Shown here: piece by piece, positions 1 through 64,000 of the stretch
Position numbering within the stretch: position 1 is the first letter of the stretch
Layout: each line of letters opens with the position of its first letter
Assembly (NCBI RefSeq): GCF_020034655.1
Contig: NZ_JAIQDJ010000004.1
Coordinates: 1 to 64,000 of the forward strand
DNA: 64,000 nt
Direction: 5' to 3'
Source of the DNA: Thermomonas beijingensis
Lineage (GTDB): Bacteria; Pseudomonadota; Gammaproteobacteria; Xanthomonadales; Xanthomonadaceae
Notes under the pieces: generated by a model
What the model saw: the letters and a program-made list of their open reading frames with translations, nothing else
Told to the model about the DNA's origin: nothing
Databases searched by the model: none
Made by a program: the position numbers and the translations under genes

Positions 1-62
1 CCGCGCTCCATCAAACGCACGGCCTCGCGCTTGAACTCGGCAGTGAATCTCTGTCTTTCCAT
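1..62 (-). CDS. IS3-family transposase OrfA, N-terminal fragment
   Basis: Only the first 20 codons are inside the window. They read MERQRFTAEFKREAVRLMER, the standard start of the helix-turn-helix OrfA of IS3-group elements, which binds the IS ends and is joined to OrfB by programmed frameshifting. The fragment is in frame to the window edge, with no stop. It is too short to name the IS or to tell whether the element is intact. Confidence 0.8.
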   Translation of the reverse strand, partial: MERQRFTAEFKREAVRLMER

Positions 63-119
63 CCAACACCTCCGGGGTTGTCCCCATTCTCAGGTGTCTA
101 TGGAAGGCGGGCCACTCCA
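1..119 (-). mobile_element. IS3-family insertion sequence, left end (cut by window edge)
   Basis: The terminal inverted repeat ends at about 119: read on the minus strand it begins TGGAGTGGCCCG, a typical IS3-group end. It is followed by a short leader and the start of an OrfA-type transposase running off the window. Immediately outside the end lies a copy of the local REP-like motif (CTCTGACCCC), so the element probably inserted into or beside a repeat. The other end, and any target duplication, lie outside the window. Confidence 0.75.
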
Positions 120-200
120 CTCTGACCCCTTTCCCGATTTGACCGGTTCACACCTGCGCACCATCCGGGGAAAAGTCGACTCTGAGCCCTGTTTCCCTTT
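119..200. repeat. REP-like repeat copies downstream of the VWA gene
   Basis: Two copies of a motif close to GTCGACTCTGACCCCTGTTT lie here. One begins right at the IS3 end (CTCTGACCCCTTTCCC). The other, near 174-198, carries one substitution (CTCTGAGCCC). The same motif recurs in both orientations at 1381-1548. Confidence 0.6.
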
Positions 201-1234
201 TACTTTTTAAGGGCCGGATCGGGTCCGATCAGCGTCCCGTGCCACGCACCCTCCGCTGCGCCGCCCGCATCGCAATAATCCCAGTACCCCTGGAATTCGG
301 TGCGCTTGCGATTGAAGATGAGCGTCGCCGAACCCCAGTAGTGCGTGCCGTCCCTGGGGGTCTCGCAGCGCTGCCCGGCCGTCTTCTGGGTCCAGAATCC
401 CTTGAGGCTGGCGCTGCCGTCGCGGGCATCCTGCGTCACCACGCCCTCGATCCGGCCGGCGTCGGAACCATCGCTCGCTGCACCCGCGTACCGACCGGCC
501 ATGCGGTCACTGGTCCACTGGGAGATCGTCAGTCGGCCAAAACTCGTGTCGTACATGCGCCCGGTCATGTCGGGGTCGCCATCGCGCTGCCGGGGCTTGT
601 CGGCTGACGCAACGGATTGCAGCGCGCGGTTCAATTCACCGGCGTCCTTGGCATCCACATAGCGTCCGCCCGTGTTCGCCGCCAGGCACTGCAATTGCTT
701 GTGCGCCTTGCTGCCCTTCTGGATATCGAAGCCGACCACGTGCGCGGTGAAGTCCACCCCGGCCGCTTCCAGCTCCTTGCCGAGCGCGCATGGATCGGCG
801 TTGCAGGTTTCCTCGCCATCACTGACCAGGATCACGGTGGCCTTGCGCTCGGTGAAGCGCAGCTGCGCCGCGGCCTGTCGCACGGCTGCACTGATCGGGG
901 TCATGCCCTTCGGGTTGAGCGCAGCAACGCGTGCGCGGATACCGGCCGCAGTTGCGGGGCCAACTGCTTGCAGGACTTCGATGTCGCCACAATCGCCTTT
1001 GCGATTGTGGCCGTACGCCATCAACCCGAGGTCACCGCCATTCCAGCCATCCAGCATCGCATCGACCGCCTCGCGGGCAATGGCGATCTTCGCTTTGCCG
1101 CCGATCTGGCCCCACATCGAGCCGGAGGCATCCAGCACCAGCATGGTCGCGGGGTGCTGCGCGTTCGCTGCGTACAGGCCAGTCGCCGCGAGTGCTGTGA
1201 CGGACAGTAAGCCGAGGATCAATCGCTTCTTCAT
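200..1234 (-). CDS. Exported von Willebrand factor A domain protein
   Basis: A 344-residue protein with a Sec-type signal peptide (MKKRLILGLLSVTALAA, ending near ANA). The start is placed at MKK because the 23 in-frame residues before it do not look like protein and would bury the signal. The mature part opens with a VWA domain carrying a complete MIDAS metal site: DASGSMW, a Thr in GMTPIS, and the Asp of SDGEE. A second region of about 120 residues, from the RMYDTSFG segment on, has no family I recognise. VWA domains bind partners through a divalent cation, so a periplasmic or surface adhesion or scaffold role is likely. It is flanked on both sides by REP-like repeats. Confidence 0.85.
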   Translation of the reverse strand: MKKRLILGLLSVTALAATGLYAANAQHPATMLVLDASGSMWGQIGGKAKIAIAREAVDAMLDGWNGGDLGLMAYGHNRKGDCGDIEVLQAVGPATAAGIRARVAALNPKGMTPISAAVRQAAAQLRFTERKATVILVSDGEETCNADPCALGKELEAAGVDFTAHVVGFDIQKGSKAHKQLQCLAANTGGRYVDAKDAGELNRALQSVASADKPRQRDGDPDMTGRMYDTSFGRLTISQWTSDRMAGRYAGAASDGSDAGRIEGVVTQDARDGSASLKGFWTQKTAGQRCETPRDGTHYWGSATLIFNRKRTEFQGYWDYCDAGGAAEGAWHGTLIGPDPALKK

Positions 1235-1380
1235 GAAAGCAGGTTCCAGTAGATGGCATGGCACCGACGACATGCCGGCCCTCGGTACTACGCAACTGTG
1301 CAACGAACCTGGACATCGAGTGCCGAATCATCCCGCCATTACCGGGATTGAAACAGCAAAAAGAGAGAAAACGGGGAGAA

Positions 1381-1548
1381 AACGGGGGTCAGAGTCGAGT
1401 TTTCGATCTGACCGATACACGCTTGGGCACCATCAGTGAAAACAGGGGTCGGAGTCGAATTTTTAGGGAAAGCCCGAGAAAGTCGACTCTGACCCCTGTT
1501 TTCCCTTTAGGGAAAGCCCGAGAAAGTCGACTCTGACCCCTGTTTTCC
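1381..1548. repeat. REP-like cluster: two inverted and two tandem direct copies
   Basis: The 410-base gene-free stretch 1235-1644 contains this cluster. Two copies read GGGGTC(A/G)GAGTCGA (about 1385-1398 and 1445-1458). Two read the opposite way inside a perfect 43-bp direct repeat (1462-1504 and 1506-1548, period 44). Facing copies such as 1440-1463 and 1480-1502 could fold into a hairpin. The pattern matches REP/BIME-type elements; similar GTCGACTCTGACCCC units accompany RAYT transposases in xanthomonads (from memory). No RAYT gene lies in the window. Confidence 0.75.
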
Positions 1549-1644
1549 AGCCATCGGCTGGACAAAGTTGACCCACCCAAGGCGAGTTTTGTTTTGCGTG
1601 CGTGTTAGCGGTGCGACAATGCAGCGCTTGCCCGGAGTTGTCTG

Positions 1645-2388
1645 ATGTCGCCTGTCACTGCTTTCGCACCCCCTGCCATCGCGTTGCCTGATTTGGATCG
1701 TGTGCTGCATCAGCGCGGGTATGTCGTGTTGGCGGCAGCGGATGTAGCGGCGTTGGCGGGTGTGCCGTTGTCCGCGTTGCAGGCGCTTGAGCCGTCGTGG
1801 GAGTCTTTATGCCTTGATCGTTATCTGAAAGATGGCGGTCGCTATCGCAAACGACGGCATGCGTGTTTTATTGCTGAAGACGATCAGTTGCAGCAGGTGC
1901 CACACCGGATGCATTGGCAGCCGGTGGAATACAACGCACTGCACGGTGGGATGGAACGCTGGTTTGAACCGGTGTTGCCCGAGACCGTGCGGCAAGCGGC
2001 GTGGTCGGCGCTGATTCTGGCGCTGGCGCGGGTATGCAGCGCGCAGCGGCCGGTGCCACGCTGGCATGTGGAAGCACATCAATTCCGGATCGACACCAGT
2101 GATGGCGTAGGCCGGCCTACGCCGGAAGGCGCGCATCGTGATGGCGTGGATTTCGTGGCGGTGCTGCTGGTTGCACGACATGCGATCAAGGGGGGGGAGA
2201 CCCGGGTGTTTGATGCGCATGGCCCGAATGGTCAGCGCTTTACGCTGGATCAGCCGTGGTCATTATTGTTGATGGACGATGCGCGGGTGATCCACGAATC
2301 GACCCCCATTCAGCCGTTGCACGGTGTTGCCGGGCATCGCGATACGCTGGTGCTGACGTTGCGGGCGGCGGGTTTTTTGGGGGGCTAG
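1645..2388 (+). CDS. 2OG-Fe(II) dioxygenase family protein
   Basis: A 247-residue protein resembling the 2OG-Fe dioxygenase family PF10014, whose studied members hydroxylate free amino acids such as isoleucine. The iron site appears as HRDGVDF (His-x-Asp) near residues 171-177. A later His (HESTPI or the HRDTLVL segment) and an Arg in the C-terminal strand would bind iron and 2-oxoglutarate. The substrate cannot be read from sequence. It appears monocistronic, with REP repeats upstream and a large palindrome downstream. The ATG has only a weak GGAG eight bases upstream. Confidence 0.75.
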   Translation: MSPVTAFAPPAIALPDLDRVLHQRGYVVLAAADVAALAGVPLSALQALEPSWESLCLDRYLKDGGRYRKRRHACFIAEDDQLQQVPHRMHWQPVEYNALHGGMERWFEPVLPETVRQAAWSALILALARVCSAQRPVPRWHVEAHQFRIDTSDGVGRPTPEGAHRDGVDFVAVLLVARHAIKGGETRVFDAHGPNGQRFTLDQPWSLLLMDDARVIHESTPIQPLHGVAGHRDTLVLTLRAAGFLGG

Positions 2389-2420
2389 TGCCATCACCAA
2401 ACCCAGTCCAATCGCGTGGA

Positions 2421-2524
2421 CAGCGCGGGGCTCCCCTTTGTCGGACATGCCGTGAATCCATCCTTGGAGGCTTCTCGGCAACATTCATGTTGCCGAGAAG
2501 CCTCCAAGCGGTAGCCCCGCGCTG
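2421..2524. repeat. Nested palindromic repeat with a perfect 22-bp stem
   Basis: The core 2463-2508 is a perfect inverted repeat of two 22-base arms (left arm starts CTTGGAGGCTTCTCGGCA) separated by only TC. Twelve-base outer arms, CAGCGCGGGGCT at 2421-2432 and its exact complement at 2513-2524, enclose it. There is no T-run, so it is not a standard terminator. It sits between two co-directional genes and looks like a REP-type interspersed element. Confidence 0.8.
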
Positions 2525-2580
2525 TCGTTTATGACGGATGAAGTTACAATTGCAACCATTACGCAGCAGGCGAGGTGTTC

Positions 2581-3570
2581 ATGAAACTGGGGTCTCTCAA
2601 AGAAGGTGGGCGCGACGGCACCTTGATAGTGGTGTCGCGTGATTTGTCGCAGGCGGTGCGAGCCACCGGCATTGCCGCGACCCTGCAACAAGCGCTGGAG
2701 GACTGGGAGAACACCGCGCCGCGCCTCAACGCGCTGTCGGAAGCACTCAATGCCGGCACGGCCAATGCTGCCTTCGCGCTGGACATGCACGCATTGGCCG
2801 CACCACTGCCGCGTGCGTATGAATTTGTCGATGGCAGTGCATATTTGCCACATGTCGAGCGCGTGCGACGTGCGCGTGGCGCGCAGGTGCCGGAAAGTTT
2901 CTATGTGGATCCGCTGATGTACCAAGCGGTCAGTGCCGGCTTCAATGGCCCGCGTGACCCGGTGCGCGTGGTCAGCGAAGACTACGGCATCGATCTGGAG
3001 GCCGAAGTGGTCATCGTCACCGATGATGTGCCGATGGCGGTGACCGCAGAACAGGCGGCCGGGCACATCCAGTTGATTGGCTTGATCAACGATGTGTCGC
3101 TGCGCAATCTGATTCCACCGGAGTTGGCCAAAGGCTTCGGCTTCTTGCAGTCCAAACCGCGCAGCACGTTAAGCCCAGTGTTGGTGACGCCCGATGAGTT
3201 GGGCGATGCGTGGCAGGACAGCAAACTGCATCTGCCGATGCTCACCCACATCAACGGTGTCTGGTTTGGCGCACCGGAAGCGGGCGTGGACATGCAGTTC
3301 AACTTTGCACAATTGGTTGCGCATGCCGCAAAAACGCGGCCATTGTCGGCCGGCACCCTGGTGGGTTCTGGCACGGTGGCCAATGAGGACACCAGTCTGG
3401 GGGCCTCGTGTTTTGCCGAGCAGCGGACCGTGGAAACCTTGCGCGATGGCAAGCCCAGCACGCCGTTCATGGCGTTTGGCGATGTGGTGCGGATTGAAGT
3501 GCTTGACCGTGCCGGCGCCAGCATTTTTGGCGCAATCGAACAGCGCATCGAACACCAGCCAGCGCCTTGA
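2581..3570 (+). CDS. fahA: Fumarylacetoacetate hydrolase family protein
   Basis: A 329-residue protein of the FAH fold that would split fumarylacetoacetate into fumarate and acetoacetate, the last step of tyrosine/homogentisate degradation. It has an N-terminal domain (from MKLGSLKEGGRDG) and a catalytic domain with typical metal-site stretches: DLEAEVVIVTDD near 140 and NDVSLRN near 174. The ATG at 2581 is preferred to an upstream GTG because GCGAGG lies five bases before it. maiA, the preceding step of the pathway, follows 76 bases downstream on the same strand, which strongly supports the assignment over other FAH-fold hydrolases. A TACAAT hexamer near 2545 may be its -10 box. Confidence 0.85.
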   Translation: MKLGSLKEGGRDGTLIVVSRDLSQAVRATGIAATLQQALEDWENTAPRLNALSEALNAGTANAAFALDMHALAAPLPRAYEFVDGSAYLPHVERVRRARGAQVPESFYVDPLMYQAVSAGFNGPRDPVRVVSEDYGIDLEAEVVIVTDDVPMAVTAEQAAGHIQLIGLINDVSLRNLIPPELAKGFGFLQSKPRSTLSPVLVTPDELGDAWQDSKLHLPMLTHINGVWFGAPEAGVDMQFNFAQLVAHAAKTRPLSAGTLVGSGTVANEDTSLGASCFAEQRTVETLRDGKPSTPFMAFGDVVRIEVLDRAGASIFGAIEQRIEHQPAP

Positions 3571-3634
3571 TGGCAATCGGTTGGACGGTCGTGGCAGCGG
3601 TGCCAGCGGTGGCAGTACACGGCTGCCATCGCGC

Positions 3635-3640
3635 TAAGGT
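3635..3640 (+). promoter_or_regulatory. Possible -10 box giving a leaderless maiA mRNA
   Basis: TAAGGT fits the TAnnnT core of a sigma70 -10 box and ends exactly 6 nt before the maiA ATG, the same spacing as at four other genes in this window. AAGG could equally act as a weak ribosome binding site, so this is tentative. Confidence 0.35.
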
Positions 3641-3646
3641 GTCGCC

Positions 3647-4306
3647 ATGAGCGAATCCTTGCTGCTGTATTCCTACTGGCGTTCCAGTGCGGCGTATCGG
3701 GTGCGCATTGGGCTGAATTTGAAAGGCTTGGCCTGCACCACCGTACCTGTGCATTTGGTGCAGGACGGTGGTCAGCAACATACTGCGGCCTACCGGCAGA
3801 TCAATCCGCAAGAACTGGTGCCGACCTTGAAACATGGTCAGCGTCAGCTCACCCAATCACTTGCGATCCTGGAATATCTGGACGAAGTCTGGCCAACCCC
3901 GCCATTGCTGCCGGCCACCGCCCGCGAACGGCAACGGGTGCGCGCCTTGGCGCAGTTGGTCGCCTGCGATATCCACCCGCTCAATAATCTGCGGGTGTTG
4001 CAGTACTTCGAGCACGAATGGAGCCTGCCTGCACTCGAGCGTGAGCAATGGGTCAAGCATTGGATCATGGACGGCTTTGCCGCACTGGAGGCCATGCTGG
4101 CCGGGCATCCGTCCACCGGTGATTATTGCGAGGGCAATGTGCCTAGCCTGGCCGACTGCTGCGTGGTGCCGCAGGTGTACAACGCACGTCGCTTCGGGAT
4201 CACGATGGCGGATTATCCGACGATCGAGCGAATCGAACAGACCTGTTTGCAATTGCCGGCGTTCGATGCGGCGCGCCCGGAAAATCAACCGGACGCACCC
4301 CGCTGA
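3647..4306 (+). CDS. maiA: Maleylacetoacetate isomerase
   Basis: A 219-residue zeta-class glutathione transferase that isomerises 4-maleylacetoacetate to fumarylacetoacetate using glutathione. The N-terminal thioredoxin-like domain has YSYWRSSAAYRVRIGLNLKG, with the Ser-Ser active-site motif near residues 13-14, and NPQELVPTL for glutathione binding. QSLAILEYLDE follows, then a helical domain with DIHPLNNLRVL. Length is normal for the family. It follows fahA, forming the last two steps of tyrosine breakdown. The ATG lies exactly 6 nt after a TAAGGT hexamer, so it may also be made from a leaderless transcript. Confidence 0.95.
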   Translation: MSESLLLYSYWRSSAAYRVRIGLNLKGLACTTVPVHLVQDGGQQHTAAYRQINPQELVPTLKHGQRQLTQSLAILEYLDEVWPTPPLLPATARERQRVRALAQLVACDIHPLNNLRVLQYFEHEWSLPALEREQWVKHWIMDGFAALEAMLAGHPSTGDYCEGNVPSLADCCVVPQVYNARRFGITMADYPTIERIEQTCLQLPAFDAARPENQPDAPR

Positions 4307-4317
4307 AGCCCGCAACC

Positions 4318-5424
4318 TCAGTGCGCGGCAAACACGTCGGCGTAGGGGTCGTGATCGCCACTGGCGCCTTCCGACAAGCGGAATTTCAGCGCCAAACCAT
4401 CGCGTGAATCGGCGGCCTTCAACGCTTCTTCCATTTCGATCCGACCTTCCTTGTAGAGCCGGAACAGGCACTGGTCGAAGGTCTGCATGCCATCTTGCAG
4501 GGATTCTTCCATCGCCATCTTGACCTCGTGCACCTGCCCGCGACGCAGCAAGTCGCGGATCATCGGGGTGTTGATCAGCACCTCGGTGGCCGGTAGTCGG
4601 CGGCCATCCACGCCCAGCACCAGGCGTTGACTGACCACCGCTTTCAGGTTCAGCGCCAAGTTCATCAGCACGTTCTTGTGCGCGCCTTCAGGGAAGAAAT
4701 TGAGAATGCGCTCGATGGTCTGGTCGGCGTTGTTGGAGTGCAACGTGGCCAGGCAAATATGCCCGGTTTCGGCGAAAGCAATCGCCGCTTCCATCGTGGC
4801 CTCGTCGCGGATTTCGCCAATCAGGATCACATCGGGCGCTTCGCGCATCGCGTTCTTCAGTGCGGCGTGGAAGCTATGCGTATCCAGGCCTACCTCGCGC
4901 TGGTTGACCACCGAGCGCTTGTGCCGATGCAAATATTCAATCGGGTCTTCAATGGTCAGAATATGGCCGGTGCTGGTGGTGTTGCGGTAGTCGATCATCG
5001 AGGCCAGCGTGGTGGACTTGCCCGAGCCGGTGGAGCCGACGATCAGCACCAGCCCGCGTGGGGCCATGATGATGTCCTTCAACACCTGCGGCAGCTGCAA
5101 GTCTTCGATGGTAGGAATGATGCTGCGGATGGTACGGATCACCATGCCCACTTCGCCGCGTTGCTGGAACACGTTGACACGGAAGCGTCCACTACCGGGC
5201 ACCGAGATCGCCATGTTCAATTCTTTTTCGCGCTCGAATTCAGAAATTTGCGCGCTGTCCATCAGCGAATAGGCAATCATTTTGCATTCGCCAGCGGTCA
5301 GGGTGGCGTCGCTCATCGGCTGCAACACGCCTTCCATCTTGATGCTGATCGGTGCGCCAGTGGACAGGAACATGTCCGAGGCATCTTTCTCCGCCATCAG
5401 CTTGAAATAGTGGCTGATATCCAT
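4318..5424 (-). CDS. pilU: Type IV pilus retraction ATPase PilU
   Basis: A 368-residue PilT/PilU-type secretion ATPase. PilU hexamers assist PilT in depolymerising pili at the inner membrane, powering twitching. Visible motifs are Walker A GSTGSGKST (130-138), TIEDPIEYLH (Asp box), Walker B VILIGEIRD and the His box ATLHSNNA. The start MDISHYFK and the C-terminal extension (AADSRDGLALKFRLSEG) are PilU-like rather than PilT-like. The open frame extends 25 codons upstream, but the family start is MDI, with GGGGAAA just before it. pilT, commonly adjacent in xanthomonads, is not next to it here; an OmpA-like gene diverges instead. Confidence 0.93.
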   Translation of the reverse strand: MDISHYFKLMAEKDASDMFLSTGAPISIKMEGVLQPMSDATLTAGECKMIAYSLMDSAQISEFEREKELNMAISVPGSGRFRVNVFQQRGEVGMVIRTIRSIIPTIEDLQLPQVLKDIIMAPRGLVLIVGSTGSGKSTTLASMIDYRNTTSTGHILTIEDPIEYLHRHKRSVVNQREVGLDTHSFHAALKNAMREAPDVILIGEIRDEATMEAAIAFAETGHICLATLHSNNADQTIERILNFFPEGAHKNVLMNLALNLKAVVSQRLVLGVDGRRLPATEVLINTPMIRDLLRRGQVHEVKMAMEESLQDGMQTFDQCLFRLYKEGRIEMEEALKAADSRDGLALKFRLSEGASGDHDPYADVFAAH

Positions 5425-5502
5425 ACTGTTTCCCCAAGTTGCCGTGCCTGGCGTTGCAAGCCCGACGCCAGATTCCCACAATGGTCGCGATTTCGTCACG
5501 AG

Positions 5503-6777
5503 ATGCGACCTCCCATGCGCTCAAGCTTCGCACAAATTCCGGCGTCCCTGTATGCCCCACTGCTGTGTGGCTCCTTGTTGATCAGCGGTTGCGCCAGTTT
5601 GCCGCCGCCCACCGCCGAACTGGATGCCGCGCAACAAGCGGTCAATCGCGCCGACGCGGCCGATGCCGACCAATACGCCGCCGACGCATTGGCCAACGCG
5701 CGCACGGGTTTGCAGCGCGCGCAGGCGGCGATGGCGCGGGGGCGTGATGATGAGGCGCGGGATGCCGCCGTTACCGCCACTGCCGATGCAGATCTGGCGC
5801 GGGTACGCAGTGCCGCTGCCCGTACGCGAGCCGATTTGCAGCAACAGCAAGCCGAAGTCGCCGGCTTGCAAGCGCGCCTGAAGCTGGAACCCACGCCGGC
5901 CAGCGCCAATCCGCTGGATATCGTGGTACCCACCGGTACCCCCGAACAGCGCCTGCAACTGCTGGAGGCGGATATCCGGCTCAACCCGTTTGCACAGTAC
6001 GAACGCCTGCAAGCGCAGCAGGCAGTGACCGCGCTGGCCACCGTATCGCGCCGCAATTTGCCTGCGGCAATGGCGCTGGCCGAGCGTCGGGTAGGGATTG
6101 CCGAACAAGCAGCCCGTATCGAAGCGGCCAAGCGTGCGCTGGAGCGCTTGGCCAGCGAGCGCAGCGAGCTGCGTGTGGAGGCCAGCCGGCGCGACGCCGA
6201 CCGCGCCATGGCGGAGGCTGAGCAGTTGCGCTTGCAGGCACAAATCCAGGCCGAAGACGCGGCGCGTGCACGCGCCCAGGCCGCGCAGGCCGAAGCGGTG
6301 CTGGATGGTGCCCAAGTGGAGCAACAGGACAAGGTGGATGCGGCACGCGCCAAAGAAGCTGCTCTGGCGCGCAAGGAGGCCGAGTTGGTGGCCGGGGCCA
6401 AGCTGCCGCCGATGAAACAGGATGCCCGTGGCGACGTATACACGCTGGCAGGTGATGTGTTTGCCGGTGGGCAGGCACAGCTGACCAAGGCTGGCAGCGC
6501 CAGCCTCAAGGCGCTGGGGATGTACCTGGCGGCAATGCCCAGCGGCAGCGTGCAAGTGATCGGCTACAGCGACAATCAGGGCAAGCCTGCGGCCAACCAG
6601 TCGCTTTCGGAGCGGCGTGCACAGCAGGTGCGGGCGAGCTTGGTGGCGGCAGGGGTCAGCCGTAACCAAATCAGCTCGCAAGGCAAGGGCGCGGCCGCGC
6701 CGGTGGCCGACAATCGCACCGCGGCGGGCCGTGCAAAAAATCGCCGGGTCGAGGTCGTGATTTCGAAAGTTAAATAA
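5503..6777 (+). CDS. OmpA-like lipoprotein with DUF4398-type helical region
   Basis: A 424-residue outer-membrane-type lipoprotein. The signal ends in a lipobox LLISGC, and acylation would fall on that Cys (about residue 30). Next comes a short helical DUF4398-like region (AELDAAQQAVNRADAADADQ) and a long Ala/Glu/Arg-rich coiled coil. A C-terminal OmpA domain follows, with the peptidoglycan-binding pattern (VIGYSDNQG, SLSERRAQQVRASL, NRRVEVVI). It probably ties the outer membrane to peptidoglycan. The start could be 5503 or 5515; neither has a good ribosome binding site. Only 78 bases separate it from divergent pilU. Confidence 0.85.
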   Translation: MRPPMRSSFAQIPASLYAPLLCGSLLISGCASLPPPTAELDAAQQAVNRADAADADQYAADALANARTGLQRAQAAMARGRDDEARDAAVTATADADLARVRSAAARTRADLQQQQAEVAGLQARLKLEPTPASANPLDIVVPTGTPEQRLQLLEADIRLNPFAQYERLQAQQAVTALATVSRRNLPAAMALAERRVGIAEQAARIEAAKRALERLASERSELRVEASRRDADRAMAEAEQLRLQAQIQAEDAARARAQAAQAEAVLDGAQVEQQDKVDAARAKEAALARKEAELVAGAKLPPMKQDARGDVYTLAGDVFAGGQAQLTKAGSASLKALGMYLAAMPSGSVQVIGYSDNQGKPAANQSLSERRAQQVRASLVAAGVSRNQISSQGKGAAAPVADNRTAAGRAKNRRVEVVISKVK

Positions 6778-6849
6778 AATCAATTGGTTATGTTCTTTCC
6801 GGGGGGGCTGAATCTTAATCAATACTGTCGATGGGGGCTTGCCAAGTCG

Positions 6850-7068
6850 CGCTGGCAGGCGTAGCGTCAAGCCACCAGATGGTTTGATGTTGCCACCCCC
6901 ATCTGGCCGGAGACCGGCCGATGCAGCACCCGTTCGACAACCCGGAGATCGCCGCCGCAAGCCAGTTGCGCGGTCGTACTGGGCCAGTGTTTCGGGTTCC
7001 GGTGTCGGCAGCAAACGTTGAATTCAAATTCGAAGACGCCCCGTGCCGCCCAGCGCCGGGGCGTTTTT
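6850..7068 (+). ncRNA. Candidate structured RNA or leader ending in an intrinsic terminator
   Basis: The 409-base gap 6778-7186 contains closely spaced hairpins. CCAGATGG (6875-6882) pairs with CCATCTGG (6899-6906). GGCCGG pairs with CCGGCC around an AGA loop (6905-6919). These are followed by a strong terminator at 7036-7068. A transcript ending at the terminator could be a small RNA, or an attenuated leader for the downstream YdcH-like gene. A short open frame from 6921 looks non-coding. The family is not recognised, and the 5' boundary is a guess. Confidence 0.35.
7036..7068 (+). terminator. Rho-independent terminator
   Basis: A perfect 8-bp GC stem, ACGCCCCG (7036-7043) with CGGGGCGT (7057-7064), around a 13-base loop is followed by TTTTT. 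It lies 118 bases before the YdcH-like start, far from the upstream OmpA-like stop, so it either ends a small RNA or attenuates the downstream gene. Confidence 0.8.
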
Positions 7069-7114
7069 GTTGGCGCGTATTCGCAACCGGCGTACTGCTG
7101 GCTGCGCAATCCCC

Positions 7115-7161
7115 GGCAACCTTGGGTTGCCATCCCCACGCCTTCGGGCACCCGCCCGAAG
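7115..7161 (+). promoter_or_regulatory. Two leader hairpins just upstream of the YdcH-like gene
   Basis: GGCAACC-TTG-GGTTGCC (7115-7131) and CTTCGGGC-ACCC-GCCCGAAG (7142-7161) are perfect small hairpins in the last 75 bases before the start codon. They follow the terminator at 7036-7068 and leave the AGGAGG ribosome binding site single-stranded. They could protect the mRNA or modulate translation. Confidence 0.45.
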
Positions 7162-7186
7162 CAATTTGTTGACGCAGGAGGTTTCC

Positions 7187-7402
7187 ATGTTTGAAGGGCA
7201 ATCACAGGCTGAAATCGAAACGTTGATGAAAGCCAATACCGAGTTCCGGCAGCTGTTCTATCGCCACCGCGAACTCGACCGCCAAGTCATGGATGCGGAA
7301 CTGGGTGTGCTGCCGTTGGACGACAACACCCTTGGCATGATGAAACGCGAAAAATTGGTAGCCAAGCAACGCTTGTTGCAGATGTACGATCGCGCGCACT
7401 AA
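7187..7402 (+). CDS. YdcH/DUF465 family small protein
   Basis: A 71-residue, charged, almost wholly helical protein with the DUF465 (YdcH) pattern: a long hairpin of two helices (EFRQLFYRHRELDRQV and a C-terminal MKREKLVAKQRLLQMY). The function of this family is unknown; members are soluble and coiled-coil-like. The start is clear: an ideal AGGAGG lies seven bases before the ATG. It stands alone behind a structured leader containing a terminator, so expression may be controlled by attenuation. Confidence 0.85.
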   Translation: MFEGQSQAEIETLMKANTEFRQLFYRHRELDRQVMDAELGVLPLDDNTLGMMKREKLVAKQRLLQMYDRAH

Positions 7403-7589
7403 GCGCGGACAGGGGTGGCGGCGTTGCAAGGCGCTGCCATCCCTGCGGCTGCGCCGATGGTCAGATCGGGATAGGCGCAGCTGCGCACGATCTGGCCTTG
7501 GCATGGATATGCCACTCCAGTGCCAAGACAGCGACACCCGGATGCTACCCTGAGCACTGGAACCTGTCGCTGGAAACTGCGGTGTTGCG

Positions 7590-8180
7590 ATGAGCGAACA
7601 AAAAAACCCCACCCCACTGCACCAAAAATTGGCATGCGTGCTGGAGCTGTTGCAGGGCGCGACGACCTTGCAGGACTTGGCGCAGCGCGAAGCACTCGCA
7701 CCGGCGCAGTTGCAAGAGTGGCTGGAAACGGCTCGGCAGGGCATGCAGAACGCGTTGCGCGGCCTCCCCGAGGCCGCCGGCGGGCCGACGCACGGAGACC
7801 TGCGTGACCTGATACCACGTCCATTTGCCGGGCAGGACATGATCGTGGTGTCCCCCGAAGACGCGTTGAGCCTGGCATGGCAACGGATGCAGGCCAGCGA
7901 TGTCTCGCAGCTGCCGGTGATGCAGGGCACGCGCATCGTGGGCATGCTGGATGAGTCCGACGTATTGCTGCATGTGTATGGCGATGAAGCGCGGTTTGCC
8001 GATCCGGTGTCGGCGGCGATGGTGGCGCGGTTGGACAAGGTCAACATGCGCGCACCGATCGAAGCGCTGTTGCCGGTGTTTGATCGTGGCCATGTGGCCA
8101 TCGTGATGGATGGCGAACAGTTTCTTGGTCTGATTACCCGCATCGACCTGCTCGATTACCTGCGCCGCCGCGCGCGCTGA
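7590..8180 (+). CDS. CBS-pair protein with an N-terminal helix-turn-helix-like region
   Basis: A 196-residue protein. Residues 75-196 form a CBS pair, a nucleotide-sensing module (ALSLAWQRMQASDVSQLPVM, IVGMLDESDVL, PVFDRGHVAIV, FLGLITRIDLLDYL). This half resembles the regulatory C-terminus of cystathionine beta-synthase, but no PLP-enzyme domain is attached. Instead residues 10-55 (KLACVLELLQGATTLQDLAQ...) look like the helix-turn-helix fold of transposase OrfA-like proteins. A ligand-responsive DNA- or protein-binding role is possible. It is convergent with the sulfotransferase gene, 10 bases apart. Confidence 0.75.
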   Translation: MSEQKNPTPLHQKLACVLELLQGATTLQDLAQREALAPAQLQEWLETARQGMQNALRGLPEAAGGPTHGDLRDLIPRPFAGQDMIVVSPEDALSLAWQRMQASDVSQLPVMQGTRIVGMLDESDVLLHVYGDEARFADPVSAAMVARLDKVNMRAPIEALLPVFDRGHVAIVMDGEQFLGLITRIDLLDYLRRRAR

Positions 8181-8190
8181 CGCGTCCGTA

Positions 8191-8979
8191 TCAGTCGAAC
8201 GTAATCCCGTAGCGTTCGCGCAGGGCGCGGCGTTCGCGCCGCAACAGCCAGCGTAGCAGACGCATGGTCAGGCTGTTGCGGGCGGGCGGTGGGGTGTTAC
8301 TGACAAAAACGGGCGCGTAGTCGATGTTTGCAGGTGGCGCGGGCACCCCCAGAAATGCACACACCTGTGCCACGCAGGTCGCAGGCTGGGTACGCAGTTG
8401 CTCGCTGCGCAGCAGCAACACGTGCTGTGACGGGAACTGTGCGTACAGCCGGTCCAATTGCTGCGCGTAGTCGCCGCGTGCGCGGTAGCTGTGGCGGCGG
8501 TGATGCGAGTCAGTTGCGAGTGGATCGCGGTCCAGGCGCAAGCGCCAACGCTCCAGCAACATGGCCGGCCACAGCGGCCAGTGTTCCCAGCCGCGCGCGC
8601 GCTCCATGCGGTAATGCGAGAGCGCACGTTCGGCCGGTTCGCGCAGCAGCACAATCCAGCGGAGTGCAGGGTTGTAGCGGGTGATGCGCGGCAGACATTG
8701 CGGCAGAAACAACGAGATCGGCGTGGCATCGCCATGCAGCGTAGCGGCGGTATCGGCAGTGCCGGCATCGGCAGTGAACAGGGGGGCAAACCGCGCATCA
8801 ATGGCCGCCGTGTCTGCGCCGTCATCAAAGTCTTCGGCATCGAACACATGCGCTTCCTTGTTGTATGGCAAGCGCAATTGCGGGTGCGCAGACAAGTACT
8901 GCGCCAGCGCGCTGGTGCCGGCCTTTTGCACGCCACCAATCAAAAACGCGATGCGTGGCTCAGTCGGGGTGTTGGTCAT
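8191..8979 (-). CDS. Sulfotransferase family protein
   Basis: A 262-residue PAPS-dependent sulfotransferase. The 5'-phosphosulfate loop is GVQKAGTSAL (16-25), and the 3'-phosphate segment is VLLREPAERALSHYRM near 105-120. The YNKEAHVFD stretch after the first helix is usual in glycan sulfotransferases. It would transfer sulfate to a carbohydrate hydroxyl in the cytoplasm. The ATG at 8979 overlaps the end of the ABC ATPase gene by 20 bases, so the two are translationally linked. This suggests the sulfated product is the polysaccharide handled by that transporter. The acceptor is unknown. Confidence 0.88.
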   Translation of the reverse strand: MTNTPTEPRIAFLIGGVQKAGTSALAQYLSAHPQLRLPYNKEAHVFDAEDFDDGADTAAIDARFAPLFTADAGTADTAATLHGDATPISLFLPQCLPRITRYNPALRWIVLLREPAERALSHYRMERARGWEHWPLWPAMLLERWRLRLDRDPLATDSHHRRHSYRARGDYAQQLDRLYAQFPSQHVLLLRSEQLRTQPATCVAQVCAFLGVPAPPANIDYAPVFVSNTPPPARNSLTMRLLRWLLRRERRALRERYGITFD

Positions 8980-10276
8980 TGCCGGGCAACACCTGCACCT
9001 GCACGTCGGCAGGCAACGGGAACAGGCCATTGAAGCGCTCGATTGAGTTGTCGATGACCTCGAACGACAAGTCGGATTCGTGTCGGCACAGCACGCGGCG
9101 ATGGTGCTGGTGCAGATCGGGTGCTTGCACGAGTCGTGCCCGAATGCGGTAAATCCCGTGCGCCAATTGCGCACGAAACTCCACCTGTATTCGCACGTGC
9201 GGTTGCTGCGGTGTGCGCGGCGGCAGGCGAATGCGGCGGCCACTCAGCGGTACGCCATGCTCATCCAGGATATCCAGGATACAGGCGACATCAGCCAGCC
9301 CGGGATCCACTTCCAGCGCAACGCAAACCTGGAATGGCGCATCGAAACCCAGGGCCAAATGTTGCATGCCATTGGCAAACTGCAGGGCCAATACACCACC
9401 GTCTTCGCAGCGAAATCCCTGTGCGGTGCGAATCGGAGGTGCAAGCCCTGCTGCCTGGGCCTTGGCATGCACACGGAACAAGTACTCCTCGATCACTTCC
9501 TCGGGGGCACCCAGCATCGCCATGCGGCCCTGCTCCAGCAAGATGGCGTGCTGGCAAAAGGTGCGCACCGCATTGAGGTCATGGCCGACAAACAGCAGGG
9601 TGGTGCCGCGCGCCAGAATTTCCTGGATACGGGTCATGGCCTTGGCTTGGAATGCGGCATCGCCCACCGCCAGCGCCTCGTCCACGATCAGGATGTCGGG
9701 CTCCACATGCACCTGCACCGAAAACGCCAGCCGTACCGCCATGCCCGAGCTATAGGTCTTGACCGGTTGGTCGATGTAATCGCCAATGTCGGCGAACGCG
9801 ATGATGTCGCTCAACAGGGTGTCGATGCGTGCGCTGCTCAGGCCCAGAATCGCACCATTGATGTAGATGTTTTCACGCCCGGTCAGATCGGGGTTGAAGC
9901 CCGAACCCAGTTCAAGCAGCGCCGCCACACGGCCGTGGGTGTACACCGTCCCCGAGCTCGCCGGCAAGACCCCGGCAATGATTTGCAGCAGGGTGCTTTT
10001 GCCGCTGCCATTCAAGCCGATGATGCCCAGCGCCTGCCCACGCTGCAGGCTGAAGCTGATGTCGTGCAGGGCTTCATGGACGTGCAGCCTGCGCTGCGCA
10101 GAGGCGTGCAGGCGCTGCGCGAAGCTGGGTGATGCAATCGCCAGCGCCGTGCCTGCGCGATGTAGGGCGGGGGCAATCAAGCGTTGCGCGGGGCTGGCCC
10201 AGATTCGGAACGTTTTGCAGACATCCTTGACCACGATGACCGGCTGCGAATGGGCGAGTGGAAAGTCCGCTGACAT
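8960..10276 (-). CDS. wzt: Wzt-type polysaccharide ABC transporter ATP-binding protein
   Basis: A 438-residue ATPase that would drive export of an O-antigen-like polysaccharide across the inner membrane. It shows Walker A GLNGSGKST (87-95), the GFNPDLTGREN stretch typical of Wzt/TagH ATPases, signature YSSGM (175-179) and Walker B ILIVDEALAVGD. From about 290 on, a beta-rich C-terminal domain resembles the Wzt carbohydrate-binding domain that recognises a modified glycan end. The start is placed at MSADFPL. The matching permease is not adjacent: it lies at 12717, beyond the surface-protein gene and on the other strand. The sulfotransferase gene overlaps its 3' end. Confidence 0.92.
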   Translation of the reverse strand: MSADFPLAHSQPVIVVKDVCKTFRIWASPAQRLIAPALHRAGTALAIASPSFAQRLHASAQRRLHVHEALHDISFSLQRGQALGIIGLNGSGKSTLLQIIAGVLPASSGTVYTHGRVAALLELGSGFNPDLTGRENIYINGAILGLSSARIDTLLSDIIAFADIGDYIDQPVKTYSSGMAVRLAFSVQVHVEPDILIVDEALAVGDAAFQAKAMTRIQEILARGTTLLFVGHDLNAVRTFCQHAILLEQGRMAMLGAPEEVIEEYLFRVHAKAQAAGLAPPIRTAQGFRCEDGGVLALQFANGMQHLALGFDAPFQVCVALEVDPGLADVACILDILDEHGVPLSGRRIRLPPRTPQQPHVRIQVEFRAQLAHGIYRIRARLVQAPDLHQHHRRVLCRHESDLSFEVIDNSIERFNGLFPLPADVQVQVLPGNDQHPD

Positions 10277-10347
10277 GGGGGCTGCAATCAAAATTGAACT
10301 GCCATTGTAGCCGCGCCAGGGCAAGTTCCCATGGCTGCCAAAGGCAC

Positions 10348-10378
10348 AAAAAAAACGGGTGGCCCGAAGGCCACCCGT
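10348..10378 (-). terminator. Strong intrinsic terminator of the exported surface protein gene
   Basis: A perfect 10-bp stem, ACGGGTGGCC (10355-10364) with GGCCACCCGT (10369-10378), around a CGAA loop is followed on the minus strand by eight T residues. It lies 30 bases after the stop of the 634-residue protein and 71 before the Wzt start, separating the two transcripts. Such a strong terminator suits a highly expressed monocistronic gene. Confidence 0.9.
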
Positions 10379-10407
10379 GATTTGAAGCGATGAAACCGAC
10401 TTCCCGA

Positions 10408-12312
10408 TTACAGACCCGGGTTGCCGTCCGGCGTGGTCTGGCCGCCGCTCGGGCCGCCATCCGGAGCCTGACCACCGTTCGGGCCGCCCGGCTCACCGGT
10501 GGAGCCACCGTTGCCGTGGAAGTCCGGGGTCCACTCTTGGTTGAAGTCGGACGGACGCTGACCTGCCTGCACGGAGAAGTTGCCTTCTTCGTAATCACGC
10601 AGGTACTGCTCGCCACGGGTGTCGCTGTCGGTGACGTTGGTCAGCACGTTCGGCAACGAGCTGTTCACCAGGCTGGAAGCGACCAGACCCGGGAACTCGG
10701 CGGTGACGACTGCGCGCCACTTGCCAGCACTCGGAGCACCCCAAGCGCCGATCGCGCCGCCGGTACCATTTTCCAGGTCGGTGGAGTTCAGCTGCACCGA
10801 GGCACCGGCCGGCACCCACACGCGCACTTGCGATGCACCGTGCATACCGTTGTTGTCGATACCTTCCAGCGAGACGTAACCGTCGGTGGCGCTGCGGTTG
10901 GTCAGGCGGATGAAGCTGCGCTGGGTGGTGTTGCTGCCCGGGTTGATGGTGAAGATTTCCATCGTGGAGCCGTTGTAACGCAGCGGCAGCACGTCGCACA
11001 CCTGGCCCGCGTGGTCGTCGTTGAACGCCGGGGTGGCGATTGCACCGGCGCGGAAGAACGTGGTGTTGACGTGGTTCGGATGGTCGTCGATCACGCGGTT
11101 GGTGTTCTGGAACGCACACACGCGCAGACGGTTGGTGAACGCACCGGTGGCCATGTTCAGGTTGGCCGCAGCTGCGGTGTAGGTGAAGCTCACCTGGTTG
11201 CCGGACACGGTACCGCCGGTGCCGGCATTGGTCAGGGTGACCAGGGTGCCGTCGGTGCAGTCGGTGCCGCCGTACATCAGGTACACGCGGTCATTGATGC
11301 CGGCGTCGTCGAAGGCGTTCCAGTCATCGCCACCGTTGCCGGTGATGGTGGTGGTGAACGTATCCGAACCCAGGAACACGAAGTTGCCGGCACCGGTGTT
11401 GTTGATGGTGACGTCACCCAGGTTGATGACCTGCGAGTCATAATCGCTCGGAGCGGTCACGCTGCCGCCGAGGTTGTTGTCATTGGCCGAGCCCAGCTTG
11501 CCGTCGAAGCTGAACAGGGTCTTCGGCAGCTGATCTTCAGTATAGTCGTCAGCCACGTCGATGTACTTGTCCACTTCCGAACGGGTCCGGTCGGCGCAAG
11601 CGGTGACGCCGCTGACGCGCTTCAGGATGGTACGGCTGGTGGTGGAGCCCTGGTAGCGGCTGTCGTTGGTGGCGTTGACCATCCAGAATTCGGCGTCAAC
11701 CTTGTCGGTACCGCCATTGGCAGCGCCCATTGCGAATTCGTTCAGGCTGGTCAGGCGGGCATTGCGCCAGCGCAACAGAATGCCGGCGCTGGGGTTCAGG
11801 GTGTTGCCTGCCGGCGGGATGATGCGGAACGATGCGGTGCGGTTGCCGTCGTAGAAGGCATCGAACGCCACGGTCCAGCCAGCGCCTGCCAGCGAGGGCT
11901 CAAGGATCATTTCAGGAGCGGTCGGGGCGATACCGGCGAACAGTGCGCCGTCAGCAGTATCCGCGCAGGTGGTGTCGGGCTGCGGGTAAGGCAGGCCGGA
12001 GGCCACGCAGTTGTTACGGTTCAACTTCACGCGAACGGTGAAGCCGGTGGACACCTGCACCGCGTTATCCGGCGGATTGATGTCGAATACCAGGTCTTCG
12101 GTCATGGTGTAGTTGTAGTTCGGGCCCAGCAGCAGCTGGTAAGCCACGTTTTCCGGCGTGGCCAGATCGGCGGCGTTGGCCGGGCTGGACTGCGGGTCAA
12201 CGTTTGGTGCGGTTTGACTCAAGGTGCCATAGGTGTAGGCCGCAGCGGCGCCGGCCAGACCCAGACCGGCCACGAGGGCAACGGCGAGGACGTTCTTCTT
12301 CATGCTAGACAT
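10408..12312 (-). CDS. Large exported protein, candidate surface-layer protein
   Basis: A 634-residue protein with a clear Sec signal peptide (MKKNVLAVALVAGLGLAG, cleavage near AAA-YTYG). The mature part is rich in Asn, Thr, Asp, Gly and Ala, poor in Lys, acidic, and largely beta-predicted. It ends in a 35-residue Gly/Pro tail (GGPNGGQAPDGGPSGG). I recognise no domain. Six or so Cys occur as scattered single residues. AGGAG ten bases before the ATG at 12312 and the strong terminator suggest high expression. It sits between the two halves of a polysaccharide ABC transporter and beside a T2SS. An S-layer or other abundant surface protein secreted by that T2SS is a reasonable inference, not shown. 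A periplasmic protein is the alternative. Confidence 0.7.
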   Translation of the reverse strand: MSSMKKNVLAVALVAGLGLAGAAAAYTYGTLSQTAPNVDPQSSPANAADLATPENVAYQLLLGPNYNYTMTEDLVFDINPPDNAVQVSTGFTVRVKLNRNNCVASGLPYPQPDTTCADTADGALFAGIAPTAPEMILEPSLAGAGWTVAFDAFYDGNRTASFRIIPPAGNTLNPSAGILLRWRNARLTSLNEFAMGAANGGTDKVDAEFWMVNATNDSRYQGSTTSRTILKRVSGVTACADRTRSEVDKYIDVADDYTEDQLPKTLFSFDGKLGSANDNNLGGSVTAPSDYDSQVINLGDVTINNTGAGNFVFLGSDTFTTTITGNGGDDWNAFDDAGINDRVYLMYGGTDCTDGTLVTLTNAGTGGTVSGNQVSFTYTAAAANLNMATGAFTNRLRVCAFQNTNRVIDDHPNHVNTTFFRAGAIATPAFNDDHAGQVCDVLPLRYNGSTMEIFTINPGSNTTQRSFIRLTNRSATDGYVSLEGIDNNGMHGASQVRVWVPAGASVQLNSTDLENGTGGAIGAWGAPSAGKWRAVVTAEFPGLVASSLVNSSLPNVLTNVTDSDTRGEQYLRDYEEGNFSVQAGQRPSDFNQEWTPDFHGNGGSTGEPGGPNGGQAPDGGPSGGQTTPDGNPGL

Positions 12313-12716
12313 GTCTAACTAACTCCTGTCAGTTTATAAAACGGTTGATTGCAACTTGCTCCGGCTGCACGGCCCATGCCCGGTACCAGGAGGCTGGGCC
12401 TCCGGCATCCGGCTTCTTCTAGGCTTGCTTGAATTCTGATGAATCTTTTGACGAACCTGCGGCGGTATGAACCGGACGCAAACCCCCCTGCTCCCCTAGT
12501 TGATCAAGTTGCAGTGCGGACGCTAACCCAATGTTCAGGGTGCGTCAATCCCCGTAGATGCGGGGGGGTGGGGGGCAGCGCAATATGAATGCGGCAAACG
12601 CTAGGCTTTGTGGCCTAGTCCGATCGCCAAACACCCATGCCTTGGCGTTGCGAGTGCGATCTCTTTAGTACTCTATTGCGCGCCGAAGTGCGCGGCGTCT
12701 GCCTGGAGTTTTGAAC
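12313..12716. other. Divergent intergenic region between surface protein and permease
   Basis: This 404-base gap must hold the promoters of both flanking genes. A TATAAA lies at about 12333-12338 on the minus strand, 21 bases before the surface-protein start, but no convincing -35 goes with it. Two small inverted repeats are present: GGAGGC-TGG-GCCTCC (12389-12403) and CTAGGC-N6-GCCTAG (12601-12618). The second could be an operator. A G-rich run (GGGGGGGTGGGGGG) occurs near 12562-12575. No coding signal is seen. Confidence 0.5.
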
Positions 12717-13517
12717 TTGCCCAATGTGTTTGTCCACCCGTGGCGGCATGCCGCGCTGATCCGCATTCTGAGCTGGCGCGACATCAGCGGTCGCTACCGT
12801 GGCTCGCTGCTGGGGGGGCTGTGGGCCCTGCTGACACCGCTGCTGATGCTGGCGGTGTTTACCTTTGTGTTTGGCGTGGTGGCCCCCACCCGCTGGCCGG
12901 GTGCCGAAGCGCAGGGCATGGGCATGTTTGCGCTGCGACTGCTGGCCGGGATGGTGGTGCACGGGCTGTTGGCCGAATTGCTGCAACGTGCGCCCACCTT
13001 GGTTACCGGGCAGCCCAATTATGTCACCAAGGTGGTATTTCCTCTGGAAGTGTTGGGCTGGGTGGCGCTGTTGACCGCGTTGTTCCATGCGCTGATGGCG
13101 CTGCTGGTGCTGGTGGTGCTGAATGCCGTCTGGGGCACCGGTTTGTCGCCGACGGTGCTGGCGCTGCCCTTGATCGTGCTGCCCTATGCCCTGCTGCTGT
13201 TGGGGCTGTGCTGGTTGCTGGCCGCGCTGGGGGTGTATTTGCGCGACCTGACCCAATTGGTTGGGCCGCTGGTGATGGTGTGCATGTTTCTGGGGCCGGT
13301 GTTTTACCCGCGCCAAGCGATGCCGGCACTGGCGCAGCCGTGGTTGGCGCTGAACCCGATCACCATTCCGGTGGAACAGATTCGCCGCGTATTGTTCGAC
13401 GGTCAGTGGCCAGACTGGCAGACTCTGGCGCAGTATTCGTTGGTTGCCGTGGTCGCGTATGCGTTCGGCCTGTGGGCATTTACCAAATTCAAGAAAGGAT
13501 TCGCTGATGTCCTCTGA
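12717..13517 (+). CDS. wzm: Wzm-type ABC-2 polysaccharide permease
   Basis: A 266-residue membrane protein of the ABC-2 type with about six hydrophobic helices. It has the family pattern RDISGRYRGSLLGGLW at the N-terminus and LNPITIPVEQIRRVLFDG near the C-terminus. It would form the channel for the Wzt ATPase encoded at 8960-10276. The start is unusual, since no ATG is available. TTG 12717 lies eight bases after GGAG; TTG 12711 is too close and GTG 12726 too far. Its last 11 bases overlap the start of gspE, so polysaccharide export and type II secretion are probably co-transcribed and translationally coupled. Confidence 0.87.
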   Translation: MPNVFVHPWRHAALIRILSWRDISGRYRGSLLGGLWALLTPLLMLAVFTFVFGVVAPTRWPGAEAQGMGMFALRLLAGMVVHGLLAELLQRAPTLVTGQPNYVTKVVFPLEVLGWVALLTALFHALMALLVLVVLNAVWGTGLSPTVLALPLIVLPYALLLLGLCWLLAALGVYLRDLTQLVGPLVMVCMFLGPVFYPRQAMPALAQPWLALNPITIPVEQIRRVLFDGQWPDWQTLAQYSLVAVVAYAFGLWAFTKFKKGFADVL

Positions 13518-15213
13518 TGTTGCACTGCGCGCAGCCCCGCGCGACCGCTTGCTGGGCGAGTTGCTGCTGGACGCCGGTTTGCTGGGCGAGGCCGACCTGG
13601 AGCGCGGGCTGGCGTTGCAGGAAAAAATCGGCGGCCGGCTGGGCAGTGTGTTGATGCGCATTGGTGCGGTCAGCGAGGACAACTTGCTGCAAGTGCTGGG
13701 CCGGCAATTGGGCTTGCCGCTGATGGGCGCCGAGGTGCCGCTGCCAGACGAGGACATGCTGCGGCTGACCGCAGGGCAGGCCACGACCGGCATCGACTGG
13801 TTGCTGGATCAGCAGGTGCTGGTATGGCCGGGAGAGGGCAATGATCTGCTGTGCGCGGCGCGTGACCCGCTGCTGCCGACCTTGCGTGAAGCCATGCAGC
13901 ACGCCTATCCGGGACGCAAGGTGCATTGGTGCTTGTGTCGGGCGCAGGATCTGGAGCGGATGCTGGACGGGCTGGCACACAGTGCGCGTGCGGATGATTT
14001 TTTTGGCGGCGGCGATGAGCAGCAACTGCGCGCGATGGCCGAAGAAGCGCCGGTGGTGGAGCTGGTCAGCAATCTGATGGCGCAGGCAGTAGAACAACGG
14101 GCATCAGATATCCATTTGGAGCCGGAAGAGCGTACCTTCAGCGTGCGTTTCCGCATCGACGGTGTCTTGCACAACCGCCTGAGCTTGCCGCGTGACCGCT
14201 TTGACGCGGTGGCGTCGCGCTTGAAACTGATTTCCGGCATGGACATTGCCGAGCGCCGCCTGCCGCAGGACGGGCGCATGTCCACCCGCGTGGGCGGGCA
14301 GGAAATGGATATTCGTGTGTCGGCCTTGCCGGGCGTGCATGGCGAATCCATCGTGATGCGTCTGCTGCCCAAGGAACGCAAGGAGCTGGGGCTGGAACGA
14401 CTGGGCTTCGAAGCCGACCATTTGGCCTTGATGAAAGCCTGGACCGCCGAGGCCAACGGGATTGTGTTGGTCACCGGCCCCACCGGTTCGGGTAAATCCA
14501 CCACCTTGTACGCGGCGCTGGCAGCGGCCAATGACGGGCTGAAAAAAATCATCACGGTGGAAGACCCGGTGGAGTTCCAGCTGCCGGCGATCACCCAGAT
14601 TCAAGCGCACCCGGAGATTGGGCTCACGTTCGCCAATGCGCTGCGCTCGATTTTGCGGCAAGACCCCGACGTGATCATGATCGGTGAAATCCGCGATCTG
14701 GAAACCGCCGAAATTGCCGTGCAGGCCGCGCTGACCGGGCATTTGGTGTTGAGTACATTGCACACCAACGATGCCATCAGCGCGTTCACGCGCCTGGTGG
14801 ACATGGGCGTGGAGCCTTTCCTGGTGGCCACCCCCGTGCGCGCCGTGCAGGCGCAGCGCTTGGTGCGCAGGCTGTGCCCGCATTGCACGCGGCCGCATCC
14901 GGTGCCGGCCGAGATTGAAGCCGAGGCGCGGGTGTTTGCCGAGAAGGTGTTGCCCGGCGTGGCCCCGCGCTGGATGAGCGCGGTGGGGTGCAGCCAGTGC
15001 ATGAATACCGGGTATCGCGGGCGCTTGGGCATTTATGAGCTGGTGCCGGTGAGCGAGCCGATGCAGCATTTGATCGTCAGTGGCGCTTCGGTCAATGACA
15101 TGAAAAAACTGGCGCGCGAGGAAGGTTGCCGGTTCCTGCGCGACGATGGCTTGCTGAAGGCATGGCAAGGGTTGACCACGGTGGAAGAAGTGCTGCGCGT
15201 GGCGGGGAGCTGA
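13507..15213 (+). CDS. gspE: Type II secretion ATPase GspE (XpsE)
   Basis: A 568-residue cytoplasmic ATPase powering the type II secretion pseudopilus. It has an N-terminal GspE_N/MshEN-like domain (1-150), then SDIHLEPEE. Walker A is GPTGSGKST near 324-332, Walker B VIMIGEIRD near 389, and the His box STLHTNDA. A four-Cys zinc module (LCPHC and CSQC, about 457-498) marks GspE/PilB rather than PilT. AAGGA lies before the ATG. It is the first gene of the eleven-gene E-to-D operon, and overlaps the preceding permease gene by 11 bases. Confidence 0.96.
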   Translation: MSSDVALRAAPRDRLLGELLLDAGLLGEADLERGLALQEKIGGRLGSVLMRIGAVSEDNLLQVLGRQLGLPLMGAEVPLPDEDMLRLTAGQATTGIDWLLDQQVLVWPGEGNDLLCAARDPLLPTLREAMQHAYPGRKVHWCLCRAQDLERMLDGLAHSARADDFFGGGDEQQLRAMAEEAPVVELVSNLMAQAVEQRASDIHLEPEERTFSVRFRIDGVLHNRLSLPRDRFDAVASRLKLISGMDIAERRLPQDGRMSTRVGGQEMDIRVSALPGVHGESIVMRLLPKERKELGLERLGFEADHLALMKAWTAEANGIVLVTGPTGSGKSTTLYAALAAANDGLKKIITVEDPVEFQLPAITQIQAHPEIGLTFANALRSILRQDPDVIMIGEIRDLETAEIAVQAALTGHLVLSTLHTNDAISAFTRLVDMGVEPFLVATPVRAVQAQRLVRRLCPHCTRPHPVPAEIEAEARVFAEKVLPGVAPRWMSAVGCSQCMNTGYRGRLGIYELVPVSEPMQHLIVSGASVNDMKKLAREEGCRFLRDDGLLKAWQGLTTVEEVLRVAGS

Positions 15214-15222
15214 GACTGACCG

Positions 15223-16416
15223 ATGCCCAGATTTCACTATCAAGTCCTGAATGCGCAAGGCGTGAGCCTGGAAGGCATGTTGCGTGCCGACAGCGAGCGC
15301 GACGCGGCGCGCCAGTTGGAGCGGCGTGGCTTGTCGGTGGTCGAAATCCGCTCCGGCGAATCCACTGGACGCACCCAGCGCGGCCGGCTGCGGCATGCCG
15401 ATGTGATTTTGGCGTTGCAGGAATTGGCCACCATGCTGACCTCCGGGGTCAGCATTGCCGACGCAGTGGGCAGCCAGGCGGTGGGCGCGCACCATCCCAA
15501 AATCGTGGCCGCGTTTGCCACCATGTCACGCGATTTGCAGCGCGGCCAGGCATTTTCCGCCACGTTGGCCAAATGCGGGCTGCCCTTGCCCGAGTACGTG
15601 ATCCAGCTGGCGCGTGCGGGTGAATTGACCGGTGAGCTGGGGCGCGCCCTGCGCGATGCTTCCACCCAGCTGGAATACGAGCAGCAGTTACGCAACGAAA
15701 TGCGCAATGCGCTGATCTACCCGGCGGTGCTGGTCATGGCCGGGGTGGCGGCGGTTGCGATCATGTTTGTTTTCGTGGTGCCCAAGTTTGCGTCGTTGTT
15801 GCAGCACGCCAAGGATCTGCCATTGCTGGCGTGGCTGGTGCTGCACGCGGGCACTTGGACGCGGGCCAACTTTGGGCTGTTGTCGGTGCTGCTGGTGCTG
15901 GCAGCGATGGGGACCACTTGGGCACTGCGCAAACCGGAATTACGCGCGGCGGCGATGGATAAATTGTCGCGCTGGCCGGTGGTGGGGCCGTGGCTGGTGG
16001 AGGCCGACACGGCGCGCTGGGCCAAGGTGCTGGGCGCGCTATTGGGCAACAAGGTGCCGTTGATGCGTGGCCTGGAATTGGCCCAGGCCGGCTTGCAGTT
16101 ACCGCAGCGGCGCGCCCGCATGGGCGAGGTGGCGCGCGCGGTGCGCGGCGGGGCATCCTTGGCCGATGCGCTGGAGGATCACGATGCGCTGACCGCCACC
16201 GGTTACAACCTGGTGCGGGTGGGCGAGCGCTCCGGCAAATTGGCATCCATGCTGGATTCATTGGCCAAGCTGTATGAAGAGGCCGGGCGCAACCGCATGA
16301 AACGGGTACTGATCCTGCTGGAACCGATTGCCATTTTGGTGATCGGCAGCGTGATCGGCACGATTATCCTAGGCGTGATTCTGGCCATTACCAGCGCCAA
16401 TGACCTCGCGGTTTAG
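15223..16416 (+). CDS. gspF: Type II secretion inner-membrane protein GspF (XpsF)
   Basis: A 397-residue polytopic platform protein. It has two repeated cytoplasmic GspF domains (about 65-190 and 265-390), each followed by membrane helices (VLVMAGVAAVAIMFVFVVPK; IAILVIGSVIGTIILGVI). It couples the GspE ATPase to pseudopilus assembly. The first domain carries ELATMLTSGVSIADAV, typical of GspF. It starts nine bases after gspE. Its end overlaps a spurious upstream extension of gspG, whose real start lies 52 bases further on. Confidence 0.96.
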   Translation: MPRFHYQVLNAQGVSLEGMLRADSERDAARQLERRGLSVVEIRSGESTGRTQRGRLRHADVILALQELATMLTSGVSIADAVGSQAVGAHHPKIVAAFATMSRDLQRGQAFSATLAKCGLPLPEYVIQLARAGELTGELGRALRDASTQLEYEQQLRNEMRNALIYPAVLVMAGVAAVAIMFVFVVPKFASLLQHAKDLPLLAWLVLHAGTWTRANFGLLSVLLVLAAMGTTWALRKPELRAAAMDKLSRWPVVGPWLVEADTARWAKVLGALLGNKVPLMRGLELAQAGLQLPQRRARMGEVARAVRGGASLADALEDHDALTATGYNLVRVGERSGKLASMLDSLAKLYEEAGRNRMKRVLILLEPIAILVIGSVIGTIILGVILAITSANDLAV

Positions 16417-16468
16417 CGGCATCTGCAGCAACACATTCAGCGCCAACTTGAATCAACAGGACTCCTCG

Positions 16469-16939
16469 ATGCGACAGCGCAATATGCAATCCCTTCCGCA
16501 CCAGGCAGGTTTCACCCTGCTGGAAATGATCGTGGTGCTGGTCATCATCGGCCTGATCATGGGCTTGGTCGGGCCGCGCCTGTTCGGGCAGGCCGACAAG
16601 GCCAAGGTGCAGACGGCGCAAACGCAGGTGAAGATGCTGCGCGGTGCGTTGCAGACGATGCGCCTGGATATCAGCCGCTGGCCGACCGAACAAGAAGGTT
16701 TGCTGCTGCTGACCAATAAACCGGCCAATGCCGATGCCGCACGCGGTTGGGCCGGGCCGTATCTGGACGAGGCGGTACCAAGCGACCCGTGGGGTCAGCC
16801 TTATCAATATTCGCCGCAGCCCAGCGGCAACAATCCATTCACCCTGTACTCGTTCGGTGCCGACGGCAAACCCGGTGGTCAAGGGCAAGATGCTGATGTG
16901 GGCTACTTGCCGGGCCAAACAACGGCCAACCCGCAGTAA
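16469..16939 (+). CDS. gspG: Major pseudopilin GspG (XpsG)
   Basis: A 156-residue prepilin-type protein that polymerises into the T2SS pseudopilus. The prepilin peptidase site is G-FTLLEMIVVLVIIGL (cleavage after the Gly, Glu at +5). The C-terminal part shows GspG landmarks: WPTEQEGLLLL, PYLDEAVPSDPWGQPYQY and the calcium-loop region YSFGADGKPGG. The start is placed at MRQRNMQ because AGGA lies a short distance before it. The frame stays open 23 codons upstream into gspF, which is not needed. Confidence 0.96.
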   Translation: MRQRNMQSLPHQAGFTLLEMIVVLVIIGLIMGLVGPRLFGQADKAKVQTAQTQVKMLRGALQTMRLDISRWPTEQEGLLLLTNKPANADAARGWAGPYLDEAVPSDPWGQPYQYSPQPSGNNPFTLYSFGADGKPGGQGQDADVGYLPGQTTANPQ

Positions 16940-16948
16940 CCGGCAACG

Positions 16949-17335
16949 ATGCGTCACGCCGGGTTTACCTTGCTGGAAATGATCGTGGTGCTGGCGCTGT
17001 TGGGCTTGGTCACGGCGATGGTGGTGCCATCGATGCTGCATGGCATCGACAGTTGGCGCCGACAGGCGGCGATGGATGCAGTGCTCGACCAGATTCGCGC
17101 ACTGCCCGGCGTGGCGCGGGCCAATGGCAAAACGATTGTCATCGACGATAAAACACTGGCATCCAAACCCCCGCCATTGACCATTGAGGACGGTTGGACG
17201 CTGACGGCACCCACCGCGATGACGGTAGCGGGTAGTGGCGTGTGCAGCGCTGGCGAGCTGGCCGTGGGCAATACCTACGGCGTGCGCAACATCAAGGTTA
17301 CGGCACCGTTCTGTGATCCGGTGATTACGCCGTGA
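16949..17335 (+). CDS. gspH: Minor pseudopilin GspH (XpsH)
   Basis: A 128-residue prepilin-type protein with an extremely short leader (MRHAG before FTLLEMIVVLALLGL). The rest is a small beta-rich domain with two Cys in the C-terminal third (SGVCSAGEL and TAPFCDPV), which may form a disulfide. It is named GspH from its position between gspG and gspI and its length, since sequence conservation of this subunit is low. It probably joins the pseudopilus shaft next to the I-J-K tip. Its stop codon overlaps the gspI start (TGATG). Confidence 0.88.
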   Translation: MRHAGFTLLEMIVVLALLGLVTAMVVPSMLHGIDSWRRQAAMDAVLDQIRALPGVARANGKTIVIDDKTLASKPPPLTIEDGWTLTAPTAMTVAGSGVCSAGELAVGNTYGVRNIKVTAPFCDPVITP

Positions 17336-17754
17336 TGCGGCGCGCGCAAGCCGGCTTTACCTTGCTGGAAGCCATCGTGGCGCTGGTGGTGTTCACCATG
17401 GGGGCACTGGCGCTGTATGGCTGGTTGTCCACCAATATCATCACCCTTGACCGAATCCGTGCGCGGCAGCAATTGGAGCTGACCATGCACTCGGCGCTGG
17501 ATCTGATTCGGCGCACCAACCCGATGGATACCCCGGTTGGGGAGCGTCAGGTGGGGGATTTGAAAGTCAGCTGGATCAGTGCACTGTTGGAGCCGGCCAA
17601 GCCGAATGTGGTGCAGTCGGGGCGGCCAGGAATTTTCGTGGTGGGCCTGTACGAGGTCAGCGTGCGGGTGTCGCGCAATGGCCAGTTGCTGCAAACGTTC
17701 CAGGTGCGGCAAGTGGGTTGGAAGCAGGTGATGGCCACGCCGGTGGACATGTGA
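17335..17754 (+). CDS. gspI: Minor pseudopilin GspI (XpsI)
   Basis: A 139-residue prepilin-type protein that nucleates the pseudopilus tip with GspJ and GspK. The leader MRRAQAG precedes FTLLEAIVALVVFTMGALALY, matching the GspI N-terminal helix. The ATG overlaps the gspH stop as TGATG and is preferred to the GTG one codon earlier. The C-terminus ends in VGWKQVMATPVDM. Its stop overlaps the GTG of gspJ, so the pseudopilin genes are translationally coupled. Confidence 0.93.
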   Translation: MRRAQAGFTLLEAIVALVVFTMGALALYGWLSTNIITLDRIRARQQLELTMHSALDLIRRTNPMDTPVGERQVGDLKVSWISALLEPAKPNVVQSGRPGIFVVGLYEVSVRVSRNGQLLQTFQVRQVGWKQVMATPVDM

Positions 17755-18368
17755 TCAGGCGCATCGTGCAACGCCGCAATGCCGTGGCTGGCTTCACCTT
17801 GATGGAGATGCTGGTGACGCTGGTGTTGATTTCGTTCGCCACCATGCTGATGTTCCAGATGCTGGGCAGCTATCGGGTGGCGCGGGAACGGGTGCAAGCG
17901 CAGGCCGGGCTGATCGACCGCCAGGCCTTGTTCCAATCGTGGTTCCGCGACAGTGTGCATGGCCTGTATGCCGCGCCCAAATTGCATTTGGATGGCAGCG
18001 CCGAGCAGTTTTCCGGCACCACGTTGAACCCGTTGTATGCGCAGGAAGGCACGCCCACACAAATCGCGTGGAGCCTGCGCAAGACCAGCGATGGCGGCAC
18101 CGAAGTGGTGTATGCGGAGGCCGGCAAGGAGCGCTGGAGCTTGCCTTTGCAGGGTGCTGCCGGGGCGCATTTCATTTATGTCGATGCGACCTTGAAGCAG
18201 ACCGATCGCTGGCCGCCGCAGTTGGGCTTGATTGACCCCGAAGGCTTGCCGGCGCTGATCGGGCTGGTGCGCGAGGGGCGCGGTGATGGCGTGTCGCAAC
18301 TGGCAGCAGTGTTGGGCCCGTTGCTGCCACCCAAGCGCTTGTATGGCGATGAGCAGACCATGGAATGA
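17751..18368 (+). CDS. gspJ: Minor pseudopilin GspJ (XpsJ)
   Basis: A 205-residue prepilin-type protein of the pseudopilus tip complex. The likely start is GTG 17751 (read VIRRIVQRRNAVAG), because it overlaps the gspI stop as GTGA and gives a normal short leader before FTLMEMLVTLVLISFATM. An in-frame ATG at 17718 would add 11 unlikely residues. The globular part is larger than that of GspH/I, as expected for GspJ, and its end overlaps the gspK ATG. Confidence 0.92.
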   Translation: MIRRIVQRRNAVAGFTLMEMLVTLVLISFATMLMFQMLGSYRVARERVQAQAGLIDRQALFQSWFRDSVHGLYAAPKLHLDGSAEQFSGTTLNPLYAQEGTPTQIAWSLRKTSDGGTEVVYAEAGKERWSLPLQGAAGAHFIYVDATLKQTDRWPPQLGLIDPEGLPALIGLVREGRGDGVSQLAAVLGPLLPPKRLYGDEQTME

Positions 18369-19432
18369 AGGGGCATCGTCACCAATCCGGGTTCGTGCTG
18401 GTGCTGGTGTTGGCCATGCTGGTGGTACTGGGCCTGTTGGCCGGCTCCATCGCGGCAGTCACCTCGCGCTTGCTGGAACAGTCACGGCAGCGGGCACAGG
18501 CGATGCAGGACGCGTTGGACATGGATAGCACCCGTGCAACCGCGCTGTATCTGCTCAGCACCCAACGCATGACCTTGGGCGGGCTGACCGTGGATAACAT
18601 GGTTTCCGGCGGTGAGGATGGCGTGCGCCCGGCGGTCAGTGATGCCGATCTGGAGTCGTGGTTGCCGATTGGCAATGAAGTGGCGCTGGACGGTCGCGCC
18701 AACCAAGGTTTAGGCGGCGCACGTTTTGCCTTGCAAGACGATTACGGCCTGTTCGGGGTGAACTGGAACCCCCCTGACAAGCTGGAAAAACTATTGGCGC
18801 AAGGGGGGCAGCCACGGCCAGTGTCGGCAGGCGCGCTGTTCAATCGCTTGATGGACTATCAGGATCGCGACAATTTGTACCGGCTCAACAGTATGGAAGC
18901 CGAAGGCTACATTGCCGCAGGGATGGCACCGCCAACCAATCTGCCAGTGGCCACGCCGATGGAGTTGATGCGGGTGATTGGCTGGCAGCAGGCCTTGTCG
19001 TTCTTGAGCCCGGCCGAAATCACCTCGACACTGACGGTGGAGCCGGCCTCCATCATCAATGTAAATACGGCCCCGGCGCGGGTATTGCTGACGATTGACG
19101 GCATGGATGCGGAGAAAGCGGCGCGCGCCATTGCGTTCCGCAAAGTTCAACCGTTCCTGAGCGCGGTGGCGTTTTCTGAGTTCATCGGACTGGAAAAGTC
19201 GATGGAGGCCCCGGTGGCCGTGTATCCTGCGGCGTCTGGCACTTTGAAGCTGTGGCCTTCGCATGGGGGACAGGTGACATTGATGCATTGGTCGATGACC
19301 CCGATCGAGGACAAGGGTCGCCCCTGGCGTGAGGACTATGAGCTTATCCAATCCCAAGCCCCGGCAACGGATGTCGTTGCTGAACCGGTTCGTTCGCGGC
19401 TTTTCCGCAAGCCGGTGGCTGCGCGGCAGTAA
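18365..19432 (+). CDS. gspK: Minor pseudopilin GspK (XpsK)
   Basis: A 355-residue protein and the largest pseudopilin, which caps the tip and may sense or guide substrates. The leader MKGHRHQSG precedes FVLVLVLAMLVVLGLLAG; the Glu at +5 is absent, which is usual for GspK. The body includes FALQDDYGLFGVNWN and the helix-hairpin-like SIINVNTAPARVLLTIDGMD, both typical of GspK. It overlaps gspJ by 4 bases and gspL by 95. Confidence 0.93.
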   Translation: MKGHRHQSGFVLVLVLAMLVVLGLLAGSIAAVTSRLLEQSRQRAQAMQDALDMDSTRATALYLLSTQRMTLGGLTVDNMVSGGEDGVRPAVSDADLESWLPIGNEVALDGRANQGLGGARFALQDDYGLFGVNWNPPDKLEKLLAQGGQPRPVSAGALFNRLMDYQDRDNLYRLNSMEAEGYIAAGMAPPTNLPVATPMELMRVIGWQQALSFLSPAEITSTLTVEPASIINVNTAPARVLLTIDGMDAEKAARAIAFRKVQPFLSAVAFSEFIGLEKSMEAPVAVYPAASGTLKLWPSHGGQVTLMHWSMTPIEDKGRPWREDYELIQSQAPATDVVAEPVRSRLFRKPVAARQ

Positions 19433-20444
19433 TGGCCTGCGTCAGCTGAGCGAAGGCGGCAATGGCCAGGAATGGCTGCTGGCGCGGCATCTGTGTGCCT
19501 ACACGGTACTGGATGGCGCTGCCGTACCTGCCCGCAAGCGCAAAGGCTTCGTGGAGATGGCACTGGCGCGCTGGTCGCCGTTTGCCGACACCCAATCGCA
19601 TGTGGAGTGGGTGGGTGACCGTGCAATGGCGTGGGCATGGTCGCGTGGGCGGGTGCTGGCTGGGCCCGACGGCATGGAGTTGCCGCAACCCCGCCGAGTG
19701 TTACCCGAATCGATGTTCCGTGGTGCACCGCAAGTCAGCGGTGAACAGCTGGTGCAACTGGATGAAGGGCTGGAAGGCCGGGTCTGGCGCGACAACGTGA
19801 TGGTGGCGTCGCGCTGGTGGAGCGAACTGCCAGAATTGGCCGAGTGGAACGAATTTCGGCGTGGTGCCGGGCTGTCACCAGCCGCTGCCGCCCCGGACAT
19901 CCTGGTGTCGGAATTGCAGGCACAGCCGTGGGCGGCGTCGGGCAGCCCGGATATTCGCGAAGCCTTTGGCCACTACCGCGGCTATTTGGCATTGGCGGCA
20001 GCCGGCATTGCAACGGCGGTGTTGATGGCGCTGCTGGTGGGGGTGGTGGCGCTGAAAATCTCGATTTGGCAGGTTGACAAGCAAATCGCAGAGCAGGAAC
20101 AAGTGCTGGATAAAATCATCACCGCCCGCGATGACGCATTGCAAGCGCGTGCCGCGATTGATGCGCGGTTGGCGTTGCGCCCGCCGGCCGGACAGATCGA
20201 ATTGATGGGGCTGGTCTCAGGCTTGATGCGCGGGCAGTGGCAATTGCTGGAATGGAAGGTGCCCGATGCGCGCACGCTGGAAGTCACGGCACGCATGGTC
20301 AACCCCGATCCGCGCGCGATAGTGACGGCCTGGGAGGCTTCGAAACGGTTTACGGATGTCACTGCGGAATTGGGCAAACAGCCCAATAGCGTGGTCGTCA
20401 AGGCGCATGTGGTGCGCGCATCCGGCAAGGGGTCAGGCAAATGA
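19338..20444 (+). CDS. gspL: Type II secretion protein GspL (XpsL)
   Basis: A 368-residue bitopic inner-membrane protein linking the GspE ATPase to GspM. It has a cytoplasmic part of about 215 residues, one membrane helix (YLALAAAGIATAVLMALLVG, near 215-235) and a periplasmic domain with ferredoxin-like topology. Sequence conservation of this subunit is low, so the call rests on architecture and operon position. The ATG at 19338 follows GAGG and overlaps gspK by 95 bases. A second in-frame ATG at 19371 would also serve. Confidence 0.85.
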   Translation: MSLSNPKPRQRMSLLNRFVRGFSASRWLRGSNGLRQLSEGGNGQEWLLARHLCAYTVLDGAAVPARKRKGFVEMALARWSPFADTQSHVEWVGDRAMAWAWSRGRVLAGPDGMELPQPRRVLPESMFRGAPQVSGEQLVQLDEGLEGRVWRDNVMVASRWWSELPELAEWNEFRRGAGLSPAAAAPDILVSELQAQPWAASGSPDIREAFGHYRGYLALAAAGIATAVLMALLVGVVALKISIWQVDKQIAEQEQVLDKIITARDDALQARAAIDARLALRPPAGQIELMGLVSGLMRGQWQLLEWKVPDARTLEVTARMVNPDPRAIVTAWEASKRFTDVTAELGKQPNSVVVKAHVVRASGKGSGK

Positions 20445-21052
20445 GTGCGGGCATGGCGAGTGTGCGTTTGCGCGGGATGCGCGAAGAATGGCGCGGCAAT
20501 CTGCGGCTGCGCATCGGGGTGATGGCCGCCGCTGCAGTGGGGTTCCTCTATCTGTGTCTGGTGCTGATGGATTGGCGCAGCGATCTGCATGCGCAATATC
20601 AGCAGCGCACATTGCAGCTCTACAAAATGAGTGCATTGGCCGGACAGGAACACTGGTTGGGGCGCGCGCAAAATGCCAAGGCAGCGGAAAAAGCGTTGCA
20701 GGCGGAAATTCCGAATGCAGCCACCATCGGCCTTGCGCAAGCAGAAGCGCAGACGATGGTGCGGCAGTTGATGACGGCGTTTGGCAATAAGTTGACCAGT
20801 GAGGCGCGGCCGCCGGCAGAAGTCACTGGCCAGCCAGGCGTATGGAAAATTCCGGTGACCTTGCGCGGTGTCCTCAGCCAGCCGCAGATGCTGGAAATTT
20901 TGCGCCGTCTGGAAGATTCAGACCGCTTGGTCACGGTGGAAGAGTTGTCCTTCACTTTCGTGCAAGGACTGCCCAATATGTCGCTGACGCTGGCGGCGTA
21001 TTACCGCGTGGGCACAGGTAAGCCGCAGGGGGCAAGCAATGGCGCTGGTTGA
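20441..21052 (+). CDS. gspM: Type II secretion protein GspM (XpsM)
   Basis: A 203-residue bitopic protein. It has a short cytoplasmic N-terminus rich in Arg, one membrane helix (IGVMAAAAVGFLYLCLVL, near 28-45) and a periplasmic coiled region, then a ferredoxin-like domain related to GspM/PilO (QPQMLEILRRLEDSDRLVTVEEL). It pairs with GspL in the inner-membrane platform. The start overlaps the gspL stop (ATGA), and the end overlaps gspN by 14 bases. Confidence 0.87.
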   Translation: MSAGMASVRLRGMREEWRGNLRLRIGVMAAAAVGFLYLCLVLMDWRSDLHAQYQQRTLQLYKMSALAGQEHWLGRAQNAKAAEKALQAEIPNAATIGLAQAEAQTMVRQLMTAFGNKLTSEARPPAEVTGQPGVWKIPVTLRGVLSQPQMLEILRRLEDSDRLVTVEELSFTFVQGLPNMSLTLAAYYRVGTGKPQGASNGAG

Positions 21053-21710
21053 TCTGTTGCAGCGCAAACCCATGCCGGTTGCGGTGGTGGCGGGCGCGAT
21101 CATGGGTACCGTGGTGGGCTTGTTTCTGCCGATCCGCGCCGCCGATCCGCCCAAGGCGGAGGAAGCCACATGGTCGCTACCCAATGCACAGGCGCTCAAG
21201 CGTTTCAGTGACAACACTTATCAAGCGGTGCGCAGCGCCAAGTTTTGGGGTGATTTGCTGATGCCAGGCCAGCGTGGTGCCGAGAAAAAACAGGCGACGT
21301 GGACGCTGACCGGAATCGTTACCAGCCCTGTGGTGCAGGTGTCGGTGAGCGAGGCCGGCAAGCAAGGTCAGCCCGTGCAAACCTGGGTGAGGGTTGGCGA
21401 AAAACTACCCGATGGTGCCGTGCTCAACGCCGTCACTCGTGACCGCATCTGGGTTACCAAGGATGACTGCAAGCGGGTGAAGTCGTTGTATCAAAACAGC
21501 GTGCACCCCGACCCTGAAGGGTGCATTGGTCCGGATGGCAAACCTGTTACACCAGCTGCGGGTACCGACAAGCCGACTGTGGTCATGCCAAGTGCACCAG
21601 TGGCACCGGTGGAGCCGCCAAGCAAGCCACCCCAAGGCACAACAGCACCGCGTAACGGTGCCCAATCGTCATCCTCATATCGTCAAATTTCAGGCAAGTC
21701 TCTGGCATGA
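21039..21710 (+). CDS. gspN: Type II secretion protein XpsN (GspC-like)
   Basis: A 223-residue bitopic protein with one N-terminal membrane helix (PVAVVAGAIMGTVVGLFLPI) and a periplasmic domain resembling the GspC homology region (WTLTGIVTSPVVQVSV, WVRVGEKLPDGAVLNAV). It ends in a Pro/Thr/Ser-rich tail of about 60 residues. In xanthomonads this protein, called XpsN, takes the place of GspC in connecting the platform to the secretin; there is no PDZ domain. Its position just before the secretin fits. It overlaps gspD by 4 bases. Confidence 0.88.
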   Translation: MALVDLLQRKPMPVAVVAGAIMGTVVGLFLPIRAADPPKAEEATWSLPNAQALKRFSDNTYQAVRSAKFWGDLLMPGQRGAEKKQATWTLTGIVTSPVVQVSVSEAGKQGQPVQTWVRVGEKLPDGAVLNAVTRDRIWVTKDDCKRVKSLYQNSVHPDPEGCIGPDGKPVTPAAGTDKPTVVMPSAPVAPVEPPSKPPQGTTAPRNGAQSSSSYRQISGKSLA

Positions 21711-23905
21711 ACAATCTCCGTCCCCTCCTTGCTGCCACCGGTATCGCACTGTTGACCGGCGCCTGCACGACGCCACGCCTGGTGTTGCCTGAGCCGTTGC
21801 CGACCGCGACCCGCACGCAGCAGGAAGCGGCTGCATTGCTCGGACAAAATGCCGCGTCACCGCCACGTCAGGCATTGTCGGTCGGCGAAACCCCTGCCAT
21901 TCCAGAGAGTGGCGCGGCCAGTGTGTCCGGTGTGCAAGGCGAACCGATGCCGCCGCTGAAAGGTGGCGCGGTGAATGTGAATATCGAAGGGATGCCGGTT
22001 CCGGCCTTCATCAATGAATTCTTCGGACAGATTCTGGGCGCGGGTTTCCAGATGGATGTGCAAGTCTCGAAGATGAATGATCTGGTTACATTGCGCACTG
22101 CAGGCCCGCAGTCACCGAAAGAGTTTTATCGGTTGGCGGTACAGGTATTGCGCAACTATGGCGTGGCCACCGATTTCAGTTCCGGCACGGTGTTCTTCAG
22201 TCGCGCCCGTGATGGGGCCGGCATCGTGCCGCCGCTGGTGGTCAGTGGGCGTGCATTGCCCGCTGTACCGATCAGTCATCGGCCGGTATTTCAACTGGTG
22301 GAATTGCAATCAGTGCGCGTCAACGACGTGATCAGCCTGTTGAATGTTGCCTTCAAATCATCCGAAGCGTTGAGCATCCAGCCGGACAACAGCCGCAATG
22401 CGGTGTTGCTGATGGGGCGCCCGGAGTTGGTGCGGCAGGCGCTGGACGCGATCAAGGTGTTTGATCAGCCGTATATGCGTGGGCGTGCCAGTGCGCGGTT
22501 GGAGCCGGCGTTTGTATCGGCCGATGAATTGTCCAAGCGTTTGGTTGATGTACTCAGCGCCGAAGGCTATGGTGCCTCGGTGTATGCCAGTGGCGGTGGC
22601 GGCAGTGCCGCCATCCTGGTGTTGCCGGTCAGTGCCGCCAATACGGTGTTGGTGTTTTCGTCCGACCGCAAGATTTTGCAGCACGCCATCGACTGGGCGC
22701 GCAGTATCGACAAACCCAACCCCACCGCCGGAACCGATGGCCTGTTCTACTACATGGTGAAGAACACGCGAGCATCGGAGTTGGTCAAGACCATCACCGG
22801 AATTCGCGGTAATTCATCGAGTGGCAAAGGCAGTGATCGCGACGCCATCGATGGCAGCAAAGTGGGGCAAATCGCTGCACCCGCCGCTGCCGCCACCAGT
22901 ACGGCCTCGGGCAGTACATCGGGTGGTGATCTCAGCGGTGGCAAACTGACCTTGGATGAGCCGCGCAATGCGGTCATTTTCCAAGGCAGCGCTACCGATT
23001 GGGGGCGGCTGTTGCCCTTGATCCAGCAGATGGACAAGGCGCCACGGCAAGTGATGATTGAAGTCACCGTGGCGGAAGTGACGTTGACCGACGACCAGCA
23101 ATTCGGGGTGTCGTGGTTGGCCCACAATGCGGACTTGGGCAAGTTCAACGGCAATATCAGTTCCGGCAAATTGGCCGCAGCCACCGGCGGATCTGGCTTG
23201 AGTTACTTGCTGGATATTGGCGGCGAAACCCGCGCCACCTTGACCGCGTTGGCCAGCAAGAACCGCATCACCGTACTGTCCACCCCGCGCTTGATGGTGA
23301 AGAGTGGCGAAGATGCGAGTATCGATGTTGGCACCGAAGTACCCACCATCAGCGCGCAGGCAACCTCCGGTATTCAGACCGGCGGGAACACCGGCATCAT
23401 CCAAAGCATCCAATACCGCAAGACCGGCATCCTGCTGAACATCAAGCCGGTGGTGTATTCGGATGACCGGGTCGATATCGAGCTGCGCCAGGAGGTCAGT
23501 GAAGCATTGCCGGTAGGGTCCGATTCGTCGGTCAATTCGCCGGCGATCTTCAACCGATCGGTCTCCACCAGTTTGAATCTGCGCGATGGCAGCGCGATCT
23601 TGATCGGCGGGCTGATGTCCCAGCGCCGCACCACCGGGGATAGCGGTGTGCCCTTCCTCAAGGATGTACCGATTCTCGGTAACCTGTTCAAGTCGCAGAC
23701 CCATGGCACCAATCGCACCGAGATGGTGCTGATGATCGTGCCGTATATCCTTGAATCCGATGATCAGACGGCGGAACTAACCCGCTCGTTGAGTCAGCGC
23801 TTCGAGTTGCTCGATTTGTCACCGGCGATGCCTCCTCTCAAAGCTGCGCCAGCAGTGCCGCAACCCGCTACGCCGCTCCCTGCGTCGGTAGCGAAACCGA
23901 ATTGA
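21707..23905 (+). CDS. gspD: Type II secretion secretin GspD (XpsD)
   Basis: A 732-residue outer-membrane secretin, the exit channel of the T2SS. A lipoprotein signal ends in LLTGAC (Cys near 20), as for XpsD, so targeting is by its own lipid anchor. N-domains follow ([20 protein letters not shown], then three more repeats with a Ser/Gly-rich insert near 385-410). The C-terminal secretin domain carries [30 protein letters not shown] and [14 protein letters not shown]. It is the last gene of the operon, and the giant glycosyltransferase begins 19 bases later. Confidence 0.96.
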
Positions 23906-23924
23906 TCCTGCGTACTGCTGTGGC

Positions 23925-26900
23925 ATGGCCAAGGTAAAAAAAATACAGGCGGTAACGGTTTCCCCAGTAGCCTTGTTGGTGCTGGGGATGCACCGCAGCG
24001 GCACCTCGGCATTCACACGTGTGCTCAATCTGCACGGCGTGGCATTGGGAGAGAACCTGATGCCGGCCGGCCCGGATAACCCGTCCGGGTTCTGGGAGCA
24101 TGCCGATGTGGTGGCGGTGCACGAGCGCTTGCTGGCTGCGCTGGAGCGCACTTGGGATGACCCGCGGCCATTGCCGGACAATTGGCTGGCATCGGCGGCT
24201 GCGCAAACGGCATTCGATGCGCTGGTTGCGATCGTGCAGCGCGACTTTGCCGGTGTTTCGCTGTGGGCGGTCAAAGACCCGCGCCTGTGTCGTCTGCTGC
24301 CGTTGTGGCAGCGTGTGCTGGAACGCTGCGGCGTAGCGCTGCGCGTGGTGTTGGTGTCGCGCCCACCAAAGGAAGTGGTGGGTTCGCTGGCACGGCGAGA
24401 TGGCTTGCCGCCTGCCATTGGCGAATTGCTGTGGGCGCGCTATTTGCTGGAGTCGGTACACGCCAGCAGCGGCTGTCGACGAGTGTTGTTGCGTTACGAT
24501 GCGCTGCTGGCAGATTGGCGGACACAGCTGCAGAGGGTTGCACAAGTGTTGGGGGTCGAGCTGCACGCGAGCGCGGATGTTGCCCGTCAAATAGATGCTT
24601 TCCTTGACCCGCAATTGCGCCACCACCAAACGGCAGACACCGCAGACAGTGCTGCAGCGATGGCGCTGCTGCCGCTACTGACTACGCTCCCCGAGCCAGC
24701 GGCCAGTATCCGGATAGAGCATGCCTTTGCGGCACACATGCAACCGTTAGCGCCGTTAGTCGACGCGTATGCGGAGTTGCTGGCAACTAGCCGCAACCAC
24801 GCGCAACAGTTGCAGCGGGATGCAGACGCCATGCGTGGGCAGTTGGATATGCAAGGGCAGTGGTCACGCCAGTTGGATGACGACTTGCATGCACTGCATC
24901 AGCGGCACGGTGAATTGACCCATGAGCATGCACAGGCGGTGGCGTGGGCGCAGTCCTTGCAGGGCGAGCTGACAACATTGCAGGGCTTGTATCAGCAGGC
25001 CGAAGCCGATCGCGACGATAAAGCGAGCTGGGCGCAGTCCTTGCAGGGCGAGCTGACAGCATTGCAGGGCTTGTATCAGCAGGCCGAAGCCGATCGCGAC
25101 GATAAAGCGAGCTGGGCGCAGTCCTTGCAGGGCGAGCTGACAGCATTGCAGGGCTTGTATCAGCAGGCCGAAGCCGATCGCGACGATAAAGCGAGCTGGG
25201 CGCAGTCCTTGCAGGGCGAAATCGATGTCCTGCAAGTGTTGTATACCAATGCCGAACGCGACCGCGATGAAAAGGCGCATTGGGCGCAGTCCTTGCTGCA
25301 GGAATTGGGTGCATTGCAGCTGCTGCATCGCAAGCTGCAAGCCGAGCATGAAGAACGTTCCAAGTGGGCAGGTTCGCTGCAAGTCGAACTGGACGATGCG
25401 CGAAGTCTGCATGCGCAAAGCGAAGCTGGGCGCGTGGAAAATCTTGCTCTTGCGCAGGCACTGCAAACCCAGCTTGATGAGCGTGGTGCGCAGCTGGCAA
25501 CGCTGCAGCAACAGCAACAGGACACACTGGATCAGTTGGGCCAGTTGACCATGCAGCAGCGTAGCTTGCAAAGCGCGCTTGAACAGCGCGATGCCGAAGT
25601 GGTGCATGGCCAGCAAGCGTTGGCCTGCGAACGCGCCGCACGCCAAGACAGCGAAGCGTATGCCAGCCAGTTGGAGCAGACTTCACGCAGCATCCTGACA
25701 TCCACCAGTTGGAAATTAATGCGTCCGTTGCGGCGTCTATTGGCCAAACTGCGTGGTGTTGCGGCAGAACCCGTCTTACCGCAACCACCGGTGCCACGGT
25801 TGCAAGTTGCGGCGGCTGTACTGGCGCCGGCAACACCGGGTAATGAGGCAGTCACGCTGGATATCAGCAGGTTGTTGCAGGGATTGGTGTTCCCGCAGCT
25901 GGATGCACCCAAAGTCAGTATTGTGATCCCCACCTACGGCAAATTGGATTACACCGCCCGTTGCCTGCAAGCGCTGTTGCGCAGTGGCGATACGGCGAGT
26001 TTTGAAGTGCTGGTGTTGGAAGATGCTTCCGGTGATGCCCAGATGCAAGCGCTGCGCGATGTGCCGGGTCTGCGTTACCACGAGAATTCGCAAAACCTCG
26101 GTTTTTTGCGTTCGTGCAACCAGGCGTTGACGCTGGCACGGGGTGAATACGTGTGTCTGCTCAACAACGACACCGAGGTGCAGCCGGGTTGGCTGGATGC
26201 GTTGCTGGATGTGTTTGCCCGGCACGCCGATGCCGGCATGGCAGGAGCGAAACTGATCTATCCCGATGGTCGATTGCAGGAAGCCGGCGGCATTGTGTGG
26301 CGCGATGGCAGCGCATGGAATTTCGGCCGGCTGGATGACCCGGCGCGCGCCATCTACGGTTACGTGAAGCCGGTGGATTACGTGTCAGGCGCGGCGATCT
26401 TGCTGCCGCGGGCATTGTGGAGCCAGTTGGGCGGCTTTGATGAGCGTTATGTGCCGGCCTATTACGAAGACACCGACCTTGCGTTCCGCATCCGCGAGGC
26501 GGGTTTGCAGGTCTATCTGCAACCGGCGTCGCGGGTGGTACATCACGAAGGTGTGTCCAATGGCACCGACACCGGTGCTGGCATCAAGGCATATCAAGTG
26601 CGCAATGCGCAGGTATTTTTTGAGCGTTGGCGCAGCGTGCTGGAGGCGGGGCATTTTGCCAACGCCGAGCAGGTGTTTTTGGCGCGTGATCGTGGCCAGT
26701 TCAAGCGCCAGACTGTGTTGGTGGTAGATCATTACGTGCCGCAGCCCGACCGCGATGCTGGCTCGCGCGCGACCTGGCAGGTACTTGAACAATTGGTGGC
26801 GCACGGCTGCAACGTCAAATTCTGGCCGGACAATCTGCATTTCGATCCAGGCTACACACCGGCCCTGCAGCAATTGGGTGTGGAAGTGCTGCACGGAGCC

Positions 26901-27845
26901 GAATACGCCGGGAAATTCGACGCATGGATCGCCGACAATGGCCGCTATCTGGATGTGGCCATACTCAACCGCCCGCATATTTCGGTGAATTATGTCGTGC
27001 CATTGCGCCGCCACAGCGCCGCACGCGTGCTGTACTACGGGCACGATATCCACCATCTGCGCATGCAGCAGCAATTGCAGTTGCAGCACGATGCCACCGT
27101 GCAGGCCGAGATGCTGCGGTTTCGCGATATGGAATGGGCGATGTGGCGCGATGCCGATGTGGTGTTGTATCCCTCCGATGAAGAAACCACGCACGTCAGC
27201 CAATGGCTGCACGCGCATGCGGGCAAGGCGCAGGCTTACACCATCCCGCTGTATGGCTATGCCGATGTCGCTGGCGATCAAACTGCCAGCTTGGCCATGC
27301 GCCGCGACATTTTGTTCGTGGCCGGTTTCGCGCACCCGCCGAATGTGGATGCCGCAACGTGGTTGGTGCAGCAAATTTTGCCACTTGTGCAGCAGCGTCA
27401 CCCGCAGGTGCATTTGCATCTGGTAGGCTCGAACCCGGCAGCCGCAGTGACCGCGCTGGCCAGTGCGCAAGTGCATGTGACCGGGTATGTCAGCGACGCC
27501 GAATTGGCCGGCTACTACGCACGTTGCCGCGTTGCCATCGCACCACTGCGGTTTGGCGGCGGAATGAAGGGCAAAGTACTGGAAAGCATGTGCCACGGCC
27601 TGCCGATGGTGACGACCTCGGTCGGCGTGCAGGGGCTGGCTGGCGCGGAGTTTCTGCCGCATGCCGATGCCCCAGCCGTGTTGGCGGACAATATCTGCCG
27701 CCTGTTGGAGGATGACGCGCATTGGTGTGCCACCTCGCGCGCGGGCATCGACTTTATCGAAGCGGAATATTCGCAAGCTGCGCTATGGCGGGTACTGGAT
27801 GCACAGCTGGCGAAGGCGTCGGGGCGAACGATACGAGCAGCATAA
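23925..27845 (+). CDS. Giant sulfotransferase / coiled-coil / GT2 / GT4 fusion protein
   Basis: A 1306-residue multidomain protein. Residues about 10-220 form a sulfotransferase-like domain with P-loop [14 protein letters not shown]. Residues about 285-590 form a long coiled coil built on 28-residue repeats. Near 665-900 is a GT2 glycosyltransferase ([29 protein letters not shown]; acidic EDTDLAFR). The C-terminal 400 residues are a GT4-like enzyme ([41 protein letters not shown]). It is probably a cytoplasmic enzyme building and possibly sulfating a long surface glycan, with the coil as spacer or molecular ruler. The ATG has no clear ribosome binding site. It is packed behind gspD. Confidence 0.88.
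24945..25448 (+). repeat. 84-bp tandem repeats encoding a 28-residue coiled-coil unit
   Basis: Six consecutive in-frame units start with Trp-Ala-(Gln/Gly)-Ser-Leu. The first three (24945-25028, 25029-25112, 25113-25196) are nearly identical at the DNA level: units 2 and 3 match exactly and unit 1 differs by one base. The last three have diverged. The identical core suggests recent duplication, so copy number may vary between strains and change the coil length by four heptads at a time. Confidence 0.95.
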
Positions 27846-27900
27846 GCGGCAACCGCAAGGGGTGTGGCAGTATCGTGACGGGTAGCTTGGGGGGGTGAGC

Positions 27901-28395
27901 ATGGGGCGTGGTATACGCGGGGTTGTGGGTGCAGTTGCGCTTTACATGCTTGTGGGCTGCAGCAAGCTGGTGAGCTTGCCGCAAGACCATCTACCGGTGC
28001 CGGCCGACTACCAGCCGCTGCGCGCCAAGGATATCGGTGCTCGTACCGATTCGGCAGCGACTACTGGCACGGTGGCCGCGCCGTCAGTCGTCGGTTCGAC
28101 AGCGATGCCTGGGGCCACATTGCAAGTCAAACCAGATGTCATTCCAGGGTGTGACCCATTGGCGAAGATCGCGGCGAAAATACACTGGCAGGTGACCGAC
28201 GCCGCCATCACTCGGGTGACGCTGGAAATCAGCGAGGATCCCCATTCGGTGCGGAAGTTGTTCGCACAAGGAGGGGCCAACGGCGAGGCAACCACAGGGA
28301 ACTGGGTCGCGCAGGGAATGCAATTTCATCTACTTGATGCTGCCACCGGAAAGGAGCTTGCGACCCATGTCGTCATCCATCACCCCTGTCGTTGA
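27901..28395 (+). CDS. Small lipoprotein, paralogue of the one at 32680
   Basis: A 164-residue protein. The signal ends in a lipobox (YMLVGC, Cys near 20), a Pro/Ala/Thr-rich linker runs to about 75, and a small C-terminal domain has the pattern ITRVTLEISEDP...GEATTGNWV, ending in a Cys (HHPCR). The lipoprotein at 32680 has the same layout and matching GGA(N/S)GE(A/S)TTGNWV and terminal Cys, so the two are paralogues. The fold may be Ig-like. The function is unknown; being inside the glycosyltransferase run hints at a glycan- or surface-related role. The ATG at 27901 is preferred to the GTG two codons earlier. Confidence 0.8.
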   Translation: MGRGIRGVVGAVALYMLVGCSKLVSLPQDHLPVPADYQPLRAKDIGARTDSAATTGTVAAPSVVGSTAMPGATLQVKPDVIPGCDPLAKIAAKIHWQVTDAAITRVTLEISEDPHSVRKLFAQGGANGEATTGNWVAQGMQFHLLDAATGKELATHVVIHHPCR

Positions 28396-28449
28396 GCGGC
28401 GGGGCACAGTGAAGCGTGATGCTTCGATACACGGCCTGAGCGATTTGTG

Positions 28450-30537
28450 ATGCGCGAATCCATGGCACAACGTGCGCTGATCGCAACGGTCACCAGCGGG
28501 GCGGTGCTGCTGGTGCTTGCGTTGGCTTGGCGACTGCGCTTGTTTGCCGAAATCAATGCGAGCTGGTGGTGGCTGCTGGGCGTTGCAAGTGTTACCGCTA
28601 TGCTGGGGGTAACCTATGCGCAGGCAGGCCATGCGGGTTGGCGGCATCCAGCGCGATGGTTGACCTTGGCAGGGATGCTGGGCGTGGTGGCCTACGCCGG
28701 AATCGCCACGATGCTTGCCTGTTTGTTGCTGATGCTGTGTGCGGCAGCACTTGCCCCAAGGTCGCCGGGAGCAAAGCAGGCATCCGAACCGGCATCCAGG
28801 ATCGTCATCGGACTGGCGGTACTGGTGGCATTGGTCGGCTGGCTTCTGCCGTTTCCGATCCACACCAGCATGGGCTATCGCGGCATTGCCGTTGCGATCT
28901 GTGTAGTGCGATATCAATCCGTGCTGGCGCATTGCAAGGACATGTGGCAAGGCTGGCGTGGGTTGGAGCAAGAGGCCGGCAGCTGGCTGGTATTAGCCGT
29001 CGTGGTCACCTGCCTGGCCGGACTGGGGTTGTGGTTGCCGAGCGTGAGCTATGACGACAACACCACCCATCTGACCCTGCCCTACCAGTTGCTGCGGGAT
29101 GGCTATTTTCATTTGGATGTGTCCGGCCAGGTCTGGGCGTTGGCACCCTGGGGCAACAACATTCTGCATGCGATCGCGGCAATGCTCGCGGGATCTGAAG
29201 CGCGGGCGGCGGTGGATTTGCTATGGCTACTGCTGGGCGTGCAGGGAGCTTGGCAACTGGCGCGGGCCATGGGGGCATCGGTACGGGTCGCGCTAGCGGC
29301 GGCGGCGTTGTTTGCGAGTCTGCCATTGACCGGCTATTTCACCACCACCATGCAGGTGGATGGCGCATCTGCAGCGGTCCTGATGCGATTTGCCGCAATG
29401 TTGGCGGTGTCGGGTAGATCGCTCCCGCCGCTCCTGCCAACGGCGGCACTGTTGGCGCTATTGGCTGGCTTGAAGGCAAGCAATGGCGTGTATGTGTTGC
29501 CCGCATTGGGCTGGTTGGCTTGGTTGGCGGTGCAGCAACGGCAATGGCGCTGGTTGCTGTCGATGTTGGGGCTGACGGTGTTGTTGGGAGGATCCAGCTA
29601 TGTCTATGCGGCATGGGTAACCGGCAGCCCGCTGTTTCCGCTATTCAACGCAAGCTTCAAGTCGCCGTATTTTGCAACGATCAATTTCATCGACCAGCAT
29701 TGGATGGCCGGGGTGACTTGGCGATCGTTGTGGGATATGACCTTTCATAGCGATCGCTATGGCGAACACTACCCGGGTGCGTTCGGGATTGCCTTGCTGG
29801 CGCTGCTTCCAGCGCTGGTGATCGAAGTTGTGCGGCGACCGGCATCACGGGCCATCGCAGTATGGTTTGCAGCTACTGGGTTGCTATTGTTTTTGCAGAT
29901 CCAGTATCTGCGCTACGTGTTCCCGGCTACCGCGATTCTGGTGGTGATCGGAGTGTTGGGATTGGCGCGAGCATTGCCGGCAAAGCTCTTTCCTGTGGCG
30001 CTGTCGGCGTTGCTGGTGGCTAATCTTGCGCTAGTGCCGACCACGGTGTGGTACATGCACGATGATGTGTGGGCGCTATTGCTGCGCCAAGGCCCTGCAG
30101 CACGCGCCGCCATTGAAGCCAGCCGTGCTCCGGAGCGCGTGGTGTTGCGGCGGATTTTGATGGCTTCGCCACAGGCCTGCATCCTGATGACCGACAAGCG
30201 CGCTCCGTTCGCTGCAACCGCCGCTGGGCGTGCCGTAACCACCAAGAAAATCCAGGATCCACGTGTGGGTAACACTGCCGCCTGGGCCGATGAGGATGCG
30301 AGTGGTCAGCGTTGGCAGCAGACATTCGCGGTATTGGGCAGCTCGCATGTAATGACCACGCAATCCCCTTCCTTGCCACTGCGCACCGCTTTGCAGCAGC
30401 GTGGATTTGCGGTCATTGATGCCGAAGGTGCGGTGCGGGTTTGGGCTGCAGCAGACTCACAGGCGCGCATCTGTCGGGGGCAGTTGGAAACCGTGCGTGA
30501 CGAAGCACGCCGTCATTTTCAATTTGGGAGCCATTGA
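28450..30537 (+). CDS. Large polytopic membrane protein, probable GT-C glycosyltransferase
   Basis: A 695-residue protein with roughly 12-14 hydrophobic helices and a C-terminal soluble part of about 170 residues. After the helices at about 175-200 comes a periplasmic loop YDDNTTHLTLPYQLLRDG, whose acidic residues near the first periplasmic loop are typical of GT-C enzymes that use lipid-linked sugars. I do not recognise a closer family. The neighbouring GT2 gene (next, overlapping by 3 bases) could supply polyprenyl-phosphate sugars. The ATG at 28450 follows an in-frame GTG. Confidence 0.7.
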   Translation: MRESMAQRALIATVTSGAVLLVLALAWRLRLFAEINASWWWLLGVASVTAMLGVTYAQAGHAGWRHPARWLTLAGMLGVVAYAGIATMLACLLLMLCAAALAPRSPGAKQASEPASRIVIGLAVLVALVGWLLPFPIHTSMGYRGIAVAICVVRYQSVLAHCKDMWQGWRGLEQEAGSWLVLAVVVTCLAGLGLWLPSVSYDDNTTHLTLPYQLLRDGYFHLDVSGQVWALAPWGNNILHAIAAMLAGSEARAAVDLLWLLLGVQGAWQLARAMGASVRVALAAAALFASLPLTGYFTTTMQVDGASAAVLMRFAAMLAVSGRSLPPLLPTAALLALLAGLKASNGVYVLPALGWLAWLAVQQRQWRWLLSMLGLTVLLGGSSYVYAAWVTGSPLFPLFNASFKSPYFATINFIDQHWMAGVTWRSLWDMTFHSDRYGEHYPGAFGIALLALLPALVIEVVRRPASRAIAVWFAATGLLLFLQIQYLRYVFPATAILVVIGVLGLARALPAKLFPVALSALLVANLALVPTTVWYMHDDVWALLLRQGPAARAAIEASRAPERVVLRRILMASPQACILMTDKRAPFAATAAGRAVTTKKIQDPRVGNTAAWADEDASGQRWQQTFAVLGSSHVMTTQSPSLPLRTALQQRGFAVIDAEGAVRVWAAADSQARICRGQLETVRDEARRHFQFGSH

Positions 30538-31550
30538 TGAGTGCTGGTCAAGATTGTGCGCATGCAATCGCGGTGGTGATTCCTTGCTATCGCGTCGCCG
30601 ACAAGATCCTGGGTGTACTGGCCGGTATCGGGCCGGAAGTAACGCGCGTGTATGTGGTGGATGACGCTTGTCCGGAAGGCTCCGGTACCGTGGTGCAGGC
30701 ACGTTGCACAGACCCGCGGGTGGATGTGATTTTCCATGCCCACAATCTTGGTGTGGGCGGCGCGGCCATCAGTGGCTACCGTCGCGCGATTGCCCAGGGC
30801 GCCACCATCATCGTCAAACTTGACGGCGATGGGCAAATGGATCCGGCGCAGTTGCCGCGCCTTGTTTCACCGATTCTGTCGGGGGCCGCCGATTACAGCA
30901 AGGGCAACCGGTTTTACGACTTGCGCTATATCACCCGCATGCCGATGGTACGGATGCTGGGCAATGCCGCACTGTCCTTTTTGAACAAGTTCTCGACCGG
31001 CTATTGGGATATCTTCGATCCCACCAACGGATATACCGCAATTTCCGCGGAAGTCGCGGCGATGCTACCGCTTGATCGGATCAGTGAGCGCTATTTTTTC
31101 GAGTCGGACATGTTGTTTCGCCTGGGTACTTTTCGCGCAGTCGTGCGTGATGTGCCGATGGATGCGCGCTACGCCGATGAAGTGAGTAACCTGCGCATCG
31201 GCAAGGTGTGGCCGGAATTTCTAGGCAAGCATCTTCGCAATTTCGCCAAGCGACTTTTCTACAATTACTTTCTGCGTGACGTGTCTGCCGCATCGCTGGA
31301 ATTGGTGGCGGGAATTGGCCTGCTGCTGTTTGGCGTAGCGTACGGCGGTTGGCATTGGTGGTTGTCGGTGAGTACGGGGCAGGTCGCGGCCACGGGCGTG
31401 ATCATGTTGGCGGCAATGCCGGTGTTGATTGGCCTGCAACTGCTGCTGGCGTTTCTGTCACACGATATCGCCAGCGTACCGCGTATCGCGCTCAGTAACG
31501 TGCCGTCCGTCGAGATGCCGATGTCTGTCGCTGACGGATGCCACCCATGA
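30537..31550 (+). CDS. GT2 glycosyltransferase with C-terminal membrane helices
   Basis: A 337-residue enzyme of the polyprenyl-phosphate glycosyltransferase type. It has IPCYRVADKI, VVDDACPEGS, the NLGVGGAAISGYRRA segment and KLDGDGQMDP (DxD) typical of DPM1-like enzymes. TNGYTAIS and two C-terminal membrane helices follow (LELVAGIGLLLFGVAYGG; ATGVIMLAAMPVLIGLQL). It probably charges undecaprenyl phosphate with a sugar on the cytoplasmic face for use by a GT-C enzyme in the periplasm. The ATG overlaps the stop of the preceding gene, and its own stop overlaps the next start, so translation is coupled. Confidence 0.9.
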   Translation: MSAGQDCAHAIAVVIPCYRVADKILGVLAGIGPEVTRVYVVDDACPEGSGTVVQARCTDPRVDVIFHAHNLGVGGAAISGYRRAIAQGATIIVKLDGDGQMDPAQLPRLVSPILSGAADYSKGNRFYDLRYITRMPMVRMLGNAALSFLNKFSTGYWDIFDPTNGYTAISAEVAAMLPLDRISERYFFESDMLFRLGTFRAVVRDVPMDARYADEVSNLRIGKVWPEFLGKHLRNFAKRLFYNYFLRDVSAASLELVAGIGLLLFGVAYGGWHWWLSVSTGQVAATGVIMLAAMPVLIGLQLLLAFLSHDIASVPRIALSNVPSVEMPMSVADGCHP

Positions 31551-32683
31551 GCAAACCATCAAGCCACTCGGATGGGCGTGCGTTGCAACCAGCCAACGGC
31601 GAAACCAGTATCGCGGCACATCTGGCCAGGCGCAGCGACAACTTCCTGTTGTTGCGGATTTTCGCCGCGCTGGCGGTGATCTACGGCCACAGTTTCGCGT
31701 TGACCAAGCCCGGTGATTTGGGCGACATGTTTGTCCGTAGTGGCTGGCCGATGTACAGCGGTGATATGGCGGTAGCGATGTTTTTTGTCATCAGCGGCTA
31801 CATGGTCTCGGGCAGTTATTTGGTACGTGGCGACTTGTGGGAATTCACCAAAGCACGGTTGTTGCGGATCGTTCCGGCATTCGCATTGGTGCTGGTGGTG
31901 TGTGCTTACGGCATCGGCCCATTGCTGTCCAATCAACCGATGGGCGATTATTTTCGCGACCCTGCGGTGGCGGCCTATGCGTGGAAGAACTTGCGGTTCA
32001 GCTCAGATATGGCTTGGCAGTTGCCGGGTGTATTCCAGGGGCAGATGCGCGATGCCGTGAATGGCTCGATCTGGACCTTGCCAGCCGAGATGCGCATGTA
32101 TGTGCTGACCGCCGCATTGGGGGTGTTTGGGTTGCTCACGCAACGCTGGCTAGGCACCGCCTGTATGTTGCTGCTGGTGGTATTGGGGATCACCCGTCCG
32201 GAATACATCCCACTGCATCCGGACTGGTTCCGATTGGCTGGTTTTTTTGCGGTCGGGATCCTCGTTCAATTGCACAAGGACAGGTTGCACGTTCGCCATA
32301 CGGCGATGCTGATGTTGCTGTTGCTGGTGTATTTGTCGATGCGTTCGCGAGCAATGCCTTGGCTGTTTGCGTTGGCGCTGGCCTACTTCTGCTTCTGGTT
32401 TGCCTACCGCACGCCGGTGTGGCGCAAGTTGGAGCAATGGGGCGATCCATCGTATGGCATCTACTTGTGGGGTTGGCCGTTGCAGCAGGTGTTGGTGGCA
32501 AAGATGCCGGCGATCAGTGCATGGCATAATTTCGCGCTGGCGGCGGTGCTTGCGACCTGCATGGGCTATGTGTCCTGGTGGTGTCTGGAGCGTCCCGCGT
32601 TGAAGCTCAAACACTGGCATCCGCGCCGGCTTGGTACGGGGGCCTCCATTCGCACAAAACCTCCCGGAGACGGTTTGCCATGA
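31547..32683 (+). CDS. Acyltransferase family 3 membrane protein
   Basis: A 378-residue integral membrane O-acyltransferase (acyltransferase_3 / OafA-like) with about ten helices. The hallmark first segment is present: FLLLRIFAALAVIYGHSF, with the catalytic-type Arg and His, then FFVISGYMVSGSYL. RLLRIVPAFALVLVVCAYG and the late YGIYLWGWPLQQ are also typical. It would acetylate or otherwise acylate sugars of the surface glycan. The start at 31547 overlaps the stop of the GT2 gene (ATGA) and has GGATG six bases upstream. Another ATG at 31538 is possible. Confidence 0.92.
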   Translation: MSKPSSHSDGRALQPANGETSIAAHLARRSDNFLLLRIFAALAVIYGHSFALTKPGDLGDMFVRSGWPMYSGDMAVAMFFVISGYMVSGSYLVRGDLWEFTKARLLRIVPAFALVLVVCAYGIGPLLSNQPMGDYFRDPAVAAYAWKNLRFSSDMAWQLPGVFQGQMRDAVNGSIWTLPAEMRMYVLTAALGVFGLLTQRWLGTACMLLLVVLGITRPEYIPLHPDWFRLAGFFAVGILVQLHKDRLHVRHTAMLMLLLLVYLSMRSRAMPWLFALALAYFCFWFAYRTPVWRKLEQWGDPSYGIYLWGWPLQQVLVAKMPAISAWHNFALAAVLATCMGYVSWWCLERPALKLKHWHPRRLGTGASIRTKPPGDGLP

Positions 32684-33120
32684 ATGCCAAGTTCCTCCTA
32701 GTAGCCATGTTGTTGGTCGGTGTTGCCGCTTGCAGTCAAGAGGCGCCGCCAGCTCCAAGTGCTGATGCAACGGCAGCGCCATCGGCACCCACGGCTGTGG
32801 CCGCCCCTGCCAAACAAGTACAGCCATCCATCGGTGATGCCACGTTGTCCATCAACCCGGGTTCATTCCGCATCTGCGATGCCGAAAATGGCGCGATTAC
32901 CTCGACTGCGAAGTGGGATGTGTCTGCCAAGAAAATTGCTGAAGTTTCGATCTACGTGGTTGATCCCAAAGGCGAGAAGAAGCTGTGGTTGAATGGTGGT
33001 GCAAGCGGCGAATCCACCACGGGAAATTGGGTGTTCCCGGATACCAAGTTCGTCATGGTCGAGCGTGGTAGCGAGAAGCCGTTGGCCGAATTGACGGTCA
33101 AGGCTACCCCCTGCAACTGA
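32680..33120 (+). CDS. Small lipoprotein, paralogue of the one at 27901
   Basis: A 146-residue protein. The signal ends in LLVGVAAC (Cys at 19), followed by a Pro/Ala linker to about 48 and a domain of about 95 residues with a Cys near its start (SFRICDAENG) and at its end (TPCN). WDVSAKKIAEVSIYVVDPKG and GGASGESTTGNWVF parallel the protein at 27901. The two Cys may pair in the periplasm. GGAGA precedes the ATG, which overlaps the acyltransferase stop. The role is unknown; retention of two copies within one glycan cluster suggests a cluster-specific job. Confidence 0.82.
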   Translation: MNAKFLLVAMLLVGVAACSQEAPPAPSADATAAPSAPTAVAAPAKQVQPSIGDATLSINPGSFRICDAENGAITSTAKWDVSAKKIAEVSIYVVDPKGEKKLWLNGGASGESTTGNWVFPDTKFVMVERGSEKPLAELTVKATPCN

Positions 33121-33131
33121 CGAAGCAGGGC

Positions 33132-34112
33132 ATGCAGCCGGATTCTGCAAGTTGCAGCATCGCACTGGGGGCACCAGTGCTCAGTGTGCTGGTGCCCGTG
33201 TATAACGAAATCGAAGTGCTGCCCGAGTTCCACCGGCGCATGACGGCGGTGCTGCGCACGTGTGTTGATACGTATGAAGTGGTGTACGTCAACGATGGCA
33301 GTAGCGATGGGTCGCTGCAGTGGCTGCAGCAATTATGCGCGGATGATCCGGATGTGGCCTTGGTCGATTTGAGCCGCAACTTTGGCAAGGAAATCGCGAT
33401 GGCTGCCGGGCTTGACCACGTGCGTGGCGAGGCGGTGGTGGTGATCGACGCCGACTTGCAAGATCCGCCGGAATTGATTCCGCGTTTGCTGGAACAGTGG
33501 CGCGCCGGCTTTGACAACGTGTATGCACGTCGCCGTCAGCGCGATGGTGAAACGTGGCTGAAAAAGGCCAGTGCATCGTGGTTTTATCGTTTGATTGGCA
33601 AGTTGTCACGGGTGGCGATCCCGCAGGACACGGGCGATTTTCGTCTGCTCAGCCGCCGCGCAGTAGAGGCATTGCGGGCGTTGCGTGAGCAGCACCGATT
33701 CATGAAGGGTTTGTTCGCATGGATCGGTTATCCGTCGATCGCAGTCGAGTACGATCGCGATCCCCGGCTTGCCGGGCAGACCAAATTCAATTACTGGAAA
33801 TTGTGGAATTTCGCAATCGAGGGCATCACCTCGTTCACCATCGCCCCACTTAAGTTGGCGACGTACTTGGGGTTGCTCGTGGCCATGCTGGCATTTGTTG
33901 CGATGGCGGTGCTGATTGCAAAAACCCTGCTGTACGGTGATCCGGTGAAAGGCTACCCATCGTTGATGTGCGTGATCTTGTTCCTTGGCGGTATCCAGTT
34001 GGCGGCACTGGGCATGTTGGGCGAGTACATCGGCCGTATGTTCAATGAGGTCAAAGGCAGACCACTTTATTTCACTAAGCAATATGTGCCCTCGCGCCAT
34101 GCTCGTCGCTGA
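33132..34112 (+). CDS. GtrB-like GT2 glycosyltransferase
   Basis: A 326-residue enzyme close to the GtrB/ArnC group, which transfers a sugar from a nucleotide donor to undecaprenyl phosphate. It has LVPVYNE, YVNDGSSDGS, LSRNFGKEIAMAAGLDHVRG, VIDADLQDPPELI, DTGDFRLLSR and RHRFMKG-like EQHRFMKGLFAW. Two C-terminal membrane helices and GEYIGRMFNEVKGRPLYF follow. A GtrA-family flippase-like protein lies two genes downstream and a large membrane protein lies between, making a possible three-part Gtr-type modification set that decorates a finished glycan in the periplasm. Confidence 0.93.
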   Translation: MQPDSASCSIALGAPVLSVLVPVYNEIEVLPEFHRRMTAVLRTCVDTYEVVYVNDGSSDGSLQWLQQLCADDPDVALVDLSRNFGKEIAMAAGLDHVRGEAVVVIDADLQDPPELIPRLLEQWRAGFDNVYARRRQRDGETWLKKASASWFYRLIGKLSRVAIPQDTGDFRLLSRRAVEALRALREQHRFMKGLFAWIGYPSIAVEYDRDPRLAGQTKFNYWKLWNFAIEGITSFTIAPLKLATYLGLLVAMLAFVAMAVLIAKTLLYGDPVKGYPSLMCVILFLGGIQLAALGMLGEYIGRMFNEVKGRPLYFTKQYVPSRHARR

Positions 34113-35493
34113 AGCAAGGTCACCGCTGTCGTGGCGTGCAAAGTGGTTGCCATTGGTGGTCGCGGTGATTGCGGCCTTGTGGTTCAACCGCTGGATACTG
34201 GATTCGGCGCATTTTTTCTTTGCCGATGATTGGGGTTGGCTGGAGCGTGCACAATTTGGGCCATGGCGGAGCAGCATCCACCTGCTGCCCACTGCGATCT
34301 ATAACGACAGGCCGGCAGGCGAGCTGCTGATTCGGGGCTTGTACGAGGTGTTCTGGCTCCGGCATGGTGCATGGAACCAGGTTTGGTGGTGCTTGCATGC
34401 CATCAACGTGGCGTTGCTGGTTGTGCTTGCTCGGCCATGGTTGGATCCGTACCGGTTGACGCTCGCGGCAGTGTTGTCGGCATGTTGGTTCTCGACATTA
34501 ACCGCCGTGCATTGGGTCGGCGCAGTGTTCGATTTACTGGGGGCAACCTTGGTGTTGGGCACGTTACTGAGTTACCAGCAGGCGGTATTGGGCAGCACGC
34601 GCAAATGGTGGTGGTTGGGCTTATCGGTGATGCTGCATCTGGCCGCGATCCGAACCAAGGAATTCGCGTTGGGCATGGTGGTGGTGCTGGCGCTTTGGGA
34701 TGTGCTGCTGTTGCGCCACGACGACTGGCGCAAACGCTGCCTGCGGTTGGCGCCGCACGCCTTATTGGCACTGGTGTTGCTGGTTTGTTATGCGCAGCTT
34801 TATCGCCAGCAGGCAGGCAAACTGGAGGGCAGCAGCTACGGCTTGTCGTTATCTGCACAAGGTGTTCTAGAGGGGATTGGCTGGTATTTCGCACAAGCGT
34901 TCTATGCGTTTACGCCCGGCAGCAACGAAACCCATGTGGGTATCGGGTTGCTGTTTGCGGCCGCAGTATTGATGATTGCATTGTGTAGCCGGGTTGGAAT
35001 AGCTGCCTTGGGGTCCGCAGCAATTTTGATGGCAGCGGTGCTGCTACTGGGCAAGCAGCGGCATCCCCTGTACCTGTACGTACCGCATTTCTTCATTGCA
35101 CTCGCGCTGTGCGCGCTCTTCCCGCGACGCCGTATCGTGGGCATGGCGCTGACATTTGCGGTGGCGCTGCTGTTGTATTGGCCGGTGCATACCGGCTTCC
35201 TGCGCGATGCGCGCAACTTCGTGCTGATCAAGGGCAGCTACAGCAAGACCCTGTATTACGACTATGCGCGGCTGGTGCAGCACGGCACGCCGGCATCTCC
35301 GGTGACGATTGCAGTCTCCGAAGCGTATTTCGATCCGTTCTCGTGGGGTTCTGGGGATGCATTGCGCATCTTGCATGCCGACAACACCATCAAAGTACAA
35401 GTGACGGTATTGCAGCAAGGGGGAGATCCGTGTGCGGCGGCAAAAGGGTCCTGCTTTGTCGAGCAGCAGGGTCATCTGGTACGGCAGCGATGA
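34099..35493 (+). CDS. Polytopic membrane protein, candidate Gtr-type glycosyltransferase
   Basis: A 464-residue protein with about ten to eleven hydrophobic helices and a soluble C-terminal tail of about 80 residues (VTIAVSEAYFDPF...). After the first helix it has FFFADDWGWLERAQ, an acidic first periplasmic loop like those of GT-C enzymes. The family is otherwise unrecognised. Lying between GtrB-like and GtrA-like genes, it may be the sugar-specific transferase of a Gtr trio. The start is uncertain: ATG 34099 overlaps the preceding gene by 14 bases and ATG 34084 by 29; neither has a clear ribosome binding site. Confidence 0.75.
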   Translation: MLVAEARSPLSWRAKWLPLVVAVIAALWFNRWILDSAHFFFADDWGWLERAQFGPWRSSIHLLPTAIYNDRPAGELLIRGLYEVFWLRHGAWNQVWWCLHAINVALLVVLARPWLDPYRLTLAAVLSACWFSTLTAVHWVGAVFDLLGATLVLGTLLSYQQAVLGSTRKWWWLGLSVMLHLAAIRTKEFALGMVVVLALWDVLLLRHDDWRKRCLRLAPHALLALVLLVCYAQLYRQQAGKLEGSSYGLSLSAQGVLEGIGWYFAQAFYAFTPGSNETHVGIGLLFAAAVLMIALCSRVGIAALGSAAILMAAVLLLGKQRHPLYLYVPHFFIALALCALFPRRRIVGMALTFAVALLLYWPVHTGFLRDARNFVLIKGSYSKTLYYDYARLVQHGTPASPVTIAVSEAYFDPFSWGSGDALRILHADNTIKVQVTVLQQGGDPCAAAKGSCFVEQQGHLVRQR

Positions 35494-35882
35494 GTCTGCG
35501 CGTGCTGGCCAAGCAGGGGGTGAGCTATGGCGTGGTCGGCGTGCTCGCACTGGTCGTGGATTGGAGTTGCTTCGTGTTGTTGACCTGGTGCGGGATTGCC
35601 ACCGCACCGGCAAATTTGCTGGCGCGCCTGAGCGGGGCAGGGATCGCCTACATGCTGAACGGCATGTTCACGTTCCGTGACCCGCAAGGAAGCCGGTTGG
35701 GCTGGCGGCGTTTTGCGCGGTTTGCATCCTCGTGGATCGTGGTAACCGCCATCAGCACCATTGCCATGCAGGCCATTCATGCGTATGCCGGCATGCAGTG
35801 GGCATGGCTGGCCAAACCTGTCGTGGAAGTTGCGCTGGCAGGGGTGAGTTTTCTTGCGTACCGGTATTGGATCTACAAATAG
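35490..35882 (+). CDS. GtrA family membrane protein
   Basis: A 130-residue protein with four membrane helices and the GtrA-family pattern (QGVSYGVVGVLALVVDW, NLLARLSGAGIAYMLNGMFTF, FLAYRYWIYK at the end). GtrA proteins are thought to flip undecaprenyl-phosphate-sugar across the inner membrane. It is partnered with the GtrB-like enzyme at 33132. The ATG overlaps the preceding stop. The next small membrane protein starts 20 bases downstream. Confidence 0.93.
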   Translation: MSLRVLAKQGVSYGVVGVLALVVDWSCFVLLTWCGIATAPANLLARLSGAGIAYMLNGMFTFRDPQGSRLGWRRFARFASSWIVVTAISTIAMQAIHAYAGMQWAWLAKPVVEVALAGVSFLAYRYWIYK

Positions 35883-35902
35883 CAGTCTCATTGCAGGAGA
35901 CG

Positions 35903-36280
35903 ATGGCTGTCATGTTCAAATCCGAATTCCTCACCCCCGTCAATGTGCTGATGATCCTCGGCACGATCGTGTTGTTGTCGTTGGGACAGGTACTGTTCAA
36001 GAGCGCATCAACGCAACTGGTGGTGCAACAGCCGATGAGTTGGTTGTCGTTGCCGTTGCTGGGTGCGCTAGTGATCTATGCCATCGCGACTTTGCTGTGG
36101 CTGCTGGTGTTGACGAGGGTTCCACTGTCGTTCGCGTTTCCGTTTTACGGGTTGGCATTTCTATTGGTGCCTGTGCTGGCGACAGTGGTGCTGGGTGAAG
36201 CCTTGCGTTGGCAGGTGCTGGTGGGGGGGGCGGTCATCTTGTGCGGGATCGCGATCACCGCATGGGGCGTGCGTACGTGA
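35903..36280 (+). CDS. EamA/SMR-like small four-helix membrane protein
   Basis: A 125-residue protein of four membrane helices. It resembles small EamA/SMR-type proteins such as ArnE/ArnF, which flip undecaprenyl-linked sugars: LMILGTIVLLSLGQVLFK, LLGALVIYAIATLLWLLVL, then VPLSFAFPFYGLAFLLVPVL and a Gly-rich last helix. A perfect AGGAGA precedes the ATG, the best ribosome binding site in this cluster. With GtrA just upstream, two flippase-like proteins sit side by side, perhaps for two sugar carriers or as a heteromer. Confidence 0.85.
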   Translation: MAVMFKSEFLTPVNVLMILGTIVLLSLGQVLFKSASTQLVVQQPMSWLSLPLLGALVIYAIATLLWLLVLTRVPLSFAFPFYGLAFLLVPVLATVVLGEALRWQVLVGGAVILCGIAITAWGVRT

Positions 36281-37140
36281 TGGTATGCCCTGCTTGCGGC
36301 AGCACGCTGGCAGTTGGGTCAAGGCATTGGCACCTGCGTTGTGCGTCTTGCCATTACGAGGGCAGTACGCTGACGCCGCATATCCTTGAGCAAGTTGCGG
36401 GTGGCGATCTGGACGAAGCTGCGCGCGAGCAGGGACTTACCCATTTGCGGCAGGCCAACTTCGAACGCTTGCTGGCGTGGTTATTGCTGCAGATGCCGGC
36501 AACCGAATCCACCCCGCGGCTGTTGGACGTGGGATGCGCACATGGCTGGTTCATCGAATGCGCGGCGTCGCGATTTGATGTCACTGGCATCGAGCCTGAC
36601 CCTGGCGTTGCTGCGGCCACCCGCGCACGTGGATTGACGGTGCGCAGTGGGTTTTTCCCGGATGCATTGGCGCCGAGTGAGTGCTTTGATGTCATCGTGT
36701 TCAACGATGTGTTGGAGCACATTCCCAACGTCAATGCCACGCTTGTGGCTTGTTGGCAACATCTTGCGCCGGGTGGCTGTGTGATCGTCAACGCACCATC
36801 GAGCCGTGGGTTTTTGTATCGCTTGTCGGTGCTGTTGGCACGAGTTGGGTTGAGTGGCGCATTTGACCGCATGTGGCAGCGGGGCTTCCCATCGCCGCAT
36901 GTGCACTATTTTGCAACCACCAATTTGACGCTGCTGGCGCACAAGGCGGGATTCGAGTTGGAGGCACGCAGCCGACTGCCAGCGGTGACCGTGCGTGGAC
37001 TGTATGCGCGGATTCGCTACGCACGCGATGTGCCGGCCGTCAAGGCGCTGCTGCTGACAGTGGCTATCACACTGCTGGTGCCACTCCTCGCGGTGTTGCC
37101 ACCCGATATCGAAGTGTGGTGTCTACGCCGCCCGCAATGA
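36280..37140 (+). CDS. SAM-dependent methyltransferase with zinc ribbon
   Basis: A 286-residue class I methyltransferase. The N-terminus carries a small zinc ribbon (CPAC...CASC, residues about 3-24). The SAM site is [13 protein letters not shown], followed by [20 protein letters not shown] and [13 protein letters not shown], as in methyltransferases acting on surface-glycan sugars. A hydrophobic C-terminal stretch ([14 protein letters not shown]) could hold it at the membrane. ATG 36280 overlaps the previous stop (TGATG). An earlier ATG at 36262 is less likely, since the Cys pair would no longer be terminal. It may cap or methylate the glycan, an end signal that Wzt domains often read. Confidence 0.85.
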
Positions 37141-37164
37141 CAGGCGGCGCAACCAATCCTGCAA

Positions 37165-38106
37165 TCAACCCAGCGCGGCTTCCAGCTCCGGCAAGATCTG
37201 GAACAAGTCGCCCACCAGGCCAATGTCGGCGATCTCGAAGATCGGTGCATCGCCGTCTTTGTTGATGGCCACGATGGTGCCGGCATCCTTGATTCCGGTC
37301 AGGTGTTGGATGGCACCGGAGATGCCCACCGCCACATAGAGTTCGGGCGCAATGATTTTCCCGGTTTGCCCAACTTGCAGGTCGCTGGGCACGTAGCCGG
37401 CATCCACCGCCGCGCGCGATGCGCCCACGCCGGCACCGAGTTTGTCGGCCAGCGCGTAGATGATTTTGAAGTTTTCTTCCGAGCCCACACCGCGGCCACC
37501 GGAGACCACGCGCTTGGCGCTTTGCAGGTCGGGGCGGTCGGTTGCGCCGGCGGCCAAGCCCACGAAGCGGGTGTGGCGGGGCAATGCGGCATCGACGCTG
37601 ACCGCTTCAATGCTGGCGCTGCTACCTTGCGCCGCTTCCGGCCATGATGCGGTGCGCACAGTGGCCACCACGGTTTGATCCGCCGGAGCCTGCACGCTGA
37701 TGATCGCGTTGCCAGCGTAGATCGGGCGTTTGAAGGCATGTGCGCCGTCCACCGCCATCAAGTCGGAGATCTGGTTGACCCCCAGCAGCGCGGCCACGCA
37801 CGGCATCAGGTCCTTGCCGAAGGTGGTGGAGGGGCCAAGCACATGGCTGTAGCCTGCGGCCAGCGCGGCAATCTGCGGGGCCTGTACTTGCGCGATGGCG
37901 TGCGCGTTGGCGGCATTGGTCACGCTCAGGACCTTGTTCACACCGGCAATCTGCGCGGCTTGCGCGGCCACGGCGGCGGGGTCTGCGGCCAGCACCACGA
38001 TGTCGATGACGGCCGGTGCCAGTGCCTGCGCAGCAGACACGCATTTGGCGGTGGCGGCGTTGAGTTCGCCGTTCAAGTGTTCGGCGACGATGAGGACTTT
38101 GGACAT
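37165..38106 (-). CDS. etfA: Electron transfer flavoprotein, alpha subunit
   Basis: A 313-residue subunit that holds FAD and passes electrons from acyl-CoA and other dehydrogenases to ETF:quinone oxidoreductase. The C-terminal FAD domain is well preserved ([65 protein letters not shown]). The start codon overlaps the etfB stop by one base (TAATG). It is convergent with the methyltransferase, 24 bases apart. Confidence 0.97.
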
Positions 38107-38852
38107 TACAGCAACCCCTTTTGCTTGAGCGCGGCGACCAATTCGGCCGCATCTTTGACCATCACGCCACGGCTGCGCTTGGCCGGTGCGGCATACGCGG
38201 TAGTGGTCAGCGAGTCATGCGCGGTCACACCCAGATCGGCAAGCGCAATGGTTTCCAGCGGCTTGCTCTTGGCCTTCATGATGTCCGGCAGCTTGATGAA
38301 GCGCGGCTCGTTCAAGCGCAGGTCGGCGGTGACCACCGCCGGCAAGTCCACTTCCAGCGTTTCCAGTCCGGCATCGACTTCACGCACCACGGTAGCTTTG
38401 CCATCGGCAATCGTCAGCTTGCTGGCGAAGGTGGCCTGCGGGCGGCCCCACAAGGTGGCCAGCATCTGCCCGGTCTGGTTGGCGTCATCGTCGATCGCCT
38501 GCTTGCCCAGCAGCACCAAGTCGGGCTGTTCTTTTTCGATCAGCTTCAGCAGCGCACGCGCCGCCGTCAGCGGCTGGATGGCGGCATCAGCCACCACGTG
38601 GATGGCACGGTTGGCGCCCATCGCCAGCCCATTGCGCAGATGCGGCTGCGCATCGGCCGGGGCAATGCTGGCCACCACCACTTCGCTGGCGATGCCGGCA
38701 TCGCGCAGGCGCAGCGCTTCTTCCAGCGCGATGTCGTCAAACGGATTGGGCGACAGCTTGACGCCATCGGTGACCACACCGCTGCCGTCTGGTTTGACCT
38801 GGATGCGGACGTTGTAGTCCACCACGCGCTTGTAACCGACGAGAATTTTCAC
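38106..38852 (-). CDS. etfB: Electron transfer flavoprotein, beta subunit
   Basis: A 248-residue partner of EtfA that binds AMP and contacts dehydrogenases through its recognition loop. Characteristic segments are MKILVGYKRVVDYNVRI, NPFDDIALEEALRLRD, LLGKQAIDDDANQTGQMLA and the late DIMKAKSKPLE. It starts with GTG, with AAGGA ten bases upstream. It is the first gene of the etfBA operon, diverging from scoAB across 167 bases; both units serve oxidation of fatty and amino acids. Confidence 0.97.
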   Translation of the reverse strand: MKILVGYKRVVDYNVRIQVKPDGSGVVTDGVKLSPNPFDDIALEEALRLRDAGIASEVVVASIAPADAQPHLRNGLAMGANRAIHVVADAAIQPLTAARALLKLIEKEQPDLVLLGKQAIDDDANQTGQMLATLWGRPQATFASKLTIADGKATVVREVDAGLETLEVDLPAVVTADLRLNEPRFIKLPDIMKAKSKPLETIALADLGVTAHDSLTTTAYAAPAKRSRGVMVKDAAELVAALKQKGLL

Positions 38853-38982
38853 CGTGCACAGTCCTTGCAGATGCGGAAAACGGGGCCTTCGGGCCTAGCC
38901 CCCCATTTTAGCGGACACCGGCGGCGGCCGCAGAAAATCGGGAATTGCCCGAAGGTACGCTGGGTGTTCTCGCACGAATCGC

Positions 38983-38988
38983 TAGAAT
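38983..38988 (+). promoter_or_regulatory. Probable -10 box of scoAB
   Basis: TAGAAT closely matches the sigma70 -10 consensus and would start transcription near 38995-39000, giving a leader of about 20-25 bases before the GTG at 39020. No strong -35 is seen at the right distance. Confidence 0.5.
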
Positions 38989-39019
38989 GGCTGCTCTACC
39001 CCGCGTTGGAGCAGCGCCC

Positions 39020-39739
39020 GTGGCAACTGCCAAGAGCAAACAGTACCCCAGTGCCGCCGCCGCCCTTGATGGGCTGGTGGCGGATGGTCAAACCCTTGCC
39101 GTGGGCGGTTTCGGCCTGTGCGGCATCCCCGAGGCGCTGATTGCGGCGCTGCGCGATTCTGGGGTGAGCGGTTTGACCGTGATTTCCAATAACGCCGGTG
39201 TGGACGGTTTTGGCTTGGGCCAATTGCTGACCACGCGCCAGATCAAGAAGATGATTTCGTCGTATGTGGGCGAAAACAAAGAGTTCGAGCGCCAGTTTTT
39301 GGGCGGCGAACTGGAGCTGGAATTCAACCCGCAGGGCACGCTGGCCGAGCGCCTGCGCGCCGGCGGCGCCGGGATCCCTGCGTTCTTCACCGCCACCGGC
39401 TACGGCACCATCGTGGCCGAGGGCAAGGAAACCCGCGAGTTCGATGGTCGCATGTATGTGCTGGAAACCGCGCTGAAGGCCGACGTGTCGCTGGTCAAGG
39501 CATGGAAGGCCGACAAGGCCGGTAATCTGGTGTTCCACAAGACCGCGCGCAACTTCAACCCGGCGGCGGCGATGGCGGGCAAAGTATGTGTGGTGGAAGT
39601 GGAAGAGTTGGTGGAGATCGGTGCGATCGAGCCCGACCACGTGCATCTGCCCGGCATCTATGTGCAGCGCATCGTGGTGAACGCCACCCCGGAAAAGCGC
39701 ATCGAACAACGCACCATTCGCCAGCCGGAGGACAACTGA
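39020..39739 (+). CDS. scoA: Succinyl-CoA:3-ketoacid CoA-transferase subunit A
   Basis: A 239-residue alpha subunit of a class I CoA-transferase that activates acetoacetate with succinyl-CoA. It has [14 protein letters not shown], the glycine-rich [15 protein letters not shown] and EREFDGR-like [15 protein letters not shown] 39020 is preferred as the start: GGAG lies eight bases before it, and the ATG at 38987 lies over the probable -10 box (TAGAAT, 38983-38988). scoB follows after one base. The fahA product acetoacetate is its natural substrate. Confidence 0.92.
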
Positions 39740-39740
39740 C

Positions 39741-40367
39741 ATGGCCTGGACCCGTGAACAAATGGCGCAGCGCGCCGCGCAAGAACTCACCGATGGTGCC
39801 TACGTCAACCTTGGTATCGGCTTGCCCACGTTGGTGGCCAACTACATTCCCGAGGGCATGGATGTGTGGCTGCAAAGTGAAAATGGCTTGCTGGGCATCG
39901 GCCCATTCCCCACCGAAGCCGAACTCGACGCCGACCTGATCAATGCCGGCAAGCAGACCGTCACCGCGCGGCCGGGTGCCAGCTATTTCGGTAGCCATGA
40001 TTCGTTCGCGATGATCCGTGGCGGCCATATCGACCTGGCCATCCTCGGCGCGATGGAGGTGACCGACAAGGGCGACCTGGCCAACTGGATGGTGCCCGGC
40101 AAGATGGTCAAGGGCATGGGCGGCGCGATGGACCTGGTGGCCGGTGTGCGCAAGGTGGTGGTGCTGATGGAGCACGTCACCAAGGCCGGCACGTCGAAGA
40201 TCCTGCCGCAGTGCACGCTGCCGCTGACCGGCGTGGGCGTGGTCAACCGCATCATCACCGAGCTGGGCGTGTTCGATGTCACCCCGGACGGCCTGAAGCT
40301 GGTCGAGCTGGCCGAGGGCGTGAGCCGTGGGGAAGCCGTGGAGAAGACGGGCGTGCCGCTGCATTGA
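39741..40367 (+). CDS. scoB: Succinyl-CoA:3-ketoacid CoA-transferase subunit B
   Basis: A 208-residue beta subunit carrying the catalytic glutamate in SENGLLGIG (near residue 47), which forms the enzyme-CoA thioester. [17 protein letters not shown] at the N-terminus and [14 protein letters not shown] with [16 protein letters not shown] are standard for the family. It is the second and last gene of scoAB; a large inverted repeat follows 11 bases after the stop. Confidence 0.95.
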
Positions 40368-40378
40368 GCTATCAAGCG

Positions 40379-40480
40379 GGCCACCGGCAGGCGAAGCCCC
40401 TTCCGCGAATGTCCTCCGGCAGCGGCTTTGCCGCTGCCTCCTCCTTGATTTCGCGGAAGGGGCTTCGCCTGCCGGTGGCC
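40379..40480. repeat. Perfect 31-bp inverted repeat with an inner hairpin
   Basis: The arms 40379-40409 and 40450-40480 are exact complements of 31 bases (left arm starts GGCCACCGGCAGGCGAAGCC). Between them is a second perfect hairpin, GGCAGCGGC-TTT-GCCGCTGCC (40418-40438). The 102-base element could fold into one long cruciform or RNA rod. There is no T-run, so it is not a simple terminator, though it lies just after scoB. It looks like a MITE- or REP-type element. Confidence 0.85.
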
Positions 40481-40541
40481 TCTGGTCGGATTGTGAGAGG
40501 GTTATCCTGACCCATTACGGATGCCGTGATGGGGTTGGCCG

Positions 40542-42152
40542 ATGCAACGTGACGATGTTCTGATTCTTGGCGGTGGCCATAACGGCTTGGTGTGTGCGGC
40601 GTATCTGGCCGCAGCGGGCTTGCAGGTGCGGGTGTTGGAGCGCCGCCACATCGTTGGCGGCGCGGCGGTGACCGAGGAATTTCATCCCGGATTCCGCAAC
40701 TCGTTGGCCAGCTATACCGTCAGTCTGCTCAACCCAAATGTCATCCGTGATCTGCGCCTGCAACAGCATGGCTTGCGCGTGGTCGAACGGCCGTATGCAA
40801 ACTTTCTTCCGCTGCCCGATGGGCGCAGTTTCCGGTTGGGTGGCGAACACACGCAGACCGAGGTCGCGAAGTGGTCGGCGCGTGATGCACAGCGGCTGCC
40901 CGAGTACTACGCAATGCTCGATCGCATCGTGGTGGTGTTGCGCGAATTGATCCAGCGCACGCCGCCCAATGTCAGTGATCGCTTCGTGCTGGCCGATTGG
41001 CTGCATTCGGCTAGCGTGGCCAAACAGCTCAAAACCCTGGACATGCGTGGCCGCCGCGACTTGCTGGATCTGTTCACCAAATCTGCGGGCGAACTGCTGG
41101 ATGACTGGTTCGAAGGCGCGCCGCTGAAAGCCGCACTGGGCTGGGATTCGGTGGTGGGCAATTTTGCCAGCCCGTACACCCCAGGCAGCGCGTACGTGTT
41201 GTTGCATCACGTGTTCGGCGAGGTCAATGGCAAGGCGGGTGCGTGGGGGCATGCGATCGGTGGCATGGGTGCGATCACGCAGGCGATGCGGGTTGAATGC
41301 GAGGCGCGCGGTGTTGTCATCGAAACCGATACCGAGGTTGCACAGCTGTTGGTGGAAAACGGCAAGGCGGTGGGCGTTGCCCTGGCCGATGGGCGTGAAC
41401 TGCGTGCCGCAACCCTTGTCAGCAATCTCAATCCGAAATTGCTGTACACCCGACTGGTGAATCCGGCGCAATTGGATGACGACACCATGCAGCGCATGCG
41501 GCGTTATCGTTGCGGGTCGGGGACGTTCCGCATGAACGTGGCGTTGAGCGCGTTGCCGGATTTCACTGCGATGCCGGGCACGCAGCTGCAGCCGCATCAT
41601 CAAAGTGGCATTTTGATCGGGCCATCGCTGCAGTATTTCGAGCAGGCGTATTTCGATGCCAAATCGAAGGTGCATAACGCCGGCTGGGCACAAAATCCCA
41701 TTGTCGAGGTGGTGATTTCATCAACCTTGGACGACACGCTTGCACCACCTGGCCAGCATGTTGCCAGTCTGTTTTGTCAGCAAGTCCACCCGGAGGTGGA
41801 TGGCGGTTGGGATGCGCACCGCGACACGGTGGCTAAATTGATGATCGATACCGTGAACACTTACGCACCTAATTTCACAAGCAGCGTACTCGGCTATGAA
41901 GCCTTGAGCCCGCTGGATCTGGAGCGCCGCATTGGCTTGCTTGGCGGCGATATCTTTCATGGCGCGTTGGGGCTCGATCAGATGTTCAGCGCCCGCCCGC
42001 TATTGGGGCAGGGGGCGTATCGCGGCGCGTTCAAGCAGTTGTATTTATGCGGTGCCGGCAGTCATCCCGGTGGCGGTGTGACCGGCTTGCCGGGGCGCAA
42101 TGCCGCACGTGAAATTCTCAAGGATCTACGCAAAAGCCCCCGTCCTGATTGA
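40542..42152 (+). CDS. Phytoene-desaturase-like FAD oxidoreductase (PYROXD2 type)
   Basis: A 536-residue flavoprotein of the phytoene dehydrogenase/CrtI-like superfamily, closest in pattern to the PYROXD2-type group rather than to carotenoid enzymes. The N-terminal dinucleotide fold is VLILGGGHNGLVCAAYLAAAG followed by VLERRHIVGGAAVTEE. The C-terminal FAD segment is LYLCGAGSHPGGGVTGLPGR. The substrate is unknown. No carotenoid gene lies nearby; the next gene is another FAD oxidase. The ATG is preceded by GGGGTTGG. Confidence 0.88.
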   Translation: MQRDDVLILGGGHNGLVCAAYLAAAGLQVRVLERRHIVGGAAVTEEFHPGFRNSLASYTVSLLNPNVIRDLRLQQHGLRVVERPYANFLPLPDGRSFRLGGEHTQTEVAKWSARDAQRLPEYYAMLDRIVVVLRELIQRTPPNVSDRFVLADWLHSASVAKQLKTLDMRGRRDLLDLFTKSAGELLDDWFEGAPLKAALGWDSVVGNFASPYTPGSAYVLLHHVFGEVNGKAGAWGHAIGGMGAITQAMRVECEARGVVIETDTEVAQLLVENGKAVGVALADGRELRAATLVSNLNPKLLYTRLVNPAQLDDDTMQRMRRYRCGSGTFRMNVALSALPDFTAMPGTQLQPHHQSGILIGPSLQYFEQAYFDAKSKVHNAGWAQNPIVEVVISSTLDDTLAPPGQHVASLFCQQVHPEVDGGWDAHRDTVAKLMIDTVNTYAPNFTSSVLGYEALSPLDLERRIGLLGGDIFHGALGLDQMFSARPLLGQGAYRGAFKQLYLCGAGSHPGGGVTGLPGRNAAREILKDLRKSPRPD

Positions 42153-42242
42153 GCACGTTTTGTTGCAATTACGCGTGCCGGTGACCTGTTGCTGGTGATG
42201 CCTGCGTTGAAGTGAGTAACGTCACAGTGGCAGAGTCTTGCT

Positions 42243-43823
42243 ATGGGTCGCACGCCCTTGTTCCGGTTACTGCAACGCGCCGCCGCAATCGCTCGCATCG
42301 CGCAGCAATCGCGGATGCCATTGGATGAATTCCACGCACAGGTGCAGGAGCAGCGCATCGATCGGCAGCGCCGGCGTTTGCTGCAAGGCGCCGGTGCCGG
42401 TGTGGTGTTGGCCGGTTGCGCCAGCCTTGCAAAACCGATACCGCCGGCCGGGCAGGCGGATGTGGTCATTGTCGGGGCCGGCATCGCCGGGCTGACAGCG
42501 GCGTGGAGGTTGCGTCAGCAAGGTGTGCGGGTGCAGGTGTTCGAGGCGCAGCAACGCGTGGGTGGGCGGATGTTGTCGCTGCGCGGGCATTTTGCCGATG
42601 CGCAGGTGGTGGAGTTGGGCGGGGAGCTGATCGATAGTGACCATACGCAAATTCGTGCACTGGCCAGTGAGTTGGGCTTGCAGTTGGATGATCTGCTGGA
42701 TGGCGATGCAGATCACGATTGCTGGTATTTTGATGGTCGCTTGATCGATGAAGCCGAGATCGTGCGCGCTTTCGTGCCGGTTGCCTCTGCTATCCAGCGT
42801 GACCTTGCAGCAGCCGGAGAAGGCAGCTTCGACAGTACCGACCACAACCCCGCATTCCGTGCGCTGGATGCCCTCAGCATCGCGCAGTGGTTGGACAGGA
42901 ATGGCGTCATCGGCTGGTTGCGCAAGCTGCTGGATGTGGCCTATACCACCGAAATGGGCTTGGAAATTACGCAGCAATCAGCGATGAATTTCCTCACCTT
43001 TATCGGCACCAGCGATGCACAAGCCTTGCATATCTTTGGCACCAGCGACGAGCGCTTCCATGTGCGCGGGGGCAACGATTTGATTCCGCAGGCGCTGGCC
43101 GCGCGCCTGCACGACGCCATCGAGCCTGGACATGTGCTGGAAGCCCTGGACGGCGATGCCAATGGCTATGTGCTGAGTTTCCGCAATGGCAGCGCATCAC
43201 GCCAATTGCGTGCGCAGCAAGTGGTGTTGGCGTTGCCGTTTACCTTGCTGCGCAAGGTGCGGCTGGGGGTGGCCTTGCCCGCCAACAAACGGCACGCCAT
43301 CGCTACCTTGGCCTATGGCAGCAATGCGAAATTGATGATCGGGTTTGAACACCGCGCATGGCGCGAGCATCACGCCAATGGCGCGTCGATGAGTGATCTG
43401 GCCTATCAGACCAGTTGGGAGACCAGCCGCAAACAAGCCGGTACCGCCGGGGTACTGACCAATTTCACGGGTGGTGCGCACGGCATCGCGCTGGGGCAAG
43501 GCAGTGCCAAGCAACAGGCGGCTGCGGCAGTGGCTGCACTGGATCCGGTATTTCCCGGCCTTGCCAGCGCCCGTGGCAAGGCTGCCGAGGCGCGCATGCA
43601 TTGGCCGTCTAACCCGTGGGTGCTGGGTAGCTACGCCTGCTTTCAACCGGGTGATTGGGCGACGATGGGTGGCGTGATGGGGACATCGGCAGGCGGTCTG
43701 CATTTCGCCGGCGAACATTGTTCATTGGCTGCGCAAGGCTTCATGGAAGGCGGCTGTGAATCGGGCGAGAAAGCTGCATTGGCAGTGCTCGCGCAGCGTG
43801 GATTGGCGCAACAACGCATATGA
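42243..43823 (+). CDS. Flavin monoamine-oxidase-like protein with Tat-type lipoprotein signal
   Basis: A 526-residue FAD-dependent amine oxidase family protein. The FAD fold is VVIVGAGIAGLTAAWRLRQQG, then QQRVGGRM and ELGGELID. The C-terminal part is GLHFAGEHCSLAAQGFMEGG, matching the family end. Before the oxidase domain is RQRRRLLQGAGAGVVLAGC, which reads both as a twin-arginine motif and a lipobox. It is therefore probably exported folded with FAD and lipid-anchored. The substrate is unknown. An intrinsic terminator follows. Confidence 0.88.
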   Translation: MGRTPLFRLLQRAAAIARIAQQSRMPLDEFHAQVQEQRIDRQRRRLLQGAGAGVVLAGCASLAKPIPPAGQADVVIVGAGIAGLTAAWRLRQQGVRVQVFEAQQRVGGRMLSLRGHFADAQVVELGGELIDSDHTQIRALASELGLQLDDLLDGDADHDCWYFDGRLIDEAEIVRAFVPVASAIQRDLAAAGEGSFDSTDHNPAFRALDALSIAQWLDRNGVIGWLRKLLDVAYTTEMGLEITQQSAMNFLTFIGTSDAQALHIFGTSDERFHVRGGNDLIPQALAARLHDAIEPGHVLEALDGDANGYVLSFRNGSASRQLRAQQVVLALPFTLLRKVRLGVALPANKRHAIATLAYGSNAKLMIGFEHRAWREHHANGASMSDLAYQTSWETSRKQAGTAGVLTNFTGGAHGIALGQGSAKQQAAAAVAALDPVFPGLASARGKAAEARMHWPSNPWVLGSYACFQPGDWATMGGVMGTSAGGLHFAGEHCSLAAQGFMEGGCESGEKAALAVLAQRGLAQQRI

Positions 43824-43924
43824 AATATTACTGAACGCGCAAGTTTTTTTTTGCGGTGCAGCGTGCATTGCCACGCGCCGATCCGGCACGATCCACCGGC
43901 GTCCCGACGTGGGGGAGGGAGCAG

Positions 43925-43957
43925 GCCCGCTGAGACTTCGGTCTAAGCGGGCTTTTT
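43925..43957 (+). terminator. Rho-independent terminator after the amine oxidase gene
   Basis: The stem GCCCGCT/AGCGGGC (43925-43931 with 43946-43952), extended by GAC/GTC around a TTCG tetraloop, is followed by TTTTT. It lies about 100 bases after the oxidase stop and 15 before the end of the convergent ATPase gene. Confidence 0.85.
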
Positions 43958-43971
43958 ATTGCATGACTGAT

Positions 43972-45459
43972 TCAGTCGGCCGGTACGGTGCGTGGCAGCG
44001 CCCAGTCGCGCAAGGCCTGCACTTGTTCGGCCATCAGCAGCGACAGCGGGCGGGTGTCACCGATGGCCTGCATCAGCAGCTGGGTGTCCAACGTGGCTTG
44101 CATGGCGTGCGCGGCGTACTGCGCGCTGACGATGACTTGTTCGATCTCCGCGCCAGAAAATCCTTGACTGGCGGCGGCCAGTGCCGACAGGTTGATGCCG
44201 TCACGCGGCAGTTTGCGGCGGTCCAGATGCAGGGTGAAAATTTCGGCGCGGGTGGCGGCATCGGGCAAGTCGATGAAGAAGATTTCATCGAAGCGCCCCT
44301 TGCGCAGCAGTTCGGCAGGCAGTTGTTGCACCTGGTTGGCGGTGGCCACCAGGAATACGCGTGCGGTGCGTTCGGCCATCCACGTCAACAAATAACCCAA
44401 CACCCGCCGCGACAGTCCGCCATCGGTTTCACCGCTGTCGGTGGCCAGCGCTTTTTCGATCTCGTCGATCCACAGCACGCAAGGGGCCAGTTGCTCGGTG
44501 GAGGCCAGCGCCTGGCGCAGGTTTTTTTCGGTTTCACCTTGGTATTTGTCGTACAGGGCGCCGAAATCCAGCCGCACCAGCGGTACATTGAAGCCGCCGG
44601 CCACCGCTTTCGCCGCCAGTGATTTGCCACAACCTTGCACGCCCAGCAACAGCATGCCTTTTGGGGGAGGCAGGCCGGCCGGTGGCGGGTCGGCAACGAA
44701 GGGCGCACGGCGCTGCGCGACCCAGTGTTTGAGCCGCTGCGCGCCGCCAATATCGGCGAACTGCGCGGTGTCGTATTCGTAATGCAGATGGCCGCTTTTG
44801 TTGAGCAGCTCGAACTTCAGGCGCGCCAGCTCGGGCAGGTCGTGTGGTCCCAGCGCGCCGTCGCGCCAGATCAGGTGGCGGGTGATCCGGCGTGCATCCA
44901 CCAAGCTCATCCCGCGCAGGTTGCGCACGATCTGCTGGACGGCCTCCACCTCCACTTCCACCCGGCGACCGCCGTTTTGCACGGCGTACTCGCGCGCTTC
45001 ATCCTTGACCAGCTTGAGCAGCGTATTGGCATCCGGCAGTTGCAGCGGAAAGCGTACTGCAAACGGTTCCAGTGACTCGGGTAATTCCACCTTGGTGCCT
45101 ACCAGTACCAGCACATGCGGCTGACTGCCGCGACGCTGGATGATGTCGCGCAGGGCACGCTGGTAGCTGGCATAGCCCAGATATGGAGTGGCATCCATCA
45201 ACAGGTAGATGCCCCGCTGATTGGCGCTTTGCATGTCGCGCAAGGTGGCGCTGAGGTCGGGTGCCAGCTCGGTTGCAGATTCGCTATCCATGTCGATCCG
45301 GCGCAGGCCTTCGGTGACACTCCAGCGGTACAGCGCGCGCCAGACATGCATCAGCGACTGCCGGAACAAGTCCATCACCCGGCTTTCGTCGGGGGTTTCG
45401 ATTACCAGCAGCGGGGTGTCGGCGCGGATCAGCGCCACTAAATCCAGCAATTCACTCAT
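43972..45459 (-). CDS. Ycf46-like AAA ATPase
   Basis: A 495-residue AAA protein. The N-terminal half ([20 protein letters not shown]...) is the inactive P-loop-like domain seen in Ycf46-type proteins. The C-terminal half is an active AAA module with Walker [14 protein letters not shown] (near 270-282), pore-type [13 protein letters not shown], Walker [13 protein letters not shown], sensor-1 ATANQ and arginine finger region [10 protein letters not shown]. Ycf46 in cyanobacteria affects inorganic carbon use; the role here is unknown. The open frame continues far upstream antisense to glnE, but MSELL is the family start, 6 nt after a -10-like box. Confidence 0.88.
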
Positions 45460-45465
45460 GTGAAA

Positions 45466-45471
45466 ACGATA
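45466..45471 (-). promoter_or_regulatory. -10-like box for the Ycf46-like gene (leaderless start)
   Basis: On the minus strand TATCGT ends exactly 6 nt before the ATG, so transcription would start at or next to the start codon. It overlaps the place where the -35 of divergent glnE would lie. Confidence 0.5.
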
Positions 45472-45489
45472 CCGGCCGATTGGCAATGC

Positions 45490-45495
45490 CACAAT
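45490..45495 (+). promoter_or_regulatory. -10-like box for glnE (leaderless start)
   Basis: CACAAT ends exactly 6 nt before the glnE ATG and has no ribosome binding site after it. The space to the opposite -10 box (45466-45471) is 18 bases, so the two promoters overlap. Confidence 0.45.
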
Positions 45496-45501
45496 CAACG
45501 C

Positions 45502-48279
45502 ATGGACGAGAATATCGAAACCGCGCTGCAATCGCATGGCGAACGCGCCTTGCAGCGCCTGCATGCCGCTGGCTGCGCATGGCCTGAGGCGGCCACGCCG
45601 ATGTTGCAGAAGGTGGCGCTGGCCAGCGATTTCGCCATTGATGTGTTGCAGGCGCAGCCGGCGGTGCTTGCGCAGTTGCTGGCCGACGCCCGCCAACCAT
45701 TGCCGCCGCCGCAATTGAGCGCGGAGAACCGTGAACAATGGGCGCAGTTGTTGCGCCGCTATCGGCGTGCGGAAAGTACGCGCTTGATTTGGCGCGATGT
45801 GGTGGAGACTGCGCCAGTGGAGGAAATCCTGGCCGGCAGCAGTGTGCTGGCAGAGGGCTGCTTGCAGCTGGCACTGGCCGCGTTGGAGGCCGAATTCGCG
45901 CAGCGCTTTGGCGTGGTGCGCGATGCGCAGGGGCAGGTGCAGCGCTTGGTGGTGTTTGGCCTGGGCAAGCTGGGTGGCGGCGAGTTGAATTTCAGTTCCG
46001 ATATCGACCTGGTGTATGCCTACGACAGCGAGGGCGAGTCCGACGGCGCACGTGTGCTGCATGCGCAGGATTATTTTGCGCGGCTGGGCCAGCAGTTGGC
46101 CAGGTTGTTGGATGACGTCACGGCCGATGGTTTTTGTCACCGCGTGGATTTGCGCTTGCGGCCGTTCGGCAATGCCGGGCGGGTGGCATTGTCGTTTGCG
46201 GCGATGGAATTGTATTTCCAGCGCGAGGGCCGTGACTGGGAGCGCTATGCGTGGCAGAAGGCGCGCTGTGTGGCGGGTGATTTGCAGGCCGGCGCGCGCT
46301 TTCTGGAAACATTGCGGCCGTTCGTGTATCGGCGTTATCTGGACTACGGCGCGCTGGATGGGTTGCGTGCGATGAAGGCGCTGATTGCCGCCGAAGTGAC
46401 GCGCAAGGACATGGCCGATGACATCAAGCGCGGGCCGGGTGGTATTCGTGAAATCGAATTTCTGGCGCAGGCGCTGCAGTTGATTCGGGGTGGCCGCGAG
46501 CCGGCGTTGCGCAGTCGCTCGCTGCTGACTGCACTTGCCGCACTGGAAGCAGCCGGGCACATCGAATCGCAGGCCGCCGCCGCGCTTACCCGGGCGTATC
46601 GCTATTTGCGGACACTGGAAAACCGCCTGCAAATGTTGGCCGATGCACAGACCTATGCGCTGCCGGAGGATGCGGTTCTACGGGCACGCTTGGCGCTGGG
46701 GCTACGCTATCCAAACTGGGCTGCCCTGCACGCCGAGCTTGCGCAGTGGCGGGCACGGGTTGCCGAGGAGTTTTCGGCATTGCTGGCGCCGCGCCGCCGC
46801 CGCAGTCATGACAGCGACACCTTGGCACTGTACTGGCGCGCCCTGCCCGAGCATGGTGAAGCCGCGCAACTGGAGGCCGCAGGCTTTGCCGAACCGGCGG
46901 CGCTGCACGCCAGCCTATGTGATTTCGCGCGTGCGCCGGGGGTGCGTGAGTTGTCCGATGCGGCGCGTGCGCGGCTGGACCGGGTGTTGCCTGCACTGTT
47001 GCAACAGGCAGCCGGTTGCGCCCAGCCCGATGCCGTGTTGCGGCGGGTCTTGCCGCTGCTGCACACCCTGCTGCGGCGGGCCAGTTATCTGGCGTTGCTG
47101 GATGAACAGCCGGCGGCGTTGACGCGGCTGGTGGATGTGTTGGCGCGGAGTGCGCTGTTGGGTGAGCGCTTGGCCGCCTACCCCTTGTTGCTGGATGAAT
47201 TATTGGATGTGCGTGTGGGCAGTGAATTGCCTGATCGCGCCGGCATGCGCGCGCAATGTGTGGCGGTGCTGCGCGAGGACGATGTGGAGGCGTCGCTGGA
47301 TGCACTCAATGAGCTGCGGCAAGCCCTGAGTTTCCGCTTTGCGCTTGCCCTGCTGGATGCGCGCATCGACGCTGCCGAGTGTGCGCAGCGCTTGGCGTGG
47401 TTGGCCGATGCGGTGGTGGCGTGCGTGTTGCAGCTGGCCAATGCCGAGTTGCGCGCGGCGCATGGGGTCATTGCTGGTGGCCGGTTTGCGGTATTGGGCT
47501 ATGGCACCTTGGGGGGTGAAGAGCTGGGCTTTGGCTCGGATCTGGATCTGGTGTTCTTGTTTGATGCGCCGATCGATGCGGTGTCCGACGGCACGCGTGC
47601 GTTGGATGCGCCGCGCTGGTATGCGCGCTTGGGGCAGAAAATGGTGGCCTTGCTGGGTGCGCGCACCGGCGCGGGGCGTTTGTTCGATGTGGATGTGCGG
47701 CTGCGCCCGGATGGTGCCAAGGGCCTGCTGGTCTCCAGCCTGTCCAGCTATGCCGACTACCAGCGCCATCGCGCCTGGACGTGGGAACATCAAGCCTTGG
47801 TGCGCGCACGCGGCGTTGCCGGTGATGCAGCGCTGATTGCCGATTTCGAGCAGATTCGCGATGACGTGTTGGCGCAACCCCGCGATGCCGGAAAACTTGC
47901 CGAAGATGTGCGTTTGATGCGTGCCAGGATGCGTGCAGAACTCGACCGCAGCGATGCCGCGATGCTCGACCTCAAGCAAGGCGAAGGCGGTTTGGTGGAT
48001 CTGGAATTCCTGCTGCAATGGCTGGTGCTGCGGGATGCAAACAAACAGCCTGCCTTGCTGCGGCCGCGCGCCACCGCCGCCTTGCTGGGTGCGGCCCAGG
48101 CCGCGCATTGCTTGGCTGCAGGCAGCGCCGCCGCCTTGCTGCAAGCGCATGCCGTACTCCTGGATGCGGGCTTGCGTTGCACCTTGGATCGGCGCCCGCG
48201 CCGCGCGCTGCGCAACGATGCCATCACGCACGCCTGTGCGGCGATTCGGGCCGAGGTCGTGCACGTGCTGGGTGAGTGA
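45502..48279 (+). CDS. glnE: Glutamine synthetase adenylyltransferase/deadenylase
   Basis: A 925-residue bifunctional enzyme that adds AMP to, and removes it from, glutamine synthetase according to nitrogen status, signalled through PII and glutamine. Both nucleotidyltransferase sites are present: [20 protein letters not shown] in the N-terminal deadenylase half, and [20 protein letters not shown] in the C-terminal adenylase half. [11 protein letters not shown] and [12 protein letters not shown] are also conserved. MDENIETAL is chosen as start; a GTG 42 bases earlier lies inside the promoter. It is convergent with the ELM1-like gene, 18 bases apart. Confidence 0.96.
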
Positions 48280-48297
48280 GCGCACTGTGCAAATGGA

Positions 48298-49272
48298 TTA
48301 GGGATTGATTTGCAACCGCTGCCGGACTTCGGCCGCCACTCGCTCGGTTTCACGCAGGGGCGTGGCCGCGAATTCGGCCAGGGTCTCGTCGAGTGCACGC
48401 ACGCGGCCATTGGCAAGTAGCGCCTCGATCAAGCGCCGGCTGCGGCCTTGCACGCGCTTGTGTTGCCACACGAACAGGGGCGCATGGGTGGCCGCTGCTT
48501 CACTGAGCATGTTCACCGAATCCGGGGTGCAGATCAGGCGGTCGGCATTGGCCAGTAGCCCGGCATACGGATTGGTGCCGTCGCCGGTGTCGCGCCAACG
48601 CAGGCCGGGCACGCGCACATCCACCGCACCCATGGCGGCGCGCCAAGCGGCGGGGGTGCGGCGTGAGGCAATCGCGCTGAAACTTCCGCCTTCGGCGCGT
48701 GCGCGTGCGCTGAGTTGTTGCAGCAGCGCGCTAAAACCAGCATCGTCCAGCGCCGCCGCTCGGGTCGGCCCACCCACCAGCAACACGCTATGCGGGGTGG
48801 GCAGCATGGCGAGGTTGGGAAATACGGAAATTGCGCGTAGCAGCCAATCGTCATCCACCGGATGCAGACTGCCCAGCGTGTGCACGACATTGCTGCCCAC
48901 GAGGCGGTCATGCTGGGGCGTGATCACGATGTCCCAATGCGCGGGATCAATCCGCGGGTTGAGAATCTGCACGGCTTGCGCGCCGCGGGTGCGGAGCAGG
49001 CGGGTGGCCAGTGCCGCTTGCCGGCCACAGCCGATTGCCAGCTGCGGCGCTACCTGATAGCGGGCGTGAAAGGCCGGCCCCAAGCCGTGCTGCGCCCCCG
49101 GCAGTACGCGTGGGGCCAACCAGCGCCACGGCGCACGCGGCTGCAACACGAGTTCGGTGGCGTGCAGGGTCAGGGCGTGGGCCAAGGCCAGCGCCTGCCG
49201 TGCATTGCCGGCACGGCCGTCGTGGAGAGCCGTACAAGCCAGGGCATTGGTCTGAGTTATTGATTGTTGCAT
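48298..49272 (-). CDS. ELM1/DUF1022-type nucleotide-diphospho-sugar-epimerase-like protein
   Basis: A 324-residue protein of the mitochondrial fission ELM1 family (PF06258), which has a glycosyltransferase-B-like fold but unknown activity in bacteria. Visible are LHDGRAGNARQALALAHAL at the N-terminus, VLLVGGPTRAAALDDAG, NPYAGLLANADRLICTPDSVNMLSEA and VWQHKRVQGRSRRLIEAL. In several proteobacteria this family sits near LPS genes, and an LPS block begins about 2.4 kb away. The start is placed at MQQSITQ; the open frame continues 19 codons upstream without need. Confidence 0.85.
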   Translation of the reverse strand: MQQSITQTNALACTALHDGRAGNARQALALAHALTLHATELVLQPRAPWRWLAPRVLPGAQHGLGPAFHARYQVAPQLAIGCGRQAALATRLLRTRGAQAVQILNPRIDPAHWDIVITPQHDRLVGSNVVHTLGSLHPVDDDWLLRAISVFPNLAMLPTPHSVLLVGGPTRAAALDDAGFSALLQQLSARARAEGGSFSAIASRRTPAAWRAAMGAVDVRVPGLRWRDTGDGTNPYAGLLANADRLICTPDSVNMLSEAAATHAPLFVWQHKRVQGRSRRLIEALLANGRVRALDETLAEFAATPLRETERVAAEVRQRLQINP

Positions 49273-49364
49273 AATTCGTATTAATTCGTTCCGAATATGC
49301 CATTTACTTGCTCCAGTGGAACTATACACTGTGCGTCATTCCCTTTCATCCCGCAGAGCATGCC

Positions 49365-49955
49365 ATGAGCCAGCCCCTGAACGATGCCGCCCTCGACCAG
49401 TTGTTTCGTACCGCGCGTACCTACAACGCATTCAGTGGTGACATCTCCGACGCCACCTTGCAGCAGCTGTATGACTTGCTGAAATTTGGCCCTACCGAGG
49501 CCAATACCACCCCGGCGCGCATCGTGTTCGTGAAGTCCGATGCCGCCAAGGCCAAGCTGGGGCCGGCGCTGTCCGAGGGCAATTACAAGAAGACGATGGC
49601 CGCACCGGTGGTGGCGATCATTGGCTATGACATGCGCTTCTTCGACAAACTGCCGGTGCTGTTTCCGCATACCGATGCCAAGCCGTGGTTCGAACATCGT
49701 GACGAGGCCAATCTGGCATGGGTGGCGATGCGCAGCAGTGCGTTGCAGACCGCATATTTGATTCTGGCTGCGCGCTCATTAGGCCTGGACTGCGGACCGA
49801 TGACCGGCTTCGACAATGCCAAGGTGGATGCGGCGTTCTTCACGGGAACCACGATCCGTTCCAATATTCTGGTCAATCTGGGCCACGGCGACCCCGCCAG
49901 CATTTTCCCGCGTTCGCCGCGTTTGGGCTTCGACGAAGCCTGCCAGATCGCGTGA
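49365..49955 (+). CDS. Nitroreductase-family protein (RutE/malonic semialdehyde reductase type)
   Basis: A 196-residue FMN-dependent oxidoreductase of the RutE/HadB branch of the nitroreductase family. It has [37 protein letters not shown] (FMN contact), the central [23 protein letters not shown] helix and [13 protein letters not shown]. RutE reduces malonic semialdehyde in pyrimidine breakdown, but no other rut gene is here, so its substrate is open. The gap to divergent ELM1 is 92 bases and AT-rich near the ELM1 side. Confidence 0.87.
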
Positions 49956-49990
49956 TCCCTCGGTTGTTGTGTCCTCATCTGGAGCTCATC

Positions 49991-50653
49991 ATGAACAAGA
50001 TTCGCCCCCTGTTATTGTCCACCGCCCTGGTTGCTGGTGTGTTGACCTTTGCCCAGCCGATGGCTGTGGCAGCACCTGCCAGCAAGGTTGCCACCACGGC
50101 GGTGGTCGCACTGAAGCCGGTATCCGGGACATACATGCTTGATCCTAGCCACACCAATGTATTGGCGCAGTGGACGCATTTCGGGTTCTCGCAGCCAACC
50201 GCTGAATTTCGCATCAGTGAAGGGGCACTGGTGTTTGATGCCGCAAACGTCGCCAAGTCCAGCGTGGCAGTGAGCTTCCCGATCATGCAGATCGACACAT
50301 TCGTGCCGCAATTGGACAAGCACCTGCAAAGCGCAGATTTTTTTGATGCGGCCAAATTCCCCATGGCCAGTTTCAAAAGTACTTCCGTCAAGCCTGCGGG
50401 GCTCAACAAGTTCACCGTGGTCGGCAATCTGACCATCAAGGACATCAGCAAGCCGGTGACCTTGGCGGTGACCATGAATGGTGCGGGTAAACACCCGATG
50501 GCAGGCAAACAGGCGATTGGGTTTACCGCCACCGCCAGCATCAAACGCAGCGATTTCGGTGTGGGTGCGTATGCCCCCAATGTCAGCGACGAGGTGCATT
50601 TGCGCATCACCACCGAAGGCATGTTGGCCGATGCGGCAACGACCGCAAAGTAA
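49991..50653 (+). CDS. YceI family periplasmic protein
   Basis: A 220-residue exported protein with signal peptide MNKIRPLLLSTALVAGVLTF, cleaved near AVAAP. It has a YceI beta-barrel domain: YMLDPSHTNVLAQWTHFGFS, FPIMQIDTFVPQLDKHLQSADFFDAAKFP, VVGNLTIKDISKPVTL and IKRSDFGVG. YceI proteins bind polyisoprenoid lipids and are often induced by high pH or low zinc. CTGGAG precedes the ATG. It appears to be co-transcribed with the pirin gene, 9 bases downstream. Confidence 0.92.
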   Translation: MNKIRPLLLSTALVAGVLTFAQPMAVAAPASKVATTAVVALKPVSGTYMLDPSHTNVLAQWTHFGFSQPTAEFRISEGALVFDAANVAKSSVAVSFPIMQIDTFVPQLDKHLQSADFFDAAKFPMASFKSTSVKPAGLNKFTVVGNLTIKDISKPVTLAVTMNGAGKHPMAGKQAIGFTATASIKRSDFGVGAYAPNVSDEVHLRITTEGMLADAATTAK

Positions 50654-50662
50654 GGTGAAGCT

Positions 50663-51370
50663 GTGATCATCGAACGCCCGTCCGTATCACGCGGCGAGGT
50701 TGCGCTGGATTGGCTGCATAGCCGGCACACGTTTTCGTTTGGGCATTACTACGACCCGGCGTGGATGGGCTTCGGTGTATTGCGGGTGATCAATGACGAT
50801 ACCGTGGCCCCCGGTGGCGGCTTTGCGCCGCACCGGCACGCCAATATGGAAATCATCAGCGTGGTGTTGCAAGGTGCGCTGGCGCATCAAGACAGCGCCG
50901 GCCACAGCGGCGTGATTCGCGCCGGTGATGTGCAGTGGATGAGTGCCGGGCATGGCATCGAGCACAGCGAATACAACGCCTCGCAAACCGAGCCGGTGCA
51001 TTTCCTGCAACTCTGGATTCAGCCGGAGCGGCTCAACCATCAGCCCGCCTACGATCAAAAACACTTCCCGCTGGATGCGCGGCGTGGGCGCTGGTGCGTG
51101 GTAGCCTCGCCTGAAGGCGTGGCAGGGACTATCGCCATTCGTCAGCAAACCACATTGGCCATCGCGCACTTGCAGCCGGGCGATGTGCTGGAGGTCGTGC
51201 TGGAGGTTTCCAAGCGGTATTGGCTGCATGTGGCCAGCGGTGAAATCACGCTGGATAACCGCAGCCTGGTGGCTGGCGATGCCTTGGGGTTTGTTGAAGA
51301 AACTGGTGCACTGACCCTGCGCGGCGGGGCGGCCACCAGCGAGGTGTTGCTGTTTGCGCTGCCCGCCTGA
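50663..51370 (+). CDS. Pirin family protein
   Basis: A 235-residue bicupin of the pirin/YhhW type. The metal site is FAPHRHANMEIISVVLQGALAHQDS, with a later His/Glu in SAGHGIEHSEYN and FLQLWIQPE. E. coli YhhW can oxidise quercetin, but the natural role is unclear. It starts with GTG, supported by AAGGTGAAG ending three bases before it; no nearby ATG fits. It follows the YceI gene in a likely operon. Confidence 0.9.
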   Translation: MIIERPSVSRGEVALDWLHSRHTFSFGHYYDPAWMGFGVLRVINDDTVAPGGGFAPHRHANMEIISVVLQGALAHQDSAGHSGVIRAGDVQWMSAGHGIEHSEYNASQTEPVHFLQLWIQPERLNHQPAYDQKHFPLDARRGRWCVVASPEGVAGTIAIRQQTTLAIAHLQPGDVLEVVLEVSKRYWLHVASGEITLDNRSLVAGDALGFVEETGALTLRGGAATSEVLLFALPA

Positions 51371-51426
51371 GTGTTGCCGGTGACGCGCTGCTAAACTGGC
51401 GCGGTTCCCGCAACGTTTGTCTCACT

Positions 51427-51630
51427 ATGGCCGAGTCCGCCCGCACCCCATCCACCACCGCCAAGCCGCAGCAGCGCCACGAGGTGCATCGCGCCGACCT
51501 GCCGCTGAGTTGCCCATTGCCCGCGCATGCGGTGTGGAACGAACACCCGCGCGTGTATCTGTCCATCGTGGAAGATGGCGGGCAAAGCCAGTGTCCGTAC
51601 TGCGGCAATATCTACATCCTGGTTGACTGA
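51427..51630 (+). CDS. Small zinc-finger protein (CHCC / NDUFS6-like)
   Basis: A 67-residue protein of the zf-CHCC family (PF10276), the bacterial relative of complex I accessory subunit NDUFS6. The zinc ligands are a Cys in LPLSCPLP, a His in WNEHPRVYL and the pair CPYC near the end. In many proteobacteria this gene sits next to LPS glycosyltransferase genes, as it does here, 13 bases before a GT4. A TAAACT hexamer near 51392 may be its -10. Confidence 0.9.
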   Translation: MAESARTPSTTAKPQQRHEVHRADLPLSCPLPAHAVWNEHPRVYLSIVEDGGQSQCPYCGNIYILVD

Positions 51631-51643
51631 GCGAGCAGGCGCG

Positions 51644-52753
51644 ATGCGCCGCCTGACCGTCGTGCAACTGCTGCCGGCGCTCGATGCCGGCGGCGTTGAG
51701 CGTTCCGCCCTGGAAGTCGCCGCGGCCTTGGTGGGCGCGGGGCATCGCGCCATCGTGGTGTCTGCCGGTGGCCGCATGCTGCCGCAGCTGGATGCCATCG
51801 GTGCCGAGCATGCGCCGTTGGCGATTGGCCGCAAGTCACCTTGGGTGCTGCATCATTTGCCTGCATTGCGGCGGCTGTGCGCGCAGGCCGACATCGTGCA
51901 TGCGCGTTCGCGGCTGCCGGCATGGCTGGGTTGGTGGGCGCTGCACACACTGCCGGCGACGCAGCAGCCGCATTTCATCACCACCGCGCATGGGCTGAAT
52001 TCCGTGTCCCGCTACAGCGCGATCATGACGCGTGGCGAGCGCGTGATTTGCGTGTCGAATACGGTGCGCGACTATCTCTTGCAACACTATCCACAGACCG
52101 ATCCAACGCGTCTGCGGGTCATTCCGCGTGGCATTGACCCACACGCATTCGCACCTGCGCCAATGCCGGATACGGCGGCGCGCGCGCGCATTGCCCAACT
52201 CTATCCGCAGTTGGCAGGCAACGGGCCGCTGCTGCTTCTGCCCGGGCGCGGCACCCGCTTGAAAGGCCATGCCGATGCGATTGCACTGCTGACGCAACTG
52301 CGCGCCAGTGGCTTGGATGCACGCCTGTGGATGCCAGGTGCGCAGCAAGCAGGGCGCGCGGCGTATCTGCGTGAGCTGGAACAGTTGGCACAGGCGGCAC
52401 AGGTGACCGATGCGCTGGCGATCACCGCGCCCACTGATGCGATGCGCGAGGCGTATGCCGCCTGCGATCTGGTGTTGCAGCTGTCACGCAAGCCCGAGGC
52501 GTTGGGACGCACCGTGCTGGAAGCGCTGGCGGTGGGGCGGCCGGTGGTGGGCTGGGATCACGGCGGCGTGGGTGAGTTGCTGCGTCAGCTATTCCCGCAG
52601 GGGGCCGTGCCAGCCTTTGAAATGAGCGAGATGGCACGGCGTGCAGGCATGCTGTTGGCGCAGTTACCCACGTTGCCGGTTACGATGCCCTACACATTGG
52701 ATGCGATGCAGGAGGCGACATTGGCGCTGTATCAGGAAATCATGGACGTATGA
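51644..52753 (+). CDS. GT4 family LPS glycosyltransferase
   Basis: A 369-residue GT-B retaining glycosyltransferase. The N-terminal acceptor domain has QLLPALDAGGVERSALEVA and HARSRLPAWLGW. The C-terminal donor domain has LLLPGRGTRLKGH and the EX7E-type region LQLSRKPEALGRTVLEALAVG. It probably adds a sugar to the LPS core or O-chain. The chain of overlapping starts continues into the O-antigen-ligase-like gene (ATGA overlap), placing it in one LPS operon with the acyltransferase after that. Confidence 0.93.
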   Translation: MRRLTVVQLLPALDAGGVERSALEVAAALVGAGHRAIVVSAGGRMLPQLDAIGAEHAPLAIGRKSPWVLHHLPALRRLCAQADIVHARSRLPAWLGWWALHTLPATQQPHFITTAHGLNSVSRYSAIMTRGERVICVSNTVRDYLLQHYPQTDPTRLRVIPRGIDPHAFAPAPMPDTAARARIAQLYPQLAGNGPLLLLPGRGTRLKGHADAIALLTQLRASGLDARLWMPGAQQAGRAAYLRELEQLAQAAQVTDALAITAPTDAMREAYAACDLVLQLSRKPEALGRTVLEALAVGRPVVGWDHGGVGELLRQLFPQGAVPAFEMSEMARRAGMLLAQLPTLPVTMPYTLDAMQEATLALYQEIMDV

Positions 52754-54057
52754 GTGCGGTGTCACCATCACCTGCGGCAAGTGCGCCAAAACTGCTGCGC
52801 TGGGCGCCAGCGTGGGTGTTGGCGTTTGTTGCACTGTGGCCACTGCACGGGTTTGCAGAATTGTTACTGGTGCTGGGTGCGCTGACCGGGCTGGCCACGT
52901 TGCTGGTGCAGCGGTTTCGTGGCGGTACGCGGCTGCTCAGTGGGCCGGCGTGGGCACTGACCAGCGTGCTGTTTTTTACATATTGGCTGCCGGAATTGGT
53001 GTCGGCGCTGGATGCGGTGGATACGTGGCGCTCACTTCGGGAAGTGTTGATTGATTTGCGTTACCTGCCTTTTTTATGGCTGGTGGCCGCAGCGGTGGAT
53101 ACCCAGCGCGGCTGGCGTAAAACGTTCACCGGGTTGGGTGTCATCGCCTTGCTGTGGACGCTGGATGCCTTGATGGAAGCGGCTATCGGCCATAGCCCCG
53201 TGTTTTGGTTACTGGATCATGCACGTATTGCGCTGACCGGGCACAGCATGTGCGCAGGTTCCACGGTGGTGGCCGATCGCCTGGGTGGCGTGCTTGGGCC
53301 GTGCAATCTCAAATTGGGAATCTTGCTGGCCAGCCTGTCGCCGTTTGCGCTGGATCTGGCGTGGCGCAAATTTGGGCGGGCAGGCTGGCTGCTGGCGGCG
53401 TTGGGTATTGGCTTGGTGATCATTTTGGCTGGCTCAAGGGCGTCATGGATCACTTATGCACTGGTGATGTTGTGGACCGGTTGGCGTGCCTTGGGTTGGA
53501 AGCGTTTGGGCCTGCTGTTCGCCGCCGGCGCATTAGCCATGACGTTGGCAACCGTTGTTTCGCCGCAAGTGCGCGGGCGCATGCAATTGACCGCACAGGC
53601 GTTGTCGGCCAACGAACAAGGCGTGGATGCCGCATTGACCGGGCGCGGACGGATTTGGTCGGCAGCGGTGTGCATGCTGCGCGAACATCCCATCAATGGT
53701 GTGGGTGTGCGCGGGTTTCGTGATGCCTTCCCCGGCTGCGACCCCCAGCCTGGCGTAGTGGCGGCATGGGGAACTGGCGTTGCGCTGCATGCCCACCAGA
53801 TTGTGCTGGAAGTGTTGTCCGAAACCGGGTTGGTGGGGTTCATGATTTGGTTGGCCGGCGCCGCACTTGCATTGCGGGCGTGGCGGTTTGCCGATGCCAC
53901 AGCACGCACCCGCGCACGCCCGGCGATGCTGGCATTGGCGGTCAGTGTGTTCCCGCTCAATACCCATCTGGCCGCGTACTCCACGTTTTGGGGCAGTGTG
54001 CTGTTGCTGCTGGCAGCGCTGTATGCCGGCAGTTTGCTTGGCCGCGACAGCGACTGA
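52750..54057 (+). CDS. waaL: O-antigen ligase family membrane protein
   Basis: A 435-residue polytopic protein with about 10-12 helices and the Wzy_C/WaaL domain. GSRASWITYALVML is the conserved Arg region. A large periplasmic loop with GRGRIWSAAVCMLREHPINGVGVRGFRD precedes the conserved His of ALHAHQIVLEVLSETGL. It would join undecaprenyl-linked polysaccharide to lipid A-core in the periplasm. A Wzy-type polymerase is the alternative, but the nearby waaA and Wzm/Wzt genes favour ligase. It overlaps the GT4 gene by 4 bases. Confidence 0.85.
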   Translation: MSAVSPSPAASAPKLLRWAPAWVLAFVALWPLHGFAELLLVLGALTGLATLLVQRFRGGTRLLSGPAWALTSVLFFTYWLPELVSALDAVDTWRSLREVLIDLRYLPFLWLVAAAVDTQRGWRKTFTGLGVIALLWTLDALMEAAIGHSPVFWLLDHARIALTGHSMCAGSTVVADRLGGVLGPCNLKLGILLASLSPFALDLAWRKFGRAGWLLAALGIGLVIILAGSRASWITYALVMLWTGWRALGWKRLGLLFAAGALAMTLATVVSPQVRGRMQLTAQALSANEQGVDAALTGRGRIWSAAVCMLREHPINGVGVRGFRDAFPGCDPQPGVVAAWGTGVALHAHQIVLEVLSETGLVGFMIWLAGAALALRAWRFADATARTRARPAMLALAVSVFPLNTHLAAYSTFWGSVLLLLAALYAGSLLGRDSD

Positions 54058-54067
54058 GCAGTACCGC

Positions 54068-54943
54068 ATGGCACAGTGGCTGGCGCGAGGATTTGTCTGG
54101 CTGGGGCGCAAGGTAGCCGGCTTATCGCCGCCGGCGCGTGCGCGACTGGCGCATGGGTTGGTGCGGCTACCTTGGGTGAATACCCGTCGGCGGCGGATCG
54201 CGTCGATCAACCTGGCATTGTGCTTTCCGCAGTGGGATGCCGCTGCACACCGTGCGCTGTTGCAACGGACGCTGCGCTCCAATGCCACCGGTGCATTGGA
54301 AACCTTGTGCGCGTGGTTTGCCAGCCGCGAGCAACTGGCTGGCGGCGCGCACATCAGCGGGCTTGTGCATCTGCACGCTGCACTGGCCGAAGGACGCGGC
54401 GTGGTGGTGGTGGGCGCGCATTATGACGGGATCGAACTGGCGATGCGGCATGTGGCCGATGCAATGGGGCAGCCGATGCCGATCCTGGTGCGGCGGCACA
54501 ATAATCCTGCCATTGAAAGCGCAATCGCGCAGGCGCGCGAGCGCTACGCCGGGCAGATCTTCGACAAAAAAGACATCGCCGGGTTTGCGGCGCAAGTTCG
54601 CGCCGGCAAGGCGGTGTTTTACGTGCCCGATCAAAACGCTGCCCGTCGCACCGTGTTCGTTCCATTTCTAGGCGTGCAAGCGGCCACCTTGGGGGCGATT
54701 GGCGGCGTGCTGCAACGGTGTGGTGGGCGCGTGCTGCTGCTATGGGCGCAGCGGGATGCGCAAGGCGTGCAGCAGATCACGCTGACACCGGCATGGCCGG
54801 ATTGGCCCAGCAGCGATGACACCGCCACCGCCGCGCGTTACATGCAGTGGATTGGCGAGTCCTTGCAAGCTGCACCCGAACAGTATTTGTGGGTGCATCG
54901 CAGGTTCAAGACACGGCCACCCGGTGAGCTGCCGATTTACTGA
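54068..54943 (+). CDS. LpxL/HtrB-family lipid A acyltransferase (first copy)
   Basis: A 291-residue member of the lysophospholipid acyltransferase group that adds secondary acyl chains to Kdo-lipid A. It has the HX4E motif in GAHYDGIELAMRHV (near 118-130), RRIASINLALCFPQWD at the N-terminus, and VFYVPDQNAARRTVFVPFLG. The C-terminus QYLWVHRRFKTRPPGE is typical. It starts 10 bases after waaL. It ends convergent with a second LpxL-family gene, overlapping it by 7 bases. Confidence 0.9.
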   Translation: MAQWLARGFVWLGRKVAGLSPPARARLAHGLVRLPWVNTRRRRIASINLALCFPQWDAAAHRALLQRTLRSNATGALETLCAWFASREQLAGGAHISGLVHLHAALAEGRGVVVVGAHYDGIELAMRHVADAMGQPMPILVRRHNNPAIESAIAQARERYAGQIFDKKDIAGFAAQVRAGKAVFYVPDQNAARRTVFVPFLGVQAATLGAIGGVLQRCGGRVLLLWAQRDAQGVQQITLTPAWPDWPSSDDTATAARYMQWIGESLQAAPEQYLWVHRRFKTRPPGELPIY

Positions 54944-55866
54944 TACACCGTGTTGTCTGGCTGACCGGGTTGGCGTTTGAAACGCCGATGGATCCACAAA
55001 TATTGGGTGGGTACCGTGCGAATCATGGTTTCGATCAAGGCCATTACCCGCGCGGTATCGGCGCTGGCATCGGGTGATGGAAAGTCGGTCAATGCCGGGG
55101 TCAGCCGCAATCGATAACTGCCATCGGCATTACGGATGTGGGCAAATCCCAATACCGCCGCGCCCGACAACCGCGCCAGTTGATGGGTGGAGGTCAGGCT
55201 ATACGCGGTTTGCCCGAAAAACGGCACATACACGCTGTCGCCACGGCGAGTGTCCTGATCGGGGGCAAACCACAGCAACCCGCCTTGCTTGAGGTGGCGC
55301 AGTGCGGGGCGTAATTCTTCGCGGGTAAACATCGCGCTGGCGTAGCGCATGCGGCCACGCCGCACTGCCCATTCCATCGGGCCGGTGTCATGCGGGCGAT
55401 ACATGCCTGCCAAGGGCGCGTGCGCACACATCAGGCGCGCCGCCATTTCCAAGGTCACAAAATGCCCGGAAATGATGATGACACCACGCCCACCGGCCTG
55501 CGCGGCGGCAAGATGTTGCAGTCCCTCCACTTGCGTCGTGCCTTGCATCGGTGCCACCGAACCCCACCACGCCCGCGCAAATTCGAACAGCCCAATGCCC
55601 AGCTGCTGAAAACTTTCACGCAGCAATTGGGCTTGCTCGCCGGCGGACAGTTCGGGAAAGCACAGCGCGATATTGCGTGCCGCCACTTGCCGGCGGCTGC
55701 GCGACAGTACCCCCAGCAACGGCCCAAGTGCTTTGCCCAGCGCGCGTTGCAAGGGCCACGGCAGGCGCGCCAACAGGACGCAACAGCCCACGCCCAGCCA
55801 CACCGGCCAGTGCTTTGGGGCCAATGGGGGGGCAATGCCGGGGGGTGTTTCTGTACTTGCAGACAT
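54937..55866 (-). CDS. lpxL: LpxL/HtrB-family lipid A acyltransferase (second copy)
   Basis: A 309-residue inner-membrane acyltransferase. It has one N-terminal membrane helix (WLGVGCCVLLARLPWPL), RQVAARNIALCFPELS, the HX4E motif in SGHFVTLEMAARL and LWFAPDQDTRRGDSVYVPFFG. The ending YLWIHRRFKRQPG matches LpxL/LpxM enzymes. It is distantly related to the preceding copy; together they could add the two secondary chains of lipid A. Its ATG is exactly 6 nt from a TAGAAT box, and it diverges from waaA across 43 bases. Confidence 0.92.
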   Translation of the reverse strand: MSASTETPPGIAPPLAPKHWPVWLGVGCCVLLARLPWPLQRALGKALGPLLGVLSRSRRQVAARNIALCFPELSAGEQAQLLRESFQQLGIGLFEFARAWWGSVAPMQGTTQVEGLQHLAAAQAGGRGVIIISGHFVTLEMAARLMCAHAPLAGMYRPHDTGPMEWAVRRGRMRYASAMFTREELRPALRHLKQGGLLWFAPDQDTRRGDSVYVPFFGQTAYSLTSTHQLARLSGAAVLGFAHIRNADGSYRLRLTPALTDFPSPDASADTARVMALIETMIRTVPTQYLWIHRRFKRQPGQPDNTVYQ

Positions 55867-55872
55867 GCAAGG

Positions 55873-55878
55873 ATTCTA
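55873..55878 (-). promoter_or_regulatory. -10 box for lpxL (leaderless start)
   Basis: TAGAAT on the minus strand ends exactly 6 nt before the ATG. It lies 19 bases from the opposite TATCCT of waaA, so each box falls in the other's -35 region. Confidence 0.55.
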
Positions 55879-55897
55879 CCCGGCGCCGCGGCTTCGC

Positions 55898-55903
55898 TAT
55901 CCT
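55898..55903 (+). promoter_or_regulatory. -10 box for waaA (leaderless start)
   Basis: TATCCT ends exactly 6 nt before the waaA ATG, with no ribosome binding site between. It forms an overlapping divergent pair with the lpxL promoter. Confidence 0.5.
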
Positions 55904-55909
55904 GTCGGC

Positions 55910-57211
55910 ATGCGGACCGATCTCATTGAGCGGGTACTGCGTGGTCTGTATTCGGCTGCGTTGTATCTGTTATTGCCCATCACCTTGTATCACCTGATCT
56001 GGCGCGGGTTCCGTCAGCGTGCCTATTTCCAGCGCTGGGACGAGCGCTACGCCAGTTATGCCGATCCCCGCACGCCAGCCCCGTTGTGGTTGCATGCAGT
56101 ATCGGTGGGCGAGGTCAACCTGGCCGCACCTTTGGTTGCACGGTTGCGCGCATTGCGCCCGGATCTGCAATTGGTGGTGACCACGATTACCCCCACTGGC
56201 TCGGCGCGTGCGCGTGCGCTGTGGGGCGATAGCGTGGCGCATGTGTATTTGCCGTATGACTTGCCTGGTGCGGTGGGGCGGTTTTTGGATCACTTTCGCC
56301 CGGTGTTGGCGCTGATCGTGGAAACCGAGCTGTGGCCGAATCTGTTATTTGCGTGCCGGGATCGCAACATCCCGACCCAAATCCTCAATGCACGCTTGTC
56401 GGCGCGATCATTGCGAGGTTATCGGGTGCTGGGCCCATTGATCCGGCGCGCCTTGGCCAGCGTGGGGCTGGTGGCGGCACAATCGGGGGATGATGCCCGT
56501 CGATTCCTGGAGCTTGGTGCGCGGCCGGCCAGTGTGCAGGTGACGGGCAATCTCAAGTTCGACATGGCACCGGTACAAACGGCTGCGTTCGAATTGGAGT
56601 TTGCTGCGGCATCAGGCGCCAAACGACCGGTGTGGATTGCCGCCAGCACCCATGAGGACGAAGAACAGTCGGTGCTGGAGGCACATCTGGCGCTGCGTCG
56701 CAGCCATCCTGATGCTTTGCTGTTGTGGGCGCCGCGGCATCCGGAGCGCTTTCGTGCGGTGCAGCAACGCATTGCTGATACAGGCTTGAAGGTGATGACG
56801 CGTTCGCAGCAACACTGGCCATCGGCAGATACGGATGTGTTCGTGATCGATACCTTGGGTGAGCTGCTGGCGTTTTACGCCTGTGCGCAGATCGCGTTTG
56901 TGGGCGGCAGCCTGCAAGACATCGGCGGGCATAATTTGCTGGAACCTGCCGCCACCGGCACCGCGATTCTGAGCGGGCCGCATCTGCATAATTTTGTGGA
57001 TATCGCGCGGCGTCTGCGCGAGGCGCAGGCAATGCGCCTGGTGGCCGATGCCGCTTCGCTGGCAACGGCGTTGCGCGAGTTGTTTGATGATGCGGCAGCC
57101 AGGCAGGCACTCGCAATGCATGCCGCGCACCTGTTGGAAGGCGGGCGTGGCGCACTGGCCCGCACCCTGACCTTGATCGAGCCGATGCTGCCACCAGTGG
57201 CATCGGCGTGA
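55910..57211 (+). CDS. waaA: 3-deoxy-D-manno-octulosonic acid transferase
   Basis: A 433-residue GT30 enzyme (KdtA) that attaches Kdo to lipid IVA, the first core step of LPS. It has an N-terminal membrane anchor (LYSAALYLLLPITLYHLIW), LWLHAVSVGEVNLAAPLV, TPTGSARAR, VETELWPNLL, GNLKFD, and late AFVGGSLQDIGGHNLLEPAATG, all diagnostic. MRTDLIERVLRG is the family start; the longer open frame upstream is antisense to lpxL. It is convergent with tolC, 21 bases apart. Confidence 0.97.
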   Translation: MRTDLIERVLRGLYSAALYLLLPITLYHLIWRGFRQRAYFQRWDERYASYADPRTPAPLWLHAVSVGEVNLAAPLVARLRALRPDLQLVVTTITPTGSARARALWGDSVAHVYLPYDLPGAVGRFLDHFRPVLALIVETELWPNLLFACRDRNIPTQILNARLSARSLRGYRVLGPLIRRALASVGLVAAQSGDDARRFLELGARPASVQVTGNLKFDMAPVQTAAFELEFAAASGAKRPVWIAASTHEDEEQSVLEAHLALRRSHPDALLLWAPRHPERFRAVQQRIADTGLKVMTRSQQHWPSADTDVFVIDTLGELLAFYACAQIAFVGGSLQDIGGHNLLEPAATGTAILSGPHLHNFVDIARRLREAQAMRLVADAASLATALRELFDDAAARQALAMHAAHLLEGGRGALARTLTLIEPMLPPVASA

Positions 57212-57232
57212 GCGTGAACCCGTCTTTACGGA

Positions 57233-58561
57233 TCAGCCGCCGGCCAGACTCTTGTCGATGGCCTTGTCGGTGGTCAGCAAGCGGTTGATGTCTTCCACAT
57301 CGCTGACATTCAAATCACCTGCGGATTGTTCCAGCAGCAGACGGCTTTGCAGGAAGTTGTACTTGGCCTGCGCATAGGCCTGTTGCGCGCTGAACAAGGT
57401 GCGCTGGTTGTTCAATACATCCAGCACGGTGCGGGTACCTACCTCCAGACCCACTTGCGAGGCGTCATACGCCTTTTGTGCGGACAGCAGCGAGGAATGC
57501 AGTGCCTCGACTTGGCTGATGCCGGCCACCATGGTCTGGTAGGCGCTACGGGTGCTGCGCTCGACCGCGCGCTTGGTTTGCTCCACGGCATCGGCCGCTG
57601 CGTCGCGTTGCGCCAAAGCGCTGCGGATATTCGATTGCGTTGCCATGCCCGAAAAAATCGGTATGTTCAAGGTCAGGCCCACGCTGGTGGAGGCCTTGTT
57701 GGCGCCGATGAACGCCGGGTCATACAGGCCGGTGATGGCTTTGCCATACGAGGCTTGCAGGCCAAGCGTGGGCAGATGTCCGGCACGTGCGGTGGCCACC
57801 GAAGATTCAGCGGCATCCAGACTGGCTTGTTGTGCTTTCAAGGTGGGGTTGTTGGCCAAGGCATTGGCTACCCAGGCATCCACGTTCTTGTCGCTGGACA
57901 GTGCAGGCTTGAAGTCGTCTGGCAGGCCCTTGAGGTTGCCCGCTGCGGCATGGGTGATTTCCAGCAATGCCTGATAGGCATCCTGCGCGGCATTGCGAGC
58001 CAGCAGGGTGTTGGCACGTGCGCCGTCGTACTGGGCGCGGGCTTCATACACGTCGGTGATCGGGGCCAGGCCCACTTCCAAACGCTTGCTGGCGAAATCA
58101 AATTGCTTCTTCAGTGCGGTTTCTGCTGCTTCGGCAGCGCTCAGGGTTTCCAGCTGCACCAGCACATTGAAGTACGCTGCCGAAGTACGGGTGATCAGGG
58201 TTTGGCCCGCGGCTTGCAGCGTAAAACCACCGGCGCGATCGAGTGACTTGGCGCCCTCCAATGCTTTATAGCTGCCGAAATTGAACAGCGACTGCTGCAT
58301 GTTGATGCCCCACGAGCCGGTGCGTACGCCGCCGACGCCGTGATCGACACGGTTGGCGCCGATGCTGCCACCGATATTGGGCAGTAGCGCCGCCCGCGCT
58401 TGCACCGGGCGTTCAGCGGTGACCAAGCGGTTGGCCTCTGCGGCCGCGTATTGGGGATCGCTGTTGCGCGCATTCTGATAGCTCTGGAGCAGGTCATCGG
58501 CCTGCGCCGCCATCGGCAGCAGGGCAAAGGCAAGGGCAAGGGTGAGCGGGCGACGCAACAT
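57233..58561 (-). CDS. tolC: TolC family outer-membrane channel
   Basis: A 442-residue outer-membrane efflux and type I secretion channel. The signal peptide is MLRRPLTLALAFALLPMAAQA. Two homologous halves of alpha-helical OEP domain follow, with the TolC features NPTLKAQQASLDAAESSVATARAGHLPT and VGTRTVLDVLNNQRTLFSAQ in the second half. No ribosome binding site is seen (CCTCC, not GGAGG, precedes the ATG). It lies 22 bases after the methyltransferase-like gene, so coupling from that gene is likely. No inner-membrane pump is adjacent. Confidence 0.95.
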   Translation of the reverse strand: MLRRPLTLALAFALLPMAAQADDLLQSYQNARNSDPQYAAAEANRLVTAERPVQARAALLPNIGGSIGANRVDHGVGGVRTGSWGINMQQSLFNFGSYKALEGAKSLDRAGGFTLQAAGQTLITRTSAAYFNVLVQLETLSAAEAAETALKKQFDFASKRLEVGLAPITDVYEARAQYDGARANTLLARNAAQDAYQALLEITHAAAGNLKGLPDDFKPALSSDKNVDAWVANALANNPTLKAQQASLDAAESSVATARAGHLPTLGLQASYGKAITGLYDPAFIGANKASTSVGLTLNIPIFSGMATQSNIRSALAQRDAAADAVEQTKRAVERSTRSAYQTMVAGISQVEALHSSLLSAQKAYDASQVGLEVGTRTVLDVLNNQRTLFSAQQAYAQAKYNFLQSRLLLEQSAGDLNVSDVEDINRLLTTDKAIDKSLAGG

Positions 58562-58583
58562 GAGGAGGGATCCTTGACGGGGC

Positions 58584-59237
58584 TTACAGGGTGAAGGCTG
58601 GGGCAGGGGCTGCGCCGGCCAGATAGGACAGGTCGGTTTCAAACAACGTTTCAATGCGGCTGCCGTTGACCGTGCGATGCACCAGCACTGCGTCCATCAC
58701 TGGCGATTGGCCATGCACGATAAACATGCGTCCATTCGGGTTGAGCCATTCCACGAAGCGTGCCGGGAGACTGTCCATGGCACCAGTGACACATATCACG
58801 TCAAAGCTGCGGCCCGGGTTCCAGCTCAGCACATCGGCGCAGCGCACCTGCACATTGCCAATGGCTTGCGCGGCCAGGCGCGCCTGCGCGGCGTCGGCCA
58901 GATCGGCATGCAATTCAATGCTGATCACTTCGCGCGCCAACTGCCCCAGACAAGCCGTCAGATAGCCGCTGCCGGTGCCAATTTCCAACACGCTTTCATG
59001 TGCCTGCGGTTGCAGCGATTGCAGCAGGCGGCCTTCCAATACCGGCTTCATCATCACCTGGCCATGCCCCAGCGGCAGTTCGACATCGGCATACGCCAAG
59101 TTGCGAAGGTCATCGGCCACAAAAGCTTCACGCGGCAGCTTGCCGATGGTGTCCAGCACGCGGACATCCAACACATCCCAAGGGCGTACTTGTTGTTCCA
59201 CCATGGTTTCGCGGGTACGGGCAAAGTCGATGTTCAT
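58584..59237 (-). CDS. Protein-L-isoaspartate methyltransferase-like protein
   Basis: A 217-residue class I methyltransferase of the PIMT family. The SAM site is VLEIGTGSGYLTACLGQLA followed by VISIELHADLA, and the N-terminus MVEQQVRPWDVLD is PIMT-like. The normal substrate-binding motif (Thr-Ile-Ser before Pro) is replaced by GHGQVMMKP, so true isoaspartyl repair activity is doubtful. It is paired with tolC on the same strand behind the TetR gene, a plausible regulator-enzyme-channel unit. The start MNIDFART is well placed. Confidence 0.85.
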   Translation of the reverse strand: MNIDFARTRETMVEQQVRPWDVLDVRVLDTIGKLPREAFVADDLRNLAYADVELPLGHGQVMMKPVLEGRLLQSLQPQAHESVLEIGTGSGYLTACLGQLAREVISIELHADLADAAQARLAAQAIGNVQVRCADVLSWNPGRSFDVICVTGAMDSLPARFVEWLNPNGRMFIVHGQSPVMDAVLVHRTVNGSRIETLFETDLSYLAGAAPAPAFTL

Positions 59238-59372
59238 ACGGGGGAATTCCGATACTGGAAACCGCTTAGTTTAATGCGCCAAGGGCTTTGACTGGTGCGC
59301 AGTGTGAGCGTGTTGGTACACCAGCACGCAGTGCCGGAAGTCATCGCCACCAATGGCAATGCAAGGCAGTGT

Positions 59373-60035
59373 TCAGGCTTTGGCATAAGCACGCAGGAAC
59401 AGATCCACCACACTCTCGATATGGGCATCCAGATTGCCATCTTGCGTGTTGCCGGCACCGCAGTAATTGCCCAACACGGCTTGCGCGTGCAACTCGCCTT
59501 TGAGCAAGGTGAAGAAATGCCCGGCGGCACGGGCCGGTTCATTGATCTCCAGCTCGCCGGCCTCAATCCGGCGCATCAGCAGCGCGGTGAATGCGTCATT
59601 GATGCGCTTGGGGCCGGCGTCCCAGATCATTTTCGGCAAATTGCTGCTGGCCACATGCGGCGAACACAGCACACGATGACCGGCAATCGCTTCCGGGGTC
59701 ATGACCATCGCCAAAAACGCATGTGCGATTTCACTGAGTCGCACGCGCAGCGGTACATTCGGTGCCGGCACGAACAATTCAGTCGGCATGCCGCGTTCGC
59801 AATGCGCCTGCACCGCCGCCGCAAACAGGCTGTCCTTGTCACCGTAATGGCTATATACGGTCAGTTTGGAGACGCCCGCCTCGGCGGCGATCTGATCCAT
59901 GCTGACCCCGCCGTAGCCGTGTTGCACAAACAGTTTGGACGCGGCGGTCAAAATCGAGGCACGTTTGGCCATGTCCTTGGGGCGCCCCGGGGGGGCAGGC
60001 TTTCCAGCGGGTGCAGGCGTATTCATGGCGGCCAT
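59373..60035 (-). CDS. TetR/AcrR family regulator
   Basis: A 220-residue repressor-type protein with an N-terminal TetR helix-turn-helix (ILTAASKLFVQHGYGGVSMDQIAAEAGVSKLTVYSHYGDKDSLF, about residues 28-72, quoted in part from a longer domain). The C-terminal ligand domain is like that of AcrR/TtgR-type efflux regulators. It lies upstream of the methyltransferase-like gene and tolC on the same strand, with a 135-base gap, so it may control tolC as well as itself. Starts at 60035 or 60026 are both possible; neither has a ribosome binding site. Confidence 0.9.
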   Translation of the reverse strand: MAAMNTPAPAGKPAPPGRPKDMAKRASILTAASKLFVQHGYGGVSMDQIAAEAGVSKLTVYSHYGDKDSLFAAAVQAHCERGMPTELFVPAPNVPLRVRLSEIAHAFLAMVMTPEAIAGHRVLCSPHVASSNLPKMIWDAGPKRINDAFTALLMRRIEAGELEINEPARAAGHFFTLLKGELHAQAVLGNYCGAGNTQDGNLDAHIESVVDLFLRAYAKA

Positions 60036-60055
60036 GGATTCAATGCAGATGCAAC

Positions 60056-60083
60056 ACTATACCATACTGTGCGGTTTACTTAA
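60056..60083 (-). promoter_or_regulatory. Promoter and possible TetR operator
   Basis: On the minus strand TATAGT (60056-60061) can serve as -10, with TTAAGT (60078-60083) as a weak -35 at 16 bases. The spacer holds AAACCGCACAGTATGGTAT, an imperfect palindrome of the kind bound by AcrR-type repressors, so autoregulation is likely. Confidence 0.4.
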
Positions 60084-60136
60084 TATGGGGATCCGGTGAC
60101 CACGGCAATCCAGGCCCGGCTATCCTGTGGTGGTAC

Positions 60137-61012
60137 TCAGCCGCGCTCTGCCTGTTGCAGCAACAGCCGTGTGAACGCCTGTGCCGCCCTTGATGGAGTG
60201 CGCCCGCTATGGGTGATCAACCCCAATTGGCGCGACAACGCCACGCCCTGCACCGGCAGCCGCAGCAGGCTGCGATCCAGCAAGGTTTGTGGCAGCACGC
60301 TCCACGCCAGCCCGACGCTGGCCAGCATTTTGATGGTCTCCAGATAGTGGGTGGTCATCCGCAATTGCAGCGGCAAGCCACGCGCCGCAAAGGCATCGGC
60401 CACGATGCGATGGGTGAAGGTGCCGGGGTCGGCCAGCACCGCAGGATGGGCGGACAGATCGCTCAGGCTGAGGCGTGTGCGCTGTGCCAATGGGTGGCTT
60501 GGGGCAGCGACAAAATGCAGCGGGTCGTGCCAGACAGGCGTGGCCTGCAACGGCGATGCGGTGGGTCCCAGCGTGGTCAATGCCAACTCGGCGCGGGCGT
60601 GCAGCACCTCGTGCCAGGCCTGCTCGGAATCCATGAAGCGCAATTCCAACGCCACCTGCGGGTAGCGTGCGCTGAACTTGCGCAGCAGCGGTGGCAGCCG
60701 GTGCAGGCCGATATGGTGACTGCTGACCAAACGCAGGCTGCCACCAATGCCGTGCTCGAGCTCGCGCAGGGCGCGCCGCGCATCGTTGGCATCGCCCAGT
60801 AATTGCCGTGCACGCGGCAGCAGCAGTTGGCCGGCTTCGGTGAGTAGCACTTGCCGGCCCACGCGGTCGAACAGGCGGGCATCAAGTTCGGATTCCAACT
60901 GCGCAATGCGCTTGCTCACCGCCGGCTGGGTCAGGTGCAGGGCGGCGGCCGCAGCGGAAAACCCGCCGGCATCGGCCACCGCAAGGAATGCAGCAAGATT
61001 AGCGAGTTCCAT
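60137..61012 (-). CDS. LysR family regulator, likely controls leuCD
   Basis: A 291-residue LysR-type protein. The helix-turn-helix is FSAAAAALHLTQPAVSKRIAQ (residues about 18-38, one residue over a short motif), followed by the LESELDARLFDR linker helix and an effector domain. It diverges from leuC with 99 bases between, the classic layout for a LysR activator of its neighbour. In related bacteria a LysR protein at this place responds to leucine-pathway intermediates (inference here). ATG 61012 is used; a GTG lies one codon before it. Confidence 0.9.
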   Translation of the reverse strand: MELANLAAFLAVADAGGFSAAAAALHLTQPAVSKRIAQLESELDARLFDRVGRQVLLTEAGQLLLPRARQLLGDANDARRALRELEHGIGGSLRLVSSHHIGLHRLPPLLRKFSARYPQVALELRFMDSEQAWHEVLHARAELALTTLGPTASPLQATPVWHDPLHFVAAPSHPLAQRTRLSLSDLSAHPAVLADPGTFTHRIVADAFAARGLPLQLRMTTHYLETIKMLASVGLAWSVLPQTLLDRSLLRLPVQGVALSRQLGLITHSGRTPSRAAQAFTRLLLQQAERG

Positions 61013-61016
61013 CACT

Positions 61017-61051
61017 ATTCCTAATGGGAATCAATTGGATGAAAAATATCC
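61017..61051. promoter_or_regulatory. Two dyads between lysR and leuC, probable LysR boxes
   Basis: ATTCC-TAATG-GGAAT (61017-61031) and GGAT-N7-ATCC (61037-61051) are 15-base dyads of T-N11-A size placed 20 bases centre to centre, about two helical turns. They overlap the region just upstream of the lysR start, as expected for autoregulation and activation of leuC. Confidence 0.5.
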
Positions 61052-61111
61052 ATTTGAGTGATGAAAGGAAAGCTGCCACTCTGGCACCGACTTGTGCTGC
61101 CAAGGTGCACC

Positions 61112-62533
61112 ATGCCCGGCCAAACCCTGTACGACAAACTGTGGAACATGCATGAAGTGGTGCGCCGTGATGATGGCTCGTCGCTGCTCTACATCGACCG
61201 CCACATCCTGCATGAAGTGACCTCGCCGCAGGCGTTTGAAGGTCTGCGGCTGGCCGGGCGCAAGCCGTGGCGGGTGGCGGCCAATATCGCCACGCCCGAC
61301 CACAACGTGCCCACCACCCGCGTCGAGCGCGCCGGTGGGTTGGCGGCGATCAGTGATGACGTATCGCGCGTGCAGGTGCAAACCCTGGACGAAAACTGCG
61401 CCGATTTCGGCATCCTCGAATTCAAAATGAACGATGTACGCCAAGGCATCGTGCATGTGGTGGGCCCCGAACAAGGTGCCACCTTGCCCGGTATGACCGT
61501 GGTCTGCGGTGATTCGCACACCTCCACGCATGGTGCATTCGGCGCGCTGGCGCATGGCATCGGCACATCGGAAGTGGAACACGTCCTGGCCACTCAATGT
61601 TTGGTGGCGCAAAAGATGAAAAACATGCGCGTGCTGGTGGACGGCACGCTGCCACCCGGCGTCACTGCCAAAGACATGGTACTGGCGATCATCGGCAAGA
61701 TTGGTACCGCCGGTGGCACCGGCTATGCGCTGGAATTTGCCGGCAGTACCATTCGCGCCTTGTCGATGGAAGGCCGCATGACGGTCTGCAATATGGCGAT
61801 TGAAGCGGGCGCGCGGGTGGGCCTGGTGGCGGTGGATCAAACCACGCTGGATTACGTGCACGGCCGCCCGTTTGCGCCCACTGGTGCCCAATGGGATGCC
61901 GCAGTGGCGCAGTGGCGCAATTTGGTGAGCGATGCCGACGCGCTGTTTGATGCCGACGTCGTGCTGCGTGCCGAGGATATTCGCCCGCAAGTCAGCTGGG
62001 GCACATCGCCGGAAATGGTGTTGCCAGTGGATGCGCACACGCCAGACCCCGCGCATGAAACCGATCCCGTCAAACAAGACGCGATCACCCGCGCGCTGCA
62101 CTACATGGGCTTGCACGCCAATCAGCCGATCACCTCGATCCGGTTGGATCGTATTTTTATTGGCTCGTGTACCAATGCCCGCATCGAGGATTTGCGCGCC
62201 GCCGCCGCCGTTGCCAATGGCCGCAAAGTGGCCGCGTCCATCAAACAAGCCTTGGTGGTGCCGGGCTCCGGTTTGGTGAAAGCGCAGGCCGAGCGCGAAG
62301 GGCTGGATAAAATTTTTATCGATGCCGGGTTTGAATGGCGCGAGCCGGGGTGCTCGATGTGCTTGGCGATGAACCCCGACCGCCTGCAAGCCGGCGAGCA
62401 CTGTGCGTCCACCTCCAACCGCAATTTCGAAGGCCGCCAAGGCAACGGCGGCCGCACCCATCTGGTCAGCCCGGCGATGGCCGCCGCCGCTGCGATTGCC
62501 GGCCACTTCATCGACGTGCGAGCCCTGCAATGA
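61112..62533 (+). CDS. leuC: 3-isopropylmalate dehydratase large subunit
   Basis: A 473-residue aconitase-family subunit that, with LeuD, converts 2- to 3-isopropylmalate in leucine synthesis. The 4Fe-4S ligands are the Cys of [13 protein letters not shown] and the pair in [32 protein letters not shown] is the signature region. The start [12 protein letters not shown] is supported by AAGG nearby; an upstream open frame of 18 codons is not homologous. It overlaps leuD by 4 bases. Confidence 0.97.
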
Positions 62534-63171
62534 CGCCTTTTACCCAACACACCGGCATGGTGGTGCCGCTGGATCGTGCCAATGTGGATACCGACCAGAT
62601 CATCCCCAAACAATTTTTGAAGTCGATCAAACGCACGGGCTTTGGCCCCAACCTGTTCGACCCGTGGCGCTATCTGGATGAGGGCCAACCGGGGCAAGAT
62701 TGCAGCACGCGCCCGCTGAACCCCGATTTTGTGCTGAATGCGCCGCGCTACCAGGGGGCCAGCGTATTACTGGCGCGGGAAAACTTTGGTTGCGGTTCCA
62801 GCCGCGAACACGCCCCGTGGGCCTTGGCCGAGTATGGTTTTCGCGCCATCATCGCGCCCAGTTTTGCCGATATTTTTTATAACAATAGTTTCAAAAATGG
62901 CCTGTTGCCCATCGTGCTGGACAAAGCCGCCATCGACACCCTGTTTACCCAATGCGACGCCAGCGAGGGCTATACGTTGCGCATTGATCTGGACGCACAA
63001 ACCGTCACCCGCCCGGAGGGTGTGGCGCATACCTTTGCCGTCGATGCCTTCCGCAAACATTGCCTACTCAATGGGCTGGACGATATCGGCCTGACCCTGC
63101 AAGACCAAGCCGCCATCGAGGCGTTTGAAACCCGCCACCGCACTGCGCGGCCGTGGTTGTTTGGGAGGTAG
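62530..63171 (+). CDS. leuD: 3-isopropylmalate dehydratase small subunit
   Basis: A 213-residue swivel-domain subunit of isopropylmalate isomerase. It has [19 protein letters not shown] at the N-terminus, the substrate-binding [16 protein letters not shown] near residue 80 and [20 protein letters not shown]. The ATG overlaps the leuC stop (ATGA), so the subunits are co-translated. The next leucine gene, leuB, lies on the opposite strand 58 bases away; a small inverted repeat (CGGGTTT/AAACCCG, about 63192-63206) lies between. Confidence 0.97.
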
Positions 63172-63229
63172 GGGCGACGGGCTTGCACGGACGGGTTTCA
63201 AACCCGCCCCTGCGGGTCACGCGATCTCC

Positions 63230-64000
63230 TCAATCCCGCAACGCCAACACCTGGCAGCCTTGCTGGCGTTCCAGCACGGCGGCGGTGGCGGTGTGGGTGC
63301 TGACGGCGTGACCTTGTGTGGCAAGGTCGGCGGTGAAGACGCCGGCTTCGAGAGCTTCGGCAACGGATGTTTCGACGCATTGCGCTTCTGCTTCCAGCCC
63401 CAGTGAATGCCGCAACAGCAAGGCGGCGCTGAGAATGGTGGCGTAGGGGTTGGCGATGCCTTTGCCGGCGATGTCGGGGGCGCTGCCGTGGATGGGTTCG
63501 TAGATGCCGACCTTGCCATCGCCCAGTGAAGCACTGGGCAGCAGGCCCAGTGAGCCGGCCAGCATCGACGCCTCGTCGGTAAGGATGTCGCCAAACATGT
63601 TTTCGGTGACGATCACGTCGTACTCGCGCGGGCGTGCCAGCAAATGCATCGCCATCGAATCGACCAGTTGATGCTCCAGCGTGACATCGGGAAATTCCTC
63701 GCGCACCACGCGGCTGGTGACGTCGCGCCATAGGCGTGAGGTTTCCAGCACATTGGCTTTATCCACCGAGGTCAGTTTGCCGCTGCGGCTGCGCGCCAAG
63801 GTGGCGGCGTGGCGCACCACGCGTTCGATTTCGACAACGCTGTAGCGACACAGGTCGGAGGCATCGGTGGCGCTGCGGGTTTTTTCGCCAAAATAAATGC
63901 CGCCGGTGAGTTCACGTACCACCATCACATCCACGCCTTGCAGCAGATGCGGTTTGATGGGCGATGCGCCCAGCGTGGCCGCGTGCGGTTTGACCGGGCG
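63230..64000 (-). CDS. leuB: 3-isopropylmalate dehydrogenase, C-terminal part (cut by window edge)
   Basis: 256 codons are inside the window, open to the edge; about 100 N-terminal residues lie outside. The enzyme oxidises and decarboxylates 3-isopropylmalate with NAD. It has [15 protein letters not shown], the [17 protein letters not shown] segment with its catalytic Lys, [20 protein letters not shown] (metal-binding Asp) and [17 protein letters not shown]. It is convergent with leuCD rather than following leuD as in most operons. Confidence 0.95.

Follow-up and report, generated by a model that had tools for sequence, protein, structure and literature searches.

Why would the gene of an exported protein interrupt a polysaccharide-export locus and stand beside a type II secretion system (T2SS)? 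This question is raised by the window, the whole 64,000-nucleotide stretch of Thermomonas beijingensis DNA that we analysed (contig NZ_JAIQDJ010000004.1, positions 1 to 64,000). Judging from its genes, the bacterium very probably wears a protein shell, and the shell gene, its private T2SS and its sugar anchor are co-located, as they are in Aeromonas.

Gene layout of the locus

A preliminary description of this region had placed an exported 634-residue protein between the two halves of a Wzm/Wzt exporter, and we confirmed this order when positions and spacing were re-read from the sequence. The wzt gene (8960..10276, minus strand) encodes the O-polysaccharide exporter ABC ATPase (ABC_tran, E 4.3e-20), whose C-terminal part resembles Wzt_C at a score below the Pfam cut-off (2.2e-6). 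It is followed by slp, the gene of the 634-residue protein (10408..12312, minus), and by wzm (12717..13517, plus), the ABC-2 permease (ABC2_membrane, E 1.4e-25). The gene order of the earlier inventory stood, but it had left out a separate sulfotransferase gene, st1 (8191..8979, minus; Sulfotransfer_1, E 1.5e-11), which overlaps wzt. The whole locus occupies the chromosomal slot from cbs to etfA.

As had been described, the permease gene runs into a complete T2SS. An overlap of 11 bp joins wzm to xpsE (13507..15213, plus), the GspE ATPase (T2SSE, E 2.8e-134); xpsF, G, H, I, J, K, L, M and N follow (15223..21710, plus; platform, pseudopilins, GspL, GspM and a GspC-like protein), and the secretin gene xpsD (21707..23905, plus; Secretin, E 1.2e-41) closes the set. 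Pfam also supported F, G, K and M (M_b), and N_methyl matched in xpsG, H, I and J. T2SSC in xpsN scored below the cut-off, and xpsL, which had no Pfam match, was assigned from its position only.

The 19-base gap between the T2SS and the glycan genes was likewise found as described, from the end of xpsD to the start of stGT at 23925, and eleven genes, all on the plus strand, reach 37140. The count of eleven therefore held, but two of the genes encode small lipoproteins and two others, gtc1 and gtc2, had no Pfam match. The first, stGT (23925..27845), has a sulfotransferase-like N-terminal motif (a motif without a Pfam call), repeats, and GT2 and GT4 domains. It is followed by lipo1 (27895..28395), gtc1 (28447..30537; GT-C-like, multi-pass, with hydrophobic stretches recognized by eye), gt2a (30534..31550; GT2), an acyltransferase 3 gene (31538..32683; PF01757, E 1.7e-21) and lipo2 (32680..33120). 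The two lipoproteins, both identified by eye, are paralogues (34% identity over 108 aligned columns). The remaining genes are gt2b (33132..34112; GT2), gtc2 (34105..35493; a membrane protein, GT-C-like by eye), a gtrA-like gene (35490..35882; PF04138, E 2.2e-17), a small EamA-like transporter gene (35885..36280; Pfam score just under the cut-off) and a SAM methyltransferase gene (36277..37140; PF13489, E 7.9e-24).

Of 19 loci examined, 17 gave a match for st1; motif 1 of sulfotransferases was present at all 17 and motif 2 at 15. Because st1 bears these motifs, a sulfated polysaccharide is suggested. The published passages on A. salmonicida describe an O-antigen of acetylated Rha/Glc/ManN, despite a sulfotransferase-domain gene in the locus (PMC4483657).

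Properties of slp and its product

The minus-strand frame of slp was taken as the gene because it has homologues and a strong codon bias, and a 642-aa open reading frame opposite to it on the plus strand was rejected as a gene. The product is a putative S-layer protein, exported and acidic (mature pI 4.3, 64 kDa), with a C-terminal module at residues about 440-560 (10633..10995, minus). The protein had been called well-terminated, and the hairpin 3' of slp (10378-10355, minus strand; 10 pairs, a loop of 4 and a T run) looks real; taken as a whole, the scan gave 5 sites against a shuffle mean of 5.4, i.e. no excess. The same scan found no promoter-like site.

We observed that the codon adaptation index of slp is 0.782, a value exceeded by just two of 275 sampled genes. 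Such a bias is typical of the most abundant proteins and near that of a GroEL-like gene, and it predicts very high expression of slp. At 23 of 28 other loci, slp also exceeds its neighbours in codon bias. The genome holds a single match to slp (type A1).

Across 23 homologues Cys399 is invariant and Cys352 nearly so; perhaps they form one disulfide. Two properties counted against an S-layer protein. S-layer proteins with as many as six cysteines, the number in slp, are unusual, and four of 28 slp-like reading frames, whose starts are uncertain, have a pI >8. The slp family had no Pfam or NCBIfam match, and a PDB profile search gave no significant match to a solved structure (best E 0.11); AlphaFold models of slp and of the C-terminal module were discarded (mean pLDDT 29 and 42, respectively). 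We flag slp as an orphan protein family.

Recurrence and co-occurrence in the Lysobacteraceae

A comparison of synteny in relatives, proposed in the preliminary description, was made in 296 genomes of the Lysobacteraceae (Xanthomonadaceae). The slp/T2SS/exporter arrangement was found again in many genera, and a neighbourhood that recurs so widely is beyond chance. Relatives of slp were present in 28 genomes and xpsK (GspK) in 45, and 27 genomes had both, against 4.3 expected when kinship is ignored. Detection of xpsK was by BLAST with the gene of the window, and four of the 45 genomes (G025, G033, G121 and G142) carry the other of the two T2SS lineages described below. This search replaced PF03934, which was dropped as a marker because it matched far too many genomes (287 of 296); it is a small domain that also matches control genomes such as those of Bacillus subtilis and Lactococcus lactis.

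A protein of the slp superfamily was found in 37 of the 41 genomes with the T2SS lineage of the slot, adjoining the T2SS or the exporter in 34 of the 37. Of the 25 genomes with an A/B-type slp, 22 have it beside wzt, wzm or xps genes; the other three, counted against the linkage, belong to one genus (g5) and have slp on separate contigs. In 13 more genomes, a protein of the same superfamily is encoded 3' of xpsD (profile-profile comparison, 98.6%, E 1.4e-15). Within the genus of the window, seven of 16 genomes have both slp and the xps T2SS and nine have neither; in the six members that were read, an O-antigen locus of the ordinary kind, lacking slp and the T2SS cluster, occupies the same slot.

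Distances between slp proteins correlated with those of the T2SS genes xpsE and xpsF and the exporter genes wzm and wzt (Mantel r 0.69-0.79), and more weakly with those of st1 (r = 0.44), none of 999 permutations reaching the observed value in any case. The correlation is not specific, since the flanking gene fah also gave r 0.69 (6 genomes). G018, which retains slp and has lost most of its T2SS by deletion, was counted against a joint function. Copies that are defective as read also counted against it: slp is split across two frames in G109 and lies at a contig edge in G187, and in G270 xpsI, J, K and D as well as pilU are fragmented, perhaps by sequencing error.

In a search across the class, matches to slp (A1) in 12 of 228 other genomes, with E up to 1e-3, were rejected as relatives: judged by reading the frames, they fell on the signal peptides of proteins resembling porins, FadL or BamA, and the surrounding stretches of 5 to 19 kb contained no xps cluster. 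Thirty stretches of viral contigs fitted the search pattern and none was confirmed. Plasmids gave no tblastn match to slp, a type C protein or the G334 protein.

Two T2SS lineages in one genome

The genome has a second T2SS with its own secretin elsewhere (G000:C1, about 206-217 kb), which likewise begins with E, F and G and finishes with D. Its XpsE counterpart (L119) is 43% identical to XpsE of the slot. In a tree of 38 XpsE sequences, which we rooted ourselves, whose split carries no printed support value and whose group names, including 'general', are our own, 33 slot systems fell on one side and five others opposite. Membership of the slot T2SS in the general lineage was rejected, its XpsE falling apart from the non-slot group. 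By XpsE sequence, the slot T2SS is a second lineage, separate from the other system of the genome. The earlier label 'xps-type' is therefore true of the gene order only, because the other T2SS belongs to a different lineage.

Alternative explanations

Could slp be a major vesicle or matrix protein that forms no lattice? P49 of Shewanella vesiculosa HM13 provides the model, in which a second T2SS and surface glycans load outer-membrane vesicles. According to the published passages (PMC6971210), its gene is found 3' of a T2SS of non-canonical type, the cluster also containing Wza, WecA and Wzx genes, and vesicles no longer carry P49 when gspD2 is lost. The two systems share a second T2SS, one major exported protein and glycan genes. 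However, the P49 product is vesicle cargo and its T2SS is incomplete, the cluster lacking GspCLM, GspHIJ and GspN, whereas the slot T2SS has the full number of genes and, as in Aeromonas, sits at an ABC O-antigen locus. We consider this explanation unlikely. The two readings may overlap, since NpdA ties S-layers to vesicle tubes in the passages describing it (PMC10765051, PMC3110197).

It is still less probable that slp acts as an abundant, non-crystalline adhesin or fibre subunit exported by a dedicated T2SS. In two other genera, its C-terminal module does turn up in large proteins that also carry ice-binding or Ig-like domains, but a codon bias near that of a GroEL-like gene and a single genomic copy speak against this, and the precedents (Aeromonas, NpdA and Slr4) are all S-layers. 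A chance neighbourhood, in which a general exoenzyme T2SS adjoins an unrelated secreted protein, would fit the gene order shared by the two T2SSs of the genome but is hardly credible given the separate T2SS elsewhere, the distinct group formed by the slot systems and the joint presence or absence of slp and T2SS within the genus.

Proposed mechanism and significance

The core inference of the preliminary description, a dedicated T2SS that sends an S-layer protein onto an ABC-exported O-polysaccharide, is favoured because of the linkage, the co-occurrence, the extreme codon bias and the Aeromonas locus plan. An Aeromonas-type locus is the likely explanation. It would be an S-layer locus of the Lysobacteraceae embedded in an ABC-transporter-type O-antigen locus. 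The slp product would bear a Sec-type signal, fold in the periplasm, perhaps with one disulfide, and pass the outer membrane through its own T2SS, XpsE to XpsD. The glycan block would make an O-polysaccharide for export by Wzm and Wzt, and slp would assemble into a lattice on the cell surface, where this polysaccharide would hold it.

In some relatives, four tandem copies of the C-terminal module stand at the C-terminus of large proteins. We tentatively propose, as a somewhat doubtful extension, that in this family the S-layer gene and T2SS make up, together with the exporter and the O-polysaccharide genes, a single surface cassette that can be exchanged, and that the module is a shared docking module, its tandem copies acting like the SLH repeats that hang accessory proteins on the layer of Gram-positives.

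S-layers are thereby predicted for at least 12 genera of the family containing Lysobacter and Xanthomonas. As the shell gene, private T2SS and anchor are named, and one genus offers natural pairs with and without them, T2SS substrate choice and O-antigen anchoring become testable beyond Aeromonas.

Comparison with known S-layer and T2SS systems

Our literature search, in which subscription papers are little covered, returned nothing on a locus of this kind in the Lysobacteraceae. The nearest published pointer is 'Lysobacter species', named among carriers of the NpdA S-layer family in passages of PMC10765051 and PMC3110197. These describe NpdA in Delftia and Paracidovorax, list it also for Rudaea, Rhodanobacter and Dokdonella, and report that the S-layer was established through deletion and cryo-EM and that assembly of the Delftia sheets requires LPS. 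NpdA of P. citrulli (52 kDa mature) is exported and has 12 gsp genes alongside, as a gsp cluster also adjoins slp; unlike the wzm/wzt pair here, an O-antigen ABC exporter by npdA is not mentioned in those passages. Likened by description, slp may fall within the NpdA family.

In Pseudoalteromonas tunicata, the gene of the S-layer protein Slr4 lies directly 3' of a T2SS operon for which a dedicated role has been suggested (PMC7821379). The passages concerned name its genes T2SG, E, F, K, D and others in this marine host and, unlike the situation here, make no mention of an O-antigen ABC locus.

The closest parallel is the Aeromonas A-layer, which the preliminary description had already invoked and whose published locus plan is nearly identical. 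In the published passages, the A. salmonicida locus comprises wzm, a T2SS, vapA, wzt, a sulfotransferase-domain gene and a large glycosyltransferase gene (PMC4483657), and the A-layer is tethered by LPS (PMC4483657, PMC4413209). In the wb(salmo)/A-layer locus (Sps T2SS and VapA) and in the O11 locus of A. hydrophila AH-1, as here, the T2SS and S-layer gene interrupt an ABC-2 O-antigen locus. The T2SS gene order opens E F G H I J K L in both, and the A. salmonicida wzt product, at 438 aa, equals ours; the sulfotransferase-domain product there has 216 aa and WbbB 1122 aa. The loci differ in that slp points away from wzm and the T2SS and has its own terminator, that its product is larger (634 aa versus 469 aa for VapA of AH-1) and that the Aeromonas locus occupies a chromosomal slot other than cbs-etfA. 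The likeness of slp to VapA is one of locus plan and published description.

The locus and the chromosomal slot that it fills

All the coordinates that the preliminary description had assigned to this region were borne out on re-checking. The gene slp (10408–12312, minus strand; Shine–Dalgarno-like motif AGGAGTT) encodes the 634-aa exported protein regarded as a putative S-layer protein and has a good terminator behind it. Its N-terminus is signal-peptide-like by eye, a feature kept in 23 homologues, and the mature protein is acidic (pI 4.3). Searches of Pfam and NCBIfam gave no family match for slp, and no solved structure matched it (best E 0.11). xpsE, of the locus type II secretion system (T2SS), starts inside the end of the O-polysaccharide exporter permease gene wzm (11-bp overlap), and 19 bp separate xpsD from stGT (23925–27845, plus strand), whose 1306-aa glycosyltransferase product bears a sulfotransferase-like motif in its N-terminal part. 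A near-perfect 84-bp tandem repeat (24945–25219; 3.3 copies, 99%) lies in the central portion of stGT. The glycan block (23925–37140) also holds two small lipoprotein paralogues, lipo1 (27895–28395) and lipo2 (32680–33120), which are 34% identical and have no Pfam family above the cut-off; in G270 and G196, a gene resembling lipo2 is also present close to etfA.

We observed that this locus occupies a chromosomal slot framed upstream by 2OG, fah, maiA, pilU, an OmpA-like lipoprotein gene, ydcH and cbs, and downstream by etfA, etfB, scoA and scoB, with variable content between the frames. The window genome, G081, G225 and G270 carry the slp/T2SS locus in this slot. Six same-genus genomes (G051, G107, G131, G237, G249 and G260) have adjacent wzm–wzt there, a layout also present in other genera, and neither slp nor a T2SS cluster was found in a 20-kb view of their slots, which in G131 and G237 excludes the etfA side. 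The slot was thus read in six of the nine same-genus genomes without slp and xpsK matches, the other three being G167, G183 and G280. In G260 (L116, ∼8.0 kb), the slot looks like an ordinary O-antigen one except for a lone XpsE-like match (41%), which lies between cbs and wzm.

Three layouts were distinguished. In layout A, found in the window and in several genera, st1–wzt–slp is divergent from wzm–xpsE…D–stGT. Layout B, which varies, has xpsG…D divergent from wzm–xpsE–xpsF, followed by slp–wzt–st1–stGT. Layout C, also variable, has xpsE…D and then an slp-like gene; wzm, wzt and two genes that look by eye like an acyltransferase gene and metB are close by.

Co-occurrence of slp with the T2SS

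Among 296 genomes of the family, to which NCBI assigns Lysobacter and Xanthomonas, the slp search profile matched 28 (12 of 54 genera) and the T2SS marker xpsK matched 45 (17 of 54 genera). The 28 comprise 25 with an A/B-type slp (split across two frames in G109, at a contig edge in G187), two with type C (G112, G220) and G110, where only C-terminal modules in other proteins matched. xpsK was also found in 27 of the 28 (Fisher's exact test, 3e-25, with genomes treated without regard to shared descent). The sole exception, G018, has its T2SS largely deleted: at L085:12200–15500 slp is intact, a match to xpsE 28–121 adjoins one to xpsM 93–190, and xpsD is kept.

The 45 xpsK genomes include 24 with A/B slp, G110, and 13 with type C proteins, which were sought beside the T2SS only, within this genome set; the type C gene is split into two overlapping frames in G184 and is a fragment in G291. 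In three others (G042, G180, G288) the contigs examined stop at this position, and four (G025, G033, G121, G142) carry the other T2SS lineage. Therefore, 37 of the 41 genomes with the locus T2SS lineage carry an slp-superfamily protein, linked to the T2SS or the exporter in 34. Several xps genes of G270 are fragmented, as is its pilU.

Direct search with the A/B profile barely detects the type C proteins (435–486 aa, trimmed to the signal), whereas profile-to-profile comparison aligned 430 columns (98.6%, E 1.4e-15). Matches to the slp profile were found in four of 259 genomes drawn from the order, three of them in the same family. The fourth, G334 of another family, has a T2SS followed by a 477-aa exported protein (L142:10308–11738) with glycosyltransferase-like genes nearby, and this protein matches both profiles (A/B 96.6%, type C 96.9%). 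As these are single pairwise hhalign runs on proteins of biased composition, the evidence that the type C and G334 proteins are related to slp is good but not final.

The C-terminal module

Six large proteins from two other genera (832, 845, 1846, 937, 1632 and 873 aa, the last with a masked start; L197–L201 in G056, G004, G049 and G084) each carry, at the C-terminus, four tandem repeats of the region that spans residues ∼440–560 in slp. Two of them have ice-binding domains (PF11999) and one has Ig-like domains. A bold reading is that the region serves as a shared docking module; within the 296 family genomes, all module matches fall in genomes having slp or its T2SS. Just as possibly, the region is a beta domain widespread among exported proteins, and similar repeats occur elsewhere.

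Predicted expression

Using a codon table built on the ribosomal region of the genome itself, we compared slp with 275 script-called genes of at least 150 aa from 20 stretches of the genome (2.79 Mb). Only AtpD-like and GroEL-like genes (by eye) exceeded its score of 0.782, and the T2SS and glycan-block genes scored 0.39 to 0.60. When the same single-genome table was applied to 28 other loci, the slp-like gene led its stretch in 23 of them, a ranking that is approximate for distant loci. Such a bias, from which expression is predicted, is what a cell-coating protein needs.

Lineage and apparent exchange of the locus

The genome has a second T2SS (G000:C1), with E, F and G first, D last and, judged by eye, pseudopilin and K-to-N ORFs in between, and a third, PilQ-like secretin. 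In a tree of 38 XpsE sequences, a long branch parts the 33 slot T2SSs from five others, on which the tree was rooted by choice, with no support value for that split. Same-genus members are scattered within the slot group: the window genome clusters with G081, G225 and G270, the B group takes in G150 and G212, and G199 sits beside G109 and G026. This scattering suggests that the locus has been exchanged between genera.

slp evolves faster than four other genes of the locus (mean identity 0.33, against 0.73 for xpsE, 0.63 for xpsF, 0.54 for wzm and 0.66 for wzt), and its distances track those of these four genes (r 0.69–0.79; st1, r 0.44). Distances of the flanking fah track slp as well (r 0.69, 6 genomes, 20 of 999 permutations), and so the correlation cannot tell co-selection from shared descent.

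The lowest GC of the window lies at 31001–36000 (0.575–0.582 in 2-kb bins; 0.587–0.658 elsewhere), and the five lowest codon adaptation values among 40 window genes tested are all in the glycan block. Low GC and low codon adaptation there are consistent with horizontal exchange.

Possible sulfation and comparison with known systems

The first sulfotransferase motif of st1 (8191–8979, minus strand) was present in all 17 loci with a match (19 examined) and the second in 15; one of the remaining two matches is partial. The genome carries an APS kinase gene; this enzyme can serve sulfate assimilation as well. In A. salmonicida, according to the available portion of the source, a sulfotransferase domain is likewise encoded in the gene after wzt, yet the O-antigen consists of acetylated Rha, Glc and ManN (PMC4483657). 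Sulfation of the polysaccharide is thus possible, judged from motifs and gene content, but not established.

The Aeromonas loci are the closest to that of the window. In the parts of the published accounts available, wzm and wzt flank the A. salmonicida S-layer genes, which start with T2SS genes and finish with vapA, and after wzt come genes for a protein with a sulfotransferase domain and for a glycosyltransferase of 1122 aa (PMC4483657); the A. hydrophila O11 locus is similar (PMC4413209), and vapA deletions in Aeromonas lose the layer and keep the O-antigen. The NpdA, Slr4 and P49 systems, as far as the same partial accounts describe them, likewise pair a T2SS with one major surface protein, a repeated theme. 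As far as the literature was searched, the new elements are the bacterial family, the family of orphan proteins, the cassette that appears to be exchanged as a whole, and the tandem C-terminal module.
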